64,000 bases of DNA. Source: Streptomyces avermitilis MA-4680 = NBRC 14893 (GTDB taxonomy: Bacteria; Actinomycetota; Actinomycetes; Streptomycetales; Streptomycetaceae). Shown here piece after piece: positions 1 through 64,000 of this stretch. The notes under the pieces are model-generated. The model made no database searches. It had not been told where the DNA came from and saw only the letters and a list, made by a program, of their open reading frames with translations. Within the stretch, counting starts at the first letter, position 1, and each line of letters begins with the position of its first letter. Made by a program: the position numbers and the translations under genes. The stretch spans positions 744,001 to 808,000 of the forward strand of contig NC_003155.5 of assembly GCF_000009765.2 (NCBI RefSeq). Direction: 5' to 3'.

Positions 1-1
1 C

Positions 2-481
2 GCCCTGGACGAAACCGGCCGTGCTCTCCTCGCCGATCTGGCAGACCAGGCGCCGCGCGACGACGGGGCCCTACTGCTGGCCCGCACCCGCGCCGTCCCA
101 GCGGCGGACACCGCTCACTGGGAGATCCCGGCCGATCCCGCCGCCGTCGCAAAGGCTCGAGAGTGGACAACCCGTCAACTCACCTTGTGGGGCCTGGACG
201 ACCTCCTCTTCGCCACCGAACTCATCGTCAGCGAACTGGTGACCAACGCCATCCGCTACGGTCGTCCGCCGATGGACCTCCGTCTGATTCGCCACAACGC
301 CCTGGTGTGCGAGGTCACCGACTCCAGCAGCACCCAGCCCCGCCTGCGGCGTGCCCGCACAACCGACGAGGGAGGACGCGGCCTGTTCCTCGTCGCTCAA
401 CTCGGCGGACGATGGGGCTGCCGCCACGTCCAGAACGGCAAGACGATCTGGTCCGAGCAAGTCATCCAGGATTCCTCCTGA
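2..481 (+). CDS. SpoIIE-type phosphatase / HATPase regulator, 3' end
   Basis: The reading frame is open from base 2 and the start lies outside the window. The first ~30 residues end in DDGALLLART, typical of the end of a SpoIIE/PP2C phosphatase domain. A linker and a GHKL ATPase domain of the RsbW/anti-sigma type follow, with an N-box (SELVTNAIRYG) and a G-box (DEGGRGLFLVAQL). In Streptomyces such proteins control sigma factors through phosphorylation of anti-sigma antagonists. A decayed copy of the same HATPase domain follows directly. The family call is firm; the partner sigma factor cannot be told from here. Confidence 0.8.
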   Translation, partial: ALDETGRALLADLADQAPRDDGALLLARTRAVPAADTAHWEIPADPAAVAKAREWTTRQLTLWGLDDLLFATELIVSELVTNAIRYGRPPMDLRLIRHNALVCEVTDSSSTQPRLRRARTTDEGGRGLFLVAQLGGRWGCRHVQNGKTIWSEQVIQDSS

Positions 482-483
482 AG

Positions 484-680
484 CTACGGCTCACGAGGCC
501 GCTGCCACCACCGAGCTGGTCGTCAGCGAGCCGGTCACCAACGCCATCCGCCACGCAAGCGCCCGATCGAGCTGCGGCTGATCCACAACGGCATGCTGAT
601 CAGTCGCACGGCTGTGTGAGCGGTGCACCCGGCACACCGGAGCGGGAAAGACCATCTGGGCCGAGCAACCCGCCCACTGC
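484..680 (+). pseudogene. Decayed HATPase-domain remnant
   Basis: Directly after the stop of the preceding gene the sequence again encodes an N-box (TELVVSEPVTNAIRHA), then after a frameshift IELRLIHNGMLIS, then after a stop and another shift GKTIWAEQ. These match, in order, SELVTNAIRYG, MDLRLIRHNALV and GKTIWSEQ of the intact upstream domain. It is a shrunken second HATPase domain with at least two frame changes and an internal deletion, and has no plausible product. It could be a tandem duplication or the tail of a second regulator. Confidence 0.6.
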
Positions 681-840
681 ACGCTCTCGACTCGACCACT
701 GCCCCGCTCGTCGCTGCGTACCCCGCAGGCTGGGAGCATGATGTTGCCGCGCGGCCGGGGTCGGCGGGGCCTGGTGCGCCCGGACCGCGATGGCACTCCA
801 CTACCGCTCTGCGGGAATGCGGCGGCGGGTCGACCGTTGG
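681..840. other. Intergenic, no gene seen
   Basis: No convincing frame, hairpin or repeat is visible between the HATPase remnant and the convergent end of the Lrp gene. Confidence 0.5.
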
Positions 841-1287
841 TCAGGGCCGGCTGGGTGAGCGATAGGGCAGCGTCTGGCTGTAGACGACGCTCGTGGTCGT
901 GCTGCCAAAACCAGCCAGCTCATCCACGAGCGTCTCCAAGTGCTCCATGGAGCTCGCGGCCACCTTCAAGGTGTAACAGTCGTCGCCGGTGGTGCGCAGG
1001 CACTCCAGGATCTCCCCCCGCTCGGCGAGCAGCCGACGCAACGGCTGGTGGCGGTTGCCGGGGTACTTCAGCCGGACGACGGCGAGCACGGGATAGCCGA
1101 CCTTGGCCAGGTCGACCACGGCGTGGTAACCGGTGATGACGCCCAACGACTCCAGATTCCGCACCCGTTCCGTGGTGGCCGAGGAGCTGAGATTCACGCG
1201 CCGTCCCAACTCGCTGAGGGAGATGCGAGCCTCCCGTTGCAGCTGCCCGATGATCGCCCAGTCAACGTCGTCAAGATTCACGGCCAT
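841..1287 (-). CDS. Lrp/AsnC family transcriptional regulator
   Basis: 148 aa, the usual Lrp length. An N-terminal winged HTH (residues ~5-55, LDDVDWAIIGQLQREARISL, then SELGRRVNLSSSATTERV) precedes a C-terminal RAM/ligand-binding domain (ECLRTTGDDCYTLKVAA). It is divergent from the LLM oxidoreductase/deaminase pair, with 93 bp between the starts, so it probably controls that pair in response to an amino acid or nucleobase-like ligand. The family call is firm; target and ligand are inferred from position. Confidence 0.88.
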   Translation of the reverse strand: MAVNLDDVDWAIIGQLQREARISLSELGRRVNLSSSATTERVRNLESLGVITGYHAVVDLAKVGYPVLAVVRLKYPGNRHQPLRRLLAERGEILECLRTTGDDCYTLKVAASSMEHLETLVDELAGFGSTTTSVVYSQTLPYRSPSRP

Positions 1288-1380
1288 GTCGCGACTCTAC
1301 CGGCAGAACCACGGAAGAACGTCGCCATCGCCGGGAAGATTCGGTTCCGTATGCCATGATCTCCTGGATAACCTCGGCTC

Positions 1381-2199
1381 ATGCAACTTGGCGTCAACGT
1401 ACCGAACTTCGGGCCCGGAACCGATCCCGGCGTACTGCGCGATTGGGCGCGGCTCGCTGAGGGGCTCGGCTTCGACCTCCTCATGGTGTCGGACCACGTG
1501 GCCGTCACCCCGGACGTGGCCGAGCGGTACCCGGAGCCGTTCTACGAGCCGTTCACCACGCTGTCCTGGCTGGCTGGCCTCACCACGAGGCTGCGGCTGG
1601 GCACCACGGTGCTCGTCCTGCCCTACCGGCATCCGCTGCTGGTGGCTCGGATGGCTGCCAACCTCAACCAACTCAGCAGCGGCCGGTTCGTCCTCGGGGT
1701 AGGCGTCGGCTGGGCGCGTCAGGAGTTCGACGCGCTCGGCGTTCCGTTCACCGCGCGCGGCCGACTGGCCGACGAGTACCTGGGTGCCCTGCGGGATGCC
1801 TGGCGCACGGAGACCGGGGACGGCACCGCCCCGATACCTGTCTGGGTCGGCGGCCACAGCGAGGCGGCAATCCGACGCACGGTCAGGTTCGGCGACGCCT
1901 GGCACCCGCTGCGGCTCCCCCTCCCCCTGATGCGCTCAGTCCTGGCGAACCACTCGCTGCCGGCGTTCGCGCCCCGGATCGCCCTGCGGATGACCGGCAC
2001 ACCGGTCGACGACCGCGAGCGGCCCGCCGGTGTCGGCACCATCGAGCAGATCCTCGACGACCTCGACCAGCTCCGTCTGCTCGGCGCGGCCACCGTCGTA
2101 CTCGACCCCTACCACGGAGATCCGGAGGAGACCCGCCGGCCCCACGCGGCCTGGCAGGCACTCACCGCCGTGGCCACACACTGGAGGACCCCATCGTGA
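1381..2199 (+). CDS. LLM class F420-dependent oxidoreductase
   Basis: 272 aa, a TIM-barrel luciferase-like monooxygenase/F420 reductase of the short actinobacterial subfamily. It shows MQLGVNVPNFGPGTDPG at the N-terminus, MVSDHVAVTP, the TRLRLGTTVLVLPYRHPL strand and the GRFVLGVGVGW motif. It probably oxidises or reduces a small organic substrate with F420 or FMN. Its TGA overlaps the GTG start of the deaminase (GTGA), so the two are translationally coupled. The substrate is unknown. Confidence 0.85.
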   Translation: MQLGVNVPNFGPGTDPGVLRDWARLAEGLGFDLLMVSDHVAVTPDVAERYPEPFYEPFTTLSWLAGLTTRLRLGTTVLVLPYRHPLLVARMAANLNQLSSGRFVLGVGVGWARQEFDALGVPFTARGRLADEYLGALRDAWRTETGDGTAPIPVWVGGHSEAAIRRTVRFGDAWHPLRLPLPLMRSVLANHSLPAFAPRIALRMTGTPVDDRERPAGVGTIEQILDDLDQLRLLGAATVVLDPYHGDPEETRRPHAAWQALTAVATHWRTPS

Positions 2200-2633
2200 T
2201 CACCATTGAGGACGAGACCCTCCTGCGGCGTGCCATCGGCATCGCGGCCCACGCGGTCACCCTGGGGGACGCACCGTACGGCTCCCTGCTGACCGGCCCG
2301 GACGGCGCGATCCTTGCCGAAGCCCACAACACGGTACGGCGCGACAACGACATCGCCGCCCACCCGGAACTGAAGCTCGCCCGCTGGGCGGCCCGCGAAC
2401 TCGCCCCGGCCGCGGCCGCCCGCACCACCATGTACACCAGCTGCCAGCCCTGCACCATGTGCGCCGGCGGCATCGTCCGCTCCGGCATCGGCCGGGTCGT
2501 CTACGCGCTCTCCACCGAGCAACTCGTCGAACTCAACCCGCAGTCGGGCGACTGGCCGACGGTGCCCCAGGACGGCCCGGTCCTCTTCGAGGAGGCGCGC
2601 GCCCCCATCGACGCCTACTACCGACCCACCTGA
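2196..2633 (+). CDS. Nucleoside/guanine deaminase-like CDA enzyme
   Basis: 145 aa, a cytidine-deaminase-fold zinc enzyme of the CumB/TadA/guanine deaminase branch. The first zinc motif is AHPELK (His, with Glu as proton shuttle) and the second is SCQPCTMC, supplying the two Cys ligands. It starts with GTG inside the stop codon of the LLM gene. Deamination of a purine or pteridine-like base is the family role; guanine versus another substrate cannot be decided. Confidence 0.85.
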   Translation: MITIEDETLLRRAIGIAAHAVTLGDAPYGSLLTGPDGAILAEAHNTVRRDNDIAAHPELKLARWAARELAPAAAARTTMYTSCQPCTMCAGGIVRSGIGRVVYALSTEQLVELNPQSGDWPTVPQDGPVLFEEARAPIDAYYRPT

Positions 2634-2639
2634 TGACAT

Positions 2640-2663
2640 CGGCTCGTCAAACTGTTCGAGCCG
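2640..2663. terminator. Small hairpin between convergent genes
   Basis: CGGCTCG (2640-2646) and CGAGCCG (2657-2663) form a 7-bp perfect stem with a 10-nt loop just after the deaminase stop and before the end of gvpK. It could serve both directions. There is no U-tract, so confidence is modest. Confidence 0.4.
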
Positions 2664-2751
2664 GTCGAGCGCGACACGCGCGAGGTTCGCCAGGCCGCGC
2701 TTCACGTGTGCCCGGAGATGCTCGACCGTGCCCCAGCGACCGCCTTGGGAG

Positions 2752-3162
2752 TCAGTAGTCGGAAGGCGGGAGCAGTGTGCCGAGGGGGCCGAGATCAATA
2801 TTGAGGTCCTGCATGGTCAGGCCGTAGCGACCGCAAAGGTCGTTCAAGCGGTCGTGCAGGACCATCAGGGTCATCCCGAGGCGCTCTTCCTCCTCCTCGG
2901 TGAGGTCGCCGGCATCCACGCGGTGCAGGGCTTGTCGTTCCATGAGCTGACGGATGAGTTCGACCAGGGTGAGTACCAGCTTGATCAGATCTCGTTCCAC
3001 GGTGTCGGGGTCGGTATTGATCCGGGAGGCCGGATGGGGTGGGCTCTCGTTGCCCGACGCGGGGACGTCCTGCGGAGCGGCGGGGAACAGGCGGAAGGGA
3101 CCGGGAGCCGCGTCGGCCGCCTCGTCGGAGCGGCCTTGGTGACGGGGGGTGTCGGGCGTCAT
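2752..3162 (-). CDS. gvpK: Gas vesicle protein GvpK
   Basis: 136 aa. After a low-complexity Pro-rich N-terminus (~50 aa) the conserved GvpK domain follows, with TVERDLIKLVLTLVELIRQL, then MERQALHRVD, EEEERLG and LNIDLGPLGTLLP. GvpK is an accessory protein needed for gas vesicle assembly. It is the last gene of the minus-strand gvp operon, and its ATG overlaps the gvpS stop by 4 bp. Confidence 0.92.
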   Translation of the reverse strand: MTPDTPRHQGRSDEAADAAPGPFRLFPAAPQDVPASGNESPPHPASRINTDPDTVERDLIKLVLTLVELIRQLMERQALHRVDAGDLTEEEEERLGMTLMVLHDRLNDLCGRYGLTMQDLNIDLGPLGTLLPPSDY

Positions 3163-3446
3163 GGTGAGGGGAGCTGGTCGGGGTGGCCGGGTGACGTGAC
3201 CGGGAGCGGCCCACCACGGCTCCAGGGGCTTGGGGTCGTGGTGCCGATGGAGGCGATGAGGGCTCGCAGGGAGATCCGTACGAGGTCGATGTCGGCGATC
3301 GACAAGGTGACATCGCCGGTGATGACGATGCCACCGGTGAGCAGGCGGTCCAGGAGGTCGATGAGCGCGACCTGGCGGTCAGGCAGGGACCCGCGGTCCG
3401 GTGGGCGGGGCTTCGCAGGGCCGAAATCGGAGGGGTCGGTCATCAT
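3159..3446 (-). CDS. gvpS: GvpA-like gas vesicle protein GvpS
   Basis: 95 aa with a compact GvpA fold (LIDLLDRLLTGGIVITGDVT, then ISLRALIASIG). This is the short GvpA/GvpJ paralogue called GvpS in Streptomyces clusters, and its place between gvpL and gvpK fits. The first ATG overlaps the gvpL stop (TGATG), and the end overlaps gvpK (ATGA). It is probably a minor shell or nucleation component. Confidence 0.85.
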   Translation of the reverse strand: MMTDPSDFGPAKPRPPDRGSLPDRQVALIDLLDRLLTGGIVITGDVTLSIADIDLVRISLRALIASIGTTTPSPWSRGGPLPVTSPGHPDQLPSP

Positions 3447-4261
3447 CAGGTGATCGCCTCCTCGCTCATTTCACCCGGCTCGTTCTGCCGGGAGACGAAG
3501 GAGTACGGCGCCCACGGTCCGGTGATCTCGACGCGGATGGTCTCGGACTGCTCGGCGGCCAGCTGGACCGCGTCCCGGAAGTCCTCGGCCTGGCCGTCGG
3601 CCACCAGGTAGGCGTTGTTCACTATGTTCTCGCCGGAGCCGTGGGAGAGGGGGCCTTGCTGCAGGCGGTGCCGGACGTGTTCGACGGCCTGGGTACGGGC
3701 CGCGGCCTCGACGCGTCGCGCGGCCTGCTCCGCGGCTCGGTAGGCGTCCTGTCGTGAGTCCCGTTCCTGATGGCGGCTACGCAGGTAGGCCCGGCCGGGA
3801 CTCAGTTCGGCCGCGGGTGCGGCCGCTGTGGAGGCCGTAGGGGCCGAGGGGGGATCGAAATAGACTTTGACTCCCCATTCCATGTGGCCGGCGAGGTGGG
3901 CGAGGCGCTGCGCGAACGCGCGGTGACCGGCTCTGATCATGGCGCGGACGCGGTCGTCGTCGCGATAGATGGTCGCAAGTCGCAAGGGCAGGACGGTGGT
4001 CCGGGCCGCCATCGCGTCGACAACCCGGTGGTGTGCCCGGGCCACGGCCTCCAGCCAGTCGAGATCCTCCAGGTGAGCGGCGAGCGGTGCCTCGTCGAAG
4101 TCGTCGGCCGGGACACTACTGACGATCGCTGCCAGGTTCGCGTCTTCGTCCGGCACCAGCCGCACTGGCGCGTCGGCGATTCCTCGCAGGGCGGCCACCA
4201 CGTCGTACGAGCCGCCAGGGACCGCCGACACGCCGTACAGGTAGCTGACCGTCGCCGTCAT
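3446..4261 (-). CDS. gvpL: Gas vesicle protein GvpL/GvpF family
   Basis: 271 aa. Family GvpL/GvpF: N-terminal YLYGVSAVPGG, the TTVLPLRLATIYRDD core motif, VKVYFDPP, and C-terminal ITGPWAPYSFV. These soluble accessory proteins bind GvpA and act in assembly. The ATG overlaps the gvpJ stop by 4 bp (ATGA). It is longer than the second GvpF/L protein of this operon because of an Ala/Arg-rich helical insert after residue ~135. Confidence 0.9.
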   Translation of the reverse strand: MTATVSYLYGVSAVPGGSYDVVAALRGIADAPVRLVPDEDANLAAIVSSVPADDFDEAPLAAHLEDLDWLEAVARAHHRVVDAMAARTTVLPLRLATIYRDDDRVRAMIRAGHRAFAQRLAHLAGHMEWGVKVYFDPPSAPTASTAAAPAAELSPGRAYLRSRHQERDSRQDAYRAAEQAARRVEAAARTQAVEHVRHRLQQGPLSHGSGENIVNNAYLVADGQAEDFRDAVQLAAEQSETIRVEITGPWAPYSFVSRQNEPGEMSEEAIT

Positions 4262-4707
4262 CGCTCTGTCCTCGGTGTCCGCCGGTTGCCGGCGCGGGTG
4301 GACTTGGCCGTACTGGCACGCTTCTTGGGACGCTCGGGTTTCTCAGCGGGGCCCTCGGCCGACGGAAGGGCCTGGGCGTCGCGCAGGCCAGCTATCTCTT
4401 CACGCAGTCTTCGGTTCTCCTCGGCCAGCTCACGGCCGCCGTCAGCGTGGGAGGACAGGGCCGGGTCGTGTTCCCACCAGTCGATGCCCATTTCCTTGGC
4501 CTTGTCGACCGAGGCCACGAGGAGACGCAGCTTGATGGTGAGCAGTTCGATGTCGAGGAGGTTGATCTGAATGTCACCCGCGATGACGATGCCCTTGTCC
4601 AGTACGCGTTCCAGGATGTCGGCCAGGTTGGCCGAGGAGCCCTGGCCGTAGGACGGGGACGCCCGGGAGGGGAAGGAGCCGAGGTTGCTCGGGACAGGTT
4701 CGGTCAC
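4258..4707 (-). CDS. gvpJ: Gas vesicle protein GvpJ (GvpA paralogue)
   Basis: 149 aa, GTG start. The GvpA-like domain lies at residues ~25-75 (LADILERVLDKGIVIAGDIQ, then IKLRLLVASVDKAKEMG) and is followed by a predicted coiled coil (ELAEENRRLREEIAGL) and a basic Lys/Arg-rich tail. Such extended GvpA paralogues are called GvpJ in Streptomyces and are minor shell or tip proteins. The GTG overlaps the stop of the small upstream ORF (GTGA). Confidence 0.88.
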   Translation of the reverse strand: MTEPVPSNLGSFPSRASPSYGQGSSANLADILERVLDKGIVIAGDIQINLLDIELLTIKLRLLVASVDKAKEMGIDWWEHDPALSSHADGGRELAEENRRLREEIAGLRDAQALPSAEGPAEKPERPKKRASTAKSTRAGNRRTPRTER

Positions 4708-4868
4708 GGCCGTTCAGACCTCGATTCGGCGTCGGCGGTGTCGGTCAGCGCCGACTCGCGGCACGGCGCGGACGTTCTCTGCGTACGGGGCTCCGCGTCG
4801 TGCCCCTCTTCGGCTTCCTCGTAGAGGCAACCGAAGAGGAGCACCGCGCCTGCTGCGGCATTCATCAT
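4704..4868 (-). CDS. Small conserved-position protein in gvp operon
   Basis: 54 aa, unrecognised. It has a short hydrophobic N-terminus (MMNAAAGAVLLFGCLYEE) and then a polar, acidic tail. A start at 4868 is preferred because AGGAGGAG lies about 7 nt upstream of a double ATG. A longer alternative ATG at 4928 would overlap the gvpG stop (ATGA). Its end overlaps the GvpJ start, so it is inside the translationally coupled operon. It sits where other Streptomyces clusters carry small unassigned genes between gvpG and gvpJ; whether it is homologous to these cannot be judged. Confidence 0.6.
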   Translation of the reverse strand: MMNAAAGAVLLFGCLYEEAEEGHDAEPRTQRTSAPCRESALTDTADAESRSERP

Positions 4869-4924
4869 CGTGGGGGCTCCTCCTGACACCTCCTGGTCCG
4901 CACATCCACCGCCCGCTGAGAACC

Positions 4925-5176
4925 TCATGCTCCGGTGCCCTCCCGGAAGCGAGTGATCTCTTCGAGCCGGTCCAGCAGCTCGTCCTCACGTCGGTCGAAG
5001 GTCTCCTGATCGATCTGGCCGGACACCAGTGCCCGTTCCAGTTCGGCGAGTTCCTTCAGCACCGGATCGGGGTCGTAGTACTGCTCTTCCGCGACCTGCG
5101 CCACCTGCTGCATGACCCACCCGACGCCTCGGACGGGGGCCAGCGGGAGAGTCAGCAGGTGAGTCAACAGTCCCAT
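4925..5176 (-). CDS. gvpG: Gas vesicle protein GvpG
   Basis: 83 aa, standard GvpG length. It opens with the hydrophobic MGLLTHLLTLPLAPVRGVGW, then QQVAQVAEEQYYDPDPVL, then a charged helix (ELERALVSGQID...ELLDRLEEI). GvpG is an assembly factor next to GvpF. GGAG precedes the ATG. The stop overlaps an alternative start of the following small ORF. Confidence 0.9.
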   Translation of the reverse strand: MGLLTHLLTLPLAPVRGVGWVMQQVAQVAEEQYYDPDPVLKELAELERALVSGQIDQETFDRREDELLDRLEEITRFREGTGA

Positions 5177-5193
5177 GACAGATCTCCACGCAC

Positions 5194-5916
5194 TTACGTT
5201 GCCTCGACGAAGCTGTAGGGCGGCAGCGGCCCGTGCAGACGGAAGTCGAAGTCCGCTCCGCGCTCGTTCGCCAGATCCTGCTCCGCGGCCGTGAAGCCCT
5301 CCTGCCGGGCCTTGTCCACAAGGAACGAGACGCTCACGAAGTCACCGCCTTTCGGATCCGAAGCCCGGATGTCGCGTGCCAGGGGACGCAGCGCTTCGAC
5401 GGCTCCCGCGGCAAAGGACTCGTGGCGCAACTGGACCTCCCCAGCTACCCGTTCGCCCAGCGCGATCTGCAGATCCGGGCCGGCCCGGCCGCTGCGGATC
5501 TGCTCGTTCAGCTGGTGGGCCTCGGGTGATTGCAGCAGGATCTCCCGCAGCAGCGCGTCCTCGTCGCAGGATGCCTTCAGGTGGAACTCCACACAGCCGT
5601 CCAGGGCCGTCAGCCGCTCCTGATACGAGGCGGCTCGCTCATCCAGCACCTGGAGCACCGCTTGATCGTCGGAGGTCACCGCTCCGAAACGCAGGGGCAG
5701 CACACTGCCCTCGGCCATCAGCCGTTCCAGCACCGCCTCATGCGCCAGGACGTCGCGCCGCTTGGCTCTGAGCCCGTCCGGCGCATCGCTGACCACCGCT
5801 GCCAGCGACCGACTGTTCACGGTGCGCAGCTTCTCCGGCGGTTCTCCCACGCCGGTGACGCCGTCCAGGCGTAGGGGGTGGCTCGCGGCTGTGATGGCGT
5901 AGACATAGACGGCCAT
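5194..5916 (-). CDS. gvpF: Gas vesicle protein GvpF/GvpL family
   Basis: 240 aa. GvpF/L family: MAVYVYAITAASHPL, LAHEAVLERLMAEGSVLPLR, VEFHLKASCDE, and C-terminal RLHGPLPPYSFVEA. In known systems GvpF binds GvpA monomers. It lies directly between gvpA (3 nt upstream) and gvpG, as in other Streptomyces clusters, hence the gvpF assignment rather than gvpL. Confidence 0.9.
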   Translation of the reverse strand: MAVYVYAITAASHPLRLDGVTGVGEPPEKLRTVNSRSLAAVVSDAPDGLRAKRRDVLAHEAVLERLMAEGSVLPLRFGAVTSDDQAVLQVLDERAASYQERLTALDGCVEFHLKASCDEDALLREILLQSPEAHQLNEQIRSGRAGPDLQIALGERVAGEVQLRHESFAAGAVEALRPLARDIRASDPKGGDFVSVSFLVDKARQEGFTAAEQDLANERGADFDFRLHGPLPPYSFVEAT

Positions 5917-5919
5917 GGC

Positions 5920-6369
5920 TCACTCTTCCCGGCGCCGAGCAGGGCGGCGCGTCGGCCGTGGCCTCTTCCGCTCCGCTGCCGGCTCGCGCTCTTCCTCTCG
6001 GTCCTCCTCATGCCCCTGGTGGAACGACTCCGTGACGGCCTCCACCGCGCCGGTGAGGGCGCCCTTGCTCTTTCCCTTGGCTCCGCCTTCGGTGACCTCT
6101 CCGACGAGGTCGGTCAGCTGTGCCGGGGCTTTGCGCCCGCTCTCCAGATCGAGCCTGTTGCAGGCCTCGGCGAAGCGCAGGTAGGTATCGACGCTGGCCA
6201 CCACCACACGGGCGTCGATCTTCAGGATCTCGATGCCCACCAGCGAAACGCGGGCGAAGACGTCGATGACGAGCCCGCGATCCAGGACCAGTTCCAGGAC
6301 GTCGTACAGCGTTCCCGAGCCGCCGCCCTGGGCGACGCCGCCTCCACCGCTTTGCGGCACCACAGTCAT
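5920..6369 (-). CDS. gvpA: Major gas vesicle structural protein GvpA
   Basis: 149 aa. The conserved GvpA shell domain lies at residues ~18-75 ([20 protein letters not shown], then [20 protein letters not shown]). The start at 6369 is chosen because AAAGGAGG lies 5-6 nt upstream; an in-frame ATG at 6423 would add 18 unlikely residues. Typical GvpA is ~70-80 aa; here the shell domain carries a long Gly/Lys/Glu/Arg-rich tail, common in Streptomyces GvpA-type proteins. Whether visible vesicles form is unknown. Confidence 0.9.
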
Positions 6370-6479
6370 GGTGCCTCCTTTCATGAGGCCGCCGCCGGCG
6401 CGGCCCCGTCCGGCTCCGTTCACCTACGGGATGCACAGCCGTGTATTCACCACGGGGAGACAGCCCTGTGGCGGGGCCC

Positions 6480-6848
6480 TCAGGCACGCCGGTCGACCTG
6501 GGCGCGTGTGTACCGGCGGATCCGCTCGTACGCCATCAGCTCGCCATCCGCGTCGAGCGTCACCCGGTAGCTGGCCATCACGCTGGTCGTCTCAGGTATG
6601 CGCTCGATCTCCAGCACCTCCACCTCGGCTTCCCATCCGTCATCGGTGGGCCGAACCGCTGAGACGGATTCCGGCGCCTTTCCCAGCAGCTCCTTCAGCT
6701 GCTGCATCGCCGAGAGCATGGCTCGCGACGCTGAAAGCCGCTGCGAGGGGCGCGGGCTCTCACCTCGGCTGCGGACGCGAGACTCCTCGGTCCCGCGATG
6801 CGTGCGCTTACGGGGCCTCGCGCTATCGCCGTTTCGATCCGCAGGCAT
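6480..6848 (-). CDS. gvpO: Gas vesicle protein GvpO
   Basis: 122 aa, first gene of the gvp operon. A basic disordered N-terminus (~40 aa) precedes the GvpO domain (LKELLGKAPESVSAVRPTDD, then EAEVEVLEIERIP, VTLDADGELMAYERIRRYTR). GvpO is required for vesicle production in haloarchaea and is conserved in actinomycete clusters. The gap to gvpA is 110 bp. The AT-rich region upstream probably holds the operon promoter. Confidence 0.9.
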   Translation of the reverse strand: MPADRNGDSARPRKRTHRGTEESRVRSRGESPRPSQRLSASRAMLSAMQQLKELLGKAPESVSAVRPTDDGWEAEVEVLEIERIPETTSVMASYRVTLDADGELMAYERIRRYTRAQVDRRA

Positions 6849-6900
6849 GTTCCGCTCAAATACCTCAATTATTGAAATAGGATCTCAAATTGCATTCTAT
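6849..6900 (-). promoter_or_regulatory. AT-rich gvp control region with phased CTCAAWT repeats
   Basis: The 50 bp upstream of gvpO are sharply AT-rich in an otherwise GC-rich window. On the plus strand CTCAAAT occurs at 6855-6861 and 6884-6890, and CTCAATT at 6864-6870, with starts spaced 9 and 20 nt (about one and two helical turns). TCAATTATTGA (6866-6876) is an 11-bp palindrome overlapping the middle copy. This looks like an activator or repressor binding array. No sigma-factor consensus could be fixed. Confidence 0.45.
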
Positions 6901-7179
6901 CGGATCTCGCGATATGCGGCTCGGCGCCTGCATGAAGGCGTCCGCCTGCACGGAGCAGGCGAAGGGGAGGCGGCGGTCTCCCGGCGTTGCAGGAGCCTTG
7001 CTACTGGCACGGGGACGCAGTACGCACAGAAAGGTACCGACGATCAGAGCCGTCGCTGGACCGAGCACGGTGGCATTCGACGGTGCCCCGCCAGTGCCGT
7101 GCCGCGGCGGGCGAGAGTCGGCACGCCGCGGTGAACTGCGCTGACAGGCCGTCAGCCCCCGGCCCGTCGCGGCGGACGA
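6901..7179. other. Intergenic between gvp operon and DJ-1 fragment
   Basis: No frame here looks coding. The stretch marks the boundary between the gvp operon and the INLP locus. Confidence 0.4.
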
Positions 7180-7395
7180 CGGTGCCGGGCGATGCCGATC
7201 CATCCCGCCGGTGACAGCACCCGCTCCCTGGTGAAGGACGAACCGCACCCGGCCTGGCTGAGGGAACTGCGGCGGCAGGGAACCGTCCTGGCTAGCGTGT
7301 GCACCGGCTCGCTCGTCCTTGCGGCCGCCGGTTTGCCGGCGGGCCGGCAGGCCACCACCCACCGGGACCACCTCGGCAAGCTCGCAAGGATCGAC
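7180..7395 (+). pseudogene. DJ-1/PfpI catalytic-segment fragment
   Basis: An open frame from 7192 encodes HPAWLRELRRQGTVLASVCT, then GSLVLAAAGL, then AGRQATTHRDHL. This is the nucleophile-elbow segment (catalytic Cys in SVCTGS) of DJ-1/PfpI proteins of the isonitrile hydratase/GATase1-like AraC type. VPGD-like codons precede it in another frame. Nothing of the N- or C-terminal domain remains, and downstream the frame merges into the antisense of the ABC ATPase. It is therefore a remnant. The intact-looking DJ-1 gene at the other end of the cluster (21882-22538) lacks exactly this segment. Confidence 0.6.
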
Positions 7396-7401
7396 GGCGC
7401 G

Positions 7402-8208
7402 TCACCGCTCTGCGGGCGCGGGCTCGGCCTCCCGGTCCAGGGCGAGCGGCTCGGCGGCATAGGTGATGCGGACGACGCCGTCGGCATGCCGCTCCGTGGC
7501 GCCCCGTACGCCGAAGACCTCTCGCAGGAGGTCCGGTGTCAGGACCTCCAGCACGGGTCCCGCCGCGACCACCGCGCCTTCGTGGAGCACGACGAGGTGG
7601 TCGCAGAGTCGGGCGGCGAGGTCGAGGTCGTGCAGGACCGCCAGGGTGGTGATGCCGGTGCTGCGGATCAGGTCCAGGAGTTCGAACCGGGCGCGGATGT
7701 CGAGGTGGTTGGTGAGTTCGTCCAGGACCAGAAGCTGCGGACGCTGGGCGAGGGCACGGGCCAGCAGGACGCGCTGGCGTTCGCCGCCGGACAGGGTGGC
7801 GTAGTCCCGGTCCGCGAAGGGGCCGACTCCGCAGCGTTCGACCGCCTCGGTCACGGCCTCGCGGTCCTCGGCGCCGTCCCGACCCATCAGGCCGTGATGG
7901 GGCGTACGTCCCAGGGCGACGATCTCGGTTACGGTCAGGCCGGTCGTGGTGCCGGCGTCCTGGAGAACGGCCGCCGTGCGGCGGGCGGCGGTACGAGCAG
8001 ACAGCTCCCATACGTCGTCGCCGCCGACCCTGACCACGCCGTCGGCCGGGCGCAGCGAGCGGTAGACCGTACGGAGCAGGGTGGACTTGCCGCTGCCGTT
8101 GGGGCCCACGAGTCCGACGATGTCGCCCTTGGCGGCCTCCAGCTGCACATCGCGGAGGATCGGCTTGCGGTCCAGGGTGATGTGGAGCTGGTCCACGGTC
8201 AGTTTCAT
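7402..8208 (-). CDS. FecE-type ABC transporter ATP-binding protein
   Basis: 268 aa. Walker A GPNGSGKST, Q-loop (AAVLQDAG), signature LSGGERQRVLLARALAQRPQ, Walker B LLVLDE, and an H-loop His (LHDLDLAARL) make it a complete FecE/BtuD-like ATPase of metal-chelate importers. The start at 8208 is used because its ATG overlaps the permease stop (ATGA). It forms an SBP-permease-ATPase operon behind the INLP NRPS and probably powers uptake of a metal-loaded isonitrile lipopeptide. Confidence 0.9.
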   Translation of the reverse strand: MKLTVDQLHITLDRKPILRDVQLEAAKGDIVGLVGPNGSGKSTLLRTVYRSLRPADGVVRVGGDDVWELSARTAARRTAAVLQDAGTTTGLTVTEIVALGRTPHHGLMGRDGAEDREAVTEAVERCGVGPFADRDYATLSGGERQRVLLARALAQRPQLLVLDELTNHLDIRARFELLDLIRSTGITTLAVLHDLDLAARLCDHLVVLHEGAVVAAGPVLEVLTPDLLREVFGVRGATERHADGVVRITYAAEPLALDREAEPAPAER

Positions 8209-9359
8209 ACGGTGTCCAGGCCCTTGTCGCGGCGCAGCAGCCACAGGAAGAAGGGGGCGCCGAGCAGAGCGGTGAGGATGCCCAGCGGCAGTTCGTTGGG
8301 GCGGTTGACGGTGCGGGAGAGCAGGTCGACGAGGACGAGGTACACGGCGCCCAGGAGTGCGGTCAGGGGCAGCAGTCTGCGGTGGTCCGCTCCGGTGGTG
8401 AGGCGGACCAGGTGGGGGATCATCAGGCCGACGAAGCCGACGCCACCCGCTACGGCGATGACGGTGCCGGTGAGCAGCGCGCTGATCACCAGGAGGACGG
8501 CGCGCAGCCGGTTGACGTCCACCCCGAGCGCGGTGGCGGACTCGTCACCGGCCAGCAGGGCGTTGAGGCGGCGGCCGAACAGGGTCAGCACGACGGTGCT
8601 CGTCAGGACCACCGCCGTGACGGTGGGCAGTTGGCTCCACTGGGCGCCGGCGACGCTGCCGAGCATCCAGAACATCACGGTCCGCAGCTCGGTGGGCGTC
8701 GCCAGCAGTTGGACGAAGCTCGTCACGGACAGCAGGACATAGCCGACCGCGACCCCCGCCAGGACCAGCCGGGTGGGGGCCAGCCGGCCCTGACGTTGCC
8801 CCAGGGCGAAGACCAGTGCCCCGGCGGCCAGTGCGCCGACGAATGCCGCGCCCGACACGCCGAGACCGGCCAGCCCGCCGAGTGCGACGCCGCCGAGGGT
8901 GATGACCAGCACGGCGCCGAGCGAGGCGCCGTAGGAGAAGCCGAGGACGACCGGGTCGGCGAGCGGGTTGGAGACCAGGGTCTGGAGCACCGCTCCGGCG
9001 ACGGCCAGTCCCGCGCCGACCAGGGCGGCCAGGGCGACGCGAGGAGCCCGGAAGGTCCACACGATCTGGTCCAGCGCCGGGTCACCGGCGGCTCCCCGCC
9101 CGGTGACGTGGTGCAGGAGAATGCCCCACACATCCGCCACCGGGATGTTCACCGCTCCGATACTCACCGCCACCACCATCACGGCGACGAGGACGAGAAG
9201 CAGGCCGACGACGGCGAGCGGCAGCCGCAGGCGGCTCGGGCTCAGAACTTGTCGGGGTGCAGAGCCTTGGCGATCTTCTCGACGGCCAGGTCGTTGCTGG
9301 GGCCGAGGTACATCGAGTCGGACAGGGCCACGTACGTGTTGTTCTTCGCGGCCGGCCAC
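8205..9359 (-). CDS. FecCD-type iron/metallophore ABC permease
   Basis: FecCD permease with ~9-10 membrane segments and the signature VGAGLAVAGAVLQTLVSNPL, then ADPVVLGFSYGASLGAVL, plus GGVGFVGLMIPHLVRL. The 5' end is uncertain. ATG 9359 is the only ATG/GTG/TTG codon upstream of TM1, but it overlaps the SBP gene by 118 bp and those ~38 residues look like shadow sequence. A CTG at 9243-9245 overlapping the SBP stop (CTGA) would give 346 aa, the usual family length. One permease gene implies a homodimer. Confidence 0.85.
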   Translation of the reverse strand: MAGREEQHVRGPVRLDVPRPQQRPGRREDRQGSAPRQVLSPSRLRLPLAVVGLLLVLVAVMVVAVSIGAVNIPVADVWGILLHHVTGRGAAGDPALDQIVWTFRAPRVALAALVGAGLAVAGAVLQTLVSNPLADPVVLGFSYGASLGAVLVITLGGVALGGLAGLGVSGAAFVGALAAGALVFALGQRQGRLAPTRLVLAGVAVGYVLLSVTSFVQLLATPTELRTVMFWMLGSVAGAQWSQLPTVTAVVLTSTVVLTLFGRRLNALLAGDESATALGVDVNRLRAVLLVISALLTGTVIAVAGGVGFVGLMIPHLVRLTTGADHRRLLPLTALLGAVYLVLVDLLSRTVNRPNELPLGILTALLGAPFFLWLLRRDKGLDTV

Positions 9360-10285
9360 TGGGGGAACTCCTTCAGCAGTTTCTTGGCGTAGGCCGCCGG
9401 GTTCGGGTCGTTGTAGCCGATGACGACGAGCGCGTCGACATCGGTGGCGGCCACCTTCTCCTTGCTCAGGTCGGCGAAGGAGGTCTTGGAGGCCGACGCG
9501 AAGGCGTTGCTGCCGCCGGCCTTGGCGAGGATGTCGTTGTAGATGCCCTTGGCGACGACCGAGCTGAAGTCGTTGCCGCCCATGGCCATGTTGGAGAACA
9601 GAACCATGACCTTCGGCTGCTTCTCGCCCTTGACCTTGGCGGAGATCTCGGCGATGTGCTTCTCCGACGCGGCGATCAGCTGCTCTGCGCGGTCACGGAC
9701 GTTGAAGATCTTGCCCATGTCGCGCAGCAGCGTGTAGCTGTCGGCGACGGTCATCTTGGAGGTGTCCTGGTCGCAGCCCTGCGGGGAGACGTAGGTGTGG
9801 GCGCCCACCTCCTTGAGCTGGTCGCGGGTGGCGAAGCCGTTCTTCTCGTCGAAGCCGTACGACGTCGTGGACAGCACCAGGTCCGGCCGCAGCCCGATCA
9901 TCGCCTCGCGCGGGATGTCGTAGGCGTCGTTGAGCTTGACCTTGCCGTTGGGCAGGGCCTTGATGGCCTTGGCGCGGCCGGGGACCTCGGACATTCCGTA
10001 GCTCTGCTGGTTGGCGACGACGCGGTCGCCGAGGCCGAGGGAGAGCAGCGTGGAGACCTCGGCGACCGAGGCGCCGTTCATGACGACGACTCGGCCGGGC
10101 GCCTTGGTGAACTTCTCGGACACTCCGCAGTTCTCGAGGATCGCCGGATAACCGGACTTCGCGGCGGCCGCGGACGCCTTGTCGCCGGTGGCGCCGTCCT
10201 GGTCGGTCGACGAGTCGGCGCATGCCGCCGTGACCAGACAGAGGGCGCCGGCCAGGGCGACGGCGACCGGCCGTTTCTTCGACAT
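9242..10285 (-). CDS. Metallophore-binding lipoprotein of ABC importer
   Basis: 347 aa. It has a lipoprotein signal (KKRPVAVALAGALCLVTAAC, cleavage before Cys) and a class III periplasmic-binding fold (GRVVVMNGASVAEVSTLLSL, RPDLVLSTTSYGFDE, VDALVVIGYND). The start at 10285 is chosen for AAGGAG 7 nt upstream; an upstream ATG at 10375 would run into the promoter. These proteins bind siderophores, haem or cobalamin. Behind an INLP NRPS, a copper or zinc isonitrile complex is the likely ligand (inference). Its own ECF-type promoter lies 50 bp upstream. Confidence 0.88.
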   Translation of the reverse strand: MSKKRPVAVALAGALCLVTAACADSSTDQDGATGDKASAAAAKSGYPAILENCGVSEKFTKAPGRVVVMNGASVAEVSTLLSLGLGDRVVANQQSYGMSEVPGRAKAIKALPNGKVKLNDAYDIPREAMIGLRPDLVLSTTSYGFDEKNGFATRDQLKEVGAHTYVSPQGCDQDTSKMTVADSYTLLRDMGKIFNVRDRAEQLIAASEKHIAEISAKVKGEKQPKVMVLFSNMAMGGNDFSSVVAKGIYNDILAKAGGSNAFASASKTSFADLSKEKVAATDVDALVVIGYNDPNPAAYAKKLLKEFPQWPAAKNNTYVALSDSMYLGPSNDLAVEKIAKALHPDKF

Positions 10286-10334
10286 GCTGGCTCCTTGCTG
10301 CGGGGTGTTCGTGAGGCGGTGGGTTCTGTTGCAG

Positions 10335-10363
10335 TAGTCGGGGGGTGCAGCCCGTGAGTTCCC
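10335..10363 (-). promoter_or_regulatory. ECF-type promoter P1 (importer operon)
   Basis: Minus strand: -35 GGGAAC (10358-10363), 17-nt spacer, -10 CGACTA (10335-10340), followed by CTGC. It lies between the NRPS stop and the SBP start, 50 bp before the SBP ATG. It matches four other sites in this window in sequence and spacing. Confidence 0.75.
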
Positions 10364-10375
10364 GGAGATGCCCAA

Positions 10376-13300
10376 CTACTTTGCCGGGGTTGCGAGATGG
10401 CTCTGCTTCCCGGCCGGGGCGGGCAGCGTTCCGGTGGTGACGCAGTGGTCGAGGTAACGGAAGACGAGGTCACGGTCGACGGGCGGGGAGGTGATGCCGC
10501 TGCCGTGCAGGCCGTTCACGACGTTGTCGGCACGGACGCGTCCCAGGCGTAGCTCCGGCCCGGTCGCGTCGTCGGGGTTCGCCTCCCAGGCGTCGAAGAA
10601 GGCGAGCATGGTCGCCGCCACGCCGGAGTCACCGGAGGATCGCGGCAGTTCGGCACGCCACTGGGCCAGCGGCATGCGCCGCAGCGGATAGCCGTAGTCC
10701 TCCAGCCAGTCGTAGACGTCGGCCAGCCGCACCGGGCGGGCGGTGGCGTGGTTGAAAACCGTCGCTCCCGGCGGGCGCTGTCCGAGGCAGAGGTGGACGA
10801 GGGCCTGGGCGACGTGGTCGACGGGTGTCCATGTCTCCTCGTCGAACAGGTCGGGGACGATGCGCGCGGGGATCCCCGCGCGCAGCACGCTCCAGAGGAA
10901 GTCCCGTTCGTTCACGTAGCCAGTGGTGCGTGGGCCGACGATCCGGCCGAGCCGGTGCACGGTGACCGGCAGGCCTCTTTCGGCGGCCTGTTCCAGCAGG
11001 CGCTCGGCCGCCCACTTCGACTGCTGGTAGCCGTGGCGCAGTCCGGGGTGGGCCGCAAGGAACGCCTCCGGTACCTCCGGGGCGAGGTCGAGGGGCGGGG
11101 CGACGGAGAGGGTCGACACCAAGTGCAGGGGAATGGAGCGCACAGCCGCCATGCGCAGCAGGTCCCGGGTGGACTCGGTGTTGGCGGCGCGGAGGGTGGC
11201 GTATTCGCGCATGATGCTGACGGTCGCCGCGTTGTGGATGATCGCCCCGCAGGTCCGGGCGAGGTCGGCGAAGAGTGCCTCGTCCACGCCGAGGCGGGGG
11301 CGGGCGAGGTCGGCGGGGACCGCTGTGATGCGTTCGCGCGCCGCGTCCGGGAGGTGGATCAGGTGGGTTTCCAGGGCCTGGTGGATGCGGGCGGTGGCCT
11401 CGGCGGGGCTAGCGGCGCGCACGGTGCAGACGGCCTCCGCGCCGGTGCTCGTCAGGAGTTCGGCCAGCAGATGTGCGCCGACGAAGCCGGTGGCTCCGGT
11501 GAGCAGGATTCTGTCCGGCGTGCCGCTCGCCCGGGGACCGTCGCCGGGGCGGATGTCCGGATCGAGGACGGTGTCGGCGAGCAGGGCCGCCGGAAGGCCG
11601 GGAGGGGCCGAGCGAGGCTGCTCCTGCTGTTCCAGGAATCTCGCCAGTTCGGCCGGGGTCGGGTGCTGGAAGAGCCAGGCGACTTTGAGGTCACGGTGCA
11701 GTTCGACGCCGAGGCGGTTGGCGACCTGGATGGCCTGGAGCGAGTGGGCCCCCAGGTCGAACACATCGTCCCGGGCAAAGACGGCGGCCACGCCGAGCAC
11801 CTGTTGCCAGACGGCGGCGATGGTGCGCACCAGTGCACTGTCGGACGTCGCGGCCTGCGCACCGGGCTCCGGCACATGTCCGTCGGGGGTCGTCGCGGCG
11901 AGCGCGTTCCTGTCGATCTTCCCTGAGCTCGTCCGGGGCAGGCGGTCAAGGAACTCGACGGCCGACGGGATCATGGCCGCGGGCAGCGTCTCCCGGAGGT
12001 GGTCCCTGATCAGGGCCACGGCCGGGGCGGGCCCGTCCGGGACGACGTACGCGACCAGGCGCCGCGTCCCGTCGCCCAGCACCAGCCCTACGACAACCGC
12101 GTCACGGACTCGCGGATGGCCAAGGAGGGCGCCCTCGACTTCGGCCGGGTGCACTCGATGTCCGCTGATCTTGAACTCGGTGTCCGACCGGCCCAGGTAG
12201 CGCAGCTGCCCGTCGTCGCCGATCCGTACCAGGTCGCCTGTGCGGTAGGCGCGGGGCGCTCCGGGGATCTGGTCCAGAGGGGCGAAGCGGGAGGTGTCCG
12301 GTGGCCGGTCTCCGCGGTAGCCGATGGCCAGGTTGTCGCCCAGGAGGTGGAGTTCGCCGTCGACGACCGCGGCTCGGGTGCCAGGCAGCGGCAGTCCGAT
12401 CGGGACGTCTCCCGGAGCGAGCGAGGGGTCGTGGAGGTCGGCGACGGTGGCGACCACGGTGGCCTCGGTCGGCCCATAGGTGTTCAGCAGCCGGACCGAC
12501 GTGCCGACGGCCGTGCGCCAGCGTTCGACCCGCTCGGGGAGGGCCGCCTCACCGCCGATGACGACGGTGCGCACCTCGGCCGGCAGAGTGACCGCACCGG
12601 TCGAAACGGCGTACGCCAGTTCGTGCCAGTAGGCCGTAGGCAGGTCGAGGAAGCTGATCCGCAGCCGTGCGCAGGCGTCCAGGAATCCGGGGACCGACTC
12701 GGTCATGTCGTCGGTACGGACGACGAGCGTGGCGCCCGCACACAGTGTGAGGAAGATTTCCTCGAGGCTGGTGTCGAAGTGCAGGGGGGCGAACTGCAGG
12801 ACGCGGTCCCGGTGGTGAAGGCCGTAGCGGTGCGTGGCGCCGGCGACGAAGTGCGCGAGGGCGTGGTGGCCGACTTCGACGCCCTTGGGGCGCCCCGTGG
12901 AGCCCGAGGTGTGGAGGACGTAGGCGAGGTCCTCGGGCGTCGGTGCCGTCGACTGGGCCGCTTCGGAATCTGGTCCCGGCTCGTCGTGTCGCAGAACGGC
13001 CCGGTCCCCGAAGCGGTCGGCGAAGGCGCTGGTGGTGAGGACGAGGTCGGGCCGGGCGTCGTCCAGCAGTTCCGCCCTGCGGGCCCGGGGCGCCGTCGGG
13101 TCGAGCGGGCTGTAGGCGGCACCGGACAGCAGGACTCCGAGGATGGCGGTGATCGCGTCGATACCGCGCGGCAGGGCGACGGCCACCAGGTCGCCGTGGC
13201 CGACCTGACGGGCAGCCAGTCGGCGCGCGAGTGCACGCGCCGATCCGAAGAGTCGGGCATACGTGATGCTGGTGCCGCCGTGCTCGACGGCGACGAATCC

Positions 13301-14719
13301 GCCATGCCGGGCGGCATGGTCGGCGATCAGGCCGAGAACCGGGCGCACGGGGCCGGGCAGCGGCCCACCGTCCAGGACCGGGACGGGCTCGCGCGCACAC
13401 AGGTCGCCGAGCGCCCGGTCAGGGGCCGCGACGGCCTCCTCGAGCAGGGCTAGCAGCCCCTCCTGGAGTGCGGCGACGTCCGCCTCGTCGTAGAGGTCGG
13501 GGTTGGCGTCCACGGCGATGCGCAGTCCCGCGCCCTCGGAACGGTCGTAGACGTTGACGGACAGGTCGTCGACGGGGCCCGCGGAGATATTGTGGACCGT
13601 GCTCCGGTGTCCGGCGAAGCGCAGGTCGTACTCGAAGGGCATGATGTTGACGCCAGGACCGGAGAGCCGGCGCTGTCCGCCGACGAGCTTGAGGTCGCGC
13701 CGCAGCTGTTCGTAGCGGTAGCGCTGGTGCGGCAGCCCGGCGCGCAGCTCGCGGGAGATGCGGGCCGCGAGGTCGCGCAGGCTGTCCGAGGCGGTGACGG
13801 CGACGCGCAGGGGCAGGATGTTGCGCACCATGCAGGGAACGCGCAGGGACACAGAGCCCAGACGTCCCATCGCCGGCAGGCTGAGGACGATCTCCGGTGC
13901 ACGGGTCGCGTGGTGCAGCTGGGCCACGGTCACGGCCAACAGCACCTCGGACCAGGTGAGTTGGAGGTCCCGGGCAACGGCACGCAGGGCCTGCGTCTGC
14001 GCCGCGTCGAGGTCCGCCACTCGCCGGTGGAACGTGCGCGCGGGCAGGGCCGTACGGCCGGCGGGAGTGGCCACGGGCGGCCGGTCCGCGAACCGGTCCG
14101 CCCAGTAGGCGCGGGCCTTGGCGAAGCGGGGCGACTCCCGGTAGGCGCGTTCCTCGTCCCGCACCGAGGCCAGCGTGCCGAAGCCGCCGGCCGCCGCCCG
14201 CTCGCCCGCCGCCAGGGCCGTGTAGACCTGGGCGACTCGGCGGGCGACCAGCGACAGGCCGAAGCCGTCGAGGGCGATGTGGTGCACGCGGTGGTACCAG
14301 AGGTACTGCTCCGGCGCGGTGCGCAGCAGGGCGTGGCCGAAGACGGGGCCGCGCGCGAGGTCGACGGGGCGGGCCATGTCCTCGCCCATCCAGGCCAGGG
14401 CCGCCGCGTGCGGATTGGGCTCGGTGGTGAGGTCGGCCGTGTGCAGGCGCCAGTCGCCGACCGGGGCGGTTGCCTGCCAGGGGCGGCCCTGGTCGTCGAC
14501 GACGAAGACGACGTTCAGGGCCTCCGTCTCGGCGACCACGTGGTGCAGGGCCGCATCGAAGACGGCCGTGTCCACCGGTCCTTCGATGAGCACGTACTCG
14601 GCCGTGTTGTACGCGGGACTGTCCGGGTCGAGCTGCTGGCCGGTCCAGATGCCTTCCTGAGCGGCCAGCAACGGATGACGCCGCGCTGTGTCATCCATGT
14701 CGCTGTCATGCGTCGGCAT
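10376..14719 (-). CDS. scoA: INLP nonribosomal peptide synthetase, C-A-PCP-reductase (ScoA-like)
   Basis: 1447 aa, single module. A condensation domain occupies ~15-440 (HHIALDG), an adenylation domain ~460-960 (LHTSGSTGRPKGVEV, NTYGPTEA, YRTGDLVRIGDDG), a carrier domain ~985-1060 (LGAHSLQ, Ser arm), and a terminal thioester reductase ~1080-1440 (LLTGATGFVGAHLL, YQQSK). Reading the substrate pocket by eye gives D-T-E-D-V-G-T-V. Acidic residues at the second-helix and LPT positions suit a basic amino acid such as lysine. In the INLP pathway the module acylates both amino groups with isonitrile acyl-ACP and releases an alcohol reductively. AGGGGAG precedes ATG 14719, which overlaps the ACP gene by 14 bp. 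Confidence 0.93.
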   Translation of the reverse strand: MPTHDSDMDDTARRHPLLAAQEGIWTGQQLDPDSPAYNTAEYVLIEGPVDTAVFDAALHHVVAETEALNVVFVVDDQGRPWQATAPVGDWRLHTADLTTEPNPHAAALAWMGEDMARPVDLARGPVFGHALLRTAPEQYLWYHRVHHIALDGFGLSLVARRVAQVYTALAAGERAAAGGFGTLASVRDEERAYRESPRFAKARAYWADRFADRPPVATPAGRTALPARTFHRRVADLDAAQTQALRAVARDLQLTWSEVLLAVTVAQLHHATRAPEIVLSLPAMGRLGSVSLRVPCMVRNILPLRVAVTASDSLRDLAARISRELRAGLPHQRYRYEQLRRDLKLVGGQRRLSGPGVNIMPFEYDLRFAGHRSTVHNISAGPVDDLSVNVYDRSEGAGLRIAVDANPDLYDEADVAALQEGLLALLEEAVAAPDRALGDLCAREPVPVLDGGPLPGPVRPVLGLIADHAARHGGFVAVEHGGTSITYARLFGSARALARRLAARQVGHGDLVAVALPRGIDAITAILGVLLSGAAYSPLDPTAPRARRAELLDDARPDLVLTTSAFADRFGDRAVLRHDEPGPDSEAAQSTAPTPEDLAYVLHTSGSTGRPKGVEVGHHALAHFVAGATHRYGLHHRDRVLQFAPLHFDTSLEEIFLTLCAGATLVVRTDDMTESVPGFLDACARLRISFLDLPTAYWHELAYAVSTGAVTLPAEVRTVVIGGEAALPERVERWRTAVGTSVRLLNTYGPTEATVVATVADLHDPSLAPGDVPIGLPLPGTRAAVVDGELHLLGDNLAIGYRGDRPPDTSRFAPLDQIPGAPRAYRTGDLVRIGDDGQLRYLGRSDTEFKISGHRVHPAEVEGALLGHPRVRDAVVVGLVLGDGTRRLVAYVVPDGPAPAVALIRDHLRETLPAAMIPSAVEFLDRLPRTSSGKIDRNALAATTPDGHVPEPGAQAATSDSALVRTIAAVWQQVLGVAAVFARDDVFDLGAHSLQAIQVANRLGVELHRDLKVAWLFQHPTPAELARFLEQQEQPRSAPPGLPAALLADTVLDPDIRPGDGPRASGTPDRILLTGATGFVGAHLLAELLTSTGAEAVCTVRAASPAEATARIHQALETHLIHLPDAARERITAVPADLARPRLGVDEALFADLARTCGAIIHNAATVSIMREYATLRAANTESTRDLLRMAAVRSIPLHLVSTLSVAPPLDLAPEVPEAFLAAHPGLRHGYQQSKWAAERLLEQAAERGLPVTVHRLGRIVGPRTTGYVNERDFLWSVLRAGIPARIVPDLFDEETWTPVDHVAQALVHLCLGQRPPGATVFNHATARPVRLADVYDWLEDYGYPLRRMPLAQWRAELPRSSGDSGVAATMLAFFDAWEANPDDATGPELRLGRVRADNVVNGLHGSGITSPPVDRDLVFRYLDHCVTTGTLPAPAGKQSHLATPAK

Positions 14720-14963
14720 GGTCCGCTCCCCTCTGCCGTGCGGAGAGCAGTTGCCACCACTGGGCGAACGAGGTGCACTCGGCGAGTTCGACGAAGGTCA
14801 CGTCGGCGCCGGTCTCCCGCCACCGTTCGAGGAGGGTGACGATGCGCAGGGAGTCCAGTCCCGCGTCCATGGGGTTCTCTTCGAGGTCGACTTCGTCGGG
14901 CCGCTGGTACAGGAACTCCGCCAGGTCCGCGCGGAAGCCCTCCAGCGTGAGGGGAGCAGGCAT
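14706..14963 (-). CDS. scoB: INLP acyl carrier protein (ScoB-like)
   Basis: 85 aa. Carrier protein with phosphopantetheine Ser in DAGLDSLR, acidic helix II (IVTLLERWRE) and C-terminal SFAQWWQLLSARQRG. It corresponds to Rv0100/ScoB, which carries the fatty acyl and isonitrile acyl chain. The start at 14963 is used because upstream residues in this frame are antisense-like. It lies between the acyl-ACP ligase (32 bp) and the NRPS (14-bp overlap). Confidence 0.9.
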   Translation of the reverse strand: MPAPLTLEGFRADLAEFLYQRPDEVDLEENPMDAGLDSLRIVTLLERWRETGADVTFVELAECTSFAQWWQLLSARQRGADHADA

Positions 14964-14995
14964 GTCGTTCTCTCTCGTTCGGGCCTGGTGGAAGG

Positions 14996-16558
14996 TCAGT
15001 TGACCTTGCGTGCGGAGTCGTCCCAGAAGCGGTCGCGCAGCTCGCGGCGCAGGATCTTTCCGCTGGGGTTGCGCGGGACGCTCTCGATGAACTCGTAGCG
15101 GGCGGGCAGCTTGAAGCTCGCGAGCCGCGGGACGAGGAAGGTGTGCAGGTCCCGGGGGCTGGGCCGCTGTCCGGGCGCGGGGACGACGAAGGCGTGCACG
15201 TACTCGCCCCAGCGTTCGTCGGGGGCGCCGACGACGACGGCCTCCGCTACGCCGGGGTGGTGCTCCAGTACGTTCTCGATCTCGGCGGGGTAGACGTTCT
15301 CGCCGGCGACGAGGATGGCGTCCTTGATGCGGTCGCGGATGAAGATGTAGCCGTCCTCGTCGATATAGCCGGCGTCCCCGGTGTGGATCCAGCCGTCGAC
15401 GAGGGTCTCGGCGGTCTTGCCGGGCAGTCCCCAGTACTCGACCATGTGGGCCGGCGTGGCCAGACAGACCTCCCCGACCGCGCCCGGCGGCAGTTCGCGC
15501 CCCTCGCCGTCGATCACCTTGCTGCCCACACCCGGATACGGCCGCCCGGCCGCCTGCATGAGGGAACCGCCGGGGACATGGGCGGCCGGGGGCAGGCACA
15601 CAGCGGTGTTGCCGGTCTCGGTGAGGCCGTAGATCTGGGCGAACTCGCAGTCGAGAACGGCGAGGCTCTCCTCAAGCAGTGCCTCGGAGATCGGGGAGCC
15701 GCCGTAGACGGTCTTGCGCAGGGTGGTGAAGTCCTTGGCGCTGACGCGGGGTTCGGTCAGCATCATGCGGAGCATCGCCGGGACGACGCAGGCGGTGGTG
15801 ATGCCGAGGTCGCGGATGAGGTCGACGGCCTGGCGGGCGGCGAAGGCCCGCATCGCGACGATCGTGGTTCCGGCGTTGAAGTTCTGTGTGGCCCACCACA
15901 GACCGCCGATGTGGAATCCGGGGATACCGATCAGCGCGATGTCGCCTGCGCGCCAGTCGATCCAGTCCAGCCCCTCGCTCGCCAGCGCGTCACGGATCGC
16001 GAAGAAGCTGCGGTGGGCGAGGACGACGCCCTTGGGCAGTCCGGTGGTGCCGCTGGTGTAGAGCTGGGCGACGGGGGTGTCGGGGGTGACGTGCGGTGTC
16101 GGGTCGGTGTCGGGGTGGGATGCCTTCCAGGCGACGAAGGGCTCTCCGAGCCCGACGACCGTTTCGGGGGGTGCGGTCGGCATCTTCTCGACGATCGGCC
16201 CGAACTCCTCCTCCAGGAAAAGCAGTCGGGTCCCGGAGTCCCGCAGGATATGGCTGACCTCGGGCGCGGTCAGCCGCCAGTTGACGGGTACGAGCACGGT
16301 GCCGCTCTTGGCACAGCCGAAGAGGATCTCGTAGTAGTGCTCGGACTCCTTGCCGAGGTACGCGACCCGGTCGCCCGGCGTGAGTCCGGCGGCCTGGACG
16401 GCGTGGGCGATGCGGTTGCTCTCTCGGTGCAGTTGCTCGTACGTGACCGTGCGGCCCTCGAAGAGAACCGCGGGGGTCGTGGGCTGGTTCCGTGCGTGGA
16501 AGCTCGTGGTCTGGACGAGCGTCTGAAGCTCCGGATGGTGGAGCCTGTCCATGGCCAT
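14996..16558 (-). CDS. scoC: Fatty acyl-ACP ligase (ScoC/FadD10-like)
   Basis: 520 aa. ANL-superfamily adenylating enzyme: LYTSGTTGLPKGVVLAHRSF (A3), YGLTETGN (A5), HTGDAGYIDEDGYIFIRDRI (A7/A8), and C-terminal PRNPSGKILRRELR with the catalytic Lys. By homology with ScoC and FadD10 it activates an enoyl fatty acid onto the ACP, then reloads the isonitrile acid. ATG 16558 starts MAMDRLHHPEL; the longer frame to 16762 would overlap the FcoT-like gene and looks non-coding. Confidence 0.92.
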   Translation of the reverse strand: MAMDRLHHPELQTLVQTTSFHARNQPTTPAVLFEGRTVTYEQLHRESNRIAHAVQAAGLTPGDRVAYLGKESEHYYEILFGCAKSGTVLVPVNWRLTAPEVSHILRDSGTRLLFLEEEFGPIVEKMPTAPPETVVGLGEPFVAWKASHPDTDPTPHVTPDTPVAQLYTSGTTGLPKGVVLAHRSFFAIRDALASEGLDWIDWRAGDIALIGIPGFHIGGLWWATQNFNAGTTIVAMRAFAARQAVDLIRDLGITTACVVPAMLRMMLTEPRVSAKDFTTLRKTVYGGSPISEALLEESLAVLDCEFAQIYGLTETGNTAVCLPPAAHVPGGSLMQAAGRPYPGVGSKVIDGEGRELPPGAVGEVCLATPAHMVEYWGLPGKTAETLVDGWIHTGDAGYIDEDGYIFIRDRIKDAILVAGENVYPAEIENVLEHHPGVAEAVVVGAPDERWGEYVHAFVVPAPGQRPSPRDLHTFLVPRLASFKLPARYEFIESVPRNPSGKILRRELRDRFWDDSARKVN

Positions 16559-16604
16559 GGAGGTCTCGGTCCTCTCTTGCCGCTGGGTGGGTGGCAGGAG
16601 CGCG

Positions 16605-17123
16605 TCAGGGGATGTTGACGAACGCCAGGACGGCCTCGCCGTCGCACCGGCCCGAGTCGGCGTCCCAGTAGCGGTAGGCGGTCTCGGCGTGCAGGAACGG
16701 GATGCCGCCTGCGGGGGCGCGCCGGGTGACGGACTGAAATTCCATCTCCCCGGAGAATGCACGTGGGTTGACGGGCCGCCGGAAGTTGGAGGCGAAGCGG
16801 GCGATCAGGATGTCCGGGAGCTGATGCTTCCAGAAGTCGTCCAGCGTCCAGGATTCGAACCCCGCCAGGAGCCCTTCTTTCACGGACTTGGCGACGAGGT
16901 AGTACATCATCTGGTTGTAGCAGATGTTCACCTCGACGGAATTCAGATGGCCGGTGTCGTCGATATAGCACGACTCCGGAATCGCGAACTCGCAGCGGGC
17001 GACGGCCCGTCCGGTGTCGCTCTCGGTCACGACGGCCGAGCGCAGATACTTGCAGTGGTCCTTGTAGGGCACCAGCACGCGCGCCAACAGGTCCTCGTCC
17101 GTGGGGTGCTGGGCCGTCGTCAT
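16605..17123 (-). CDS. scoD: FcoT-like hot-dog protein (ScoD-like)
   Basis: 172 aa. Same family as M. tuberculosis FcoT/Rv0098: [20 protein letters not shown], then [18 protein letters not shown], and [14 protein letters not shown]. In the INLP pathway ScoD adds glycine across the enoyl-ACP double bond and frees the N-carboxymethyl beta-amino acid. The start overlaps the isonitrile synthase stop by 4 bp (ATGA). Confidence 0.9.
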
Positions 17124-18010
17124 GCCACCTTGATCCCGTCGTGTAGCTTTCGCTCGTCGTGCACGGTGACCCGGTAGGAGACGGTCGGCTCGGGGGTGGT
17201 CGTGTGCCGGGCGCGGTGGATGAGGCTGCGGTTGTCCCAGACCAGCAGGTCGCCCTGCTCGAAGCTCTGCAGGTGGATGTTGTCGTGCTCGAAGGTCTCG
17301 TCGAGCTGGCCGGTGGCCTGGAACAGTCGCTTGAGCAGCTCGTCGTCGAGCGGCTCGCCGTCCTGGTCCTCGACGCCGATGGTGAAGCCCTCGCTGATGT
17401 AGAGGACCGTCTCCCCGGTCATGGGGTGCGTGAACGTGGTCGGCTGGACGACGGCCGGGGTCTTCCGCTCGACCTCCTCGATGATCTCCGAGATGGGGCG
17501 GTAGACGTCGTGGGGCCGGATCTTGAAATATTTGCGCACCGAGTGCCGGCAGTACGTTCCGCCGATCTCCTTCTTGAGATCTTCGGGCAGCCTGTCGTAT
17601 GCCCGGCCCATGTCGATGAAATACGTGCCGCGGTTCTGCCGCGGAATGACCTGGGGGTAGATCAGGGTGATCCCGAAGGGGTCAGGCATGAACTGGTAGT
17701 CCGCGTGCCAGAACTTTCCGGTCTTCGGTACGCCTATCTGCTTTCCGTTCTCCGGCACGTTGGAGGATACGAATATCTCCGTGACCTCCGGGTGGTGGTA
17801 CATCGGCTCGTAGTAGGTCTCGGGGCGCCCCAGCCGCTTGCCGAGTTCGAGGAACTCCTGGGGAGAGAGGTCCTGGCCCTTCAGGACGGCGATCTTCTTC
17901 GTGTAGACGGTGCTTTTGAGTGCGGCGATGTCGGCGTCCGAGGCGGTGGCGTGGTCGAAGCCCTCGACCGTCGCGCCGATCGCGGTGCCGGGCCGTTCAT
18001 TGATCCGCAT
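17120..18010 (-). CDS. scoE: Isonitrile-forming Fe(II)/2OG oxidase-decarboxylase (ScoE-like)
   Basis: 296 aa, TauD/TfdA fold. Iron ligands are the HAD triad (His102, Asp104) in [11 protein letters not shown] and a distal His (~265) in RSLIHRARH; the 2-oxoglutarate Arg is probably in SYRVTV. Family members ScoE and Rv0097 convert the glycyl N-carboxymethyl adduct to an isonitrile with loss of CO2. AAAGGCGG lies upstream of the ATG. With the FcoT-like gene, ligase, ACP and NRPS directly downstream, this is the diagnostic INLP gene. Confidence 0.93.
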
Positions 18011-18045
18011 GGGTGCCGCCTTTCGTGGAGTGGGAGGAGAGGAGG

Positions 18046-18285
18046 TCAGACGGTTGCCTGGCGGGCGTCGACGAGTCCGGCGAGATCGCCGAGGGTGAGG
18101 TCGGGCTGGAGTTCGTCATCGCCGACGGCGACTCCGAGGTCGCGTTCGATGCGGATGCTGATCTCGACCGTCGTCAGCGAGTCGACGTCCAGTTCGCCGA
18201 GGGTCGCCTCGGGGCGGATCCGGTCCGCCGGGGCGTCGTGCAACCTCGCGAGGATGTCGACCAGTCGGTCGTAGGTGGTGCTCAT
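18046..18285 (-). CDS. Second acyl carrier protein
   Basis: 79 aa, canonical [18 protein letters not shown], phosphopantetheine Ser in [16 protein letters not shown], then [18 protein letters not shown]. Its ATG overlaps the FabH-like stop (ATGA), so the two are coupled. It is not part of the five-gene INLP core and probably works with the KASIII to make the fatty acid precursor fed to the ScoC-like ligase (inference). Confidence 0.9.
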
Positions 18286-19352
18286 GACGTCGTCCGTTCT
18301 CCTTGGGCGTGCGGGTCGTACGGTGGGGCCGGCGCGGGGAGCGTGGGCCAGGTCAGGAGGCAGGAGCCCCAGGTGAGGCCGCCTCCGAAGGCGGTGAGCA
18401 GAACCCGGTCGCCGGGCCGGAGTGTCTGTCCGGCGGCCGCGTCGGCAAGGGCGAGCGGGATGGACGCGGCGCCCGTGTTGCCGACGGACTCGACATGTGT
18501 CACGCAGCGCTCCCGTGGGAGACCGAGGTCGTCGGCCACCGAGTGCAGGATCCGCAGATTGGCCTGGTGGGGTACGAAGTGGTCGACGTCGTCGGTCTTC
18601 CAGCCGGCCCGGGACAGTGTGGCGCGCGCCGACTCGGCCATGCGCGTCACCGCGTGGCGGTAGACCTCCTTGCCCCGCATGCCGAAGTGCCGGTCCTGGC
18701 GACTGGGTTCGCCCGGACGGGAGCGCTGTCGGGAGCCGCCGGCCGCGACCATGATCAGGTCCTCGTGAGCGCCGTCGCTGCCGAGGTCGAAGTGGCCGAC
18801 CGCGCCGGGCTCGTCGGGGTGTCCGGCGCGCAGGACGACGGCTCCCGCGCCGTCGCCGAAGATGATCGCGTTGGCCCGGTCGAGGGGATCCACGATCGTG
18901 GAGTAGGTGTCCGCCCCGATGAGCAGCACCCGTTCGGCCACGCCGGCCGCGATGAGTCCGGCGGCCGAGGCGAGGCCGTAGACGAACCCGGTGCACACGG
19001 CGCTGATGTCGAAGGCGGCCGCTCCCGTCAGACCGAGCCGTGCGGCAACGGCGGGCGCGGTGGCCGGGCAACTGTGGTCCGGCGTCGTCGTGGCGACGAC
19101 GACGGCGTCGACGCTGGCCGTCGCGGCGCAGACGAGCGCCCGGCGGCCGGCTTCGACAGCCAGGTCGGACGTCGCCTGTCCGGGGTCGACGGCATGCCGT
19201 CGGCGGATCCCGGTCCGTGTGCGGATCCATGCGTCGTCGGTGTCGAGCCGTCGTGCGAGGTGCTCGTTGGTCACCACACGGGGCGGCACCCATCCGGCCA
19301 GCCCGCACAGGACGGCTGCCGGGGCGTAAGAACCGGCGGCGGTAGGGGACAT
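18282..19352 (-). CDS. KASIII (FabH-like) ketoacyl-ACP synthase
   Basis: 356 aa. All three catalytic residues are present: Cys in SAVCTGFVYGLA, His in PHQANLRIL, Asn in SVGNTGAASIPLAL. Other FabH marks are WIRTRTGIRRRH and GDGAGAVVL. The start at 19352 has GGAG 8 nt upstream; 12 further in-frame residues upstream look spurious. It probably primes a dedicated short or medium acyl chain for the isonitrile acid, delivered on the adjacent ACP. Confidence 0.88.
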   Translation of the reverse strand: MSPTAAGSYAPAAVLCGLAGWVPPRVVTNEHLARRLDTDDAWIRTRTGIRRRHAVDPGQATSDLAVEAGRRALVCAATASVDAVVVATTTPDHSCPATAPAVAARLGLTGAAAFDISAVCTGFVYGLASAAGLIAAGVAERVLLIGADTYSTIVDPLDRANAIIFGDGAGAVVLRAGHPDEPGAVGHFDLGSDGAHEDLIMVAAGGSRQRSRPGEPSRQDRHFGMRGKEVYRHAVTRMAESARATLSRAGWKTDDVDHFVPHQANLRILHSVADDLGLPRERCVTHVESVGNTGAASIPLALADAAAGQTLRPGDRVLLTAFGGGLTWGSCLLTWPTLPAPAPPYDPHAQGERTTS

Positions 19353-19423
19353 GGGGAATCTCCAGGCATGACGGAGGACGGGCCGCAAGGCCCGGACACG
19401 GAACGGAGAGGGGAAGGGGGTGT

Positions 19424-20830
19424 CTAAGGACTCGTGGTCCTGCGAAGGGCGAGCAGTGCGAACGCGCCGCAGCCGATGCCGCCCGCTATCACGAACACGG
19501 CGGTACGGATGCCGTCGAGGAGCCCAGGCCCGGAGGCGTTCTGCCCAACCCCGCCGGCGACCCCGACCAGTAAGGCGAGGCCCACCGCGCCGCCCACCTG
19601 CAGGGTGGTCGACGCCAGTCCCGAGGCGATGCCCTGGTCACCGGGGGCCACCCCGGCGGACGCGGCGATCCACATCCCCGTCCACGCGGCCCCCTGGCCG
19701 ACACTCAGCAGCACGATCCCCGGCAGGAGCGCGGGATACGAGCCGTCGGCGGTGAGCGCCAGGCCGAGTGCCGCGGCTCCGGCGGCACCCAGCGCCATGC
19801 CTCCCACCAGCATCCGGCGCACCCCGAAAGCGGACACGGCCCGTCCACCGGCCTGCGTACCGACGGCCACCACCACAGCGGGCACGAGGAACGCGAACCC
19901 GGTGGCGACCGCCCGGTATCCGTGGACGGTCTGGAAGTAGAGGGTCAGGAAGTACGGCACTGAGCTGAATGTGGCGCTGAACAGGGCGGTCACCCCCATC
20001 GCCGCGAGCAGGCCGCGGTCGGCGAACAGCCTTGCCGGTACGAGCGGATCACGGGATCGCCTCTCTACGACGGCGAAGAGCGCCAGCAGCCCGAGGGACA
20101 GCACCGCGCTCGCGAGGGCCGCGGGTGTGTCCCAGCCCTCCGCGGGGGCCTGCACCAGCAGGAACACCAGGAGTGTGATCCCGCCCGTCGCGGTCAGCGC
20201 GCCTGCCACGTCGAAGTGCCGTGAGCGGTCCCACGGGCCGTCCGCGGGGAACAGCCGCCATCCGGCCACCGCGAGGGTTCCCGCCACGGGCACATTGACG
20301 AAGAACACCGACGGCCAGCCGAACGCCTCCACCAGGACTCCACCGAGGAGAGATCCGAAGCAGAGCCCGCCGGCTCCCGCGGCACCCCACACCGCCAAGG
20401 CCCGGTTCCGGTCGGGCCCTTCGTCGTACAGGGTGTTGATCAGAGACAGCGTCGCCGGGAACAGGAGGGAGCCGCCGATGCCCTGGACCGCCCGGACAGC
20501 GACCAAGACGCCGGGCGTCTGAGCCAGGCCGCCCACGAGGGACGACCCCGCGTACAGCGACGCCGCGACAAGGAACATCCGGCGCCGGCCGAGCAGGTCC
20601 GCGGCCCGGCCGCCCAACAGCAGGAAGCCGCCGGTGGCCACGACGTAGGCGCTCACCACCCACTGCAGGTCGTGGTCGGAGAATCCCAGCCCTGCACCGA
20701 TGTCGGGCAGAGCGACGTACACGATGTTGTAGTCGAGCGAGATGACGAGCTGACCCGACGCCAGAACAAGCAGAGGAAGTCCGATGGACTTTCGGAGCGG
20801 AGCCTTCGCCGGCTCTGTCACGGACATCAT
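19424..20830 (-). CDS. MFS drug/metabolite exporter (DHA2, 14-TM type)
   Basis: 468 aa, EmrB/QacA-type major facilitator: VISLDYNIVYVALPDIGAGL (motif D1), GRAADLLGRRRMFL (motif A), VRAVQGIGGSLLFPATLSL (motif C region), ~14 hydrophobic segments. GAGGGGGGTG precedes a double ATG. Placed between the FabH-like gene and the hydroxylase in the INLP block, it is the likely exporter of the lipopeptide, opposing the ABC importer. Confidence 0.88.
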   Translation of the reverse strand: MMSVTEPAKAPLRKSIGLPLLVLASGQLVISLDYNIVYVALPDIGAGLGFSDHDLQWVVSAYVVATGGFLLLGGRAADLLGRRRMFLVAASLYAGSSLVGGLAQTPGVLVAVRAVQGIGGSLLFPATLSLINTLYDEGPDRNRALAVWGAAGAGGLCFGSLLGGVLVEAFGWPSVFFVNVPVAGTLAVAGWRLFPADGPWDRSRHFDVAGALTATGGITLLVFLLVQAPAEGWDTPAALASAVLSLGLLALFAVVERRSRDPLVPARLFADRGLLAAMGVTALFSATFSSVPYFLTLYFQTVHGYRAVATGFAFLVPAVVVAVGTQAGGRAVSAFGVRRMLVGGMALGAAGAAALGLALTADGSYPALLPGIVLLSVGQGAAWTGMWIAASAGVAPGDQGIASGLASTTLQVGGAVGLALLVGVAGGVGQNASGPGLLDGIRTAVFVIAGGIGCGAFALLALRRTTSP

Positions 20831-21100
20831 CGATCACCCCCCTCGGGATCACAACATTTGGAATTTCCACAGAGGGGAATTCCGGCAGCTCGATCGTTTT
20901 CAGTCACGTTAGCAGTCCGGATCGGCATTGTGAATGGCAACTTCTCGACAGGCATTGCACATTCACGGAACATCAGAGCAGCACTGACACCCGGCAGCCG
21001 GAGACTGCCGGGAAAGGAACACCAGCGACACCGGATATGGCCTGGATGTATTTCCAGGCTTTATCCGGGATCCTTGCTTTCCTGTATTCCTACCTCCGCG
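20831..21100. other. Intergenic with two hairpins
   Basis: No gene. Two stem-loops lie downstream of the hydroxylase: CCCGGCAG/CTGCCGGG (20990-20997 with 21005-21012) and GCCTGGA/TCCAGGC (21040-21046 with 21053-21059). They may terminate or attenuate transcription before the MFS gene, which could have its own promoter in the AT-richer 20870-20950 stretch. Confidence 0.5.
21040..21059 (-). terminator. Hairpin after hydroxylase gene
   Basis: GCCTGGA and TCCAGGC form a 7-bp stem with a 6-nt loop, 42 bp past the hydroxylase stop on the minus strand. A second 8-bp hairpin follows at 20990-21012. No U-run is seen, so attenuation is as likely as full termination. Confidence 0.4.
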
Positions 21101-21853
21101 TCAGTCCTCCCCCATGAGCCGACGGATCTCGGTGATGAGGGCGACCAGCGCCCGGCGCTCCGGAACAGTGGTCTCCGGATGCCAGAGGTCGATGAGCAGG
21201 CAGGTACGCGGGCGGGTGCCCGTGTTGCGCGCCTCGTGCTCGAAGGAGTAGTCGAAGAGCAGGCACTTGCCCTCTTCCCAGGAGCGAGTCTCCCCGGCGA
21301 CCGTGATGCTGCAACCGTCAGGGATGTCCACGGCGAGATGCAGGTTGATGCTGAAGTTCCACAGGTCGCAATGGGGTTCGATGACGGCCCCCGGCAACAG
21401 AGTAGAGAAATGACATTCCAGGAGAGGGCATATTTTTCCCGTGTCGACGGCGACGTCTTTCAGCACCTGATATGCGATGGGAACCGTTGCGGCCGACTCT
21501 TCGGTGATACCTCCTTCACGGAAGAGGTAGAGGGCCTGCCAGTTGTCCTGGCGGGTCAGGTAGTGCTCGTAGTCCGAGAACGCCTCCCGTCGCGCCGACC
21601 ATGCGACCTTCAGCTCTTCCTTGATCGCCTGATGGCTGGCCTCCAGTTCATGGACGACGGGGGCCAGTTCGGCGTAGGCGTACGGGTCGTGCCAGGGAGT
21701 GGGAGACAGTCCCGGCATGATCCACTTGGCTGCTTTCTGCAGCGGATGCCGCTCGCTCCCGCTCGGCTCCAGCATCTGCTCGACCCGCCTGATCGATTCC
21801 GCACCGAACTCGGCTCTGATCGCGGCGAAGGCGTTCTCTATCTCTGGTGTCAT
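21101..21853 (-). CDS. Aspartyl/asparaginyl beta-hydroxylase family oxygenase
   Basis: 250 aa. The C-terminal half has the Asp/Asn hydroxylase jelly roll: LLPGAVIEPHCDLWNFSINL with His iron ligand, LHLAVDIPDGCSITVAGE, LFDYSFEHEARNTG with the second His, and TCLLIDLWHPE. It is an Fe(II)/2-oxoglutarate enzyme that could hydroxylate the lipopeptide or an amino acid precursor. It is 28 bp downstream of the DJ-1 gene, same strand. No such gene is in the five-gene INLP core, so the product may be a modified INLP. Confidence 0.82.
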   Translation of the reverse strand: MTPEIENAFAAIRAEFGAESIRRVEQMLEPSGSERHPLQKAAKWIMPGLSPTPWHDPYAYAELAPVVHELEASHQAIKEELKVAWSARREAFSDYEHYLTRQDNWQALYLFREGGITEESAATVPIAYQVLKDVAVDTGKICPLLECHFSTLLPGAVIEPHCDLWNFSINLHLAVDIPDGCSITVAGETRSWEEGKCLLFDYSFEHEARNTGTRPRTCLLIDLWHPETTVPERRALVALITEIRRLMGED

Positions 21854-21881
21854 GCGGTTCTCCGGAGTTCGGCGGCCGGGG

Positions 21882-22538
21882 TCACTGGCCAGCGGTCGAT
21901 GTCCGCAGCACCGTTCCCCGGCGCTCGACCTCCACGATCGCCTCCGCGTGAGCGGCGGCAGCGCCTTCCAACTCCCCCTCCAGCAGCCTCAGGGCGCCGT
22001 CGATGCCCGACGAGACGACCCCGCCGGCCGTCACCAGGTCACCGTCGTCGACGACTCGCTGGTCCACGACCCGGGCTCCCCGTTCGGCGAGGTGACTCCT
22101 GGCCAGGTGGCGCGGGGCGGACGGCAGCCGCTCCTTGTCGAACTCCGCCCAGACGCCGGGGCTGTCCCGTCGGCCGAAGCCTCCACCGGGTACGACGATC
22201 AGAGCGGCGTCGCGCGGGGACCAGGCCGCTGCCGCCACCCTCGTGCCGAAGCTGTAGGTCATCTCGGCCGCTTCTCCGCCGGTCACCGGTTTCACCGTCA
22301 CCGGATGGGCCCGGGCGGCCACGGAGAAGACTTCGAACGGGCCGAAGACCTGCAACTTCTCCACGCCGTCCAGCTCCTCCACGCCGTCGAAGGTGACAGT
22401 GCGGATGCGTAGCACCTCGCCGTCTTCGCCGCGGGCACGCGCCGGGACGGCCGCGTGGGCGGTGCCGGCGGCGAGCGGGGCCGCCGAGACGGCGCCGATC
22501 GCCGTCGTGGCGGACTGCAACAGACGTCTGCGTTCCAC
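21882..22538 (-). CDS. Exported DJ-1/PfpI protein lacking its catalytic Cys segment
   Basis: 218 aa from GTG 22538 (GAAGGTGG upstream). A Tat-like signal (ERRRLLQSATTAIGAVSAAP, AHA) precedes a DJ-1/PfpI domain: VEKLQVFGPFEVFS, LIVVPGGGFGRRD, then C-terminal VTAGGVVSSGIDGALRLL. Between PSAPRHL and ARSHLAERGARVVD about 35-40 residues with the nucleophile elbow (SVCTG) are absent, although the frame is open. Relatives include isonitrile hydratase, which turns isonitriles into formamides with that Cys. The protein is therefore probably inactive, or a binding protein. It is first in the INLP run behind two ECF promoters. Confidence 0.7.
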   Translation of the reverse strand: MERRRLLQSATTAIGAVSAAPLAAGTAHAAVPARARGEDGEVLRIRTVTFDGVEELDGVEKLQVFGPFEVFSVAARAHPVTVKPVTGGEAAEMTYSFGTRVAAAAWSPRDAALIVVPGGGFGRRDSPGVWAEFDKERLPSAPRHLARSHLAERGARVVDQRVVDDGDLVTAGGVVSSGIDGALRLLEGELEGAAAAHAEAIVEVERRGTVLRTSTAGQ

Positions 22539-22638
22539 GTGTGCCGAACCACCTTCGCCCGAAGTTCCGCGCTCCGACCTGCCGACCTGCCTGCCTCGCA
22601 CGGTGGTCAGCGGGTGGTGAGCTGCGCTGTCGAACTAG

Positions 22639-22667
22639 TAGTCGGTCGCGCGTGGGCTCGAGTTCCC
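22639..22667 (-). promoter_or_regulatory. ECF-type promoter P2 (INLP operon, proximal)
   Basis: Minus strand: -35 GGGAAC (22662-22667), 17 nt, -10 CGACTA (22639-22644) followed by CTAG. It lies about 100 bp before the DJ-1 GTG. It is part of a ~45-bp imperfect direct repeat shared with P3. Confidence 0.75.
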
Positions 22668-22771
22668 GCGTTCTCCGGGCCAATTTTCCTTGCCTTGGCG
22701 GCACTTGAGGACATGCGGCCGTCGGGTCATACTCCGACGTGCCTGCTCCCCCGTCGGCCGCACGAACAAGT

Positions 22772-22800
22772 AGTCGCGCCGACGGGCTGCCGAGTTCCCC
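22772..22800 (-). promoter_or_regulatory. ECF-type promoter P3 (INLP operon, distal)
   Basis: Minus strand: -35 GGGAAC (22795-22800), 17 nt, -10 CGACTA (22772-22777) followed by CTTG. It is 133 bp upstream of P2 and oriented the same way. The two form a tandem, apparently duplicated promoter (repeat units ~22632-22680 and ~22763-22810). Confidence 0.72.
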
Positions 22801-22819
22801 CGTTCGCGCGGTGTTTTGG

Positions 22820-23149
22820 TCAGCTGCGACTGCGAAGACGCCCGCGGTCCTCCGCCGCGCCGTGGACTCTGCGGTGCGCCGGCCGTGGGGCCGAGACCGC
22901 CGAATCCACCAGCAGACAGAGCAACCCGCTCAGTATCAGCCCAGCGGCACAGCCCACCAGGGCTCCGGGGACACCCTCCACAACGAAACCGAGCCAGGCG
23001 TAGCCGGCAGCCAGCACGGCCAGGGTGGCGAAGCCCAGGGGCCAGGCCCCGCCGATTCTCTTCCGTCTGGGTTCGGCTCGGGCGGCCTCCTGTCCCCACG
23101 GCCAACCCCGCGGTGTATCGTCCCTCGGCTCTCGCACGAGACCCAGCAC
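22820..23149 (-). CDS. Small membrane protein, unrecognised
   Basis: 109 aa from GTG 23149 with GGGGAGGGGG upstream. A charged N-terminus (~35 aa) is followed by two membrane segments (WPLGFATLAVLAAGYAWLGF; VPGALVGCAAGLILSGLLCL) and a basic tail. No family is recognised. It converges on the tandem promoters from the far side. Its start region is antisense-adjacent to the PCu(A)C promoter, so the intergenic space is divergent. Confidence 0.5.
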   Translation of the reverse strand: MLGLVREPRDDTPRGWPWGQEAARAEPRRKRIGGAWPLGFATLAVLAAGYAWLGFVVEGVPGALVGCAAGLILSGLLCLLVDSAVSAPRPAHRRVHGAAEDRGRLRSRS

Positions 23150-23261
23150 GTGATCCCCCTCCCCCGCCACGGTCCGCACTTCCGCAACCGCGTTCGATCC
23201 GGGCTCCGGAGGGGTCTTTCCCCGCCACCACGGGGCGGAACCGGTCGGCTCGGCAGGGGCC

Positions 23262-23290
23262 GGGAACCAGCAGGGACCGCGCCCCGACCT
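23262..23290 (+). promoter_or_regulatory. ECF-type promoter P5 (PCu(A)C gene)
   Basis: Plus strand: -35 GGGAAC (23262-23267), 17 nt, -10 CGACCT (23285-23290). It differs from the other four only in the last two -10 bases. The ATG at 23298 is 8 nt past the -10, so the transcript would be leaderless or use ATG 23316. Confidence 0.6.
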
Positions 23291-23297
23291 CTGACGT

Positions 23298-23819
23298 ATG
23301 GAGCCGAGAAGCCTGATGCGTGTGATGCGCCCGACGCGCAACACATGGTTCGTCAACGCCTTACGGACCGTCGCGCCGCCGTTGGGCGCCTCCTGCGGTG
23401 CGCTGGCCCTCATGGTCGCGTACACCGCGACCGGCGCGGCAGGCGATCCGCCGCCCAGGATCACGGTCGTCGACGCACACATCGTCGCGGTGTCCGCGGG
23501 TTCCGGCTCGACCGCCGCGTATTTCGAGATCCGCAACACCGGCCCGTCGAAGGACACGCTGCTGTACGCGGACTCACCGGACCTGGGCGTCAGCCTCCTG
23601 CGACGTACAGTGCGCCGCACCGGGACGGGGCGTACGGAGCCCGTGTGGGCCGTCGACGTTCCGGCGGGCGGCACGGTGCGCATGGCGCCGGGAGGTCTCG
23701 GGGTCGTGATCCTGGATCCCCCCGTACTGAAAGCCGGTCAGAAGGTGCCCTACCTTCTGTGGTTCCGTCAGAGCGGGAAGGTCGCCGTCCGGGCGACCGT
23801 GACCGCGGGCGTGAGATGA
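23298..23819 (+). CDS. PCu(A)C-family copper chaperone-like membrane-anchored protein
   Basis: 173 aa; ATG 23316 is an alternative start favoured by the promoter position. One N-terminal membrane segment (GASCGALALMVAYTATGAAG) leads into a PCu(A)C/DUF461 beta-sandwich (ITVVDAHIVAV, STAAYFEIRNTG, VPAGGTVRMAPGGLGVVIL). The classical H-Mx10-M...H-x-M copper ligands are largely missing (LGVVIL where HLML is usual), so copper binding is uncertain. PCu(A)C proteins move Cu(I) outside the membrane, e.g. to cytochrome oxidase. It faces the ECF sigma gene across a strong terminator. Confidence 0.75.
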   Translation: MEPRSLMRVMRPTRNTWFVNALRTVAPPLGASCGALALMVAYTATGAAGDPPPRITVVDAHIVAVSAGSGSTAAYFEIRNTGPSKDTLLYADSPDLGVSLLRRTVRRTGTGRTEPVWAVDVPAGGTVRMAPGGLGVVILDPPVLKAGQKVPYLLWFRQSGKVAVRATVTAGVR

Positions 23820-23853
23820 GCCTCGGCGGTCAGGGCCGGCCGGATGCCGGGGA

Positions 23854-23892
23854 GGGTGCCGGTGCCCCCGCTGGCGGTGGGCACCGGCACCC
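23854..23892. terminator. Strong bidirectional terminator
   Basis: GGGTGCCGGTGCCC (23854-23867) and GGGCACCGGCACCC (23879-23892) form a perfect 14-bp stem with an 11-nt loop. It sits between the convergent ends of the PCu(A)C and ECF sigma genes. Confidence 0.85.
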
Positions 23893-23898
23893 GTTTCG

Positions 23899-24552
23899 TC
23901 ACGCGGCGACGGCGGCGGGGGCCCGCGACTCCTCGGCCTCGACAAGAAGTGCGACGAGGGTCGCCCGGGCTCGTGCCACCCGCGAGCGGATCGTGCCGAC
24001 GGGACAACCGCTGGCCTCGGCAGCCTCCTCGTAGGGCAGTCCCGTCAGCTGGGTGAGGACGAACGCCTCACGGCGCTCAGCAGGCAGCGCGTCCAGCAGA
24101 TCGAGCAAGGCCACACCGTCCTCGAAGCCGGGCAGACCGCTCGGCTGGGCCCGCTCGGCCCATACCGTCCAGTCGTCCGTGTCACGCAGCCGCGGCCGGG
24201 CCGCGGTGTAGCGCACGTTGTCGATCACCGTGCGGCGCGCGATGGACAGCAGCCACGTACGCGCCGACGAGCGCCCCTCGAACCGGTGCAGGCTGCCGAG
24301 TGCCCGCAGGAACGTGTCCTGCGCCAGGTCGTCGGCGAGCTGACGGTCGGAGGAGAGGTGCGTGATGTAGCGGACGACGTCGGGGTGCAGGGCACGCACG
24401 AAGCGGTCGACGGCGTCGGGGTCGCCGGCGCGGGCGGCGAGGGCCCAGGCGGTGGCCGCATCGTCGGGCCATGCCATGGCGCCGGGCTGATCCGCCGCCT
24501 TGCGCCCCGCGTCGCGCTTCTCGCGCGACACGGGGAGGACAGGAGTGATCAC
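23899..24552 (-). CDS. ECF sigma factor (SigC-like by context)
   Basis: 217 aa from GTG 24552 (GAAGGA upstream). Sigma-70 region 2 is seen in DLAQDTFLRALGSLHRFEGR, then RTWLLSIARRTVIDNVR. Region 4 is LPAERREAFVLTQLTGLPYE, then CPVGTIRSRVARARATL. No anti-sigma gene is adjacent. A copper ATPase, copper chaperones and an INLP cluster surround it, matching the set controlled by SigC in M. tuberculosis. It is the obvious candidate to read the five GGGAAC-17-CGACTA promoters here, which is inference. Confidence 0.87.
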   Translation of the reverse strand: MITPVLPVSREKRDAGRKAADQPGAMAWPDDAATAWALAARAGDPDAVDRFVRALHPDVVRYITHLSSDRQLADDLAQDTFLRALGSLHRFEGRSSARTWLLSIARRTVIDNVRYTAARPRLRDTDDWTVWAERAQPSGLPGFEDGVALLDLLDALPAERREAFVLTQLTGLPYEEAAEASGCPVGTIRSRVARARATLVALLVEAEESRAPAAVAA

Positions 24553-24751
24553 CTGATGTCCTTCTCGGGTTGTCCGGGATCCGGCACGGCGGCACGCGCG
24601 ACCGCGCGCTGGTGCGCCGGGCGTGAGCACCGCTGCGGAAACGTCCCGGGACGGGAGGTGGGATGGGGCCGTACGACGTGAACGACCCGTGCCCGAAGCC
24701 CTGGCACCGACTACGCGGCGCCCAGCGGGTGGCCTCGGGAAACCAGCTGTC
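24553..24751. other. Intergenic upstream of sigma gene
   Basis: About 200 bp between the Met-rich membrane protein and the sigma gene. No GGGAAC-17-CGACTA site is found here. The sigma gene may be transcribed from upstream or from an unrecognised promoter. Confidence 0.4.
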
Positions 24752-25429
24752 TCAGGCGACAGCCATCCCGGCCGGAGGCCCTCGAGAAATGATCGTGTGC
24801 GCGAGCGACAGCCGCGGCACCCGCTCCGAACGTTCGCGCGTCGGCACCAGACGCGGCCGACACGGCGGGGCGGGCAGAGCGAGCGACAGCCGCAGCGGAG
24901 CGGCCAGCCATCCCGCGACGGCCCGCAACACGCGGAAAGCGGCCCTCTCGCCGTAGGCCAGCCACAGCCCACTCAGCACAGCGGCCAGGGCATGGGCGGC
25001 GAGCATGCCGAACGACGACCCGCCGCCCATGTCGTGTACCAGATGGCCAAGTTGCCCTGGCTGCTCCGAACAGCCCATGGGCGCGGACCTCATGTCCATG
25101 GCGTCCATGGACGTGGCGCTCATGGACATACCACGCATGCCGTGCGCCACACCGCCCGCGCCGGTGTCCGATGCCGCCGACTGGGCCAGCGAGAAGGCCG
25201 AGTGGAGCGCTCCCTGCGCGACGACCGCGGCGGGCACCACCAGCGCGAGTCCGCGCTCACGGCCCGCCAGACACCAGCCGACGCCGGTCGTGGCGGCGAA
25301 CCCGGCGGTCATCGTCCACCAGGGCACGGTGGAGCCCGACATCAGTACGTGACCGAGGGCGGCGAGCAGCACGCAGACTGCCGCGAACACCGCGGCCCGT
25401 ATCGCGCGCGCACACCACCCAGCAGTCAT
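24752..25429 (-). CDS. Membrane protein with Met-rich external loop
   Basis: 225 aa with ~5 membrane segments (AAVFAAVCVLLAALGHVLMS; LALVVPAAVVAQGALHSAFS; SFGMLAAHALAAVLSGLWLA). Between segments 3 and 4 is a loop rich in Met and His (MRGMSMSATSMDAMDMRSAP, HLVHDMGGG), a pattern typical of Cu(I)-handling proteins. No named family is recognised with confidence. It lies between a PCu(A)C gene and the ECF sigma gene on the same strand. A role in copper sensing or transfer is inferred. Confidence 0.7.
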   Translation of the reverse strand: MTAGWCARAIRAAVFAAVCVLLAALGHVLMSGSTVPWWTMTAGFAATTGVGWCLAGRERGLALVVPAAVVAQGALHSAFSLAQSAASDTGAGGVAHGMRGMSMSATSMDAMDMRSAPMGCSEQPGQLGHLVHDMGGGSSFGMLAAHALAAVLSGLWLAYGERAAFRVLRAVAGWLAAPLRLSLALPAPPCRPRLVPTRERSERVPRLSLAHTIISRGPPAGMAVA

Positions 25430-25579
25430 GACGGCCTCATCTTCGCATCCGGGCTCCGCTCGTCACGGGTGGGTACGCACAGCACCCGGGACTGCCACTC
25501 ATCCCGAAGAGAGTGATACAGGACACAGCGCCTCACCGGTACTCGACGGGCCGTCAGGTCGACCTCTACGAGTGAGGGA

Positions 25580-26101
25580 TCACGTGCCGTCCTGGCCCGG
25601 ACGGACCACCACAGCCAGGGTCTTCACAGCACCGCTGCGTGCGAAACGCAACGTGAACGAGACGAGATCGCCGGCCTGCCAGCCCGCATTCGCCGGCACC
25701 GTCACATCAAGGCCGTGCGGGGACATGGCGAGGCTGCCACCGGCCGGGACGGCGACCGACGCCACCGTCTGCGCGGAGGCCGACCGAGCGCCGGTCATGC
25801 GATGGCGACTGAAGGTGCCGGCGCCGTCGACCGCGCGGGACGTCACCTTCAGCAGCCGGTCCGCCGAGCCGCCGCTGTTGGTGATCCGGAAGAAGGCCGC
25901 CGTGTCCTGGGCGTTGCCGTAGGGCAGGTACACCCGGCCCCCGGTGACCGCGATACGGGCCGGGCTGCCCGCGTTGCCATACGCGGTCCACGTGCTCAGA
26001 CCGCCGAGGGCCAGGCCGCACACGGCGACGGGCGAGAGCGTGGCGATCAGGGTGTCGGTGAGCCTGCGCCGGGTGGGCCGCCAGACCTGTTGTCCGGTCA
26101 T
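25580..26101 (-). CDS. PCu(A)C copper chaperone
   Basis: 173 aa. One N-terminal membrane anchor (IATLSPVAVCGLALGGLSTW), then a PCu(A)C domain (IAVTGGRVYLPYGNAQDTAA, FFRITNSGGSADRLL, SRHRMTGA, VPAGGSLAMSPHGLDVTVP). Candidate Cu(I) ligands His/Met are kept in SRHRM and AMSPHGL, unlike the PCu(A)C-like protein at 23298. Its ATG overlaps the ATPase stop (ATGA), so ATPase and chaperone are coupled. Confidence 0.82.
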   Translation of the reverse strand: MTGQQVWRPTRRRLTDTLIATLSPVAVCGLALGGLSTWTAYGNAGSPARIAVTGGRVYLPYGNAQDTAAFFRITNSGGSADRLLKVTSRAVDGAGTFSRHRMTGARSASAQTVASVAVPAGGSLAMSPHGLDVTVPANAGWQAGDLVSFTLRFARSGAVKTLAVVVRPGQDGT

Positions 26102-28353
26102 CGGGTACGCCTCCGGGCGGGCGAGGGCTGCCAGCCGCGCAACCGCAGGCTGTTGCCGACCACCAGCACCGAGCTGGCGGACATGGCCGCCGCCGCGAGC
26201 ATGGGGTTGAGCAGGCCGACCAGGGCGAGCGGCACGGTCACGACGTTGTAGCCGAAGGCCCAGACGAGGTTGGCACGGATGGTGCCCAGGGTGCGCCGGG
26301 CCAGCCGGACGGCGTCCGCGAGGGCCTCGATGTCGCCGCGTACGAGGGTCACGTCGGCGGCCCCGATGGCCACGTCGGTGCCGGTGCCCATGGCGATCCC
26401 GAGGTCGGCGCCGGCCAGCGCGGCGGCGTCGTTCACGCCGTCGCCGATCACCGCGACTCGGTAGCCCTGCTCCTGCAACTCCCGTACGAGTTCGGCCTTG
26501 CCCTCGGGCGTGCAGCGAGCGTGCACCTCGTCGATGCCCAGGGTCGCGGCAACGGCCCGGGCGGGCGCCTCGCGGTCACCGGTGGCGAGCACGGGCCGCA
26601 CGCCGAGCCGCCGCAGCCGGTCGACGGCCCGGTAGCTTCCGGGGCGTACGACATCCCCGACCTCGATCAGCGCCTCGGCCACCCCGTCCACACGGACCAG
26701 TACGGGCGTGTGCGCGGCGGCCTCCGCCACCGGCAGGGCATCCGCGAGGGCTGCGGGCAACTCGTCGTCCGGGGCGAGGACTTCCACCAGCCGCCCCTCG
26801 ACCCGGCCGCGCACTCCCCGCCCCGGCATTGCACTGAACTCGCCCACGTCCGGCAGCCGCTGCTCGCGCAGCTCCCGCCGGGCGTAGGCGGAGACGGCCC
26901 GGCCGAGGGGGTGTTCCGAGCCTTGTTCGACACCGCCCGCCAGCCGCAGTACCGCGTCGCGGCCGAGCCCGTCCGGTACGACGGTGACCCGGGCGACGCT
27001 CATGTGCCCGGTGGTGAGCGTGCCCGTCTTGTCGAGCACGACGGCGTCGATGTGCTGAAGCCCCTCCAGCGCCTGCGGGCCGGTGACGAGGACACCGAGC
27101 TGGGCACCCCGGCCGGTCGCGGCCATCAGCGCGGTCGGCGTCGCAAGGCCCAGCGCGCACGGGCAGGCCACCACCAGGACCGCCACACACGCGGTGATCG
27201 CCGCCTGTGGATCGGCCCCGGCGCCCAGCCAGAATCCGAGCGCGGTGACGGCCAGTGCCAGCACGACCGGCACGAAGACACCGGCCACCGAGTCGGCCAG
27301 CCGCTGGGCACGCGCCTTGCCGGCCTGCGCCTCGGTGACCAGACGGGTGATCCGGGCGAGCTGCGTGTCGGCACCGACGGCCGTGGCCCGTACGAGCAGC
27401 AGCCCGCCGGCGTTGACGGCCCCGCCGACCACGGCCGAGCCCGGCCCGACCTCGACCGGCTCGCTCTCCCCGGTGACCAGGGCCAGATCCACGGCCGAAC
27501 TGCCCTCCACCACCTGTCCGTCGGTGGCGACCCGTTCGCCAGGCCGCACGACGAAGACCTGACCGCCCTCCAACTCCGCAATGGGAACGAGCCGTTCGGA
27601 ATCACCGTCCCGTACCGACACCTCCTTGGCGGCGAGTTCGGCCAGCGATCGTAGCGCCGCCCCGGTGCCCCGCCGGGCCCGCGCCTCCAGGAACCGCCCC
27701 GCCAGTACGAACAGCGGTACGCCGACGGCCGCTTCGAGGTAGATGTGCGCGACGCCGTCCGATGCGGAGGGAACGAGGCTGAACGGCATCCGCATCCCGG
27801 GATCACCGGCACCCCCGAGGAAGAGCGCGTACGCCGACCACGCGAAGGACGCCACCACGCCCAGCGACACCAGCGTGTCCATGGTCGCCGCCGAGTGCCG
27901 CAGCCCCCGTACCGCCCGCGCGTGGAAGGGCCAGGCACCCCATACCGCGACCGGCGCGGCCAGCATGAAACACAGCCACTGCCAGTTGCGGAACTGCAGC
28001 ACGGGCACCATCGACAGCACGAGCACGGGCACCGCGAGCAACGCGGTGCCCAGCAGCCGGTCGCGCTCCTGCCGCGCCTCCTCGGTCTCCCGCCCGCCCT
28101 CACGCGGCTGCTTCTTGGGCGGCTCGGGGAGCGCGGCCGTATAGCCGGCCTTCTCGACCGTCGCCACGAGTTGCCCGACGCTGACCTCCGTCGGATGGCT
28201 CACGCGAGCCCGCCCGGTGGCCAGGTTCACGGTCGCCGTCACTCCGTCGAGCTTGCCGAGCTTCTTCTCGACACGGGTCACGCACGCGGCGCAGGTCATG
28301 CCGCCGACGCTCAGATCGGTCGTCACCAGGGCGGTCATCGGTTCGGCGCCCAT
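26098..28353 (-). CDS. Copper-translocating P1B-type ATPase
   Basis: 751 aa. An N-terminal HMA domain (GMTCAACVTRVEKKLG, Cys21/Cys24) is followed by transmembrane helices, the TGES actuator motif (LVTGESEPVEVG), the CPC metal site (VACPCALGLATPTALMA), the phosphorylation motif DKTGTLTTG, the SEHPLGRAV His and the hinge GDGVNDAAALAGADLGIAMG. The CPC and C-terminal YN/MSSS features mark a Cu(I)/Ag(I) CopA/CtpV/CtpB-type pump. In the CtpB/SigC context it may supply copper to exported proteins rather than detoxify. It starts inside the stop of the Met-rich gene (TGATG). Confidence 0.93.
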   Translation of the reverse strand: MGAEPMTALVTTDLSVGGMTCAACVTRVEKKLGKLDGVTATVNLATGRARVSHPTEVSVGQLVATVEKAGYTAALPEPPKKQPREGGRETEEARQERDRLLGTALLAVPVLVLSMVPVLQFRNWQWLCFMLAAPVAVWGAWPFHARAVRGLRHSAATMDTLVSLGVVASFAWSAYALFLGGAGDPGMRMPFSLVPSASDGVAHIYLEAAVGVPLFVLAGRFLEARARRGTGAALRSLAELAAKEVSVRDGDSERLVPIAELEGGQVFVVRPGERVATDGQVVEGSSAVDLALVTGESEPVEVGPGSAVVGGAVNAGGLLLVRATAVGADTQLARITRLVTEAQAGKARAQRLADSVAGVFVPVVLALAVTALGFWLGAGADPQAAITACVAVLVVACPCALGLATPTALMAATGRGAQLGVLVTGPQALEGLQHIDAVVLDKTGTLTTGHMSVARVTVVPDGLGRDAVLRLAGGVEQGSEHPLGRAVSAYARRELREQRLPDVGEFSAMPGRGVRGRVEGRLVEVLAPDDELPAALADALPVAEAAAHTPVLVRVDGVAEALIEVGDVVRPGSYRAVDRLRRLGVRPVLATGDREAPARAVAATLGIDEVHARCTPEGKAELVRELQEQGYRVAVIGDGVNDAAALAGADLGIAMGTGTDVAIGAADVTLVRGDIEALADAVRLARRTLGTIRANLVWAFGYNVVTVPLALVGLLNPMLAAAAMSASSVLVVGNSLRLRGWQPSPARRRTR

Positions 28354-28589
28354 CAGCCGTGTCCCCCCTGCATGTTGCCCATGTCGTCCATACCTCCGCC
28401 GCCGCCGTCGCGGTTCGTGCCGCCGCCGTGCATACCGGGTGCGACAGGACCGGCGCCGGCACCCACCGCGTAGGACACCGTGAAGATCAGGGCCAGCAGC
28501 AGAAGGAAGCCGCAGAGCGCGGGCGGGGGCGCCGCCCTCCGCAGGGCCGTACCCGCGCCGGTCAAGGAGGATTGCCGGGACTCTTCCAT
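28353..28589 (-). CDS. Small Met/His/Gly-rich membrane protein
   Basis: 78 aa from ATG 28589 with GGAG 9 nt upstream. One membrane segment (ALCGFLLLLALIFTVSYAVG) is followed by an external tail ending MHGGG...MDDMGNMQGGHG, rich in Met and His and so a likely Cu(I) site. A GTG at 28664 is rejected as start because it lies between the -35 and -10 of promoter P4. It is first in a three-gene operon with the copper ATPase and PCu(A)C. Function unassigned. Confidence 0.72.
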   Translation of the reverse strand: MEESRQSSLTGAGTALRRAAPPPALCGFLLLLALIFTVSYAVGAGAGPVAPGMHGGGTNRDGGGGGMDDMGNMQGGHG

Positions 28590-28648
28590 CAACCGCGTCT
28601 CCAGGTCACGTCGGACGGCGTCGGTCGGATCGCGCCGTACCAGTTCAG

Positions 28649-28677
28649 TAGTCGGACCAGCCACGGGCCGGGTTCCG
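28649..28677 (-). promoter_or_regulatory. ECF-type promoter P4 (copper ATPase operon)
   Basis: Minus strand: -35 CGGAAC (28672-28677), 17 nt, -10 CGACTA (28649-28654) followed by CTGA. It is 60 bp before the Met-rich gene start. Confidence 0.7.
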
Positions 28678-29198
28678 GAGGAGCTGTGTGGCGCGCGTCA
28701 CGCGAGGAACGACCGTCCCGTACGCCACGTCGGCGGACGGACGGCCCGCCCTGCCGACGGGTGTGCGTCGACAGGGCGACCGGCCTGCTTGGCCCGGGAT
28801 CCCTCGGAGCGACCGGGTTCCCGGTTCGGCCGGCCCGTGAAGACGCATGTCAGGAGCGACGACGCCCCGGAAGCGTCGTCGTTTCCACGGCGCGCTGACG
28901 AATCGTCCCGGCCAGTACGGGCTGACCGGCGGCAGCGATCACGACGCCATGGGGAACCTGCGGCTGATCGCCCGCACCACGCCCGTTCCCACGGCCGTCC
29001 GGCACGACCTGGCCCAGCAGCGTCGTACTGCCGAGCCCTATCACCCCTGGCACGGACCCCGCTTCAGCGGCTGCTGGGGCACCCCGCGGCGAGCTGGAGT
29101 TCCGCCCCGTCCAGCCCGACCCGGTGGCGTAGTCCTTTCCGGCCTTGCTCGAAGCCACAGAATCAGCCGCCGCACAGATCACGGCCGGCGAGTCGCCC
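28678..29198. other. Intergenic, no reliable gene
   Basis: About 520 bp upstream of the copper operon. Short frames on both strands have arbitrary composition and no RBS. Nothing can be assigned. Confidence 0.4.
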
Positions 29199-29408
29199 TT
29201 ACTCAGGGATGACCAGACCGCGGGCACGCAGCTGCGGCAGGCAGATCTTCAAGCAGGCTTCCACCGAGGCGGCATCAGTACGCACGAGCAGGTCTTCGTG
29301 GAAGGGGAGACCGTTCGCGACGAAGGTCCACGGTCTCACTCCGTCACGCATGCGTTCCGCGTCCGCCTTGAACAGCACCGTGACGCCCTGCTCGGCCAGC
29401 GCCTCCAT
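29199..29408 (-). CDS. Small hypothetical protein
   Basis: 69 aa (MEALAEQGVTVLFKADAERM...LKICLPQLRARGLVIPE). Codon bias and an amphipathic, soluble composition support coding. No Shine-Dalgarno is clear and the frame runs further upstream to 29498. No family is recognised. It may be a truncated gene. Confidence 0.45.
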   Translation of the reverse strand: MEALAEQGVTVLFKADAERMRDGVRPWTFVANGLPFHEDLLVRTDAASVEACLKICLPQLRARGLVIPE

Positions 29409-29555
29409 GACACGCACCACGTCGACCAACGTCCCACCCCGCCCGTTCGAACAGGCGGGCCACGCTACACGGCACACATGCAGCTGACTTGACGGCATAG
29501 CAACGTGAGGTGTCTCCCGGACTTCCGGCAGGCTGTTGCGCCGGGCCGCTCCGCG

Positions 29556-30389
29556 TCATCCCGCGGCGTTGAGGATCTCCCGGATGCGGGTTGCCCAGGT
29601 CCGGGGATGGCTGGTGTTTCCGTTGTGTCCGCCGGGCAGCTCCTGCAGTTCGCGGTCGAGGAGTGTGGCCAGGGCTGTCGCGGCCCGGTAGTCGAAGACG
29701 GTCCGCGGGGTGGTGCGCCCGGCGGCGGGCACGATGTGTGTGCTGACGCCCTTCAGTGCGGCGATGTCGAGGGTGTCGTGGATGACCGCGGTGAAGTCGT
29801 GGCGGATGAAGTAGTCGAAGTTGGCGGTGCGCAGGGCGTTCATCGGCTGGGGTGTCAGATCGGGTTCGGTGTCCGTGGCGGCGGGGTCGATGCCCAGGGT
29901 CCTGGCGATCTCCGGGAGCGCGGCGGCCAGGCCCTCTCGGAGGTAGAGGTCCTGAAGGGCGACGAGTTCGTGCTCATGGCGGGCGCGTTCGTCGTCGGGC
30001 AGCAGGCGTGGGGCGACGGGCTCGTGGGCGATGAGGGTGCGGATCTGTTCGGGGTGCCGCACGATCGCGTGCATGCCGATGACGGCTCCGAGGCTGCAGC
30101 CGAGCATGAGGGCGGGGGTGTCGGTGAGAGAGGCCAGCAGGCGGTGGACGTCGTCGGCGTGCTCGGCCAGTGTCGCGCCTCGCTCGGGGGCGTCGAGCCG
30201 GCTGCGGGACAGCCCGCGGCGGTCGTAGCTGACCACGGTGTAGGAATCGGTGAGGTGGGCGACGAGGTCGGTGGTGCGGTCGGCGTCGCCCTCTCCGCTC
30301 TGCGAGATGAGCAGCAGCGGGCCGGTGCCGCGGATCTGGTAGTGCAGGACGGCGCCGGGAACGGCGAGCGTGCCGGTGGCCTTGGGCAT
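29556..30389 (-). CDS. Alpha/beta hydrolase
   Basis: 277 aa, alpha/beta-hydrolase fold: YQIRGTGPLLLISQSGEGDA (oxyanion strand), YDRRGLSRSRLD, nucleophile elbow MLGCSLGAVIGM with Ser, and the catalytic His in LPGGHNGNT. It is divergent from a MarR regulator across a strong palindrome and is the likely target of that repressor. The substrate is unknown. Confidence 0.88.
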   Translation of the reverse strand: MPKATGTLAVPGAVLHYQIRGTGPLLLISQSGEGDADRTTDLVAHLTDSYTVVSYDRRGLSRSRLDAPERGATLAEHADDVHRLLASLTDTPALMLGCSLGAVIGMHAIVRHPEQIRTLIAHEPVAPRLLPDDERARHEHELVALQDLYLREGLAAALPEIARTLGIDPAATDTEPDLTPQPMNALRTANFDYFIRHDFTAVIHDTLDIAALKGVSTHIVPAAGRTTPRTVFDYRAATALATLLDRELQELPGGHNGNTSHPRTWATRIREILNAAG

Positions 30390-30443
30390 GGCGGTCTCCC
30401 TTGTGGGCGGCGGTCCTTCCGCCGCCCTTCGGCCAACTTAATC

Positions 30444-30485
30444 CATCGAACTAGATACATCAATCTCGATGAATCTAGTTCGATG
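30444..30485. promoter_or_regulatory. MarR operator palindrome
   Basis: CATCGAACTAGAT (30444-30456) and ATCTAGTTCGATG (30473-30485) are perfect 13-bp inverted arms around a 16-nt spacer. A nested ATACATC/GATGTAT pair extends it. It sits between the hydrolase and MarR starts, so one dimer or two could block both promoters. Confidence 0.8.
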
Positions 30486-30486
30486 T

Positions 30487-30984
30487 ATGTTGGGTGGTGT
30501 GAACGGAGTCGAGCTGTTCCTGCTGGGACGCGTCCTGATGAAGATCGGCGAGGAAGCCCTGCCGGAGCCTCCGGGCGGCGCCGGCCGCTATGCCGGCAGC
30601 GCCCGGCTGGTGTTGATCGTGGCTAGCGATATCGCCGCTCATCCCGACACCGCTGTCGGCGAGATCGCCGCCCGCACCGGTCTGCCGCAGAGCCAGGTGT
30701 CCGCGGCCGTCGCCCGGCTCAAGGAAGCCCGGTCGGTGCAGACGGCGCCGGATCCCGCCGACCGGCGCCGTGTGCTGGTGCGTCAGGCTGCCGAGGTGTC
30801 CGAGCGAGTGGCGCAGGTCCGCGCGGTCGGCATCGAGGATGCTCTCGCCAGGGCACTGGGATCTGATGCCCCGCACCGGCTGAGGGAGGTCTCGGAAGCG
30901 TTGGATGTGCTCGCCCGGAACCTCCTGCCGCAGTCGGGGGCCCCGGAGTCCCCCCAGGCAGACATCGTTCCGCCGTCGCGGTAA
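30487..30984 (+). CDS. MarR family transcriptional regulator
   Basis: About 165 aa. Winged HTH with the recognition helix in GEIAARTGLPQSQVSAAVAR, then LKEARSVQTAPDPADRRRVL (wing), and a C-terminal dimer helix. The start at 30487 is preferred over 30469 because the latter lies inside the operator; GTG 30499 with GGGTGG upstream is also possible. It probably autoregulates and represses the divergent hydrolase. Confidence 0.8.
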   Translation: MLGGVNGVELFLLGRVLMKIGEEALPEPPGGAGRYAGSARLVLIVASDIAAHPDTAVGEIAARTGLPQSQVSAAVARLKEARSVQTAPDPADRRRVLVRQAAEVSERVAQVRAVGIEDALARALGSDAPHRLREVSEALDVLARNLLPQSGAPESPQADIVPPSR

Positions 30985-30989
30985 GGCCG

Positions 30990-31165
30990 CTACTTCGTTA
31001 CGTTGTCCTTGTTCGCCTTGGTGCGGGCCAGGCGGTAAGACGCGGTGCCGGTCTCGATGAGGGTGGCGTCGAAGATGAGCCGGTCCACGATCGATCGCCA
31101 CACAGAGCCGCGGATCGGTGAACGTTTTTGTCCAGCCGTCTGGCAGGGCTCCGTTGTTCGGGGTG
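30990..31165 (-). pseudogene. IstB-like (IS21 helper) ATPase tail remnant
   Basis: Two adjacent frames give GWTKTFTDPRLCVAI and then VDRLIFDATLIETGTASYRLA, matching the C-terminus of IstB-type ATP-binding proteins of IS21-like elements. A frameshift lies between them. Walker motifs are absent, so only the tail remains. The minus-strand frame upstream (to ~31430, starting MALYQESGGHNVEEW) is unexplained. Confidence 0.55.
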
Positions 31166-31614
31166 GCTCCGCGGTACTGCGGAGCCTTGGGCAAACGCGC
31201 CAACTGCCAGGTCGCCGCGGGTTTGGATCACCTCTCCGGTGGCCTGCGTCCACGGGCGAGGGCGCTCTGCGGCTGAGGCAATGTTGTCGCTGCGGAACCG
31301 GAAGTTCAGGGCGAAGAACTCTTCGTCGATTTCCGCGGTCGATTCGCCCCTTGAAGATCCTTGAAGACCCTTGAAGATCAGGACCCACTCCTCGACGTTG
31401 TGTCCTCCGCTCTCCTGATACAGCGCCATGGCTGTCGCCCCGCCGTCACTCAGCCCTCCGGAACCCCACCCCGACTCCACCGCCTCACGCGCCCGACATG
31501 GCCGAACACATCGCGGGACTCTGCACCACCCGCCACACCCCTTACGCCCCTCGCGCTCTCTTGCGCCGCCCACTCGGCTGCCCAAAGCCTGAAAAGGATC
31601 TGGGAGGGAGGCCC
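31166..31614. other. Gap with unexplained minus-strand frame
   Basis: A minus-strand frame from about 31429 (MALYQESGGHNVEEWVLIFK) has coding-like composition but no RBS and runs into the IstB remnant. TTGAAGATCC/TTGAAGACCC/TTGAAGATCA near 31350-31380 is a short tandem repeat within it. It is probably debris of a mobile element. Confidence 0.35.
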
Positions 31615-31956
31615 ATGACCGAGAACGAGAACGAACGTGCCACCGAACTCGGCGACGCCATCGAGGCAGTACGCCAGGGGTTGCTGAAGGCAGCCGCACA
31701 AGGCAGCGACGACCTACGCTTCCTGGTCAAGGAAACAGAGCTCGAATTCATCGTCGAACTGCGGAAGACGGGGTCGACCGGCGCGGGTGTGAAGGCCTGG
31801 GTCCTCTCCGGTGACGGACGCCTCGAGCGGTCTGCCGGCCAAACCAACCGGCTCACCGTCCGGCTGGGGATCCTGGCCCCGGAATCACACCCGATCGACG
31901 AGACCCACTTCGGCGACAAGAAGGACAAGGGCCACCCGGGACCGCGGCAGATGTGA
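31615..31956 (+). CDS. Trypco2 (trypsin-co-occurring) family protein
   Basis: 113 aa, start ATG 31615 with GGGAGGGAG upstream. It matches the trypsin-co-occurring domain 2 pattern: ELGDAIEAVRQGLLKAAAQG, then LRFLVKETELEFIVELRKTG, and a C-terminal beta-strand NRLTVRLGILAPE. Such domains serve as adaptor modules in bacterial conflict systems, usually near a protease or NLR-like ATPase. No such partner is adjacent, only a LuxR fragment. Confidence 0.75.
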   Translation: MTENENERATELGDAIEAVRQGLLKAAAQGSDDLRFLVKETELEFIVELRKTGSTGAGVKAWVLSGDGRLERSAGQTNRLTVRLGILAPESHPIDETHFGDKKDKGHPGPRQM

Positions 31957-31974
31957 CCAGCCGAAGCCGGATCG

Positions 31975-32298
31975 AGCAAACAACTGCGCACGGCCCACGG
32001 CATGCTGGAGACGATGGGGATGACCGCGTTCGCCGAGCGTGCCGGCCGCGAACTGCGGGCCGCCGGCGGAACCGCCCACAAGCGCACCGCCCCGGCCCGG
32101 CATGAGGAACTGACCGCTCAGGAAAGCCAGATCGCGCGGATGGCCCGCGACGGCCTGTCGAACCCGGAGATCGGCACCCGCCTGTTCATCAGCGCACGCA
32201 CCGTCCAGTACCACTTGCGCAAGGTCTTCACCAAGCTCGGCATCACCTCACGCAGCCAGCTCGACCGGGTCCTGCCAAGCGGCCCTGGCGGCGCATAA
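31975..32298 (+). pseudogene. LuxR-family regulator, C-terminal fragment
   Basis: The frame is open from ~31975 through KQLRTAHGMLETMGMTAFAE, then a LuxR HTH (LTAQESQIARMARDGLSNPE, IGTRLFISARTVQYHLRKVF, KLGITSRSQL). This is the end of a large AAA/LuxR (LAL-type) regulator; its ~800-residue N-terminal part is missing. ATG 32002 could still make a free 98-aa HTH protein. Confidence 0.65.
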
Positions 32299-32472
32299 GA
32301 GGACGTTCAGCGGCGGGTTTTCAACGGGACGGGCCGGCGGACACCGTATCCGTGGTTCCGCTGGAACCCCCAGTCGTCCTACAGGAGCTACGAGCCGTTC
32401 ACCCCGAGATCTTCGCGAGGGCGCCGACGGGGGCGCGATCCTCATGAGCGGGGCGGCTCTCGTTCGATCTGC
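32299..32472. other. Intergenic
   Basis: No gene or clear hairpin is seen between the LuxR fragment and the end of the DUF6817 gene. Confidence 0.4.
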
Positions 32473-33039
32473 TCAGTCCTGCGCAGGGGGATCCGGAGCA
32501 AGCACCACGTGGCAGGCCGACCAGGCTGGTTGGCTCAGCAGGGGGCGGAATCGAGTGCACAGGGCGAGGAGTTCGGATCCCCACTTCTCACGGAAGGCCG
32601 GATCGATGCGGGCGAGGTCGAGTTCGTTGGCGGCAGACAGCTCAGCGAAGTCCCGGCGCAGCTGCGGCTCCGGAATACGGGCACGGCCGGTGAACCGGTC
32701 GCGGAAGGAGGCGTCGGCATCCGCGAGCGTCGGATAGGTGGCCTTCCGGTCGCACGAGGCGTAGAGGTACACGATGCCTTCGGCCTCGACGCCGATCGCC
32801 GCTGCGAGTTCGTCGCGGCGGTCCAGGGACAGCAATGCGGCGGGGAAGCCGTCGGTGCCGTAGAACGCATGGCACAGGCCCGCAAGCTGGAGGGCGGTGC
32901 GTGCCTCCCATACGGCGAGTTGCTCTTGGACGCGCTGGAGGTGCGCGAGGAGAGTGCCGCCCGGATGGGCGATCTCTGTGGCGCCGAGTTCGCGCAGGAG
33001 CGCGATGGCCTGAGCGGAAGCGGCAGGGGAAGCAGGCAC
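32473..33039 (-). CDS. DUF6817 domain protein (HD-like)
   Basis: 188 aa. It shows the DUF6817 pattern: LRELGATEIAHPGGTLLAHL, QLAGLCHAFYGTDGFPAALL, and GVEAEGIVYLYASCDRKATY. The spaced His residues (AHPGG, AHL, CHAFYG) suggest an HD-type metal-dependent hydrolase fold, which is inference. It is divergent from a LysR regulator and probably under its control. Confidence 0.7.
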   Translation of the reverse strand: MPASPAASAQAIALLRELGATEIAHPGGTLLAHLQRVQEQLAVWEARTALQLAGLCHAFYGTDGFPAALLSLDRRDELAAAIGVEAEGIVYLYASCDRKATYPTLADADASFRDRFTGRARIPEPQLRRDFAELSAANELDLARIDPAFREKWGSELLALCTRFRPLLSQPAWSACHVVLAPDPPAQD

Positions 33040-33194
33040 GGGGCGGAGTCCTTACGTCGCTCGGGGTCGGCACCCGTCCGCGCCTTCGCCTGTGGTCCGG
33101 ACCCCGGGAAAGCACGGACGGGTTGCCGCCTGGGCCCTGCACTGATCGTCCTGGACCACGTAACCCCAGTCAATCCTATGGATTTCTAGCAATA

Positions 33195-33212
33195 CCCAAG
33201 CTGTAGCTTGGG
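33195..33212. promoter_or_regulatory. LysR-type operator palindrome
   Basis: CCCAAGCT (33195-33202) and AGCTTGGG (33205-33212) are perfect arms around GT, ending 3 bp before the LysR ATG. LysR sites are typically short interrupted palindromes in the divergent region. The position suggests autorepression. Confidence 0.65.
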
Positions 33213-33215
33213 GTT

Positions 33216-34127
33216 ATGACTTTGGAGGACCTGCGCGTCTTCGTGGCCGTGTGCAAAGCGGGAAGCCTCAGCGCCGCCGCCCGGGACCTGGACTGCACAC
33301 AGTCAGCGGTGAGCCAGCATGTGAAGCGGTTGGAGCGAGAGACCGGCGTGAGCCTCGTGGAGCGCCAGCCACGAGGCGTCCTGCCCACACACGCGGGGCG
33401 CGTCTTGTGCGATGCCGCCTCGGACAGCATCGCCGGTCTGGATCTGGCCCTGCGTCGTCTCGGGGACCTTGTCAACGGGGACAGCGGCTCCGTGCGCGTC
33501 ACCACGGGCGGAACAACCGTGCGGCACTTCATGTCCGAGGCCATCGTCGCCTTCCGTCAGCGCTACCCGAAGGTCAGTCTGGAGTTCCAGACAGAGACCT
33601 CCAGCCGCAACTGCTTCGACGCCCTCACCGCCGGCAACCTGGACCTCGCCTGGGTCACGATCGCCGGCCCGGTGCGCGGTATCGAGCAACGCCCCGTCGT
33701 CGCCCTGCCCTGGGTACTCGCTGTCCGCGCCGACGATCCGCTCGCGGGCCGGCCCTGTGTCAACACAGCCGAACTCACCGACATCAGCCTCATCCGGCTC
33801 CCCCACAACTCCACCTCAGGTGCCCGCCTCGACGCCGCGTTCGCCGAGCTCGGGGTCCGGAGCAGCTCCGACACCAGCGTCGCCGACTGGGACACCGCCC
33901 TCCTGCTGGCAGAGCTCGGCCTCGGTCACGCCGTCGTGCCTGTCCTGCCCGGCTGGCAGGTACCCGGTGACGGCCCCCTACGGCTCGTCCCCATCCCCGA
34001 CCTGCCCCCGCTCCCGGTCGGCTGGGCCGTCCGCCGTTGGGACGCTCTCACCCCACTGGCCCGGGTCTTCGCCGACACTGTCGCCCGCAGCTGCAAGGAG
34101 AAGACCGCCAACACTCGGCCCAAGTAG
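33216..34127 (+). CDS. LysR family transcriptional regulator
   Basis: 303 aa, standard LTTR. N-terminal HTH (MTLEDLRVFVAVCKAGSLSA, AARDLDCTQSAVSQHVKRLE, RETGVSLVERQ) and a two-lobe effector domain (GSVRVTTGGTTVRHFMSEAI onwards). It is divergent from the DUF6817 gene with a palindrome overlapping its own start region. The ligand is unknown. Confidence 0.9.
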   Translation: MTLEDLRVFVAVCKAGSLSAAARDLDCTQSAVSQHVKRLERETGVSLVERQPRGVLPTHAGRVLCDAASDSIAGLDLALRRLGDLVNGDSGSVRVTTGGTTVRHFMSEAIVAFRQRYPKVSLEFQTETSSRNCFDALTAGNLDLAWVTIAGPVRGIEQRPVVALPWVLAVRADDPLAGRPCVNTAELTDISLIRLPHNSTSGARLDAAFAELGVRSSSDTSVADWDTALLLAELGLGHAVVPVLPGWQVPGDGPLRLVPIPDLPPLPVGWAVRRWDALTPLARVFADTVARSCKEKTANTRPK

Positions 34128-34210
34128 CAAGCGGCCTGGGCAGCGCTGATGAGTAGGTTCGCCCCATGGGCCGTGTGCCCAGCCCTACCTCTGTCCGGCG
34201 GCTCATGCGC

Positions 34211-34234
34211 CTCTCCCTCTTCCAAGAGGGAGAG
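34211..34234 (+). terminator. Terminator after LysR gene
   Basis: CTCTCCCTCTT and AAGAGGGAGAG form a perfect 11-bp stem with a CC loop, 84 bp past the LysR stop. There is no U-tract, but the stem is strong. Confidence 0.6.
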
Positions 34235-34358
34235 CGAAGCGGAACAGGTTATTTCCCAGAGCCGTTCGTCCTCTCCGCGTCGTTGTCTCCCGATGGCTGG
34301 GAGGTGGGCGCCTGGCGGCCTCGTTGAAACTCGATGTCGGTGGCGGGCATGCCGGGGC

Positions 34359-34364
34359 TAGCGT
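34359..34364 (+). promoter_or_regulatory. -10 element of leaderless methyltransferase mRNA
   Basis: TAGCGT lies 8-9 nt before the ATG at 34373, and no Shine-Dalgarno is present. The spacing fits a vegetative promoter whose transcript begins at the start codon. A matching -35 was not found. Confidence 0.4.
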
Positions 34365-34372
34365 TGCGCCCC

Positions 34373-35140
34373 ATGGATGACAAGGATCTTCCGCCGCGCC
34401 TTACCCATCTCACCTTTCACGGTCCCCTTTCCGAAGCCCGAGCCGCACGGATCATCGGCAGACTTGCCCGAGCGGCACCCTCGACTGTCCTCGACATCGG
34501 TTGTGGCTGGGGGGAGCTGATGCTCCGCACCCTCGAGACGGTGGAGGGGGCGACCGGTCTCGGTATCGACCTCAATGGCCAGGACATCGCCCGGGGACGC
34601 GAGAACGCCAAGGCCCGTGCACTGGCTGACCGCGTGAAGTTCGTCGAAGAATCTGCAGCCGGAACGGCACGTGGGCCTGCTGACCTCGTCCTGTGCTTGG
34701 GAGCCAGCCACACGCTCAGCGACGCACAGCCACCTCAGCACACCACCGCCGCACTGCACGCGCTGCGACGGCTGGTCCAGCCCGGGGGACGCGTCCTCCT
34801 CGGTGAGAATTTCTGGCAGCGCACCCCCACCTCGGCCGAACTCGACGCGATGTGGCCGGGCGCCCGCGCCGAAGAGTTCCACGACCTGGCCGGACTCGTC
34901 GACCTCGCTGTCGCCTCCGGGTTCCGCCCTGCCTGGATCGAGACGGCGAGCAGCGACGAATGGGACGAGTTCGAGTCCGGCTACCAGTCCGACGTGGAGG
35001 AGTGGCTGGCCGCCCACAGCGACCACCCGCTGGCTGCTGAGACGCGGGAGCGCGTGGACCGGCACCGGGCGAGCTGGCTGAAAGGCTACCGAGGAGTACT
35101 CGGGCTGGCCTATCTCACGTTGGTCCCCGTTGACCACTGA
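34373..35140 (+). CDS. Class I SAM-dependent methyltransferase
   Basis: 255 aa from ATG 34373. Motif I VLDIGCGWGELML, acidic motif II GLGIDLNGQDIARG, motif post-I/IV LVLCLGASHTL and GGRVLLGENFW make it a small-molecule methyltransferase. An in-frame ATG at 34334 is disfavoured because the -10 TAGCGT lies after it. It appears monocistronic; the substrate is unknown. Confidence 0.82.
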   Translation: MDDKDLPPRLTHLTFHGPLSEARAARIIGRLARAAPSTVLDIGCGWGELMLRTLETVEGATGLGIDLNGQDIARGRENAKARALADRVKFVEESAAGTARGPADLVLCLGASHTLSDAQPPQHTTAALHALRRLVQPGGRVLLGENFWQRTPTSAELDAMWPGARAEEFHDLAGLVDLAVASGFRPAWIETASSDEWDEFESGYQSDVEEWLAAHSDHPLAAETRERVDRHRASWLKGYRGVLGLAYLTLVPVDH

Positions 35141-35553
35141 GCTTGAGTTCGTCATGTCGTGCGAGATCAGCCCGATGCGGTTGTCCCCGATGAGCGGCCA
35201 CGTCCGTCGCCGACAGTCGTCGATCCGTCCCGCGCCACCGACAGCCGCGGATCGTCGTGTACCGGCTGCCGCGCGCGGCGGCGGCCGGAGGATCACGGCG
35301 AGTCGCCACGGCTGTGAGGAGGCACTCCGCGTGCGCCCTCAAGGATCGCGCCCGCCAGCGAGGAAGGGTCGGTGTCCATGGTCACCGTGCGCGGCCCCGG
35401 CGTCCTGCCGGTCGATCGGACTAGCGGACACCGTCGGCAACACCTGGTCCGAGCCATTTCCCTGCTCAGCGATCCTCCAGCCACTCCCCTCCCCTCCTAC
35501 CACTCCCCTCCTCCCCCCTACACACCCGACCTGCGGATTTGGTGAGTCCGGGG
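35141..35553. other. Intergenic, C/T-rich end
   Basis: About 410 bp between the convergent methyltransferase and GH76 genes. 35480-35525 is a pyrimidine-rich run of CTCCCC-type repeats. No gene is recognised. Confidence 0.4.
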
Positions 35554-37029
35554 TCAGGAGGCAGCGTTCATCAAGTCGACGGCGGACTGCTGGCGGGCGG
35601 CGTCGGACGTGTCGAGGGGGCCGGCCCAGTGGAGGCCGTAGGCGTCGAGGGGCGTGCGGTCGTTGGCGTATGCGGAGTCGGCCTGGCGGTGGATGTAGGA
35701 GGTGTAGGGGCGGTCGGAGAGCTGGGCGTTGAAGGCGTTGAGGCCTCGGATGTAGGCACCCTTGAAGGAGGGTCCGTCGGCGCCACAGCCGCCTGTCTCG
35801 CATGGTTCGCGCAGGATTCCGCCGGAGTTCAGTGCGGTGGAGGTGGTCGAGGCGTCGCCGATCTGGCGGCCCTTGGTGAGCAGGGCGGAGTTCCCGGTGG
35901 CGCGATAGAGCTCCGCGAGGCCGCCGAGGAGGACGCCTTGGTTGTACGACCAGGCTGTGTCGCCGTTGTTGGTGCAGGTCGTGACGTTGATGCCGTCGTT
36001 GACCAGATGGGAGCTGTTGATCATGGCGGTGCCCTGGAACCACGACCACTCCGCGTTCGCACGGGCGAGGTAGGTCGTGTCGCTGGGGACGCGGTTGTGG
36101 AGCGCGGCGTTCAGCTCCAGGTAGAGGGAGTTGGCGATGGCGTTCTTGTAGGTCTTGGCGGTGCTCCACCAGACGCCGCCGCCACATGTCGAGTCCCAGT
36201 ACCGATGCATGTGGTCCGCGTCGGCGCGGGCGGTGTTCAGGTACCTGCTGTCACCGGTCAGGTCGTACGCGGCGACCCAGGCCAGCCCCCACCACCCGGT
36301 GTCGTCGATGTAGTCGTTGGTGAAGTTGCCGCCCTGGGCGTGCAGGTTGAGGTCGTAGGTCTTGGCGATGGCGTACTTGTAGCTGCTCATGCCAGTGACC
36401 TGAATGTTGTTGATGAGGGCGGTCAGCGCGTTGGCCGAGTTCCACCAGCCGGTGCTGTCGAACAGGCCGGAGCTGAGGTTGTACGACTGCATCAGCGCGG
36501 TGGCCGCCGCGGTCGGGCGGCTGCCGGCGTTCCAGGTCGTACGGGCCCAGGCCGTGCAGGCGATCTCGGTGCGATTACCGGCCTTGCCGCAGGCGCGGAG
36601 GGCGCCGACGCCGAGGTTGTTCCAATCGTCGACGTTGTACATCAGGGTGCGCCAGCCGGTCTGGCCCGAGGGGATCGTGGTGTCGCCGAGCCTGCTGCCG
36701 GAGGTCCAGGTGCGGCCGCCGTCGAAGGAGCGGTCGAGCCAGACCTCGTCGGTGGGGCTGCCGTTGGTGATCGAGGCCCAGCCCATGGCGTCGGTGTCGT
36801 CGAAGTGCAGGGCGATGGTGCGGGAGTAGATGCTGGTGGTCACCGGCCGGCGGTCCTGCGGGGACAGCGACGGGTCACGGCCGTCGCAGTACTTGTTGCA
36901 GACGGTCGCCTGGACTGCTGTGGTCGCGGCTTCGGCGCTTCCGGATGCCGGGATCAGGAGAGCCAGGGACATCACGGTCGCGAGCAGGCCGGCCCCGAGC
37001 ATGCGTGTTCTTCTTGCCTTTGAGTGCAT
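35554..37029 (-). CDS. Secreted glycoside hydrolase family 76 (alpha-1,6-mannanase-like)
   Basis: 491 aa from ATG 37029 (GGAG upstream). It has a signal peptide (MLGAGLLATVMSLALLIPAS, AEA), a short N-terminal beta-rich region (~40-170), then a GH76 (alpha/alpha)6 barrel with the catalytic DD pair in NDYIDDTGWWGLAWVAAYDL and RGLNAFNAQL near the end. GH76 enzymes cut alpha-1,6-mannan of fungal or mycobacterial walls. It is 20 bp downstream of the GH27 gene, same operon, under a LacI operator. Confidence 0.88.
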   Translation of the reverse strand: MHSKARRTRMLGAGLLATVMSLALLIPASGSAEAATTAVQATVCNKYCDGRDPSLSPQDRRPVTTSIYSRTIALHFDDTDAMGWASITNGSPTDEVWLDRSFDGGRTWTSGSRLGDTTIPSGQTGWRTLMYNVDDWNNLGVGALRACGKAGNRTEIACTAWARTTWNAGSRPTAAATALMQSYNLSSGLFDSTGWWNSANALTALINNIQVTGMSSYKYAIAKTYDLNLHAQGGNFTNDYIDDTGWWGLAWVAAYDLTGDSRYLNTARADADHMHRYWDSTCGGGVWWSTAKTYKNAIANSLYLELNAALHNRVPSDTTYLARANAEWSWFQGTAMINSSHLVNDGINVTTCTNNGDTAWSYNQGVLLGGLAELYRATGNSALLTKGRQIGDASTTSTALNSGGILREPCETGGCGADGPSFKGAYIRGLNAFNAQLSDRPYTSYIHRQADSAYANDRTPLDAYGLHWAGPLDTSDAARQQSAVDLMNAAS

Positions 37030-37049
37030 GTCAGCTCCGTCGAGGTCGG

Positions 37050-38660
37050 TCAGCCCAGGCGCCACTGCTGGTTGGCGCCGCCGTTGCAGGTCCAGAGTTC
37101 GAGCGCGGTGCCGTTGACGTTGCCGGAGGCCTGGTCGCCGCCCGTGACGTCGAGGCAGAGGCCTGACTGGGTGCCGGTGACGGTGCCGTTGGGGTTGAGG
37201 CTCCACTTCTGGTTGGCTCCCCCGTTGCAGGTGTAGAGCTGCACCTTGGTGCCGGAAGTGGTCCCGTTGTCGTAGGCGTCCAGGCACTGGGTGCCGCCGT
37301 AGAGCCGGAGTTCACCGGCGGCGGTGATGGTCACGGCCTGGTTGGCGCCGCCGCAGTCCCAGATCTCGATCTTGGTGCCGGGGGCGGTCTGGTTGTCGTA
37401 CGCGTCCAGGCAGCGGTTGGAGGAGGCGCCGACCAGCGGGTGGGTGCTCCCGGCGCTGGTGCCACTGCCGACGGAGACCCGGTACATCACGGAGCCGTGG
37501 CCGGGGACACTGGCCGAGATGCTTCCGCCGGTGCTGCTGACGACGTGTGACCAGAGGTTGTCGAGCCGGTAGGAGGATGCCGCGGGGAGACCGGCCGCGG
37601 TGGCGGAGGTGGTGATGGTGGCGGCGGAGGAGTTCTCGTTGAAGAGCACCACCGACACGTCGCCGTTCGCCAGCGGTTTGGTCAGCACGTGGAGGCCGCC
37701 GGAGGAGGACACCTCGGTGCCCTGCTTGCCCAGGGAGTCCTGGTCCACGGCGATGACGTCCTTGTTGCCGTAGAGGAAGAGGGTGGCGGCGGAGGCCTTG
37801 CGCAGGTCGGTTCCGGCGATCAGGGGCGCGGCCATCTCCGACCAGAGGCTGAAGTGGGAACGGTCCTCGGTGAACGACATGCCGTTGCCGACCTCGAGCA
37901 TGTCGGGGTCGTTCCAGGCGCCCGGCTTGGCGTACGGAGCGAGCTTGACGTTGGCCTTGTAGATCGACACCACCGTCGAGAAGTTGACGTTGATGTCGTC
38001 GGTGGTGCGCCAGCTGTTCCCGACCCCCGCTCCCCAGGTCCACACACTGGCCAGACCCCAGTTGCACAGGCTGTAGACGATCGGGCGGCCGGTGTTGACC
38101 AGGGCGTCGCGCATGGCGGTGTAGCGCTGCTGGTCGGGCACGTTCTGGTGGTTGCAGTTGTCGTACTTGAGGTAGTCCACGCCCCAGGAGGCGAAGCTGT
38201 CGGCGTCCGTCTGCTCGTGGCCGAGGCTTCCGGGGTAGCCCTGACAGGTGGCGGTGCCGGCGCTCTCGTAGATGCCGAGCTTGAGGCCCTTGCTGTGGAC
38301 GTAGGCGGCGGTTCCGCTGATGCCGTCGGGGAACTTGACCGGGTCGGGCACCAGTTGGCCCACGGAGTTGCGGGCCGAGGTCATCCAGCAGTCGTCGATG
38401 TTGACGTACTGGTACCCGGCGCCCTTCAGACCGGAGGAGACGAGGTAGTCGGCGGTCTGCTTGACCAACTGCTCGGTGACGTTGCAGCCGAAGGCGTTCC
38501 AGTCGTTCCAGCCCATCGGGGGCGTCCTGGCCAGACCGTTGTCGAGGGCCTGCGCGGGCGGTGCCGCGCGGAGCACCAGCAGGGCCGGAGCGAGGACCAG
38601 CAGAAGCAGCATCGCGAAGGCGGCGCTCAGGGGTCTCAGGAAGGATGGCGGGACGGTCAT
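37050..38660 (-). CDS. Secreted GH27 alpha-galactosidase with ricin-type CBM13
   Basis: 536 aa. Signal peptide (LLLVLAPALLVLRAAPPAQA), GH27 barrel (LARTPPMGWNDWNAFGCNVT, YQYVNIDDCWM), nucleophile Asp in VDYLKYDNCN and acid/base Asp in NDPDMLEVGNG. A C-terminal beta-sandwich is followed by a ricin B lectin/CBM13 trefoil with NQKWSL and NQQWRLG repeats. It removes alpha-galactosyl (or beta-arabinopyranosyl) residues and probably trims side chains for the GH76 enzyme. CAGGAG precedes the ATG; a LacI-type operator lies 48 bp upstream. Confidence 0.9.
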   Translation of the reverse strand: MTVPPSFLRPLSAAFAMLLLLVLAPALLVLRAAPPAQALDNGLARTPPMGWNDWNAFGCNVTEQLVKQTADYLVSSGLKGAGYQYVNIDDCWMTSARNSVGQLVPDPVKFPDGISGTAAYVHSKGLKLGIYESAGTATCQGYPGSLGHEQTDADSFASWGVDYLKYDNCNHQNVPDQQRYTAMRDALVNTGRPIVYSLCNWGLASVWTWGAGVGNSWRTTDDINVNFSTVVSIYKANVKLAPYAKPGAWNDPDMLEVGNGMSFTEDRSHFSLWSEMAAPLIAGTDLRKASAATLFLYGNKDVIAVDQDSLGKQGTEVSSSGGLHVLTKPLANGDVSVVLFNENSSAATITTSATAAGLPAASSYRLDNLWSHVVSSTGGSISASVPGHGSVMYRVSVGSGTSAGSTHPLVGASSNRCLDAYDNQTAPGTKIEIWDCGGANQAVTITAAGELRLYGGTQCLDAYDNGTTSGTKVQLYTCNGGANQKWSLNPNGTVTGTQSGLCLDVTGGDQASGNVNGTALELWTCNGGANQQWRLG

Positions 38661-38707
38661 GTCGGTGTCTCCTGTTTCGCCGTGTGGGGCCGGACGAACT
38701 CAAGTGC

Positions 38708-38724
38708 CTGACAACGTTGTTCAG
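38708..38724. promoter_or_regulatory. LacI-type operator before GH27/GH76 operon
   Basis: CTGACAACGTTGTTCAG is a near-perfect 17-bp palindrome with the TGACAACGTTGT core usual for actinomycete LacI-family repressors. It is 48 bp upstream of the GH27 ATG. The LacI gene at 39885-40940 is the likely ligand-responsive repressor. Confidence 0.75.
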
Positions 38725-38843
38725 TTGCCGGGTGTGGCGCCTTTGGAAACGTAACCATCGCGAAGTTCCCACCGGCCGGGCCCAGCCGTCAATAATCCGT
38801 ACCAAACTGTCGCGGGGGTGAACTACTCGCGCTGTCAGAAGCG

Positions 38844-39850
38844 TTGACGACCTTGCCGACCACATCGGCAGCCGCGGCGGAGCGCTTGGGCCCGGCCCGG
38901 GCGTTGACGCGCGCCGTCGCCGCGTACTCCGCGCTCTGGAGACCCTTCGGAACGAACGACGGTTCCGGGCTGGTCCGCGAGCAGGTTCCGGTGGCCGCCG
39001 ACGACAAGCCGTACTCGTACGAATGGCCCTACTCGCAGGTGCACATCGCCGCGCTCGACCTCACGGCCGTGGACGCGGCGTACGAGTCGGAGCCAGCCGA
39101 ACGGACAAAGGCGCAGGAGCACTTCTGGCACGTCGGCAAAGGCACGACCGGGTGTCCCGGATACGCCTCCTACCCTGTCGTCGCGTGCGGCGAGGGCGGC
39201 GAGGGCGGCGCAGCGCCACGGCGGCGACCAGCCCCATGATCGAGCGTCGTAATCTCACTTGGTGTCCCTTCGTCGAGGTCGGGACCCGCACCCTCCAAGG
39301 CGGCAGTCAGGGCTACAAGGGTTCTTCGTTGTCCCGGACAGGACTTTGGCAATTGGTGCAGGTCACGGCTGTGCCCGCCCCTTTGTCCCGGACAGCCCGG
39401 ACAGTCGTGAACATCGGCGGCTGACTTGGCGATCCTCGCCCTGGAAGGCATCCGATCGTCGGTACTGGTGACAGAAAGGCGGACGAATGAGTCTTTGTCA
39501 CAAGCCGCGTGCCTCACTGGTGACAACCAGGCTGCTTCGGCGGGTGCCATTCGCCAGCTCATCCGGCTCTGCCGGTGACAACTACTGAGCTTCGGCTCAC
39601 TACGACGACAACGAATGGGTCGGCCTGGCGAAGGACCAGCGACACCTGCAGACCGGGGACGCCGCCGCCCTGGCCCGCGCGAAGGAGATCTTCGCCCTGG
39701 TCAGATCCGGCTGGGACACCGACACGAGCTACGCCGCGCCCGGCGGCGTCTTCTGGACCCAGGTCGGCTGGAGCCAGGACCGCAACACCGTCTCGAACAT
39801 GCCGGGCGCCCAAAGCAGGCAGCGTTCGCGCAGATCTGCGCCGTGCTCGC
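38844..39850 (+). pseudogene. Interrupted GH76-like hydrolase gene
   Basis: Two plus-strand pieces of one enzyme are visible: 38844-39235 (ALTRAVAAYSALWRPFGTND, SYEWPYSQVHIAALDL, GCPGYASYPV) and ~39590-39845 (YDDNEWVGLAKDQRHLQTGD, ARAKEIFALVRSGWDTD, FWTQVGWSQDRNTVSNMPGA). In intact relatives these parts are adjacent. About 350 bp of foreign sequence separates them, with three GGTGACA copies and two TTGTCCCGGACA copies. There is no start signal for the first piece and the 3' end is missing. Confidence 0.65.
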
Positions 39851-39884
39851 CTGACCCCGCGCCAAGTGGCGGACGCTCTACTGA

Positions 39885-40940
39885 CTACTGGGTCCCGATC
39901 TCGCCCGTGCCGCGCGCGATCAACTGGACCGGCAGGACCGTGCGGCGGGAGGGAGCGTCGTCGCCGTCGATGCGGTCCAGCAGAAGGCGGGCGGCATGGC
40001 GGCCGAGCTCCTCGGTGTCGGAGGTGACCACGGTGACCGGGGTGGGGAGCATGTCGGCCAGTTTGAAGTCGTCGAAGCCGACGATCGCGACGGAGGTCTG
40101 GAGCTGCCGGCAGGCGCGCAGGACACCCTCGGTGAGGAAGCCCGTCGTGGAGAAAACCGCGGTGGGGGGATCCGCGGAGGTGAGCAGGGTGTGGGTGGCG
40201 GCCGAGGCCTCCTCGGTGGTGCCACGGCGCAGGGTGACAACCAAGTTGCTGTCGGGAGTGATGCCGCTGCGGCGCAGCGCCTTGCGGTAACCGCGCAGCC
40301 GTCGGCCGGTGCTGTAGTAGGAGGGGGCGCCGAGGATCGCGATCCGGCGGTGGCCCTGGTCGATGAGGTGCTGGGTGGCCTTGCGTCCGCCGTCCTCGTT
40401 GTCGACGAGGACGACATCGGCCTCGGCGCCGGTGGCCGGCCGGTCGACGAAGACGATAGGCACGTGGTCATGGCCGTTGATCTCGTTGAGGAAGGCGTGG
40501 TCGCCCTGGTCGGGGACGATGATGAGCCCGGCGACGCGCCGTCCGATGAGCTCGCCCACCGCGCGGCGTTCGACCTCCGGGTCCTCGTCGGCCGTACTGA
40601 GGAGGACCGCGTAGCCGGCCCGGTTGGCCACTTCGACGGCGGCCTTGGCCAGGGACGCGTAGAACGGGTTGGTCAGATCGCCGAGCAGCAGCCCGATGGT
40701 CATGGAGTTCTGCCCGGGACGCAGTGAGCGAGCGAGCTCGTTTCGCTGGTACCCGATGGCGTTGATCGCCGCCATCACACGCTCGGCCGTCTCCTCACGG
40801 ACCGTTCCGACGCCGTTGACAACGCGGGAGACGGTGACGAGGGCGACTCCGGCCCGCTCCGCGACATCGCGCATCGTGGGCCTGGTGTTCTGGCGGTGCG
40901 GGGGACGACTGCTCACGTGAGTTGAAGACCAACCTTCCAT
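39885..40940 (-). CDS. LacI family transcriptional regulator
   Basis: 351 aa; the conserved part begins at MRDVAERAGVALVTVSRVVN (HTH), so ATG 40874 is an alternative start. The hinge helix ARSLRPGQ and periplasmic-binding-like sugar domain (NSMTIGLLLGDLTNPFYASL, VPIVFVDRPATG, VAIVGFDDFKLADMLPTPVT) are complete. It lies upstream of the GH27/GH76 operon, which carries a LacI-type palindrome. Confidence 0.9.
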   Translation of the reverse strand: MEGWSSTHVSSRPPHRQNTRPTMRDVAERAGVALVTVSRVVNGVGTVREETAERVMAAINAIGYQRNELARSLRPGQNSMTIGLLLGDLTNPFYASLAKAAVEVANRAGYAVLLSTADEDPEVERRAVGELIGRRVAGLIIVPDQGDHAFLNEINGHDHVPIVFVDRPATGAEADVVLVDNEDGGRKATQHLIDQGHRRIAILGAPSYYSTGRRLRGYRKALRRSGITPDSNLVVTLRRGTTEEASAATHTLLTSADPPTAVFSTTGFLTEGVLRACRQLQTSVAIVGFDDFKLADMLPTPVTVVTSDTEELGRHAARLLLDRIDGDDAPSRRTVLPVQLIARGTGEIGTQ

Positions 40941-41030
40941 CGCGTACCGGGGGCCGGGACCGCCCTCAGGATACGTTTCGGGCCCCGGCCCGCTGCCCGG
41001 CCCGGGTGGCCAACTGTTGCTCCTGATTCC

Positions 41031-41328
41031 CTAGTTGCTCTTGTCGGTCATGGTCTGGAGGTCGGAGAGCGGCTTTGTGCCGTCGAGGATATCCGGCCAG
41101 TAGGCGGTGATCAGGTCGTTCGACTGGCTGGCCCACTGGGTGGTGAAGCGCACGCCGATGCTGGACGACGTGTTCAGTCCCGTCTTGACGGTGGACGCGA
41201 CGGTCGTCAGGCCGGCCCTGTCGAGGGCACCGAAGTAGGCGTCCTGCGCCGGGAGGTAGGCCGGGGCCGCAGCGGGGAGTCGGGCAGCACCTTGGTCCAC
41301 ACGGTGGAGTCGAGGTATTTGAGGACCT
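41031..41328 (-). pseudogene. Sugar ABC solute-binding protein, C-terminal remnant
   Basis: The minus strand encodes KVLKYLDSTVWTKVLPDSP and, in a shifted frame, LPAQDAYFGALDRAGLTTVA, then TQWASQSNDLITAYWPDILD, then MTDKSN and a stop. This is the tail of an extracellular sugar-binding protein. The N-terminal three-quarters and the lipoprotein signal are gone. It probably belonged to the glycan locus. Confidence 0.6.
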
Positions 41329-41355
41329 TGCTCCGCGGAGTCCGACAACGATGTC

Positions 41356-41871
41356 GTGCGGTCGGTGACCTTGAAGGACCTGCGCGACGGGACGCATCGC
41401 ACCCTCGCCGCGCGTTACGTCCTGGACGCCACCGAGACGGGCGAACTCCTCCACCTCGCGGGCGTCGAGCACGCGAACGGGGCCGAGTCGCGCGCCACGG
41501 CGTGCCCGCTCGCCGACCTGGCACTCGGCCGCATCGTCTTCCCGACCGCACCGTTGCCGCCCGGTATGACGGACCCGAGGGCCGCGGTCGACGGCGACGC
41601 CGGCACCGCATGGTCCCCCGGTCCTGACGGTCGCATGGTCGTCGACCTGGACGCCGAACAGCACATCACCGAGATCCGGACCCAGTGGCGAGGAGGCCAT
41701 GCCCCGGCATCCCAAGTCGAGTTCAGCCGGGACGGCCGTACGTACGGTGGCGCTGCGCAGCTGTCGGCGCGTGGCGTCCTGCGCACCGACAGCACCCCCC
41801 GCGACGTGGCACTACGGGTCATCACTTCGTCCGCGGGACCCACCTCACTCATCGCCCTCACTATTGCGTAG
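41356..41871 (+). pseudogene. FAD-oxidoreductase fragment fused to F5/8-type C domain end
   Basis: The open frame begins mid-protein with VTLKDLRDGTHRTLAARYVL, DATETGELLHLAGVEHANGA, typical of FAD-dependent oxidoreductases. It then turns into a discoidin/F5-8 type C domain (AVDGDAGTAWSPGPDGRMVV, EIRTQWRGGHAPASQVEFS). The oxidoreductase N-terminus is missing. It may be the 3' end of one multidomain secreted enzyme or a chimera made by deletion. No RBS supports a new start. Confidence 0.5.
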
Positions 41872-42021
41872 GAGTGGCCGCATCGGAGACTCCCGTCTCG
41901 GGATGAACCGACGCACGGGGTGCGACGCACGGGGTGCAACCTGGCGTGCCGCCGCCCGGCTGGAGGACAATTGCTGTTCCGACGTCGCCTGCCAGTGATC
42001 TTTCGCTGGTACGGTCCGGTC

Positions 42022-42216
42022 GTGCCGCGCCTGGTGGAAGTTCCAGGGGACGTACGCTTTTGGACCACCTCGGCTGTGTCTGCTTTCGGTTCTCAGGTCA
42101 CGGGGCTGGCGTTGCAGATCCTCACCGCCGTGGCGCTGAGCGCATCCATCGGCCGGCTGCCCCTGGTCCTGGGGCCCGCACTGCCGACGAACTCGATCCC
42201 TCGGCAGCTGACCTGA
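42022..42216 (+). pseudogene. MFS transporter, N-terminal stub
   Basis: VEVPGDVRFWTTSAVSAFGS, then QVTGLALQILTAVALSASI resembles the first helix of MFS exporters (FGSQVTGLALQ motif). The frame ends after 64 aa, shortly after helix 1. Confidence 0.5.
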
Positions 42217-42450
42217 CACGCCACGGCGCAGAAGCCGCGGCCGCAGCCGGGGAGGGCAGGGACTGATCAGCTCGCAGTGGCATTGTTCCCGGGCCGTCGG
42301 TTCGGCACGAGGAGCCAGTCGCGTATGAACGCAGGTGAACGGCCCTACACTCGGCCCGACACAGGACCAACAGACTTGGAGAGCGTATTGGCAGCGCCTG
42401 ACTTGGATCAACAGCCTCGCGACGTAGGCGGCACGTGATCAGCTTGTGGT
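42217..42450. other. Intergenic
   Basis: No gene is seen between the MFS stub and the next ORF. Confidence 0.4.
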
Positions 42451-42915
42451 GTGGAAGCCATCATCGCCAGCGCCGTAGCCGTTCTGGGCACCCTGCTCGG
42501 CTCAGGGATCACCCTTGCATTTCAGCGCAGCACAGCCGAGAGAAGCCACGAGTTCACCCGCCGCGAGAAGCTCCGACAGGAACGCCTCGATGCCTACTCG
42601 GCCTACGCCGGCGCCCTGGTCAACTACCGGCGCTGTCTGGTCCACCTGTGGTTCTGCATCCATGAGCAGCCGCCCCCCGGGGACGCAGACGAAGTTCGAA
42701 TACGCGCCTACGACCTCCGATCAAACACCCAAGAGGCCCTGTTCCGCGTGCAGATGCTCACGGATGACGAGGCTCTGAGCCAGTCCGCAGAAGCTGTACT
42801 CACTGACGTGACGGGCCTCTACAAGACGGACAGTCGAAGCGAGCTCGACGAGCGCAGAGCGCAAACCCGAGATGACATCAGCCACTTGGTACGCGCGGCC
42901 AAGCAACATCTCTGA
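42451..42915 (+). CDS. Hypothetical membrane-anchored helical protein (paralogue A)
   Basis: 154 aa, GTG start. An N-terminal membrane helix (AIIASAVAVLGTLLGSGITL) precedes a long charged helical region with QRSTAERSHEFTRREKLRQE. No family is recognised. It resembles the convergent protein at 43078-43539: GTLLG helix, Q-R..AER.H, then R..L.., QMLTDDEALSQSAE versus QLLTDNAEIRERLAE. Length and layout are equal (154 and 153 aa). Confidence 0.65.
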   Translation: MEAIIASAVAVLGTLLGSGITLAFQRSTAERSHEFTRREKLRQERLDAYSAYAGALVNYRRCLVHLWFCIHEQPPPGDADEVRIRAYDLRSNTQEALFRVQMLTDDEALSQSAEAVLTDVTGLYKTDSRSELDERRAQTRDDISHLVRAAKQHL

Positions 42916-43077
42916 CCCACCCGGCCGGCGTGGCGTTCACCCAGGTCAGCCCTCGGAGCCCGCCCTTGAGCCCCAAGCTTCCCAAGCTAGGGGCTGCTTG
43001 CCATGGCCAGAGAGACTATGAAACTGGCAGTCCTCTGGGCCGGAACGAGATACCCGAAAGTGAAGGCATGAGCAGGG

Positions 43078-43539
43078 TCAGGAGCGAACCACTCGACCGA
43101 CCGTGTCAACCACTGCTCCCGCGGAAGCACGCACTCGCGCTGCGCGGGTGGCCAGGTCTTCTTCATCAGCGGCATAGTGCAGTGTGAAAGTGGCGTCAGC
43201 CAATTCTGCGAGCCGCTCGCGTATCTCAGCATTGTCCGTGAGCAGTTGCACCTCGGCCAAAGCTGCGATCACTCCCGAGCGAGCCTCCAGGGCGGCGGCC
43301 TCCGCTGCATCCTTCTCGGGAACATCAGCGTCGCGTCTCCCCCACCGGTTGTACTGGAGACGGCGGAATGAGGTCTCGCAGGCGAGTAAACGAGCAGTCG
43401 CTTGGCGCAGTTCGCGCCGTGTCTCAGCATTTAGCGCACCGGCATGGAGTCGTTCGGCTGCACGGGTTTGGAGGACATGCGAGACCACGACGCCAAGCAG
43501 AGTTCCAATGACCGCAACGACACCCGTCAAGGACTCCAC
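43078..43539 (-). CDS. Hypothetical membrane-anchored helical protein (paralogue B)
   Basis: 153 aa from GTG 43539 with GGGGGAGG upstream; the frame extends to 43608 but without an RBS. N-terminal helix (LTGVVAVIGTLLGVVVSHVL), then QTRAAERLHAGALNAETRRE and a helical body. It is paralogous to the product at 42451-42915 and convergent with it. Function unknown; membrane-tethered coiled-coil architecture. Confidence 0.65.
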   Translation of the reverse strand: MESLTGVVAVIGTLLGVVVSHVLQTRAAERLHAGALNAETRRELRQATARLLACETSFRRLQYNRWGRRDADVPEKDAAEAAALEARSGVIAALAEVQLLTDNAEIRERLAELADATFTLHYAADEEDLATRAARVRASAGAVVDTVGRVVRS

Positions 43540-43777
43540 CTCGCGGCCTCCCCCATAGTCAACTGGTATCTGCCTGCCCAGCACGACGCCTGTCCAAAGA
43601 TCTGCCACCCGCCTGAACGGTCTCGTCGTTGTGCCATGGCCCTACCGCCGAAGCCGATCCCGACCGATCAGCGTAGAGCTGCGGACCGGATGGTGGGATC
43701 GGTGTTCGACTACAGGTCATCAGAACAGCTTGGGAACGATGCGGCTCGTGCCATGTCCGTGCCAGAAGGTTCGGCCC

Positions 43778-44002
43778 ATGGTGACTGCCACTGTCCGTGA
43801 GTGGCCCGACGAGAAAGGGTGGGGCGTGCTCGACTCCCCCAAGACTCCCGGCGGCTGCATCGGCCACACTCCGACATACAGATGACTGAGTTCCGCACCC
43901 TGGCGCCCTGACAGCGAGTGAACCTCGTGTGGGAAGCCTCCGGCTTCAAACAGGACGGGCACGGCTGCCCCGCGGTGAGCATCGTGCCTAGACCTGCCTG
44001 AC
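43778..44002 (+). pseudogene. Cold-shock-like domain protein, broken
   Basis: MVTATVREWPDEKGWGVLDS, PKTPGGCIGH begins like Streptomyces cold-shock-type proteins. A frameshift follows near 43870, after which FRTLAP, an in-frame TGA, and then VNLVWEASGFKQDGHGCPAV, SIVPRPA complete the fold. At least one frameshift and one nonsense codon break it. Confidence 0.65.
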
Positions 44003-44126
44003 ATCCACACCTGACTGTGAGGATGTAAATGGCGCCGTCCGAGGGGCCTGACCCTCCATCTGACCGACGCTTGCTGTCCTGTTGATGATTTGTCGGCCGC
44101 TTCGGGCGGTGCCGCCCTGCACGCGG

Positions 44127-44200
44127 CCGGTCGGGCGTTTGTGACCTCATAGGAGCCCGGCCAAAGGTCCCATCACAGTCTTGTCCTCCCGCCCGACCGG
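44127..44200 (+). ncRNA. Probable IS110 bridge RNA core
   Basis: The non-coding stretch upstream of the IS110 transposase folds strongly. CCGGTCGGGCG (44127-44137) pairs perfectly with CGCCCGACCGG (44190-44200), and nested TGTGA/TCACA (44140-44144 with 44173-44177) or alternatively GACCT/AGGTC (44143-44147 with 44165-44169) pair inside. The loop carries ATAGGAGC (44149-44156), repeated exactly just past the transposase (45318-45325). IS110 elements encode a bridge RNA with guide loops here. The true RNA ends are unknown and probably extend further. Confidence 0.5.
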
Positions 44201-44247
44201 CGCGTGCCATCCCCTCATGCGCCGCACGGAAGGACAGCATCCTCAGC

Positions 44248-45312
44248 ATGGCAGACGAGACAGCGGTGATCGGCGGCGTCGACACCCACACCGACTTCAA
44301 CCAGGCCGCCGTGATCGATCCCATCGGCAGGCACCTTGCCACCCAGGCCTTTCCCACCACCCCCGACGGCTATCACCGGCTGCTGGGCTGGCTCTGCTCC
44401 CACGGAGAGGTGATCGCCGTCGGCGTCGAGGGAACCGGGGCCTACGGCAGCGAACTCGCCCGGTACCTGCAGGACAGCCAGATCACCGTCATCGAGGTGG
44501 ACCGCCCCGACCGCCGGGCCCGCAGGGCAGGCGGCAAGTCCGACCCCATTGACGCCTACGCCGCCGCAACCGCCGTCCTCACCGGCCGAGCCGGCGGGAT
44601 CCCCAAAGCCCGCGACGGCATCGTGGAGGCCATACGCACCCTGCGCGTGGTCCGTCGCTCAGCCGTCAAGGCCCGCACCCAGATCATCAACCAGATCCGC
44701 AGCCTCATCATCACCGCGCCCGGCGAGGTCCGCGAACAGTTGCGCACCCTGCCCCCTGCCCAGCTGATCAAGCATCTGGCCCGCTCCCGCCCCGGCACGC
44801 AGACCAGCGAACCCGCCTGCGCGGCCAAGATCGCCCTGCGGCGCCTCGCCCGCCGTCACCAATACCTGACCGCGGAGATCAACGATGCCGATGCCGAGCT
44901 GCAGACACTGATGACCGAAGCAGCACCTGAGCTGGTCGCATTACCCGGCGTGGGGATCGAGACCGCCGCCCAGCTTCTGATCACCGCAAGCGACAACCCC
45001 GAACGGCTCGCCTCGGAAGCGTCCTTCGCCCACCTGTGCGCAGCGGCACCAGTCCCGGCCAGTTCGGGCCGCACCAACAGGCACCGCCTCAATCGCGGTG
45101 GCGACCGCCGGGCCAACCACGCACTCCACATGATCGCGCTGGTCCGCATGCGCTACGACCAACGCACCCAGGCATACGTCGCCCGCCGCACCGCCGAAGG
45201 CATGTCCAAGAAGGACATCCTGCGCTGCCTCAAACGCTTCATCGCCCGTGAGGTCTACAAGTACCTCACCTACCAACACACCCCATCGAAGCCGCTCATC
45301 CCAACCGCTTGA
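44248..45312 (+). CDS. IS110 family transposase
   Basis: 354 aa, intact. The N-terminal DEDD RuvC-like domain (VIGGVDTHTDFNQAAVIDPI, GVEGTGAYGSELARYLQ, VDRPDRRARRAGGKSDPIDA) and C-terminal transposase_20 domain with the Ser recombinase-like motif (ELVALPGVGIETAAQLL, SFAHLCAAAPVPASSGRTNR) are complete. It is the only complete transposase in the window. Confidence 0.93.
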   Translation: MADETAVIGGVDTHTDFNQAAVIDPIGRHLATQAFPTTPDGYHRLLGWLCSHGEVIAVGVEGTGAYGSELARYLQDSQITVIEVDRPDRRARRAGGKSDPIDAYAAATAVLTGRAGGIPKARDGIVEAIRTLRVVRRSAVKARTQIINQIRSLIITAPGEVREQLRTLPPAQLIKHLARSRPGTQTSEPACAAKIALRRLARRHQYLTAEINDADAELQTLMTEAAPELVALPGVGIETAAQLLITASDNPERLASEASFAHLCAAAPVPASSGRTNRHRLNRGGDRRANHALHMIALVRMRYDQRTQAYVARRTAEGMSKKDILRCLKRFIAREVYKYLTYQHTPSKPLIPTA

Positions 45313-45325
45313 CGCCTATAGGAGC

Positions 45326-45497
45326 TTCATCAACGACAGCGCACGACCACGGTCCCCAGCGATTCACTGTGCCACCGCACCCCCTGCCCCGCGCCACACG
45401 GCCCCTGCCGGGTCGGCTCGGGCTCTTGATCACGCTCGATCCCAGACCGGGCGGCCACCGGCCAAACCCACTCCACCGACCTCACGGCACTCCTTCA
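45326..45497. other. Intergenic
   Basis: No gene is seen between the IS110 right flank and the end of the enoyl-CoA hydratase gene. Confidence 0.4.
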
Positions 45498-46337
45498 TCA
45501 GTCGACGGCCTTCAAGTGGCCCAGGGCATCTCCGAGGTCGAGTTCGGTGGCACCACGGGTCTGGAAGCCCTGCTTGAACAGCTCAGCCGTGCGCTGCTGT
45601 ACTTTCTCGCCTCGGACGAGTTGTTGGAACAGCGCGGCGTCCGCGCGTACTTCGGCAGGAGCCGGCAGGCTGATGGCGTTGATCGCCGACTTGGCTGCGA
45701 TCAGCGCATCGCGGGGGAAACCGCTCATGCGCGCGGCGATGCCTGCTACGAACTCGTCCAGTTCGGCGTCAGGGACCGCACGATTGACCCATCCATAGCG
45801 TTCGGCGAGGTCGGCGTCGAAGTCCGACGACGTCAGCACGGCTTCGAGTGCACGGCCCCGGCCCAGCAGACGGGTGAGGTGCTGGATCGCGCCCGCGCCG
45901 GGGGGTGCTCCGATTCCCACTTCCGGCTGGCCCAGGATGGCGTTCTCCCGGGAAGCGAAGCGCATGTCGCAGGCAAGGAGAAACTCACTGCCCGCTCCCC
46001 GGGCACGGCCGCGCAGCTTTGCGATGGTGACAGCCGGGAGCTGGCTCAGCTTGCGGAACAGCATTCCCAGGGAGGCATCGCCGGGGCCTCCCGCCTTCGC
46101 GGCCTCAGCGGTGTACTCGGGGACTTTCGTCATGTCGACGTGCGGGAAGAAGAAGTCGGCGTCCGCACTGTCGAAGATCACCACGCGTGGGGCGGTCGGG
46201 TGGGCCAGTTCCTCGAGCAGTGCGACCAGGTCCCGCACGACCTCGGGACCGATGAGGTTCATCGGCGGCGCGTTGAACGTGGCAGACAGGACGGTGCCAT
46301 CCAGCCTGGCCTTGATGGTTTCGTACGAGGCGGTCAT
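45498..46337 (-). CDS. Enoyl-CoA hydratase/isomerase family protein
   Basis: 279 aa from ATG 46337 with AGGAGG upstream; ATG 46355 is less likely. Crotonase fold: VLSATFNAPPMNLIGPEVVR, RVVIFDSADADFFFPHVDMT, LRGRARGAGSEFLLACDMRF with the oxyanion Gly pair and a Glu/Ser site, and GQPEVGIGAPPGAGAIQHL. The substrate is unknown. No fatty acid genes are adjacent. Confidence 0.88.
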   Translation of the reverse strand: MTASYETIKARLDGTVLSATFNAPPMNLIGPEVVRDLVALLEELAHPTAPRVVIFDSADADFFFPHVDMTKVPEYTAEAAKAGGPGDASLGMLFRKLSQLPAVTIAKLRGRARGAGSEFLLACDMRFASRENAILGQPEVGIGAPPGAGAIQHLTRLLGRGRALEAVLTSSDFDADLAERYGWVNRAVPDAELDEFVAGIAARMSGFPRDALIAAKSAINAISLPAPAEVRADAALFQQLVRGEKVQQRTAELFKQGFQTRGATELDLGDALGHLKAVD

Positions 46338-46842
46338 CTTCGGTCCTCCTGTCATCGCTCAGCCCCGTCCTCCTCGTGGACGCGGCGCAGGGTGATGTCG
46401 TGGGATTCGGCGACCGCGACGACCTGGAACGGAGACCGTGACCAGGCCGAAGCTCATCGCCTCGCGCCAGATCGCTCGGGACTTGAAGCGAGCCTTTCGC
46501 CCGGGTTTGCCATGCTATGGCGACCCTCGTCAGTGGGCTCCCCGGATGGTTCCGGACCGAGCTGGAATCGAACATCTGCCCGATGCGTGTCCGACAGGTC
46601 GCTATGGGTTCGCCGCGGCACCGTTGCACCGTCGTCACAGGTCAGACCGGAATCCGAGTGCAGAAGCGCAGTGATCCCAAGCTCGGAGCGCGCGTTCGAT
46701 TGCCGTCACTCGCTCCAAGGACGAAGGCCCAGGCCCGATTCGCGGCCAGCTTGCGGGCCCCGATCTCCTGATGACCGTAACTGTGCGGTGGTTTCAGTCT
46801 TGGACGACGAAGCGGCAGGCCAGAGGGCTGATTCGCGGGGCC
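46338..46842. other. Intergenic with tRNA-like 3' fragment
   Basis: About 500 bp without a gene. Around 46560-46600 there is an arm-like ATGTTCGATTCCAGC on the minus strand, and at 46689-46717 a tRNA 3'-end-like sequence on the plus strand. Confidence 0.4.
46689..46717 (+). repeat. tRNA 3'-end-like fragment, possible attachment-site scar
   Basis: GCGCGTTCGATTGCCGTCAC, then TCGCTCCA resembles the T-loop and CCA end of a tRNA gene, but the T-stem no longer pairs and the 5' two-thirds are absent. Integrated elements leave such 3' tRNA copies. No integrase is adjacent. Confidence 0.35.
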
Positions 46843-47451
46843 CTAGCGCAGTACAACCTCGCCCGCGTGGACGGCGCGCATGGCGCGCTCGACAGTCTCC
46901 TGGTTTTCGCCCACCGGAGCCACGTAGCCGATGACGTCGCGCGCGGCATCCTCCCCGAGCATTCGGGTGATCACCCACGTGGCGAGATACTGGGACGCCA
47001 GGCAACCGCCCGCCGTAGCGATGTTCCCCTCGGCGTGGAACGGCGCGTCCAGCACGGTGACGTCGCGGGCCTCCACAAAGGGTCGGCTCTTCATGTCCGT
47101 GCAAGCCGGCATGCCATCCAGCAACCCGAGCCGGGCGAGCACCAGCGCGCCGGAGCACTGCGCACCGATCAGCTGTCGCGAAGGGTCGAGCGGCAGCCTG
47201 GAGATCAGCCGGTCGTCGGCGACCACCTCTCGCGCCTTCACCCCGCTGCCGATCAGTACGACGTCGGCTTCGGTCACGAACTCCATCGGGCGCTGCCCGG
47301 TCACGTCGACGCCGTTCATGGACGTGACCACCGGCGTCGGTGTCGTGATGAAGGCCTCCAAGCCGTCCTTTCGACACCGGTTGATCAGCGCGGAGGCGAT
47401 GAAGCTGTCGAGCTCGTTGAATCCATCAAAGGTGACCACGGCTACCTGCAT
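46843..47451 (-). CDS. DJ-1/PfpI family protein
   Basis: 202 aa, complete. DJ-1 fold with MQVAVVTFDGFNELDSFIAS (acidic active-site residue), VVLIGSGVKAREV, the nucleophile elbow IGAQCSGALVLARLGLLDG with Cys, and GGCLASQYLATWVITRMLGE. It is the only DJ-1 member in the window with an intact catalytic segment in frame. Function in this context is unknown; isonitrile hydratase and glyoxalase III are relatives. Confidence 0.85.
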   Translation of the reverse strand: MQVAVVTFDGFNELDSFIASALINRCRKDGLEAFITTPTPVVTSMNGVDVTGQRPMEFVTEADVVLIGSGVKAREVVADDRLISRLPLDPSRQLIGAQCSGALVLARLGLLDGMPACTDMKSRPFVEARDVTVLDAPFHAEGNIATAGGCLASQYLATWVITRMLGEDAARDVIGYVAPVGENQETVERAMRAVHAGEVVLR

Positions 47452-47834
47452 GGCATCTCCTCAAAGCACGGCAATGGCGTGCAGTCTCTCAGAGCGCTGT
47501 GCCCAGGTCGCAGGCCAATTGTCAGTCGGTGGCTCATCTGTCGGTGCCGCAGTCGCCGAGTCGCCCCTGGACCGGTTGATGGCCGAGATGGAGGCATCGA
47601 GGCTGGACCTGGACCGTGTCGCCGGTTCGGTAAGGCCGAAGGGCGAAGCCGGGCTCGTTTGAAAGGTGAGTGCGGTACAGCAGCGAAGTACAGCGACCCA
47701 GCTGATCCTGGGGACCACCACGAGCCGCTGGCGCCCCTTTGACCAGGCTGGGAGACCTAGGAGACCGCGCTGCCCGCGGCTCGCATCGAGGGGGCCAGGT
47801 CGGGCCAGAACCTTCTCGTCCCCCAGGGCGTCTG
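47452..47834. other. Intergenic and degenerate
   Basis: A short plus-strand tail (SPLDRLMAEMEASRLDLDRV, ending 47662) looks like the end of a lost gene. Nothing else is assignable. Confidence 0.35.
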
Positions 47835-48085
47835 GAGAGCTCGCACCGCTGGACCTCGGTCAGCAGCGGGCGGGCCCCGGCCGCGCCCGTCGAGGCCAGC
47901 GCCGCCGTCCCGCCGGCCGCAAGGGCGCGGCGCCACCGGTCGGCCGCCATCTTCGCCACCCGGAAACGCCGTGCCACCTGCTCGTCGCTCTCACCAGCGG
48001 CGATGAACTCCGCCGCGGCCATGCGCACCTGCTCGCGCCGGTCCCTGACCGCGGCATCGAGCCCACCACCCTGTGCGTACCTCAC
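47835..48085 (-). pseudogene. IS630-type transposase N-terminal remnant
   Basis: VRYAQGGGLDAAVRDRREQV, MAAAEFIAAGESDEQVARRF, VAKMAADRWRRALAAGG is the helix-turn-helix start of Streptomyces IS630-family transposases. The frame degenerates after ~85 residues and the DDE domain is missing. Confidence 0.6.
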
Positions 48086-48235
48086 ACATACGACGCACCG
48101 CACACCGCACACCGCAGCACGTCACAGCAGAGCGCGACCCTGGCGCAACACCCAAGGGGAACTCTCCAGCAGTTCCAGGAGGGGGTCACTGCCAAGTCCC
48201 GCCAACCCGCGTGGCCACCCAAGCAATGCCCAGGG

Positions 48236-48523
48236 TCAGAGGCGAACGGTCATTTCTACGGTGACCTCGTCCCCTGTCGAAAGACCCTGTGGTTTGCGCA
48301 CGGCCTGTTTGATCGGGAGCAGGTACTCGCCGTCCTTCGGGAAGAGTGACGTCGCAAAGGCGATCTCACCGATCCGGGCCTCAACAGGAACAACGCCCCA
48401 CCCGTACGTGGCCATCGACGCTACCTCCCGTATGTCGGCAGACTGCTCCTCCGGTACAGGGACGAAGTAGAACGGGGAAGGCCCGCGCCATTCGATCACA
48501 TGGCTGGAGAAGACGACGTCCAT
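48236..48523 (-). CDS. DUF1905 domain protein
   Basis: 95 aa from ATG 48523. DUF1905 pattern: FSSHVIEWRGPSPFYFVPVP, EEQSADIREVASMATYGWGV, PVEARIGEIAFATSLFPKDG, YLLPIKQAVRKPQGLSTGDE. A small beta-barrel protein of unknown function. A weak RBS and an in-frame upstream GTG leave the start open. The frame is continuous with the DUF6228 remnant upstream. Confidence 0.75.
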   Translation of the reverse strand: MDVVFSSHVIEWRGPSPFYFVPVPEEQSADIREVASMATYGWGVVPVEARIGEIAFATSLFPKDGEYLLPIKQAVRKPQGLSTGDEVTVEMTVRL

Positions 48524-48559
48524 AGGGCCGGTCCGTTCCACGAGGAGTGCTGAATCCCA

Positions 48560-48945
48560 CTGAGCGTACAAGCGGTGCCACCTCGTGGACGCAGATCCAG
48601 TCCCGCCGCGAAAGAGGCCGGACCGCAGGGGCCAGCTCAAGAACACATGACCACCAGGGCCGAAGGTCGCCGTCACGACCAGATGGTTGTTGACTCAGAC
48701 CCGCTCACCCTCCCAACCGCGGAAGTCGCGCGCGAGGCCATCGAAGAACCCGCCCATGTCATCCCAGACGGTGGCGGTCACCGTGTCGAACCGTGCACGC
48801 ACACCGTCAGCAACGGCCTCCACAGCGAAGGCGACCTCGTACTCATCCGCACGCGACCAGTCGAACAACCTGACAGTGGACGCCAAGGCCCACGCCCTTG
48901 AACGACGAGCTCGATCTGTCCTCCACTCACCTCGATCAGAGTCAC
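48560..48945 (-). pseudogene. DUF6228-like gene with frameshift and nonsense codon
   Basis: The true N-terminus (VTLIEVSGGQIELVVQGRGP, GTG 48945) is in one frame. After a shift near 48860 the next frame gives DWSRADEYEVAFAVEAVADG, TATVWDDMGGFFDGLARDFR, WEGERV, an in-frame TGA (48695-48697), then NNHLVVTATFGPGGHVFLSW, PLRSGLFRG in the same frame. The C-terminus is replaced by sequence running into the DUF1905 gene. Confidence 0.65.
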
Positions 48946-49191
48946 CCGTCGAAGGATGCGGACGCCAACCAGCCGACGTCATCACCGTTCCGAGGCGCCC
49001 GAACGTTGCTACTTCTCCTCAACGCACTTGCCTCACACGTATCCGAGGGGTCGTCAGGCAGTGCAGCGACCGCCCATTCAGCTCCCTGTAGCTGCCTGCA
49101 TTTGCCTCACATGTATCTGGAGGGCCGTAATGTCCGAGCCCGCTGATAGTGTGCCGCGTTCGGCCGAAAAGATCACGAGAGGACGGCAGCC
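48946..49191. other. Intergenic
   Basis: TTGCCTCACACGTATCCGAG (~49027) and TTGCCTCACATGTATCTGGA (~49101) are a close 20-bp direct repeat upstream of the Imm49 gene, possibly a regulatory site. Confidence 0.4.
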
Positions 49192-50145
49192 GTGCAGGAA
49201 GTGACGCGCCATGAGGTCAGCGGACAGCACATAGCCCACGCGCTCGACGACATCAGCCGGCGGACCCGGCGGCGGTGGCATGGGATGCGCTATGACGACC
49301 CGTCCCTGGAGAAGTTGCAGGAGATGCGTGATGAGCTCCTCGACCACATCGCCGCCCGTACCGTGGAGGACCCCGCGCTCGACGAGTCATCTCGAGCGGC
49401 ACTGCGGACCGCGGCGGAGTGCTCCCTGGGGGTTCTGAGCGTTGGCTGCTTCCCCGACGGCGACCAGGAGATCGTCTTCCCGCTCATCGGCGAGAGGCTC
49501 GGCAGCGAGGACATCGCCTTCGGTGACGTCGTAGAGCAGGCCCCCACGGCCGGAACGTGGGTTGACACGTTTGCAATATGTCTGGTCAGTGGCCTGGTGT
49601 GGGACTGGCAGCGGGTGATCGGTCTGCTGCTGCGGGAGGACTACGCGCCCGCGATCCGCGACGGGGTGCCGTACTCGAAGCTGAACTCGGCGTCGGATCC
49701 GGCGGACCTGGCTGCGATGGACGCACTGTGCGGCTACCTGACCCAGGCGCAGGGGCACCTGCCCCGCGACTGGCCCACCGTGCCCCTGTGCAAGCCGGAC
49801 ACCGACGAGCGCGCAGAGGCGGCCCGGAAACTGGACGCAGCCGGCCCCCTGACATCGGACCAGCGCCTCCTTCGTGTACTCCTCGAAGATGACCAGCACG
49901 CCTTTGAGCAGACTCTCGTGGCCCATCTCAGCGAGCACCGGGAGAGCGTGGGATCCGATCCCGCCCCCAGGACTCTGCTGCCGGTCGGCGCCCTTGCTCT
50001 GACCGCTCTGGCGGTCCAAGTGCACGGCTGGGAGCTGGACGTTCGGTCCGGCTATCTGCCGCACGGCATGCTTGGTTCCCCGGACACCCTGCGCCGAGCG
50101 GCGGACGCCGGCGGGAACGACCTGGGCCACTGGACCGCCAAGTAG
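49192..50145 (+). CDS. Immunity 49 (Imm49) family protein
   Basis: 317 aa, GTG start with GAGGACGG upstream. Imm49 pattern: SLEKLQEMRDELLDHIAART, AALRTAAECSLGVLSVGCFP, then TFAICLVSGLVWDWQRVIGL, YAPAIRDGVPYSKLNSASDP. Imm49 proteins neutralise toxins of polymorphic toxin systems. No toxin gene is next to it, so it may be an orphan immunity gene. Confidence 0.8.
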   Translation: MQEVTRHEVSGQHIAHALDDISRRTRRRWHGMRYDDPSLEKLQEMRDELLDHIAARTVEDPALDESSRAALRTAAECSLGVLSVGCFPDGDQEIVFPLIGERLGSEDIAFGDVVEQAPTAGTWVDTFAICLVSGLVWDWQRVIGLLLREDYAPAIRDGVPYSKLNSASDPADLAAMDALCGYLTQAQGHLPRDWPTVPLCKPDTDERAEAARKLDAAGPLTSDQRLLRVLLEDDQHAFEQTLVAHLSEHRESVGSDPAPRTLLPVGALALTALAVQVHGWELDVRSGYLPHGMLGSPDTLRRAADAGGNDLGHWTAK

Positions 50146-50748
50146 CCCGTTCGACCGCTACGTCGGCAGGCCAGCGAACAGACGTGCGGGTTCCGTTTCC
50201 GCCTCACCCCCAGGTGAGGACCCCCTTGCCCGGCCCTGCCGTCCGCTACGGATGGCAGGGCCCGCCGCACCTCCCGGCTCCCCACGGGAGGCATGCGGCT
50301 GCCCGGACCCGGCTGCGGAGAGCGTCCGCCAGCCGCCGCCGGGACCCGTGACCGGCGCGATGGCCGCGACCTCCCGCCCGCACGGCTCACCGTCCCTGCA
50401 CCGTGAGACTACGGCCGGTGGTGGGCCTCCCAGGCGCAGCACTGCGCTCCGAACTACTCCTGGCCTTCAGCCAGAAGGTCTTGGGGCCGCCGCAGGTGCA
50501 GCCCAGAATGTGCACGCCCTCCTGTTTGTAGCTGTCCACGTCATGGGGTGCGGTCTCCGAAAAATCCGTGCAGCAGCACCAGCGGCAGTCCACTGCCCAC
50601 GGTCTCGAAGGCGACCTGTACTCCGTCGCCGCCGGTGACCTGCATGCCCACTCATCCCCGGACGCAACAGGAGTTGCCCGGTGGAAGTACATGCGCCGGC
50701 CCGTCTCCGTCAGCCGCCCCAAGGAGGTTCGGAAGAGGCACTCGGTGA
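50146..50748. other. No intact gene
   Basis: About 600 bp. It may include the decayed 3' end of the protein kinase pseudogene (minus strand). The other frames are not coding-like. Confidence 0.4.
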
Positions 50749-51430
50749 TCAGCGCCGCCAGGACGGGCGGAGCTGTGGTGAGGGGCGGACGGGCCCGTGC
50801 AGGTGCTGGTCGTGGTAGTCGTGCTCGTACGGTCCTGTGAAGGGCGGGGTTTCCTCCAGGAGCTCGTACGCCACAACTCCCGGGGCGTAGATGTCGCTGG
50901 CGCTGGCGGCCCGCTGGTTATTCCAGCGTTCGGGGGCCATGTACGCGAGGGTGCCCGCGAGTTTGAGGGTGTGCTTCGCGATGGTGGCTTCGGCGTAGCG
51001 GGCGATCCCGAAGTCGGCGAGGCACCGGCGGCCACCGAGCAGCAGGATGTTCTCCGGCTTGAGGTCGCGGTGGACGATCTCGCGGTCCTTGAGGTCGGCG
51101 AGTGCTTCGGCGACGTCGGACAGGACGGCGACCGCCTCGTTGAGGGGCAGCCGGCCGTGCTCCTGGAGGTGGTAGCGCAGGGACTTCTCGGCACGGACAT
51201 CACCAGCGCCCACTGGTCGTGCTCGCCGCTGTCGATGACCGACCGGCACGACGTTGCGGACGCCGTCCAGGTTGGTGAACAGCAACTCGCGCCTGGCGCC
51301 CGGCGCCAGTGGGCCCTAGCTTCACCTCCGCCTTCTCGCCGACGGTGTTCTCCGCTTCGAACACGGCGCCGCAGCCGCCGCCCCCGATGCCGGCGCCGAC
51401 GGCCCAGTCCTCATTCAGTGCCAGTCTCAT
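50749..51430 (-). pseudogene. Serine/threonine protein kinase, frameshifted
   Basis: The glycine loop (ALNEDWAVGAGIGGGGCGAV, start ATG 51430) is in one frame. The remaining kinase core is in another: EALADLKDREIVHRDLKPEN (catalytic loop HRD), CLADFGIARY (DFG), GTLAYMAPERW (APE), SDIYAPGVVAYELL. The N-lobe between them is scrambled and the C-terminal effector region is lost. Confidence 0.72.
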
Positions 51431-51454
51431 GGGGCGCGCTGTCTCCATCGTCAA

Positions 51455-52593
51455 CTGCTGTCCCGTGCGGGCGGTTTCGCACCGCTTGCATCCTCCGTGG
51501 GACCCTGACAGTGAGGTATTCGTGGTGTCCCGCGCACCCCGAGCCGGGCCCCCGGTGTCTGCTTCTGGACAGCACAGGACCTGCCGGTGCCGAGCACCGG
51601 ATCAGCGCTCTGCGCGGGCGGGTGCCCGGGCTGCTGGCGCCGCCCGCCTTCTGTACGACGTCCCCGTCCTCGCGTCACCGCTGGCTGACCTGCTCCACCA
51701 TGGCCCCTCCGTACCCATATGGCGCCCCGTCCACGACCCGACCAGCGAGTCCGCTGAATCGGGCCCGAGCGTCGGCAGACATGACGCGCGGCCGCCGCAG
51801 ACGACGGCATGAGGCTGCGCTTCGCTTCGCGCGCAGATCCTCCGCAGCGAAGTAGTCGGCCGGCCACGAACCCAGCGCGCGCTTACCCCTTGTCGCCCTG
51901 GACGACCGCACCTCCGAACACCAACGGCCGGCCTGGCCGAGGCGCCATGAGGGGGCACCCCGCTACGGACCACGAAGGACACCACGAGAGGCGCCCCGAA
52001 AGGCAACCCCTCGGGGGCGCGGCCTCTGCGTACGTCGGCACTGCGCAGACCGGCCGTGGTCGGGGGTGGGCGCGGCACTGCGGGAGGCATGGTCGGCCTC
52101 CGCGACGGCGGGCCAGCTCGCTGTCGTCGGGCAGCGGTGATGAGCGGGTCGGTGCGCAGGCTGTGCGCGAGGACCAGGCTTCGCGCACACCGAGCCCGGA
52201 CAGTGCCCGGACAAGACGCTGACCAGGCCGGACAAACAACGACCGTCCGGGACAGTCACAAACTGTTGCTCCAGCTCGGCCAAGGTCGGCAACCTCGATA
52301 CCGCAAGGCATCCGGCAGAAACCAAGGTGAAGGTGTCCGGCCTCAGGCGACGCACGTCGGTGAGCCGTGAAGCGGTGGCAATGGCAGACGTGGGCTCGGG
52401 CCTGGATGGCGTCGCCAGGCGAACCAACGGGGCCGGTGGGTCGCATCACGCATGGGCCGGACGGCCAGCGTCGTGGACAGTCGCTGGAGCAGTGTGGATG
52501 CCGTTCCACGCTCGTATGCAAGAGCGGCAAGGCAAGACAGGCGCGGAGTGCTGGGCCCTTCGGGCACGGTCTTCGCTGAATGAAGGGGCACTG
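51455..52593. other. Long stretch without a recognisable gene
   Basis: 1.1 kb of GC-rich sequence with many short frames on both strands, none with an RBS and family motif. A hairpin with arms 51991-51999 and 52011-52020 (GCGCCCCGA/TCGGGGGCGC, one bulge) may be a terminator. Probably decayed DNA. Confidence 0.4.
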
Positions 52594-52896
52594 ATGCGCA
52601 CACGCAAGATCATCGCAGGACTCGTTCTCGGCACCACTGTCGGACTGGGGCTCATGGCGCCACCTGCCCAGGCAGCTTCCACGGCGTCACCCGCCGCTTC
52701 CTCCGACACTCGGGGCGTCGTGGACATCCAAGGTGCGCAGGCGAGCTGGCACTTCTACAGCAGTCACAAGACCTGGGTGGAATGCGGACTCCGAGCGTCC
52801 TACTGGCACGATCTGCACCCCACTTGGGAGGCGAAGTGCCCTGAATTCAAAGGTACTGACGGGGTGAAGAAGTTCCACCTGTACTTGTACTACTAG
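52594..52896 (+). CDS. Small secreted protein, two Cys
   Basis: 100 aa from ATG 52594 with AAGGGG upstream. Sec signal peptide (RKIIAGLVLGTTVGLGLMAP, AQA) and a ~65-aa mature part with two Cys (VECGLRASYWHDLHP, EAKCPEFKG) probably forming a disulfide, ending in KKFHLYLYY. Unrecognised family. Followed 169 bp later by another small secreted protein. Confidence 0.72.
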   Translation: MRTRKIIAGLVLGTTVGLGLMAPPAQAASTASPAASSDTRGVVDIQGAQASWHFYSSHKTWVECGLRASYWHDLHPTWEAKCPEFKGTDGVKKFHLYLYY

Positions 52897-53065
52897 CAAC
52901 TTGGTCATGGCGAAGCCCTCCGGTGTGGTGGAGGTGCTGAGCCTTCACCGCACCGAGATCTTCGTGGACCACTGCAATGCCCGGCTGATCGTTCACGGCG
53001 GGCGGCTGCTGTTCGAAGCGTGCCCCCGGCGCCGGGGGCACGACTCTCAAGGGGAGGGAACCCAC

Positions 53066-53425
53066 ATGCGTATCCGACGCGCACTCGCCACCACTGCGGC
53101 GACTGCCGCGCTCGCCGGCGGCCTCGCCGCCGCACCCGCCAGCGCCGACAACAGCGGTGAGATCAATGCCGCGGCAGTCTGCGACCTGGTGCCCAACTAT
53201 AACCAGTGGGACTCGGTCGTCGTTCGCCACGCGACCGCCCCCTTCCGCGACGGACCCTACGCCGAGTGCGATGGGACCACCAGGAGCGCCTCGTCCTACC
53301 TCGACGCATACTGCCGATACAAGAACAGCCACGGCAACGTCTGGTACTTCACCTACTACGGCTGGGTGTACGGCACGCACGTCACCCGCCCCAACGGTGA
53401 ACCCGTCTGGTGCGACATGTCCTGA
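53066..53425 (+). CDS. Small secreted protein, SH3-like
   Basis: 119 aa from ATG 53066 with GGGAGGG upstream. Signal peptide (RRALATTAATAALAGGLAAA, ASA), then a Cys-containing domain (AAAVCDLVPNYNQWDSVVVR, PYAECDGT, LDAYCRYKNSHGNVWYFTYY, GWVYGTHV, WCDMS). The WYFTYYGWVYG stretch resembles bacterial SH3-type secreted domains. A strong terminator follows. Confidence 0.75.
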   Translation: MRIRRALATTAATAALAGGLAAAPASADNSGEINAAAVCDLVPNYNQWDSVVVRHATAPFRDGPYAECDGTTRSASSYLDAYCRYKNSHGNVWYFTYYGWVYGTHVTRPNGEPVWCDMS

Positions 53426-53471
53426 GCTGCGGCCGGCGCTGCTCGACCGACTCGGCCAGTCAGGACCGAAC

Positions 53472-53505
53472 ACGCCCTGCCACGGGGAGCTCCGTGGCAG
53501 GGCGT
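53472..53505 (+). terminator. Strong terminator after secreted protein gene
   Basis: ACGCCCTGCCACGG (53472-53485) and CCGTGGCAGGGCGT (53492-53505) form a perfect 14-bp stem with a GGAGCT loop, followed by TCTGCTG. Confidence 0.85.
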
Positions 53506-54031
53506 TCTGCTGCGCGTCAGTGCCTGAACGGAAAATCTCCCCGCGCCGGGGCGGGCTGCGCCCATCATTGGCCAGGGGTTGGGCGAGTTGCTGGTCAGGA
53601 GCGGTAGGTTGATTGCGCCTCAGCCCGACCTGACGGCACGAGCGGTGCTTCGCAGGGCGTCCGGGCGGGTGATTTCCCCTCCCGTACGCGCTCCGCCGGA
53701 GCGGCCGGGGGCGGGCCGCCTGCGGCGCGGGGCCAGCCGGCCGCCCGGATACGGCGATGACCCGTGGTGGGTGCGCCAGCAGCACCAGCCCCGCGACCAT
53801 GGCCGACCAGCTGCGGGTGCTCGTTCGAGCACATGGTGGACGCGTTCGGCTATGGGCCCGAGGTCTTCGAGGAGTTCCGGGTCGCCGCGGTCGAGTCCGC
53901 GTTCCTGCCGCTGCCGAAGCGCCGTCGCCTGATTGACCAGGTGATCCGCCTGGGGTACGGGGCGCTTCGGGCCGACGGGCGCGGACGGGCCGCGCGGCGG
54001 ACCACGCGCGGTCGCGTCGGGGCCGGCAGCC
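53506..54031. other. Intergenic, one coding-like plus-strand stretch
   Basis: Around 53833-53990 the plus strand reads EHMVDAFGYGPEVFEEFRVA, AVESAFLPLPKRRRLIDQVI, which looks protein-like but has no family, RBS or clear end. Possible small gene or debris. Confidence 0.35.
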
Positions 54032-54059
54032 GGCGGCTGAACCCCGCGGTTCAGCCGCC
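54032..54059 (-). terminator. Terminator overlapping NACHT gene stop
   Basis: GGCGGCTGAACC (54032-54043) and GGTTCAGCCGCC (54048-54059) form a perfect 12-bp stem with a 4-nt loop. The NACHT stop codon (54051-54053) is inside the stem. Confidence 0.75.
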
Positions 54060-57000
54060 GGTCTGCGTATAGATGTCGTTCACCGTCTTGCGCATCAGGT
54101 CGGCGTGCTGCTTGGCAACGGCCGTACGCAGCCCGAGGAGGTAGTCCTTGCCGCCGATGCGGAAAGCCCGGACCATCTCGACGCAGTGGAGGTCGTTCTG
54201 GTCGGGCCATTCCTTGGACGGCTTCCGGCTGCACGAGAAGTCGGCGATTTTCGTCGACGCATCGGCCCACTTCCAGGGCGCCCCGGCCGCATGCTTGTTC
54301 TTCGGGTCCCGCACATAGCCGTCGATCGTCCTGCGGCTGCAGGGCCCACCCGTGCACTCCCGCAGGTCAAAGACGATGATGCCGTACACGGGACGGGGAT
54401 GTCCGAGGATGCCGATCCCGCATATCCATTGCATGGCGCAGCTCATCCGTGGTCCCCGGAACACAAAGGGGAGAGATTGGATGCCGTTGAGCTGGGACCG
54501 GTCACCCGGTCGCCAGACGGGACCGTCGATGGATCGTGCGACACCCCTGCGGTAGCGGGTGTACGGCGCGTCGCCGGGCAGCGGGGGACGGGGGACGGCC
54601 ACGAGGGCGGTGCCGGGGGATTCTCCCAGACCGGCGTTGGCCAGAACCTGCCTGACCAAGATGGCCGCCACGGCCTTGACGCGCTGGCCGTCCCTCGCCA
54701 CCTCGGTGTACGTGAGATCGACAAACACATTCCCGGTTCGGGCGCCCACCCTCGCCGACCACCCGGCGCTCCCCGGCTCGTTCTCTCGCGGGCTGATCAC
54801 GGCCCGGTCGCCCACTCCGGCCAGTTCAAGGGTGCTGACGACGTTCAGCTGCCGGTCGGCCACCATCACGGCGCTCACCCCATTGCCGGGACGCGCGACG
54901 GTGACGGACAGTGTCACTTCACCGTCGCGGTTGAACGGCGCCTGTTCGGTCCAGTGGCAACGGCCGGAGCCGTCCGCCCGCGCCCAAGGATCGGTGATCG
55001 CCGGTTCCAGCTGTTCTCCCCTCAGGAGTGAGCACGCCGGAGCCACGGAGGAGTACGGCCCGGAAGGGCCAATTGCGTTCTCAGCCGCTGCGAGCAGCCA
55101 CGCGACCAGTCCTACCCAAATAACCATATGCACGACAAAAGCAAGCCGTCTTATACGAAGCGAGTGCTTCTTCCGCTGTGAAAAGTCCTTCCCGGCAAGT
55201 CTGTTGAGTAGTTCCAGATGCCGGAAGCGGTACCGTCCGCCGCTCTGCCGCAGTACGCCACGCCCGTGTGCATCCTGGAGAAAGGCCCCGAGTCGCCAAG
55301 GCAGCCGGCCCGTCGCCGCAAGCCAGATCCGGGCCACGTTGAACCGTCCCCAGGCCGACCCTCCGACTTCGTACAGCAGCCAGGCGAAGGTATTCAGCAG
55401 GAGCGTCACGCGCCCAACATTCTGCTCAGGCTCCAGGATGTCGATGTTGGACTGCCAGAGCCACGTGATCGGCAGGATGAGGAACAGAGCCAAGGAGAAG
55501 AGGTCCAAGGGGCCGCCCCTTTCCTTGAAGGGAAGTACCCAGAAGGCGCCCTTGACCCATGCCGCGGTCCTGTCCCGTCGCAGCAGTTCCCAGGGGCTGC
55601 TCACGGACTCCGTGTCCGACGGTTCACTGCGCAGGAACGGCAGGGCCCGGGAGCCGCGCACATGCTTGGGGCCCGGGAAGGCCGACGGGTCGGTGGCGAA
55701 CCACACCGTGGTCAGCAGGGCGAGAAACAGCAGCGCCTCGGTGAGCCAGATCGGACCTCCCGGCCAAAAGGTCGCATGAGCCTCCCCTAGGCCGGACCAG
55801 TAGGTGACGCCCGTGATGGCCGCGATCAACGGCACGAAAGCCAACCAGCCGACCCACCGGGGTGTCGTCGTGTCCAGCCGCCACCACTCCAGCTCCTGCG
55901 TCCCCCCGGCCCTCACATGGCGGGCGAGGAAACGCAGCCAGATCCCTGCCTGCTCCGCCTCCCAGGTGCGGTCGGCCAGCGCGCCGCCGTAAACGGAGGG
56001 GATGAACCGGTCGAAGAGATGGGCCTCGATGGCCGAACTGTCCGGGAACTGCCGCGGGTCGAGCAGCTCCATCGGATCGGCCCGTGTGTCGCTGTACGCC
56101 GCACGGGCCAGGCCGACCATGAGCGGGGTCGACAGTGCTCGGCGCACGTGCCTCGCCTGCCCGTCCTCCTCGCCCAGCCGCGCGAGCACCGGGTCCCACG
56201 TTGTCAAGGTCCCCTCCCCCGACTTGACCTTGCGGCTGGTGCGGGGCAGATACTCGGCGAGCTGATCCACGGTGAGCCGTTCCAGCTCGACCACGGCCGT
56301 TGCCGTGAGGACATCGCTCTGTGCCACGGCCTGCTCAAAGGCCGTGCTCCGGCTGGTGAGCACGAAGCATGCGTCGCGGCCGAGACTCGCATTGAACTCG
56401 GCCAGTGCCGTGGCCTGTGTGACCGTCGGGATCTCGTCGAAGCCGTCGAGCACGGGCAGGATCCGCCCGGTCTCCAGGAGCGCCTGTGCGATCGCCCGTC
56501 GCTGGGCGCCGCGGGCGGCAAGGCTCGGATGGCGGTCGGAGACGAGCGCCGCGGCCCACTGCCACAACCCCTGCTGCCGCGGGTCCCAGGAGGCGAGCGG
56601 GAAGATCACGGGCACGGGACTACCCTTGAGCGCCTGCCGAGCGAAGCGCAGTGCCAGCGCGGACTTGCCCCCGCCCGGCGGGCCGAGAACGACGAGCCGA
56701 CGCGAGGGAATACGCTTGTACACCTCGTTGATCTCGGCGAACTCCCCCTCGATGTCGGGTATCTGGCCACTGTCCCGGCTGATGTTCTCCCAGTGGTCGA
56801 CGAGTTCGGGATCGCCCTCGCTCCAGCGGACCCGCAGCGGGATGGGATCGTGCACCCGGGAAAGCCGTTCCTCCCGGTCGTACATCGTGCGCAGCCTCCC
56901 GGCCAGCTGCGTTGCGGCGATGTCTAGTTGACGCTCGGAGAACACGCCACGCCGGCCCCGGCGTGCCCGCACGTGGGCGACGCCGAGATACGCGGCCACG

Positions 57001-57284
57001 ACCAGCAGACAGGCAGCGACCGTCCAAGCGGGGCCGGGGCGGCGTCGGCCGAGGTCCGACACGATCAGCGCGACAGCGGCGAGGGCCAGGAACAGCACCG
57101 CCACGGGCCGCAGCAGCCCATGGATCTGGGGGCTCTCCGGGCGATGGACATGGAAGTGCACGCCGCCGTGGATCGCGCCGGCCTGGATGAGGTTCTCGAC
57201 GTAACCGCCGTCCATGCGGTTGACGACCGTATGAGGGACACGCCCGAAACGGCGCGCAAACCACTGCCCCCTCGGCCCCCTCAT
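54051..57284 (-). CDS. Membrane NACHT-type STAND NTPase with amyloid-like N-motif
   Basis: 1077 aa. Residues 28-45 carry YVENLIQAGAIHGGVHFHVH, a Q-A-G-x-I-x-G-G motif like bacterial amyloid signalling/RHIM-like sequences. Two membrane helices (~58-77, 85-104) precede a NACHT domain with Walker A LGPPGGGKSA (201-209) and Walker B ILPVLDGFDEIP (~275-286). Several more membrane segments follow (~465-535, ~590-650), then a helix at ~735 and an external C-terminal domain (~755-1077). NLR-like ATPases sense infection or stress. It is last in a run with an NB-ARC remnant and a motif-bearing small protein. Confidence 0.8.
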   Translation of the reverse strand: MRGPRGQWFARRFGRVPHTVVNRMDGGYVENLIQAGAIHGGVHFHVHRPESPQIHGLLRPVAVLFLALAAVALIVSDLGRRRPGPAWTVAACLLVVAAYLGVAHVRARRGRRGVFSERQLDIAATQLAGRLRTMYDREERLSRVHDPIPLRVRWSEGDPELVDHWENISRDSGQIPDIEGEFAEINEVYKRIPSRRLVVLGPPGGGKSALALRFARQALKGSPVPVIFPLASWDPRQQGLWQWAAALVSDRHPSLAARGAQRRAIAQALLETGRILPVLDGFDEIPTVTQATALAEFNASLGRDACFVLTSRSTAFEQAVAQSDVLTATAVVELERLTVDQLAEYLPRTSRKVKSGEGTLTTWDPVLARLGEEDGQARHVRRALSTPLMVGLARAAYSDTRADPMELLDPRQFPDSSAIEAHLFDRFIPSVYGGALADRTWEAEQAGIWLRFLARHVRAGGTQELEWWRLDTTTPRWVGWLAFVPLIAAITGVTYWSGLGEAHATFWPGGPIWLTEALLFLALLTTVWFATDPSAFPGPKHVRGSRALPFLRSEPSDTESVSSPWELLRRDRTAAWVKGAFWVLPFKERGGPLDLFSLALFLILPITWLWQSNIDILEPEQNVGRVTLLLNTFAWLLYEVGGSAWGRFNVARIWLAATGRLPWRLGAFLQDAHGRGVLRQSGGRYRFRHLELLNRLAGKDFSQRKKHSLRIRRLAFVVHMVIWVGLVAWLLAAAENAIGPSGPYSSVAPACSLLRGEQLEPAITDPWARADGSGRCHWTEQAPFNRDGEVTLSVTVARPGNGVSAVMVADRQLNVVSTLELAGVGDRAVISPRENEPGSAGWSARVGARTGNVFVDLTYTEVARDGQRVKAVAAILVRQVLANAGLGESPGTALVAVPRPPLPGDAPYTRYRRGVARSIDGPVWRPGDRSQLNGIQSLPFVFRGPRMSCAMQWICGIGILGHPRPVYGIIVFDLRECTGGPCSRRTIDGYVRDPKNKHAAGAPWKWADASTKIADFSCSRKPSKEWPDQNDLHCVEMVRAFRIGGKDYLLGLRTAVAKQHADLMRKTVNDIYTQTGG

Positions 57285-57289
57285 GAGCC

Positions 57290-57711
57290 CTATCGTGCCA
57301 TCGCCTCGATCAACTCACGCTGCCTTTGCAAGTCTCGATCAGGTGGGCGCGGTTCAGCCCTGGAGGTTCTCCTCGACGGTGAAGTCATCCAGGTCGGCAA
57401 GAACAGCGTCGCTCTCTGTCGACAGGCCGGAGCGGCGAACAGGGTGGCGGCGATACGCAAGGCCAGGGGCAGGCCCGCACAGGTTGACGATGGCTGCGGC
57501 TGCTTCGGGGGCATCCTGAACACGGGTGTCGGCGGGTCCGCGGGCCTGTAGGACGGCCTGGTGCAGCAGGGCGCTGGACACGACGGTGTCGAGGACCTTC
57601 AGGTCGTGCGGACGGGCGTGGCGGCGTGACCTCCGGGGGCAGCACCACGGTGATGTCGCGGCCCTGGATCGCCTCGTGGAAGAACACTCCGCCGCTGATC
57701 GCGTTGGACAC
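57290..57711 (-). pseudogene. NB-ARC (NLR-like) gene remnant with amyloid-like N-motif
   Basis: It starts VSNAISGGVFFHEAIQGRDI, TVVLPPEVTP (GTG 57711, GAGGACGG upstream), the usual N-terminal motif of Streptomyces NB-ARC/TPR proteins. Further on, in other frames, are VVSSALLHQAVLQARG, EAAAAIVNLCGPAPGLA and LALRIAATLF, parts of an NB-ARC domain, with DADL...FTVEENLQG at the end. Large deletions and frameshifts leave no ATPase core. Confidence 0.65.
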
Positions 57712-57737
57712 GTTCCCGTCCTCGCCGGCTGTTCGAC

Positions 57738-58190
57738 TCAGTCTTGCGTCGACCGCGTCTCGCCTTCGGCGGCAGGTGGAGGAGGAGCGGAGGCGGTGAA
57801 GGACAAGCCGGAGAAGTCCCGGCCCTGCAACACTGTCCCGTACTGGGTACCGCCGCTGATCGTGTTGCGGACGCCACCGTCACCGGTACGCACCAGCTTC
57901 GCCTGCTCATGCCACTGTTGCAGACCAGCAGAGAATTCCGTATCCACCACTGCCCGCACTGCCAGCGCGGTGCTCAGCGCCTGCGCACGCGCCGCATCCT
58001 CGGGTTCCTCCCGAAGCCTGGCGAGCTCCGCCTCCCCGGTGCTGACCGCTGGGGCCTGGGCGGATTCGCCTTGGCGACGCCCGAACGGGCGGCGCACCAG
58101 CGTGGTCAGCCCCACCCAGGCCTGTCGCCCGAGTTCACCGCCGGCGCCCCCTGCCAGCGCCGCGAGCAATGCCACCGAAATCGGATCCAT
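57738..58190 (-). CDS. Small effector-like protein with amyloid-like C-motif
   Basis: 150 aa from ATG 58190. A Gly/Ala-rich hydrophobic N-terminus (MDPISVALLAALAGGAGGEL, GRQAWVGLTTLVRRPF) leads to a helical region and a C-terminal motif VRNTISGGTQYGTVLQGRDF, SGLSF. The motif parallels VSNAISGGVFFHEAIQGRDI of the downstream NB-ARC remnant. An N-terminal membrane-active domain plus C-terminal amyloid motif is the layout of HET-S/Bell-type cell-death effectors templated by NLRs. The role is inferred; the upstream 8 residues in frame are not included. Confidence 0.65.
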   Translation of the reverse strand: MDPISVALLAALAGGAGGELGRQAWVGLTTLVRRPFGRRQGESAQAPAVSTGEAELARLREEPEDAARAQALSTALAVRAVVDTEFSAGLQQWHEQAKLVRTGDGGVRNTISGGTQYGTVLQGRDFSGLSFTASAPPPPAAEGETRSTQD

Positions 58191-58774
58191 GCTGTACCAC
58201 CCTCCGTAGCTCATGCTGCACCGGGAGTGGACACACTACGAGAGGCCGCAGTGCAGAGGGCGCCGATCCGGCAATCCGCCCTGGGACCCGGCAGCGCCCA
58301 CAGACAGACCAGACCTCGCCGTCTACACCGAGAGCACGTTTTTCGAGACCGGCCGTTGCGAACCGCCGCACAGGGGTACGCGACGGCGTTGGAATTGCCG
58401 GACTCCGGTACCTCGGCGGCCTGGCCCGTCGCCGCCGCTGTGGTGGCTGCGGTGCACTCGCAGTTGCCCGTTGAAGGACCTCGCATCGCTCCAGATGCGC
58501 ACGCTGCACCGCCGACGCTGCTCCTGGCGAGGCCCTCCCCGCGCAGCAGCCTGTGTCATCTGGCCCGTGCAAATAGTGCGCTGCATCCAGCGACACCCCA
58601 GCGGCCTCCCGACGACCGCCACCGCCGACCGGGTGTGATCCTCGCCTGCGCCGGCCTCGGCGGTCAGCCGGTCAACGCCTTCGTGTTCCGTTCACCTGCA
58701 CGCGTGATCCCCAACTCTTGCCGCACCCGGAATCATGCTCCATGAACCGCGTAAATCTATAGGAAAAGGGCAAT
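58191..58774. other. Intergenic, no gene recognised
   Basis: 580 bp with no supported frame, between the divergent effector-like gene and the next secreted protein. It must contain both promoters. Confidence 0.4.
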
Positions 58775-59185
58775 ATGCTTCGACACCGTGTCGTGGTGCG
58801 GCACCTGACCCGCGCCACCGTGACCTCGTGCTGCGCCGCTGCTCTCGCCCTCACACAGACGGTGCAGGCCCACGCGGCGAGCCGCACGGTCAACTTCAAC
58901 TACCAACACATCTGGAAGACACCCGAGTTCGAAACGGGTATCCGCGGCCGCATCCACTTCACCGTCAAGAAGTGCGACCACCCCAACGGGGACATGACCG
59001 TGCTGCTGAGGCGCACTGATGGCTTCAACTACGTCGTGGGCAGCCGGAACATCAAGTGCCGCGCTGGCCACACGGCCAACTGGGACGACGATCCGGCGGG
59101 GACCTACGAGTTCGAGCTCGGCAAGCTCGACGACTACAAGTTCTTCAAGGGCACCGCCACCTACTCGTTCAACGCCGCCAGGTAG
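58775..59185 (+). CDS. Small secreted protein, unrecognised
   Basis: 136 aa from ATG 58775 with AAAGGG upstream. Signal region (TRATVTSCCAAALALTQTVQ, AHA), then a beta-rich mature domain with two Cys (TVKKCDHPNGDMTVLLRRTD; SRNIKCRAGHTANWDDDPAG), ending KFFKGTATYSFNAAR. No family recognised; the composition suggests an extracellular beta-sandwich. Confidence 0.72.
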   Translation: MLRHRVVVRHLTRATVTSCCAAALALTQTVQAHAASRTVNFNYQHIWKTPEFETGIRGRIHFTVKKCDHPNGDMTVLLRRTDGFNYVVGSRNIKCRAGHTANWDDDPAGTYEFELGKLDDYKFFKGTATYSFNAAR

Positions 59186-59190
59186 CCGCT

Positions 59191-59233
59191 GGAGCCGGGC
59201 TCGGGCCGGTACCCGGTACCGGGCGCCGGCTCC
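59191..59233 (+). terminator. Hairpin after secreted protein gene
   Basis: GGAGCCGG (59191-59198) and CCGGCTCC (59226-59233) pair, with an inner CCGGTACC/GGTACCGG stem. It starts 5 bp after the stop codon. Confidence 0.6.
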
Positions 59234-59306
59234 CGGCGCGGCGAAGGCACAGGGCTCGCGGCCGCTCGCCGGTCCGCCCTCGGCCGTGTACCGGACACTC
59301 CAGCAC

Positions 59307-59530
59307 TCAGCCGGCCAGGCCCTTGACGGCAAGGTCGTCGACGACGTGCCGCAGCGCGGCAAGCGCGGGGTCCGCCGACGGATCGGAGGCGGCGACGGCG
59401 GCCTGGATGGCGCCCAGGACGCGGGCGACGTCGAGCAGCCGGTACTCCTGGGCACAGGAGATGCCGAACTTCGCGTCGCAGTACACCTCCCACGAGTCTT
59501 CCCTGCCAAGTCCAGCGTGTCGACGAGTGC
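59307..59530 (-). pseudogene. Truncated HTH-regulator-like fragment
   Basis: The minus strand encodes GREDSWEVYCDAKFGISCAQ, EYRLLDVARVLGAIQAAVAA, similar to the HTH start of Streptomyces proteins with WE.Y...FGISRAQAYRLLDVAR. The upstream part is cut by the histidine kinase gene end and the frame stops at 59307. Probably a remnant. Confidence 0.45.
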
Positions 59531-59532
59531 TG

Positions 59533-60920
59533 TCAGCTTGAAGCGTCAGCCATAGGCTCGCCAGGGGGCCCAGGCTCGTCGGCTGCGGGAAGGCTGAGGG
59601 TGGCTTGGAGTCCTCCGGCTGGGCTTTGGCCGAGGTGGAGGGTGCCATGGTGGAGATGGGCCTGCTGTTCGACGAGGGCGAGGCCGAGGCCGGAGCCCGG
59701 CGCGCGGGTTCGCGGGCCGCGGGTGAAGCGCTCCTTCATCGCGTGGCGTTGGTCCGGGGGGATGCCGGGCCCGTCGTCGCTGACGGTGATCCGGACCGTG
59801 CCGGCCTCGTGGGTGAGCTGGATGTCGACGGTGCCGTCGGGGCGGCCGTGGAGGGCGGCGTTGTCGAGCAGGTTGTCAACCGCCAGGCGCAGTCCTACGG
59901 GCCAGCCGGTCAGCGTCGCGGGGGTGCTGCCGTTGAGGCGATAGGTGGTGGGGTGGCGGCGGGCCGCGTGGCTGACAGCCTCGTGGAGGAGTGCACCGAG
60001 GTCGACGGGGACACGGTCGGGCAGGGCGTGCGCGTCGCCGCGCGCGAGGGTCTGCAGCCCGGTGAGGAGGGCAGTGATGCGGTGGTGCTCCGCGCCCATG
60101 GCCTCCAGTGCGCGGGTGCGCTGTGGTGCGGGGAGGGTGGGGTTGCGCTGGAGGGTCTCGATGGTCATGCCGAGGCTGGTGAGGGGGGTACGTAGCTCGT
60201 GGCCGGCGTCGGCGGTGAAGCGTCGGGTGGCTTCCATGCTGGTGCGCAGTTGGCGAGCATGCCGTTCAGGGCGCGGGAGAGGTCAGCGACTTCCTGGGGG
60301 CCTGTCACGGTGGGGAGTTGGGGGCCTGTGGTGTCGGCACTGATGGCGAGCGCGCCGGTCCGCAGGCGTTGGAGAGGCTGGAGGATGATCCTGGTGATCA
60401 GCCACACGCCGACGGCCGTGGCCAGAGCGGCGGCGAGGGTGACGGCGACGACGATGGCGGTGTTGTCGGCGACACGGCGTTCGATGTGGTCGATGTCCTG
60501 GAGGACTTCGAGGCGGTCCCCTGTGGCGTTGAGGGGCTGGGTCAGGGTGCGCCAGGTCTGTCCGTCGGCCTCGATGGTGCTGTAGCCGTCACGGCTGGGC
60601 AGCGGGGGCGGGGTGGGCGGAGTCTCGCCGCGCTGGGCGATGACCTGCCCGTCGGAGATGAGGCGGACCAGGCTCTGGCTGCCGGCCAGCAGGCCGCCGT
60701 AGTCGTCCCGGCCCTCGTCAGCACCCTCGTGGTCCCCCTGCCCCAGGAGCTTGTCGGCGTCCTGGCGGACCTTTTCGGCGCGTGCGGTGAGCTGGCGGTC
60801 GACGTCGGTACGGTCACGGTGGTCGATGCGGGCGACGATGACCAGTCCGGCGAGCGCGACCACGACCGTCACCAGTACCGCGACGGCGGCGGTGATCTGG
60901 GTGCGCAGGCGCCGCTTCAC
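59533..60920 (-). pseudogene. Sensor histidine kinase broken by a 1-nt frameshift
   Basis: Complete architecture except one frame error. TM1 (ITAAVAVLVTVVVALAGLVI), sensor loop, TM2 (AIVVAVTLAAALATAVGVWL), HAMP, then HisKA with FTADAGHELRTPLTSL and HATPase (AVDNLLDNAALHG, GPGIPPD, GSGLGLALVEQ). Near 60250-60260 the expected GCC-CAA-CTG reads GCC-AAC-TG, i.e. one C missing, so the N-terminal frame runs off. GTG 60920 overlaps the response regulator stop (GTGA). A sequencing error in a CCC run cannot be excluded. Confidence 0.75.
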
Positions 60921-61603
60921 GGGCCGGTGCGCAGGACGAGGCCGATCCCGCGGACGGTCTGCAGGATCCGGGGGCGGCCGTCGGCCTCGAGCTTCTTGCG
61001 GAGGTAGCCGATGAAGACGTCCACCACGTTGGTGTCGACGTCCCAGGTGTAGCCCCATACCTGTTCCAGAAGCTGGGCACGGGAGAGGACCTGGCCGGGC
61101 CGGTGCGCGAGGGCGAGCAGCAGGTCGAACTCGCGGGTGGTCAGGTGCAGGTCCCGCCCCGCGCGGGCGGCCACCCGCCGGGCCGGCTCGATGGTGACGT
61201 CGCCGATGACCAGGGGCCGTACGGCGGTCGACTCGTGCAGGCGGACTATCGCGTGCAGGCGGACTATCGCGTGCAGGCGGGCGGCCAGCTCGGCGATGGA
61301 GAACGGCTTGACGACGTAGTCGTCCGCGCGGGCCGCGAGTCCGGCGACCCGGTCGTCGACCTCGTCGCGGGCAGAGAGCATGCACACCGGCAGCGTCCGG
61401 CCCTGGGCTCGCAAGGACTGTACGACCTCAACGCCGGACAGGCCCGGCATCGTCACGTCCAGGACGATCACCGACGGCAGCCGGTCGGCGACCTGCTCCA
61501 GCGCGTTCTCGCCATCCTCGGCGAGGCGGACCGTGAAGCCCTCCAGCCCGAGCCCCAGGTCCAGTGCCTCGCGTACGCCCGGGTCGTCGTCGACGACGAG
61601 CAC
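60917..61603 (-). CDS. OmpR/PhoB-family response regulator
   Basis: 228 aa, GTG start. Receiver (MLVVDDDPGVREALDLGLGL; phospho-Asp in IVLDVTMPGLSGVEVVQSL; Lys in DDYVVKPFS) and winged-helix output (LHLTTREFDLLLALAHRPGQ, VWGYTWDVDTNVVDVFIGYL). The linker after the receiver holds a tandem 18-bp duplication giving RLHAIVRLHAIVRLHE. It is coupled to the frameshifted kinase, so the system may be uncoupled from its sensor. Confidence 0.9.
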   Translation of the reverse strand: MLVVDDDPGVREALDLGLGLEGFTVRLAEDGENALEQVADRLPSVIVLDVTMPGLSGVEVVQSLRAQGRTLPVCMLSARDEVDDRVAGLAARADDYVVKPFSIAELAARLHAIVRLHAIVRLHESTAVRPLVIGDVTIEPARRVAARAGRDLHLTTREFDLLLALAHRPGQVLSRAQLLEQVWGYTWDVDTNVVDVFIGYLRKKLEADGRPRILQTVRGIGLVLRTGP

Positions 61604-62099
61604 CTCCGGCTTCCTGCCTGCCGCCAGCCCCGGTCAGGACCAGGCCAAGCCCGGCGACGACACCCCCGGCGACGGCGAACACGTCGGCAAACCCGGAGAG
61701 AACAAGTAGCTCTCGAAGCCATCGAACCCGTATGCCAGGCGTCTCAACGGCGGCGCCGCGTACGGGTTCGGATCGCGCTCAGGGTTTTGTGAACCCGCGC
61801 GCTTGCGGGACGAGAGCACCGTACGAGGCTGGTCGGCGAGTTGCGTGTTGGTGGTGCGTGCGATGTTCGCGCAGGCGGGAACACAGCGGTCCAAGGCGGG
61901 TCCCCGGTGCCGACGCGGTGGCAGAGGGCCTTGTCACGGTTGTAGCCGCACATGAGGACAGCGTGAATTGCCCGCCGCGCGGCCGGCCCTGACACGTCGG
62001 CGCCTGCGGCGAGATCGGCGTGAAGGGCGGCGAGAGTATCGGCGGTGGCTCGGGCGGTCTCGATGCCGAGGAGCTCGTGGATGCCGGCGTGGCTTCGCG
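61604..62099. pseudogene. Decayed Cys-motif protein region
   Basis: Minus-strand frames between 61750 and 62095 give TADTLAALHADLAAGADVSG, CGYNRDKALCHRVGTG and, shifted, DRCVPACANIARTTNTQLAD. The CxxxxxxxCHR...C.P.C.NIART pattern resembles proteins found beside actinomycete tyrosine recombinases. Frameshifts break it and no start is visible. Confidence 0.4.
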
Positions 62100-62720
62100 C
62101 TAACGGTGGAGTCGGGTATGGGAACTGTCCGAATGCCTGGCGGTTCGCGCGTTGAATTCCTGGGTCTGCGTCTCCGCTGTGGCTCGGGTGAGGATCTCGT
62201 CCGCAGTCTCCGCGGGTGACTGCTCGGAGGTGTCGATCCACAATCCGACCCGGGGCGTCTCTCGTTGGAGAATCCGGTCCAGTGGATCGATCTCCCATGC
62301 GTTGTAGGCGGTCTTGGGTCTCGCGGCGTCTCGTGCCGCTATGGCCTTGGGCTGCGGCACGAGAACGATGACGTGCAGGGGGCGGTTGCGGATCTGCGCG
62401 ATCATCTGGGTGAGGTGGTCACCCAGGATGACGTCTTGAGCGACCACGGTGAAGCCGGCCTCGAAGTACTGGTCGATGACCTTCGCCGTCAGGCTGTGAC
62501 GCAGTCGGAGTTGCCGCAGTGCTTCGTCAGATGGATCTGCCGTCATCTCGGCACGGCCGTTGATGACCATGCGCCGGAACTGGTCGCCCCGCACGTGCAC
62601 GGACTGCGGGAGTCGTTCGGCCAGCATCTGCGCAACCGTCGACTTGCCTGCGGCCGGGATGCCGGTGATGAGATAGATCGCCTGGTCAGGGCGAGGTTCA
62701 GGACTGGTCGGCTGTGTCAC
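62100..62720 (-). CDS. AAA/P-loop kinase (chloramphenicol phosphotransferase/zeta-like)
   Basis: 206 aa from GTG 62720 with AAGGAGAA upstream. Walker A ITGIPAAGKSTVAQMLAERL, VHVRGDQFRRMVINGRAEMT, a FTVVAQDVILGD strand and an LHVIVLVPQPKAIAARDAAR lid. These are marks of the small AAA-33/phosphotransferase group. Substrate unknown. The long frame upstream to 63059 is not supported. Confidence 0.8.
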   Translation of the reverse strand: MTQPTSPEPRPDQAIYLITGIPAAGKSTVAQMLAERLPQSVHVRGDQFRRMVINGRAEMTADPSDEALRQLRLRHSLTAKVIDQYFEAGFTVVAQDVILGDHLTQMIAQIRNRPLHVIVLVPQPKAIAARDAARPKTAYNAWEIDPLDRILQRETPRVGLWIDTSEQSPAETADEILTRATAETQTQEFNARTARHSDSSHTRLHR

Positions 62721-63558
62721 AGGGCTGGATTCTCCTTGATACGGCTGCTGACGTCGACAGCGTAGGCGGCCCGGTCCCCAGCGGATGCCTGCTGCCACTG
62801 GACGGCGACTTTGATGTGGACGCCGAGCAACCGGGCGAGGATCGCGGCGGGGAGTTCGGTCGCGAGAGTGAACAGCGCGGTGGAGCGATCCTTTTGGGGC
62901 CGGATACCGATCTTGTGGAGACGGATGCCTATCTGACTGTCCCTGAGGGGAAATTCTGTCCCTGAAGTTCTTCAGCCCGAGCGGCTGGAGCGGCTGCGTG
63001 CGCAGATACGGGGCCCGGCCGCATGGGCACAGGGAAGCTCCGTTTGTGTCCTGGAGCAACGTTCAACCCGCACGCGACGCGTGGTCTTCCCGGATCCGCA
63101 GGCGGGTTCCCGTGCGTAGACGTCCAAGAATCCGGGAACCCGGACGCTTCCAACAGCAGCAAGGCCGACCAGGACCCCAGTACCTGGCAGCCGCCCGCCC
63201 AGGGCTACCTCTGCCCGCCCTGACCTGCTCGGCCAGCCCGCCGACCGGCAGCACCCGGAGCCGGTCGGTGAGGCGGAGCAGACCCGTTATGGCGACGGAT
63301 GGCTGATCGAGATCAGCCTCAAGAACCCGAGCTCCGAGGGCCCGCTGAGCGCGAAGGAGTCGACGCCTTCATCGCGTCCGGGGATCAGCCCCCGCCACGC
63401 GTGGCGCCGGCCAGGCCCCGCCCCGTCCCTCGCTCCAGGGCGGGTTTACGGAGACGAGACGCGCGCATAGATGGCCGTATCTGGCTGGCGAGTTGAGCGT
63501 TGTCGGGTTCATGCGGGCGCCGCGCGGCGGCGCGCTCTTCATCACGGAGGTGGCACAG
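62721..63558. other. Intergenic with weak plus-strand remnant
   Basis: About 840 bp. A plus-strand frame near 63140-63223 reads DASNSSKADQDPSTWQPPAQ, GYLC, reminiscent of the end of DUF1524/HNH-type endonucleases, but the catalytic part is not visible. Nothing else can be assigned. Confidence 0.4.
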
Positions 63559-64000
63559 ATGACGCAGTGTTCCGGGGCGGCCCAGCACCCGATCCCGCCT
63601 GCGGTCCAGGAAGCGTACGGGACGGCCGATCTCAGTTCGATGCCCTTGTTCGGCGGGGGGTTCATCAATTTCGGCTATTGGCAGGACATCGACCTCGACC
63701 AGCCGCTGAGCGAACATGACCGGATCTGCAGCCAGCAGGCCCTGTACCGTCACGTTCTCAGTGCTATGGCGCCCACCGAGGGACTACGGGCACTGGAGGT
63801 CGGCTCCGGGCTGGGGGTTGGCGCCGCGGTGGCGCTCGAGGAGTACGGCTTCGCGCACGTCACCGGCATGGATATCCATCCACAGCAGCTCAGGCGGGCT
63901 GAACAGGCCAACTCCGCACTGCTGGCTCGCCGCCCCGAACGGTTGCTCTTCGCCCACGGCGCAGCCGAGAACATGCCCTTCGGCGACGGCACGTTCGACT
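63559..64000 (+). CDS. Class I SAM-dependent methyltransferase, 5' part
   Basis: Begins at ATG 63559 with ACGGAGG upstream and is open to the window edge (147 codons). VQEAYGTADLSSMPLFGGGF, INFGYWQDI is followed by motif I LEVGSGLGVGAAVALEEYG, acidic motif VTGMDIHPQQLRRAEQAN, and AAENMPFGDGTFD. The layout matches small-molecule (UbiE/sterol-type) methyltransferases. The 3' end and the substrate are unknown. Confidence 0.8.
   Translation, partial: MTQCSGAAQHPIPPAVQEAYGTADLSSMPLFGGGFINFGYWQDIDLDQPLSEHDRICSQQALYRHVLSAMAPTEGLRALEVGSGLGVGAAVALEEYGFAHVTGMDIHPQQLRRAEQANSALLARRPERLLFAHGAAENMPFGDGTFD

What the first reader, a model, noticed from the sequence alone, without database searches (positions are those of the whole stretch)
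10335..28677. A five-site ECF sigma regulon links isonitrile lipopeptide genes with a copper island
Seen in sequence: GGGAAC-N17-CGACTA occurs on the minus strand at 10335-10363, 22639-22667, 22772-22800 and (with CGGAAC) 28649-28677, and GGGAAC-N17-CGACCT on the plus strand at 23262-23290. Spacing is exactly 17 nt in all five. The four minus-strand -10s share CGACTACT. All lie just upstream of start codons: the importer operon, the DJ-1/hydroxylase end of the INLP block, the copper ATPase operon and a PCu(A)C gene. An ECF sigma gene (23899-24552) sits among them. Inference: this sigma factor drives all five.
Basis: partly seen in the sequence, partly recalled or inferred. Interest (0 to 1): 0.95.

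Follow-up and report, generated by a model that had tools for sequence, protein, structure and literature searches.

The report
Arrest-peptide sigma regulon for copper scavenging
In a Streptomyces genome, five copies of one promoter-like sequence lie in front of genes predicted to make, import and handle a copper-grabbing isonitrile molecule; a sigma factor encoded among them likely switches them on, probably when copper is scarce, and that sigma factor would itself be controlled by a neighbouring membrane protein that carries a known ribosome-stalling motif near its end.

Summary
The five sites are real (one lies at 22771, not 22772) and not chance: 0 of 100 shuffles of the window give five. 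Genome-wide, the strict form GGGAAC-N17-CGACTACT occurs 4 times, control 0: three in the window plus an unreported site before a PepSY_TM gene. The motif matches the Corynebacterium sigma-C consensus (-35 GGGAACT, -10 CGACTA; PMC5483222 discussion). The ECF gene's closest solved relative is M. tuberculosis SigC, known to raise isonitrile (nrp) genes and ctpB and to matter in copper-poor medium (PMC7924339).

Two things go further. (1) A Met/His-rich membrane protein lies just upstream of the ECF gene in 79 of 80 related loci; RGPP, a proven arrest motif, sits 9-11 residues from its end in 81 of 81, followed by conserved RNA hairpins. (2) In 13 related islands a PvcA-type isocyanide synthase stands in place of the lipopeptide genes, behind the same promoters. 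Copper sensing, arrest here and the transcription itself are inferred, not shown.

The parts
10335..10363 (-). sigma-C-type promoter before the importer operon (GGGAAC-N17-CGACTA)
   Evidence: exact sites before homologous importers in 7 other genomes; absent before the L007 importer
22639..22667 (-). sigma-C-type promoter, proximal, before DJ-1/AspOH and the isonitrile operon
   Evidence: site within 700 nt before AspOH in 6 of 7 named INLP islands, the seventh (L005) has two sites before its DJ-1 gene
22771..22799 (-). sigma-C-type promoter, distal, tandem with the previous one
   Evidence: tandem also in L004 and L005
23262..23290 (+). sigma-C-type promoter (variant -10 CGACCT) before PCu(A)C gene 1
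   Evidence: present in 5 of 5 named islands with that gene
28649..28677 (-). sigma-C-type promoter (CGGAAC) before the smTM-copA-PCuAC2 genes
   Evidence: in 4 of 8 INLP-type islands with smTM (L007 counted), 0 of 8 ICS islands
23899..24552 (-). SigC-like ECF sigma factor gene
   Evidence: Pfam Sigma70_r2 and r4_2; NCBIfam PRK12535 170.6 bits (cut-off 290) and SigC 164.8 bits (cut-off 219), both under cut-off; best PDB match M. tuberculosis SigC 2o7g
24752..25429 (-). MetTM: Met/His-rich membrane protein ending ...SRGPPAGMAVA; predicted copper-sensing arrest peptide for the ECF gene
   Evidence: upstream of ECF in 79 of 80 loci; RGPP 9-11 residues from the C-terminus in 81 of 81; H27, H76, M142, H146 invariant in the 56 sequences aligned
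24773..24784 (-). RGPP codons (predicted ribosome stall site)
   Evidence: RGPP supports arrest (PMC12992588)
24746..24763 (-). RNA hairpin 1, MetTM stop codon in its loop (GCUGUC/GACAGC)
   Evidence: 98.1% of 484 cells paired; U-A to C-G exchange at one pair in 8 sequences
24692..24739 (-). RNA hairpin 2 (CCCGAGGC/GCTTCGGG)
   Evidence: matching 3' arm in 47 of 81 loci against 4.6% with shuffled downstream sequence
23298..23819 (+). PCu(A)C family protein 1 (copper ligands not seen)
   Evidence: PF04314 1.3e-20; alignment to SCO3965
25580..26101 (-). PCu(A)C family protein 2
   Evidence: PF04314 5.9e-17
26098..28353 (-). copper-type P1B ATPase
   Evidence: TIGR01511 497.9 bits, cut-off 397
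28353..28589 (-). smTM: small membrane protein with Met/His-rich tail (start codon uncertain)
   Evidence: sequence; no Pfam family
21882..22601 (-). DJ-1/PfpI-like protein, isocyanide-hydratase-like in residues 169-218 only
21101..21853 (-). aspartyl/asparaginyl hydroxylase family protein (AspOH)
   Evidence: PF05118 3.2e-44
19424..20830 (-). MFS exporter
   Evidence: MFS_1 3.2e-48
18282..19388 (-). beta-ketoacyl-ACP synthase III-like protein
   Evidence: NF006829 394.9 bits, cut-off 249
18046..18285 (-). acyl carrier protein (ScoB-like)
   Evidence: read by eye in the ORF; not searched separately
17120..18010 (-). ScoE isonitrile-forming oxygenase/decarboxylase
   Evidence: NF049937 535.8 bits, cut-off 400
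16605..17123 (-). ScoD enoyl-ACP glycyltransferase
   Evidence: NF049938 312.2 bits, cut-off 250
14996..16561 (-). acyl ligase (ScoC-like)
   Evidence: AMP-binding 7.8e-78 on the longer ORF to 16762
10376..14719 (-). NRPS (ScoA-like), domains C-A-T-reductase
9242..10285 (-). substrate-binding protein of an iron-siderophore-type importer
   Evidence: Peripla_BP_2 3.9e-23
8205..9359 (-). FecCD permease (start codon uncertain)
   Evidence: PF01032 2.2e-93
7402..8244 (-). importer ATPase
   Evidence: ABC_tran 1.9e-29

Best explanation
This is a Streptomyces relative of the SigC (sigma-C) regulon: a SigC-like ECF sigma factor likely transcribes, from five promoter-like sites that match the published sigma-C consensus, the predicted genes for an isonitrile lipopeptide, its importer, a copper ATPase and PCu(A)C-family proteins, and would do so when copper is scarce. 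The isonitrile product would be exported by the MFS protein, bind copper outside the cell and return through the FecCD-type importer; the ATPase and PCu(A)C-like proteins would then help to place copper in extracytoplasmic enzymes. The sigma gene itself is predicted to be controlled in cis by MetTM, the Met/His-rich membrane protein just upstream: MetTM carries RGPP ten residues from its end, so its ribosome should stall a few codons before the stop, and the stalled ribosome would melt the conserved hairpin around the MetTM stop codon and remodel the roughly 200-nt leader, changing sigma output. Copper bound by the nascent or inserted MetTM would set how long the stall lasts. Shown here: sites, spacing, gene families, conservation, RGPP invariance, hairpin pairing. 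Inferred: transcription by this sigma, copper as signal, arrest and its direction, the ligand's role.
For: Sites and statistics. In 23 island loci of relatives GGAAC-N-CGACTA occurs 32 times at N17 and 0 times at N11-16 or N18-23. Of 91 exact hits in 149 other Streptomyces genomes, 81 precede a coherent gene set: PepSY_TM 37, importer-like genes 26, a methyltransferase operon 12, isonitrile operon 4, smTM-copA 1, MetTM-ECF 1; 10 unassigned. The base after GGGAAC was left free yet is T in 73 of these 81, giving GGGAACT as in C. glutamicum. Motif and ECF co-occur: 62 genomes both, 44 ECF only, 6 motif only, 38 neither, Fisher p 2.7e-7. SigC kinship. The eleven ScoE copies at 74% identity or more: nine have a SigC-type ECF within 10 kb; the eight copies at 65% or less: none (compared by eye). 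Precedent: in M. tuberculosis induced SigC raises ctpB and the nrp operon, and a sigC deletion grows late in copper-deficient medium (PMC7924339); CtpB there fits copper import (PMC9147137). MetTM; two S. lividans RAPP/RGPP proteins with four predicted TM segments, upstream of ECF genes, do arrest translation (PMC12992588).
Against: No transcription, copper or arrest data exist for this genome. A 72% identical paralog, also with MetTM, could be the reader of the sites. The ECF is under NCBIfam's SigC cut-off (164.8 against 219), and its top NCBIfam hit is another unnamed sigma model, PRK12535 (170.6, cut-off 290). PMC5483222 prints two forms of the sigma-C consensus: GGGAACT/CGACTA in its discussion, GGAAAC/CGACT in its introduction. 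44 of 106 ECF-bearing genomes have no exact site, and the core MetTM-ECF pairs have few sites nearby. CopA-type ATPases often export excess copper, and the site before smTM-copA is missing in ICS islands (0 of 8); the L007 and L060 importers lack a site. Both PCu(A)C proteins lack most or all of the usual copper ligands. Hairpin 1 covariation rests on one pair; two of the tool's five measures do not beat the shuffles (428 of 500). Hairpin 2 is found in 47 of 81 only. The MetTM model is poor (pLDDT 64.9, pTM 0.32), so a metal site could not be judged. I could not check that SLIV_33595/33605 are MetTM homologs.
Confidence: 0.75

Rival explanations
1. The second SigC-type ECF of the genome (C1:1076862), not the one in the window, or both together, reads the five sites.
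For: 72% identical, has its own MetTM with RGPP; in G033 and G109 sites flank isonitrile genes with no SigC-type gene nearby.
Against: The 20 kb around the paralog hold no strict or degenerate site, only one loose look-alike ending CGACTG; nine of eleven close ScoE copies have a SigC-type gene within 10 kb; the window's ECF falls in a nine-row set (SH-aLRT 100) with six INLP-island ECFs, L007 and L009, without the paralog.
Confidence: 0.25
2. MetTM is a conventional membrane anti-sigma factor that holds the ECF protein until copper changes, and the RGPP tail is its sigma-binding end.
For: Adjacent membrane protein in 79 of 80 loci with a conserved C-terminal tail, a common layout of ECF/anti-sigma pairs (general knowledge).
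Against: MetTM comes first, with a leader of about 200 nt in the window; the RGPP position is fixed, and in 8 sequences a coding change after RGPP is matched by a change in the non-coding 3' arm of hairpin 1. RAPP/RGPP proteins upstream of ECF genes in S. lividans arrest translation. No Pfam family, so no known anti-sigma domain, was found.
Confidence: 0.25
3. The regulon answers copper excess or another metal such as zinc rather than copper starvation.
For: CopA-type ATPases and Met/His-rich proteins are often detoxification genes (general knowledge); an M. [quoted passage not shown]
Against: Same sigma family and isonitrile genes are tied to copper shortage in M. tuberculosis, and copper deprivation activates the sigma-C regulon in C. 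glutamicum (cited in PMC7337898); a metallophore with an importer suits scarcity.
Confidence: 0.15
4. The repeated sequence is an operator for a copper-responsive DNA-binding protein, or a promoter for an unrelated ECF, not a sigma-C promoter.
For: Repeated sites in a metal locus are often operators (general knowledge).
Against: Two separated blocks with an exact 17-nt spacer that match the sigma-C -35 and -10 consensus.
Confidence: 0.05

Closest known systems
SigC regulon of Mycobacterium tuberculosis (PMC7924339: abstract and passages; PMC9147137: passages)
   Same: SigC-type ECF raises isonitrile lipopeptide (nrp) genes and a copper P-type ATPase; copper shortage
   Different: There sigC is monocistronic with no anti-SigC factor identified; here the ECF gene follows MetTM with RGPP, and importer, PCu(A)C and PepSY genes carry the sites
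Sigma-C regulon of Corynebacterium glutamicum (Toyoda and Inui 2016, not read; seen through passages of PMC5483222 and PMC7337898)
   Same: -35 GGGAACT and -10 CGACTA (discussion of PMC5483222); active when copper or haem a supply to the oxidase fails
   Different: Its targets named in those passages are respiratory genes; no isonitrile pathway is mentioned there
Isonitrile lipopeptide clusters (ScoA-E; SF2768 of S. thioluteus, cited in PMC7924339)
   Same: ScoE and ScoD over curated cut-offs, NRPS with C-A-T-R domains
   Different: Adds AspOH, a KASIII-like protein, MFS, importer and the copper island behind one promoter type; the published clusters were not compared gene by gene
RAPP/RGPP arrest peptides, incl. 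S. lividans SLIV_33595 and SLIV_33605 and CruR (PMC12992588: abstract and passages)
   Same: Small membrane protein, arrest motif near the C-terminus, upstream of an ECF sigma gene
   Different: Here the downstream ECF is identified as SigC-like with a predicted copper and isonitrile regulon; the passages read give no function for the two ECF-linked peptides
PvcA/DIT1 isocyanide synthases
   Same: Family of the enzyme that stands in place of the lipopeptide genes in 13 related islands (PF05141 tested for two; the rest by tblastn)
   Different: Not in the window; here next to a SigC-type ECF, P450 and, in 12, an asparagine-synthase-like protein

Membership tests
SigC/sigma-C-type ECF regulon | ECF protein belongs to the SigC group | tested here: inconclusive
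   SigC model 164.8 bits, below cut-off 219, and PRK12535 scores higher (170.6, cut-off 290); with the SigC model only this ECF and its paralog stand out in the genome, the next scores 62; top PDB hit SigC 2o7g, 6e-24
SigC/sigma-C-type ECF regulon | -35 GGGAACT and -10 CGACTA promoters | tested here: met
   two of the five window sites (23262, 28649) have C instead of T after GGAAC, and 23262 has CGACCT
SigC/sigma-C-type ECF regulon | targets include isonitrile genes and a copper P-type ATPase | tested here: met
   by position of sites only:
SigC/sigma-C-type ECF regulon | sigma-dependent transcription under copper shortage | not testable with these tools
   needs RNA data
Isonitrile lipopeptide cluster | ScoE and ScoD equivalogs | tested here: met
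   535.8 bits (cut-off 400) and 312.2 bits (cut-off 250)
Isonitrile lipopeptide cluster | NRPS with terminal reductase and an acyl ligase | tested here: met
Isonitrile lipopeptide cluster | stand-alone acyl carrier protein | not tested
   read by eye
RAPP/RGPP arrest peptide | RGPP or RAPP near the C-terminus of a small secreted or membrane protein, downstream gene on the same strand | tested here: met
   membrane nature from sequence and helices of a low-confidence model
RAPP/RGPP arrest peptide | arrest in translation assays, lost when Arg is replaced | not testable with these tools
   shown for seven S. lividans proteins in PMC12992588
PCu(A)C copper chaperone | PF04314 domain | tested here: met
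PCu(A)C copper chaperone | His/Met copper ligands | tested here: not met
   motif H..M..HxM recalled; protein 1 has none of them in the alignment to SCO3965; protein 2 keeps one His but not the Met or the HxM pair
PvcA-type isocyanide synthase (related islands) | PF05141 | tested here: met
   3.3e-77 and 1.5e-77 for L018 and L071; not run on the other 11

The most novel reading that the evidence does not exclude
A copper-gated nascent chain, MetTM, controls by ribosome stalling the making of a SigC-type sigma factor, and this one sensor-sigma unit has been wired in different Streptomyces to unrelated routes to isonitrile chalkophores: the NRPS/ScoE route here, a PvcA-type isocyanide synthase in 13 related islands, and perhaps a third small-molecule route (methyltransferase plus PLP enzyme).
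Probability: 0.45. Interest if true: 0.9.

Novelty: new variant of a known kind. Interest (0 to 1): 0.77.

Why it matters
How copper shortage is sensed through SigC is an open question stated in PMC7924339 (no anti-SigC factor identified, sigC apparently not autoregulated, post-transcriptional control suggested). If MetTM is a copper-sensing arrest peptide, that question becomes testable in a harmless, tractable Streptomyces. It could also give a function to the ECF-linked arrest peptides of S. lividans, and provide a promoter pattern that finds candidate copper-binding natural products: exact sites point to isonitrile lipopeptides, PvcA-type isocyanides and a third, unexplained pathway.

Tried and rejected
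Degenerate pattern alone as genome-wide evidence: rejected, it is at chance. Two-mismatch pattern: rejected, 100 hits against 192 controls. A site at the MetTM promoter in the window (autoregulation): none, also with a loose pattern; among the 91 genus sites one (G084) lies before MetTM. MetTM fold search: not run, the model is too poor. Reading the DJ-1 protein as an active isocyanide hydratase: not supported, only residues 169-218 align and the stretch that should hold the nucleophile (recalled) is not matched. Ninth covariation cell of hairpin 1: rejected, it comes from L075, whose other pairs fail, so I count 8. Claims on absence in print rest (open-licence PMC papers only), judged from titles and starts of abstracts: none listed there describes a Streptomyces sigma factor for isonitrile genes. 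One listed paper, PMC7730460, deals with another ECF (SigG1, ECF56) and metal homeostasis in Streptomyces; I did not read it. I saw parts of seven papers: PMC7924339 and PMC12992588 (outline, abstract, passages), PMC12140626, PMC6338062, PMC7337898, PMC5483222 and PMC9147137 (passages).
Full report
OBSERVATION. None of 100 shuffles of the window gives five. In the 9.12-Mb genome the degenerate pattern is at chance (24 hits, control 27), but 5 of the 24 lie in this 64-kb window. The strict form GGGAAC-N17-CGACTACT has four exact hits, three in the window and one at C1:8766939, with no control hit. Letting the spacer run from 8 to 26 gives six hits, four at 17, and one control hit.

GENES. The minus strand from 22601 to 10376 encodes DJ-1-like, AspOH, MFS, KASIII-like, ACP (by eye), ScoE, ScoD, ScoC-like and an NRPS with reductase; ScoE and ScoD exceed NCBI's cut-offs. 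An importer of the iron-siderophore type follows (10285 to 7402). On the other side lie PCu(A)C-1 (plus strand), and on the minus strand smTM, copper ATPase, PCu(A)C-2, MetTM and the ECF gene.

WHICH SIGMA. NCBIfam's SigC model scores this ECF at 164.6 and a paralog at C1:1076862 at 172 bits, the next ECF of the genome at 62; both are under the curated cut-off of 219, and for the window's ECF another model, PRK12535, scores slightly higher (170.6, cut-off 290). The best solved relative is M. tuberculosis SigC. The discussion of PMC5483222 (passages) gives the C. glutamicum sigma-C consensus as -35 GGGAACT and -10 CGACTA, after Toyoda and Inui 2016, and reports one such promoter (Pcg2556) assigned in vitro and in vivo; its introduction prints the consensus as GGAAAC and CGACT. 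The first form is the motif found here. Passages of PMC7337898 say copper deprivation activates that regulon. PMC7924339 (abstract and passages) reports that induced SigC of M. tuberculosis raises ctpB and the nrp operon and that the deletion strain lags in copper-deficient medium.

UNBIASED TARGETS. In 150 Streptomyces genomes (own included) 68 have an exact site, 95 sites in all, against 30 control hits (the control total is my count of its table). A SigC-type ECF (E up to 1e-45) is in 106 of 150. 38 of the 91 sites outside this genome lie within 20 kb of such an ECF, 53 do not. All 91 were fetched and labelled by the best same-strand tblastn match to my query set that begins within 700 nt, the unlabelled ones again within 2.5 kb: PepSY_TM 37 (three of them 0.9-1.0 kb away), importer-like 26 (seven of these only 32-50% identical to the queries), methyltransferase 12, isonitrile operon 4, smTM-copA 1, MetTM-ECF 1, unassigned 10. 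The base after GGGAAC, left free in the search, is T in 73 of the 81 assigned and in 6 of the 10 unassigned.

ISLAND TYPES. Eight carry isonitrile lipopeptide genes and one (L007) only the importer in the stretch held. Fourteen instead carry another FecCD-type importer; of these, 13 have a PvcA/DIT1-like isocyanide synthase and a P450 (L026 ends before them), 12 an asparagine-synthase-like protein and 12 the copper ATPase (PF05141 confirmed on two). These ICS islands have the site before the importer in 13 of 14 and before the MFS gene in 9 of 12, plus L011 before its asparagine-synthase gene. The lipopeptide islands have it before AspOH in 6 of 7, L005 having its two sites before DJ-1; before PCu(A)C-1 in 5 of 5 with L007; before SBP in L043 but not in L007; before smTM in 3 of 7 plus L007, but 0 of 8 in ICS islands. 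In these 23 loci GGAAC-N-CGACTA occurs 32 times at spacer 17 and never at 11-16 or 18-23; in the other 57 loci it occurs once at 17 and 7 times at other spacers. On the ECF tree the lipopeptide label needs four changes and the ICS label ten, but well-supported branches force only two and one, and the window's own row was counted under another label because its locus was short; so exchange of pathways between sigma lineages is suggested, not proven. A third island type couples the ECF to a methyltransferase, a PLP enzyme and an MFS gene.

METTM AND THE LEADER. MetTM precedes the ECF in 79 of 80 named loci (L037 has no match). It has no Pfam family and 3730 homologs among the 7992 candidates scored; the 120 listed are Streptomyces where an organism is named. 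RGPP stands 9-11 residues from the end in 81 of 81 (79 loci, window, own paralog). PMC12992588 (outline, abstract and passages) shows that RGPP and RAPP support arrest and that seven RAPP/RGPP proteins of S. lividans arrest translation, two of them, with four predicted TM segments, upstream of ECF genes; it cites CruR as a copper-responsive case. Around the MetTM stop codon lies a hairpin GCUGUC/GACAGC: 98.1% of 484 cells pair, and no shuffle of 500 reaches the percentage paired, the cells changed on both sides or the covariation score, while the two measures that count pairs or types are no better than shuffles (428 of 500). Sliding the partner lowers the pairing to 21-43%. The covariation is one pair, U-A to C-G, in nine cells; one (L075) is an alignment accident, leaving eight, where the 5' change alters MetTM's coding (Val to Ala) and the 3' change is non-coding; three other sequences break that pair. 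Six of the eight lie in one clade of the ECF tree, so perhaps three events. A second hairpin that overlaps the first one's lower stem was found in 47 of 81, against 4.6% with shuffled downstream sequence and 26.7% with foreign arms. By the usual ribosome footprint (general knowledge), a ribosome stalled at RGPP would reach the base of hairpin 1. H27, H76, M142, H146, invariant in the 56 MetTM aligned, and a variable Met/His-rich loop are candidate metal ligands, but the model is too poor to test this.

WHAT IS SHOWN AND WHAT IS NOT. Shown: sites, spacing, gene families, conservation, co-occurrence, RGPP, hairpin pairing with limited covariation. Inferred: that this ECF, not its paralog, reads the sites; that copper shortage is the signal; that MetTM arrests and senses copper; the direction of the effect; and that the product is a chalkophore.

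NOVELTY. SigC-controlled isonitrile genes are known in mycobacteria, an isonitrile chalkophore in Streptomyces (S. thioluteus, cited in PMC7924339) and arrest peptides upstream of ECF genes in S. lividans. New here, as far as the listings could show, are the union of the three, two isonitrile pathways behind one promoter type, and PepSY_TM as the commonest target. PepSY's only PDB match at E up to 0.01 is 7abw, which I recall as the siderophore reductase FoxB.

Noticed in passing
own genome C1:8766939 (L001 6939-6969, +): Sixth exact site, before a PepSY_TM gene with a His-rich stretch; homologs are the commonest target of the motif in the genus hits examined (37 of 91 sites).
   Followed up: partly
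L010, L011, L013-L016, L018, L026, L029, L047, L060, L071, L072, L077: SigC-type islands with an importer of another type; PvcA-type isocyanide synthase found in 13 of these 14 (L026 ends before it), P450 in 13, asparagine-synthase-like in 12.
   Followed up: partly
L201 and L207 (G005, G057) and 10 further sites: Third operon type behind the motif: methyltransferase, with a PALP enzyme (L207) and MFS (L201) seen nearby; product unknown.
   Followed up: partly
21882-22601 (-): DJ-1-like protein matches isocyanide hydratase only over residues 169-218; the middle part looks short, so it may be inactive.
   Followed up: partly
7192-8742 (+): A DJ-1 profile match (residues 6-64) on the plus strand near the end of the importer ATPase gene, perhaps a gene remnant.
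   Followed up: no
23298-23819 and 25580-26101: Two PCu(A)C-family proteins without most of the usual copper ligands, both in the copper island.
   Followed up: partly
L004 4072, L005 8902, L007 8948, L010 8892, L015 8928, L018 9076, L020 8902, L022 8906, L043 9011, L057 8988, L072 2854 (all -): In 11 of 80 loci a degenerate sigma-C-like site lies just upstream of MetTM but points away from it.
   Followed up: no
L020 5192, L022 5282, L035 5356, L038 2889, L049 4776, L051 4326, L054 5368, L067 5339, L068 5313, L075 4507, L078 5161 (+): A related conserved sequence GGGAACC-N16-CGACCAGT about 3.7-5.8 kb before core MetTM-ECF pairs; target not identified.
   Followed up: no
5194-5916 (-): Gas vesicle protein GvpL/GvpF gene left of the importer.
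   Followed up: no
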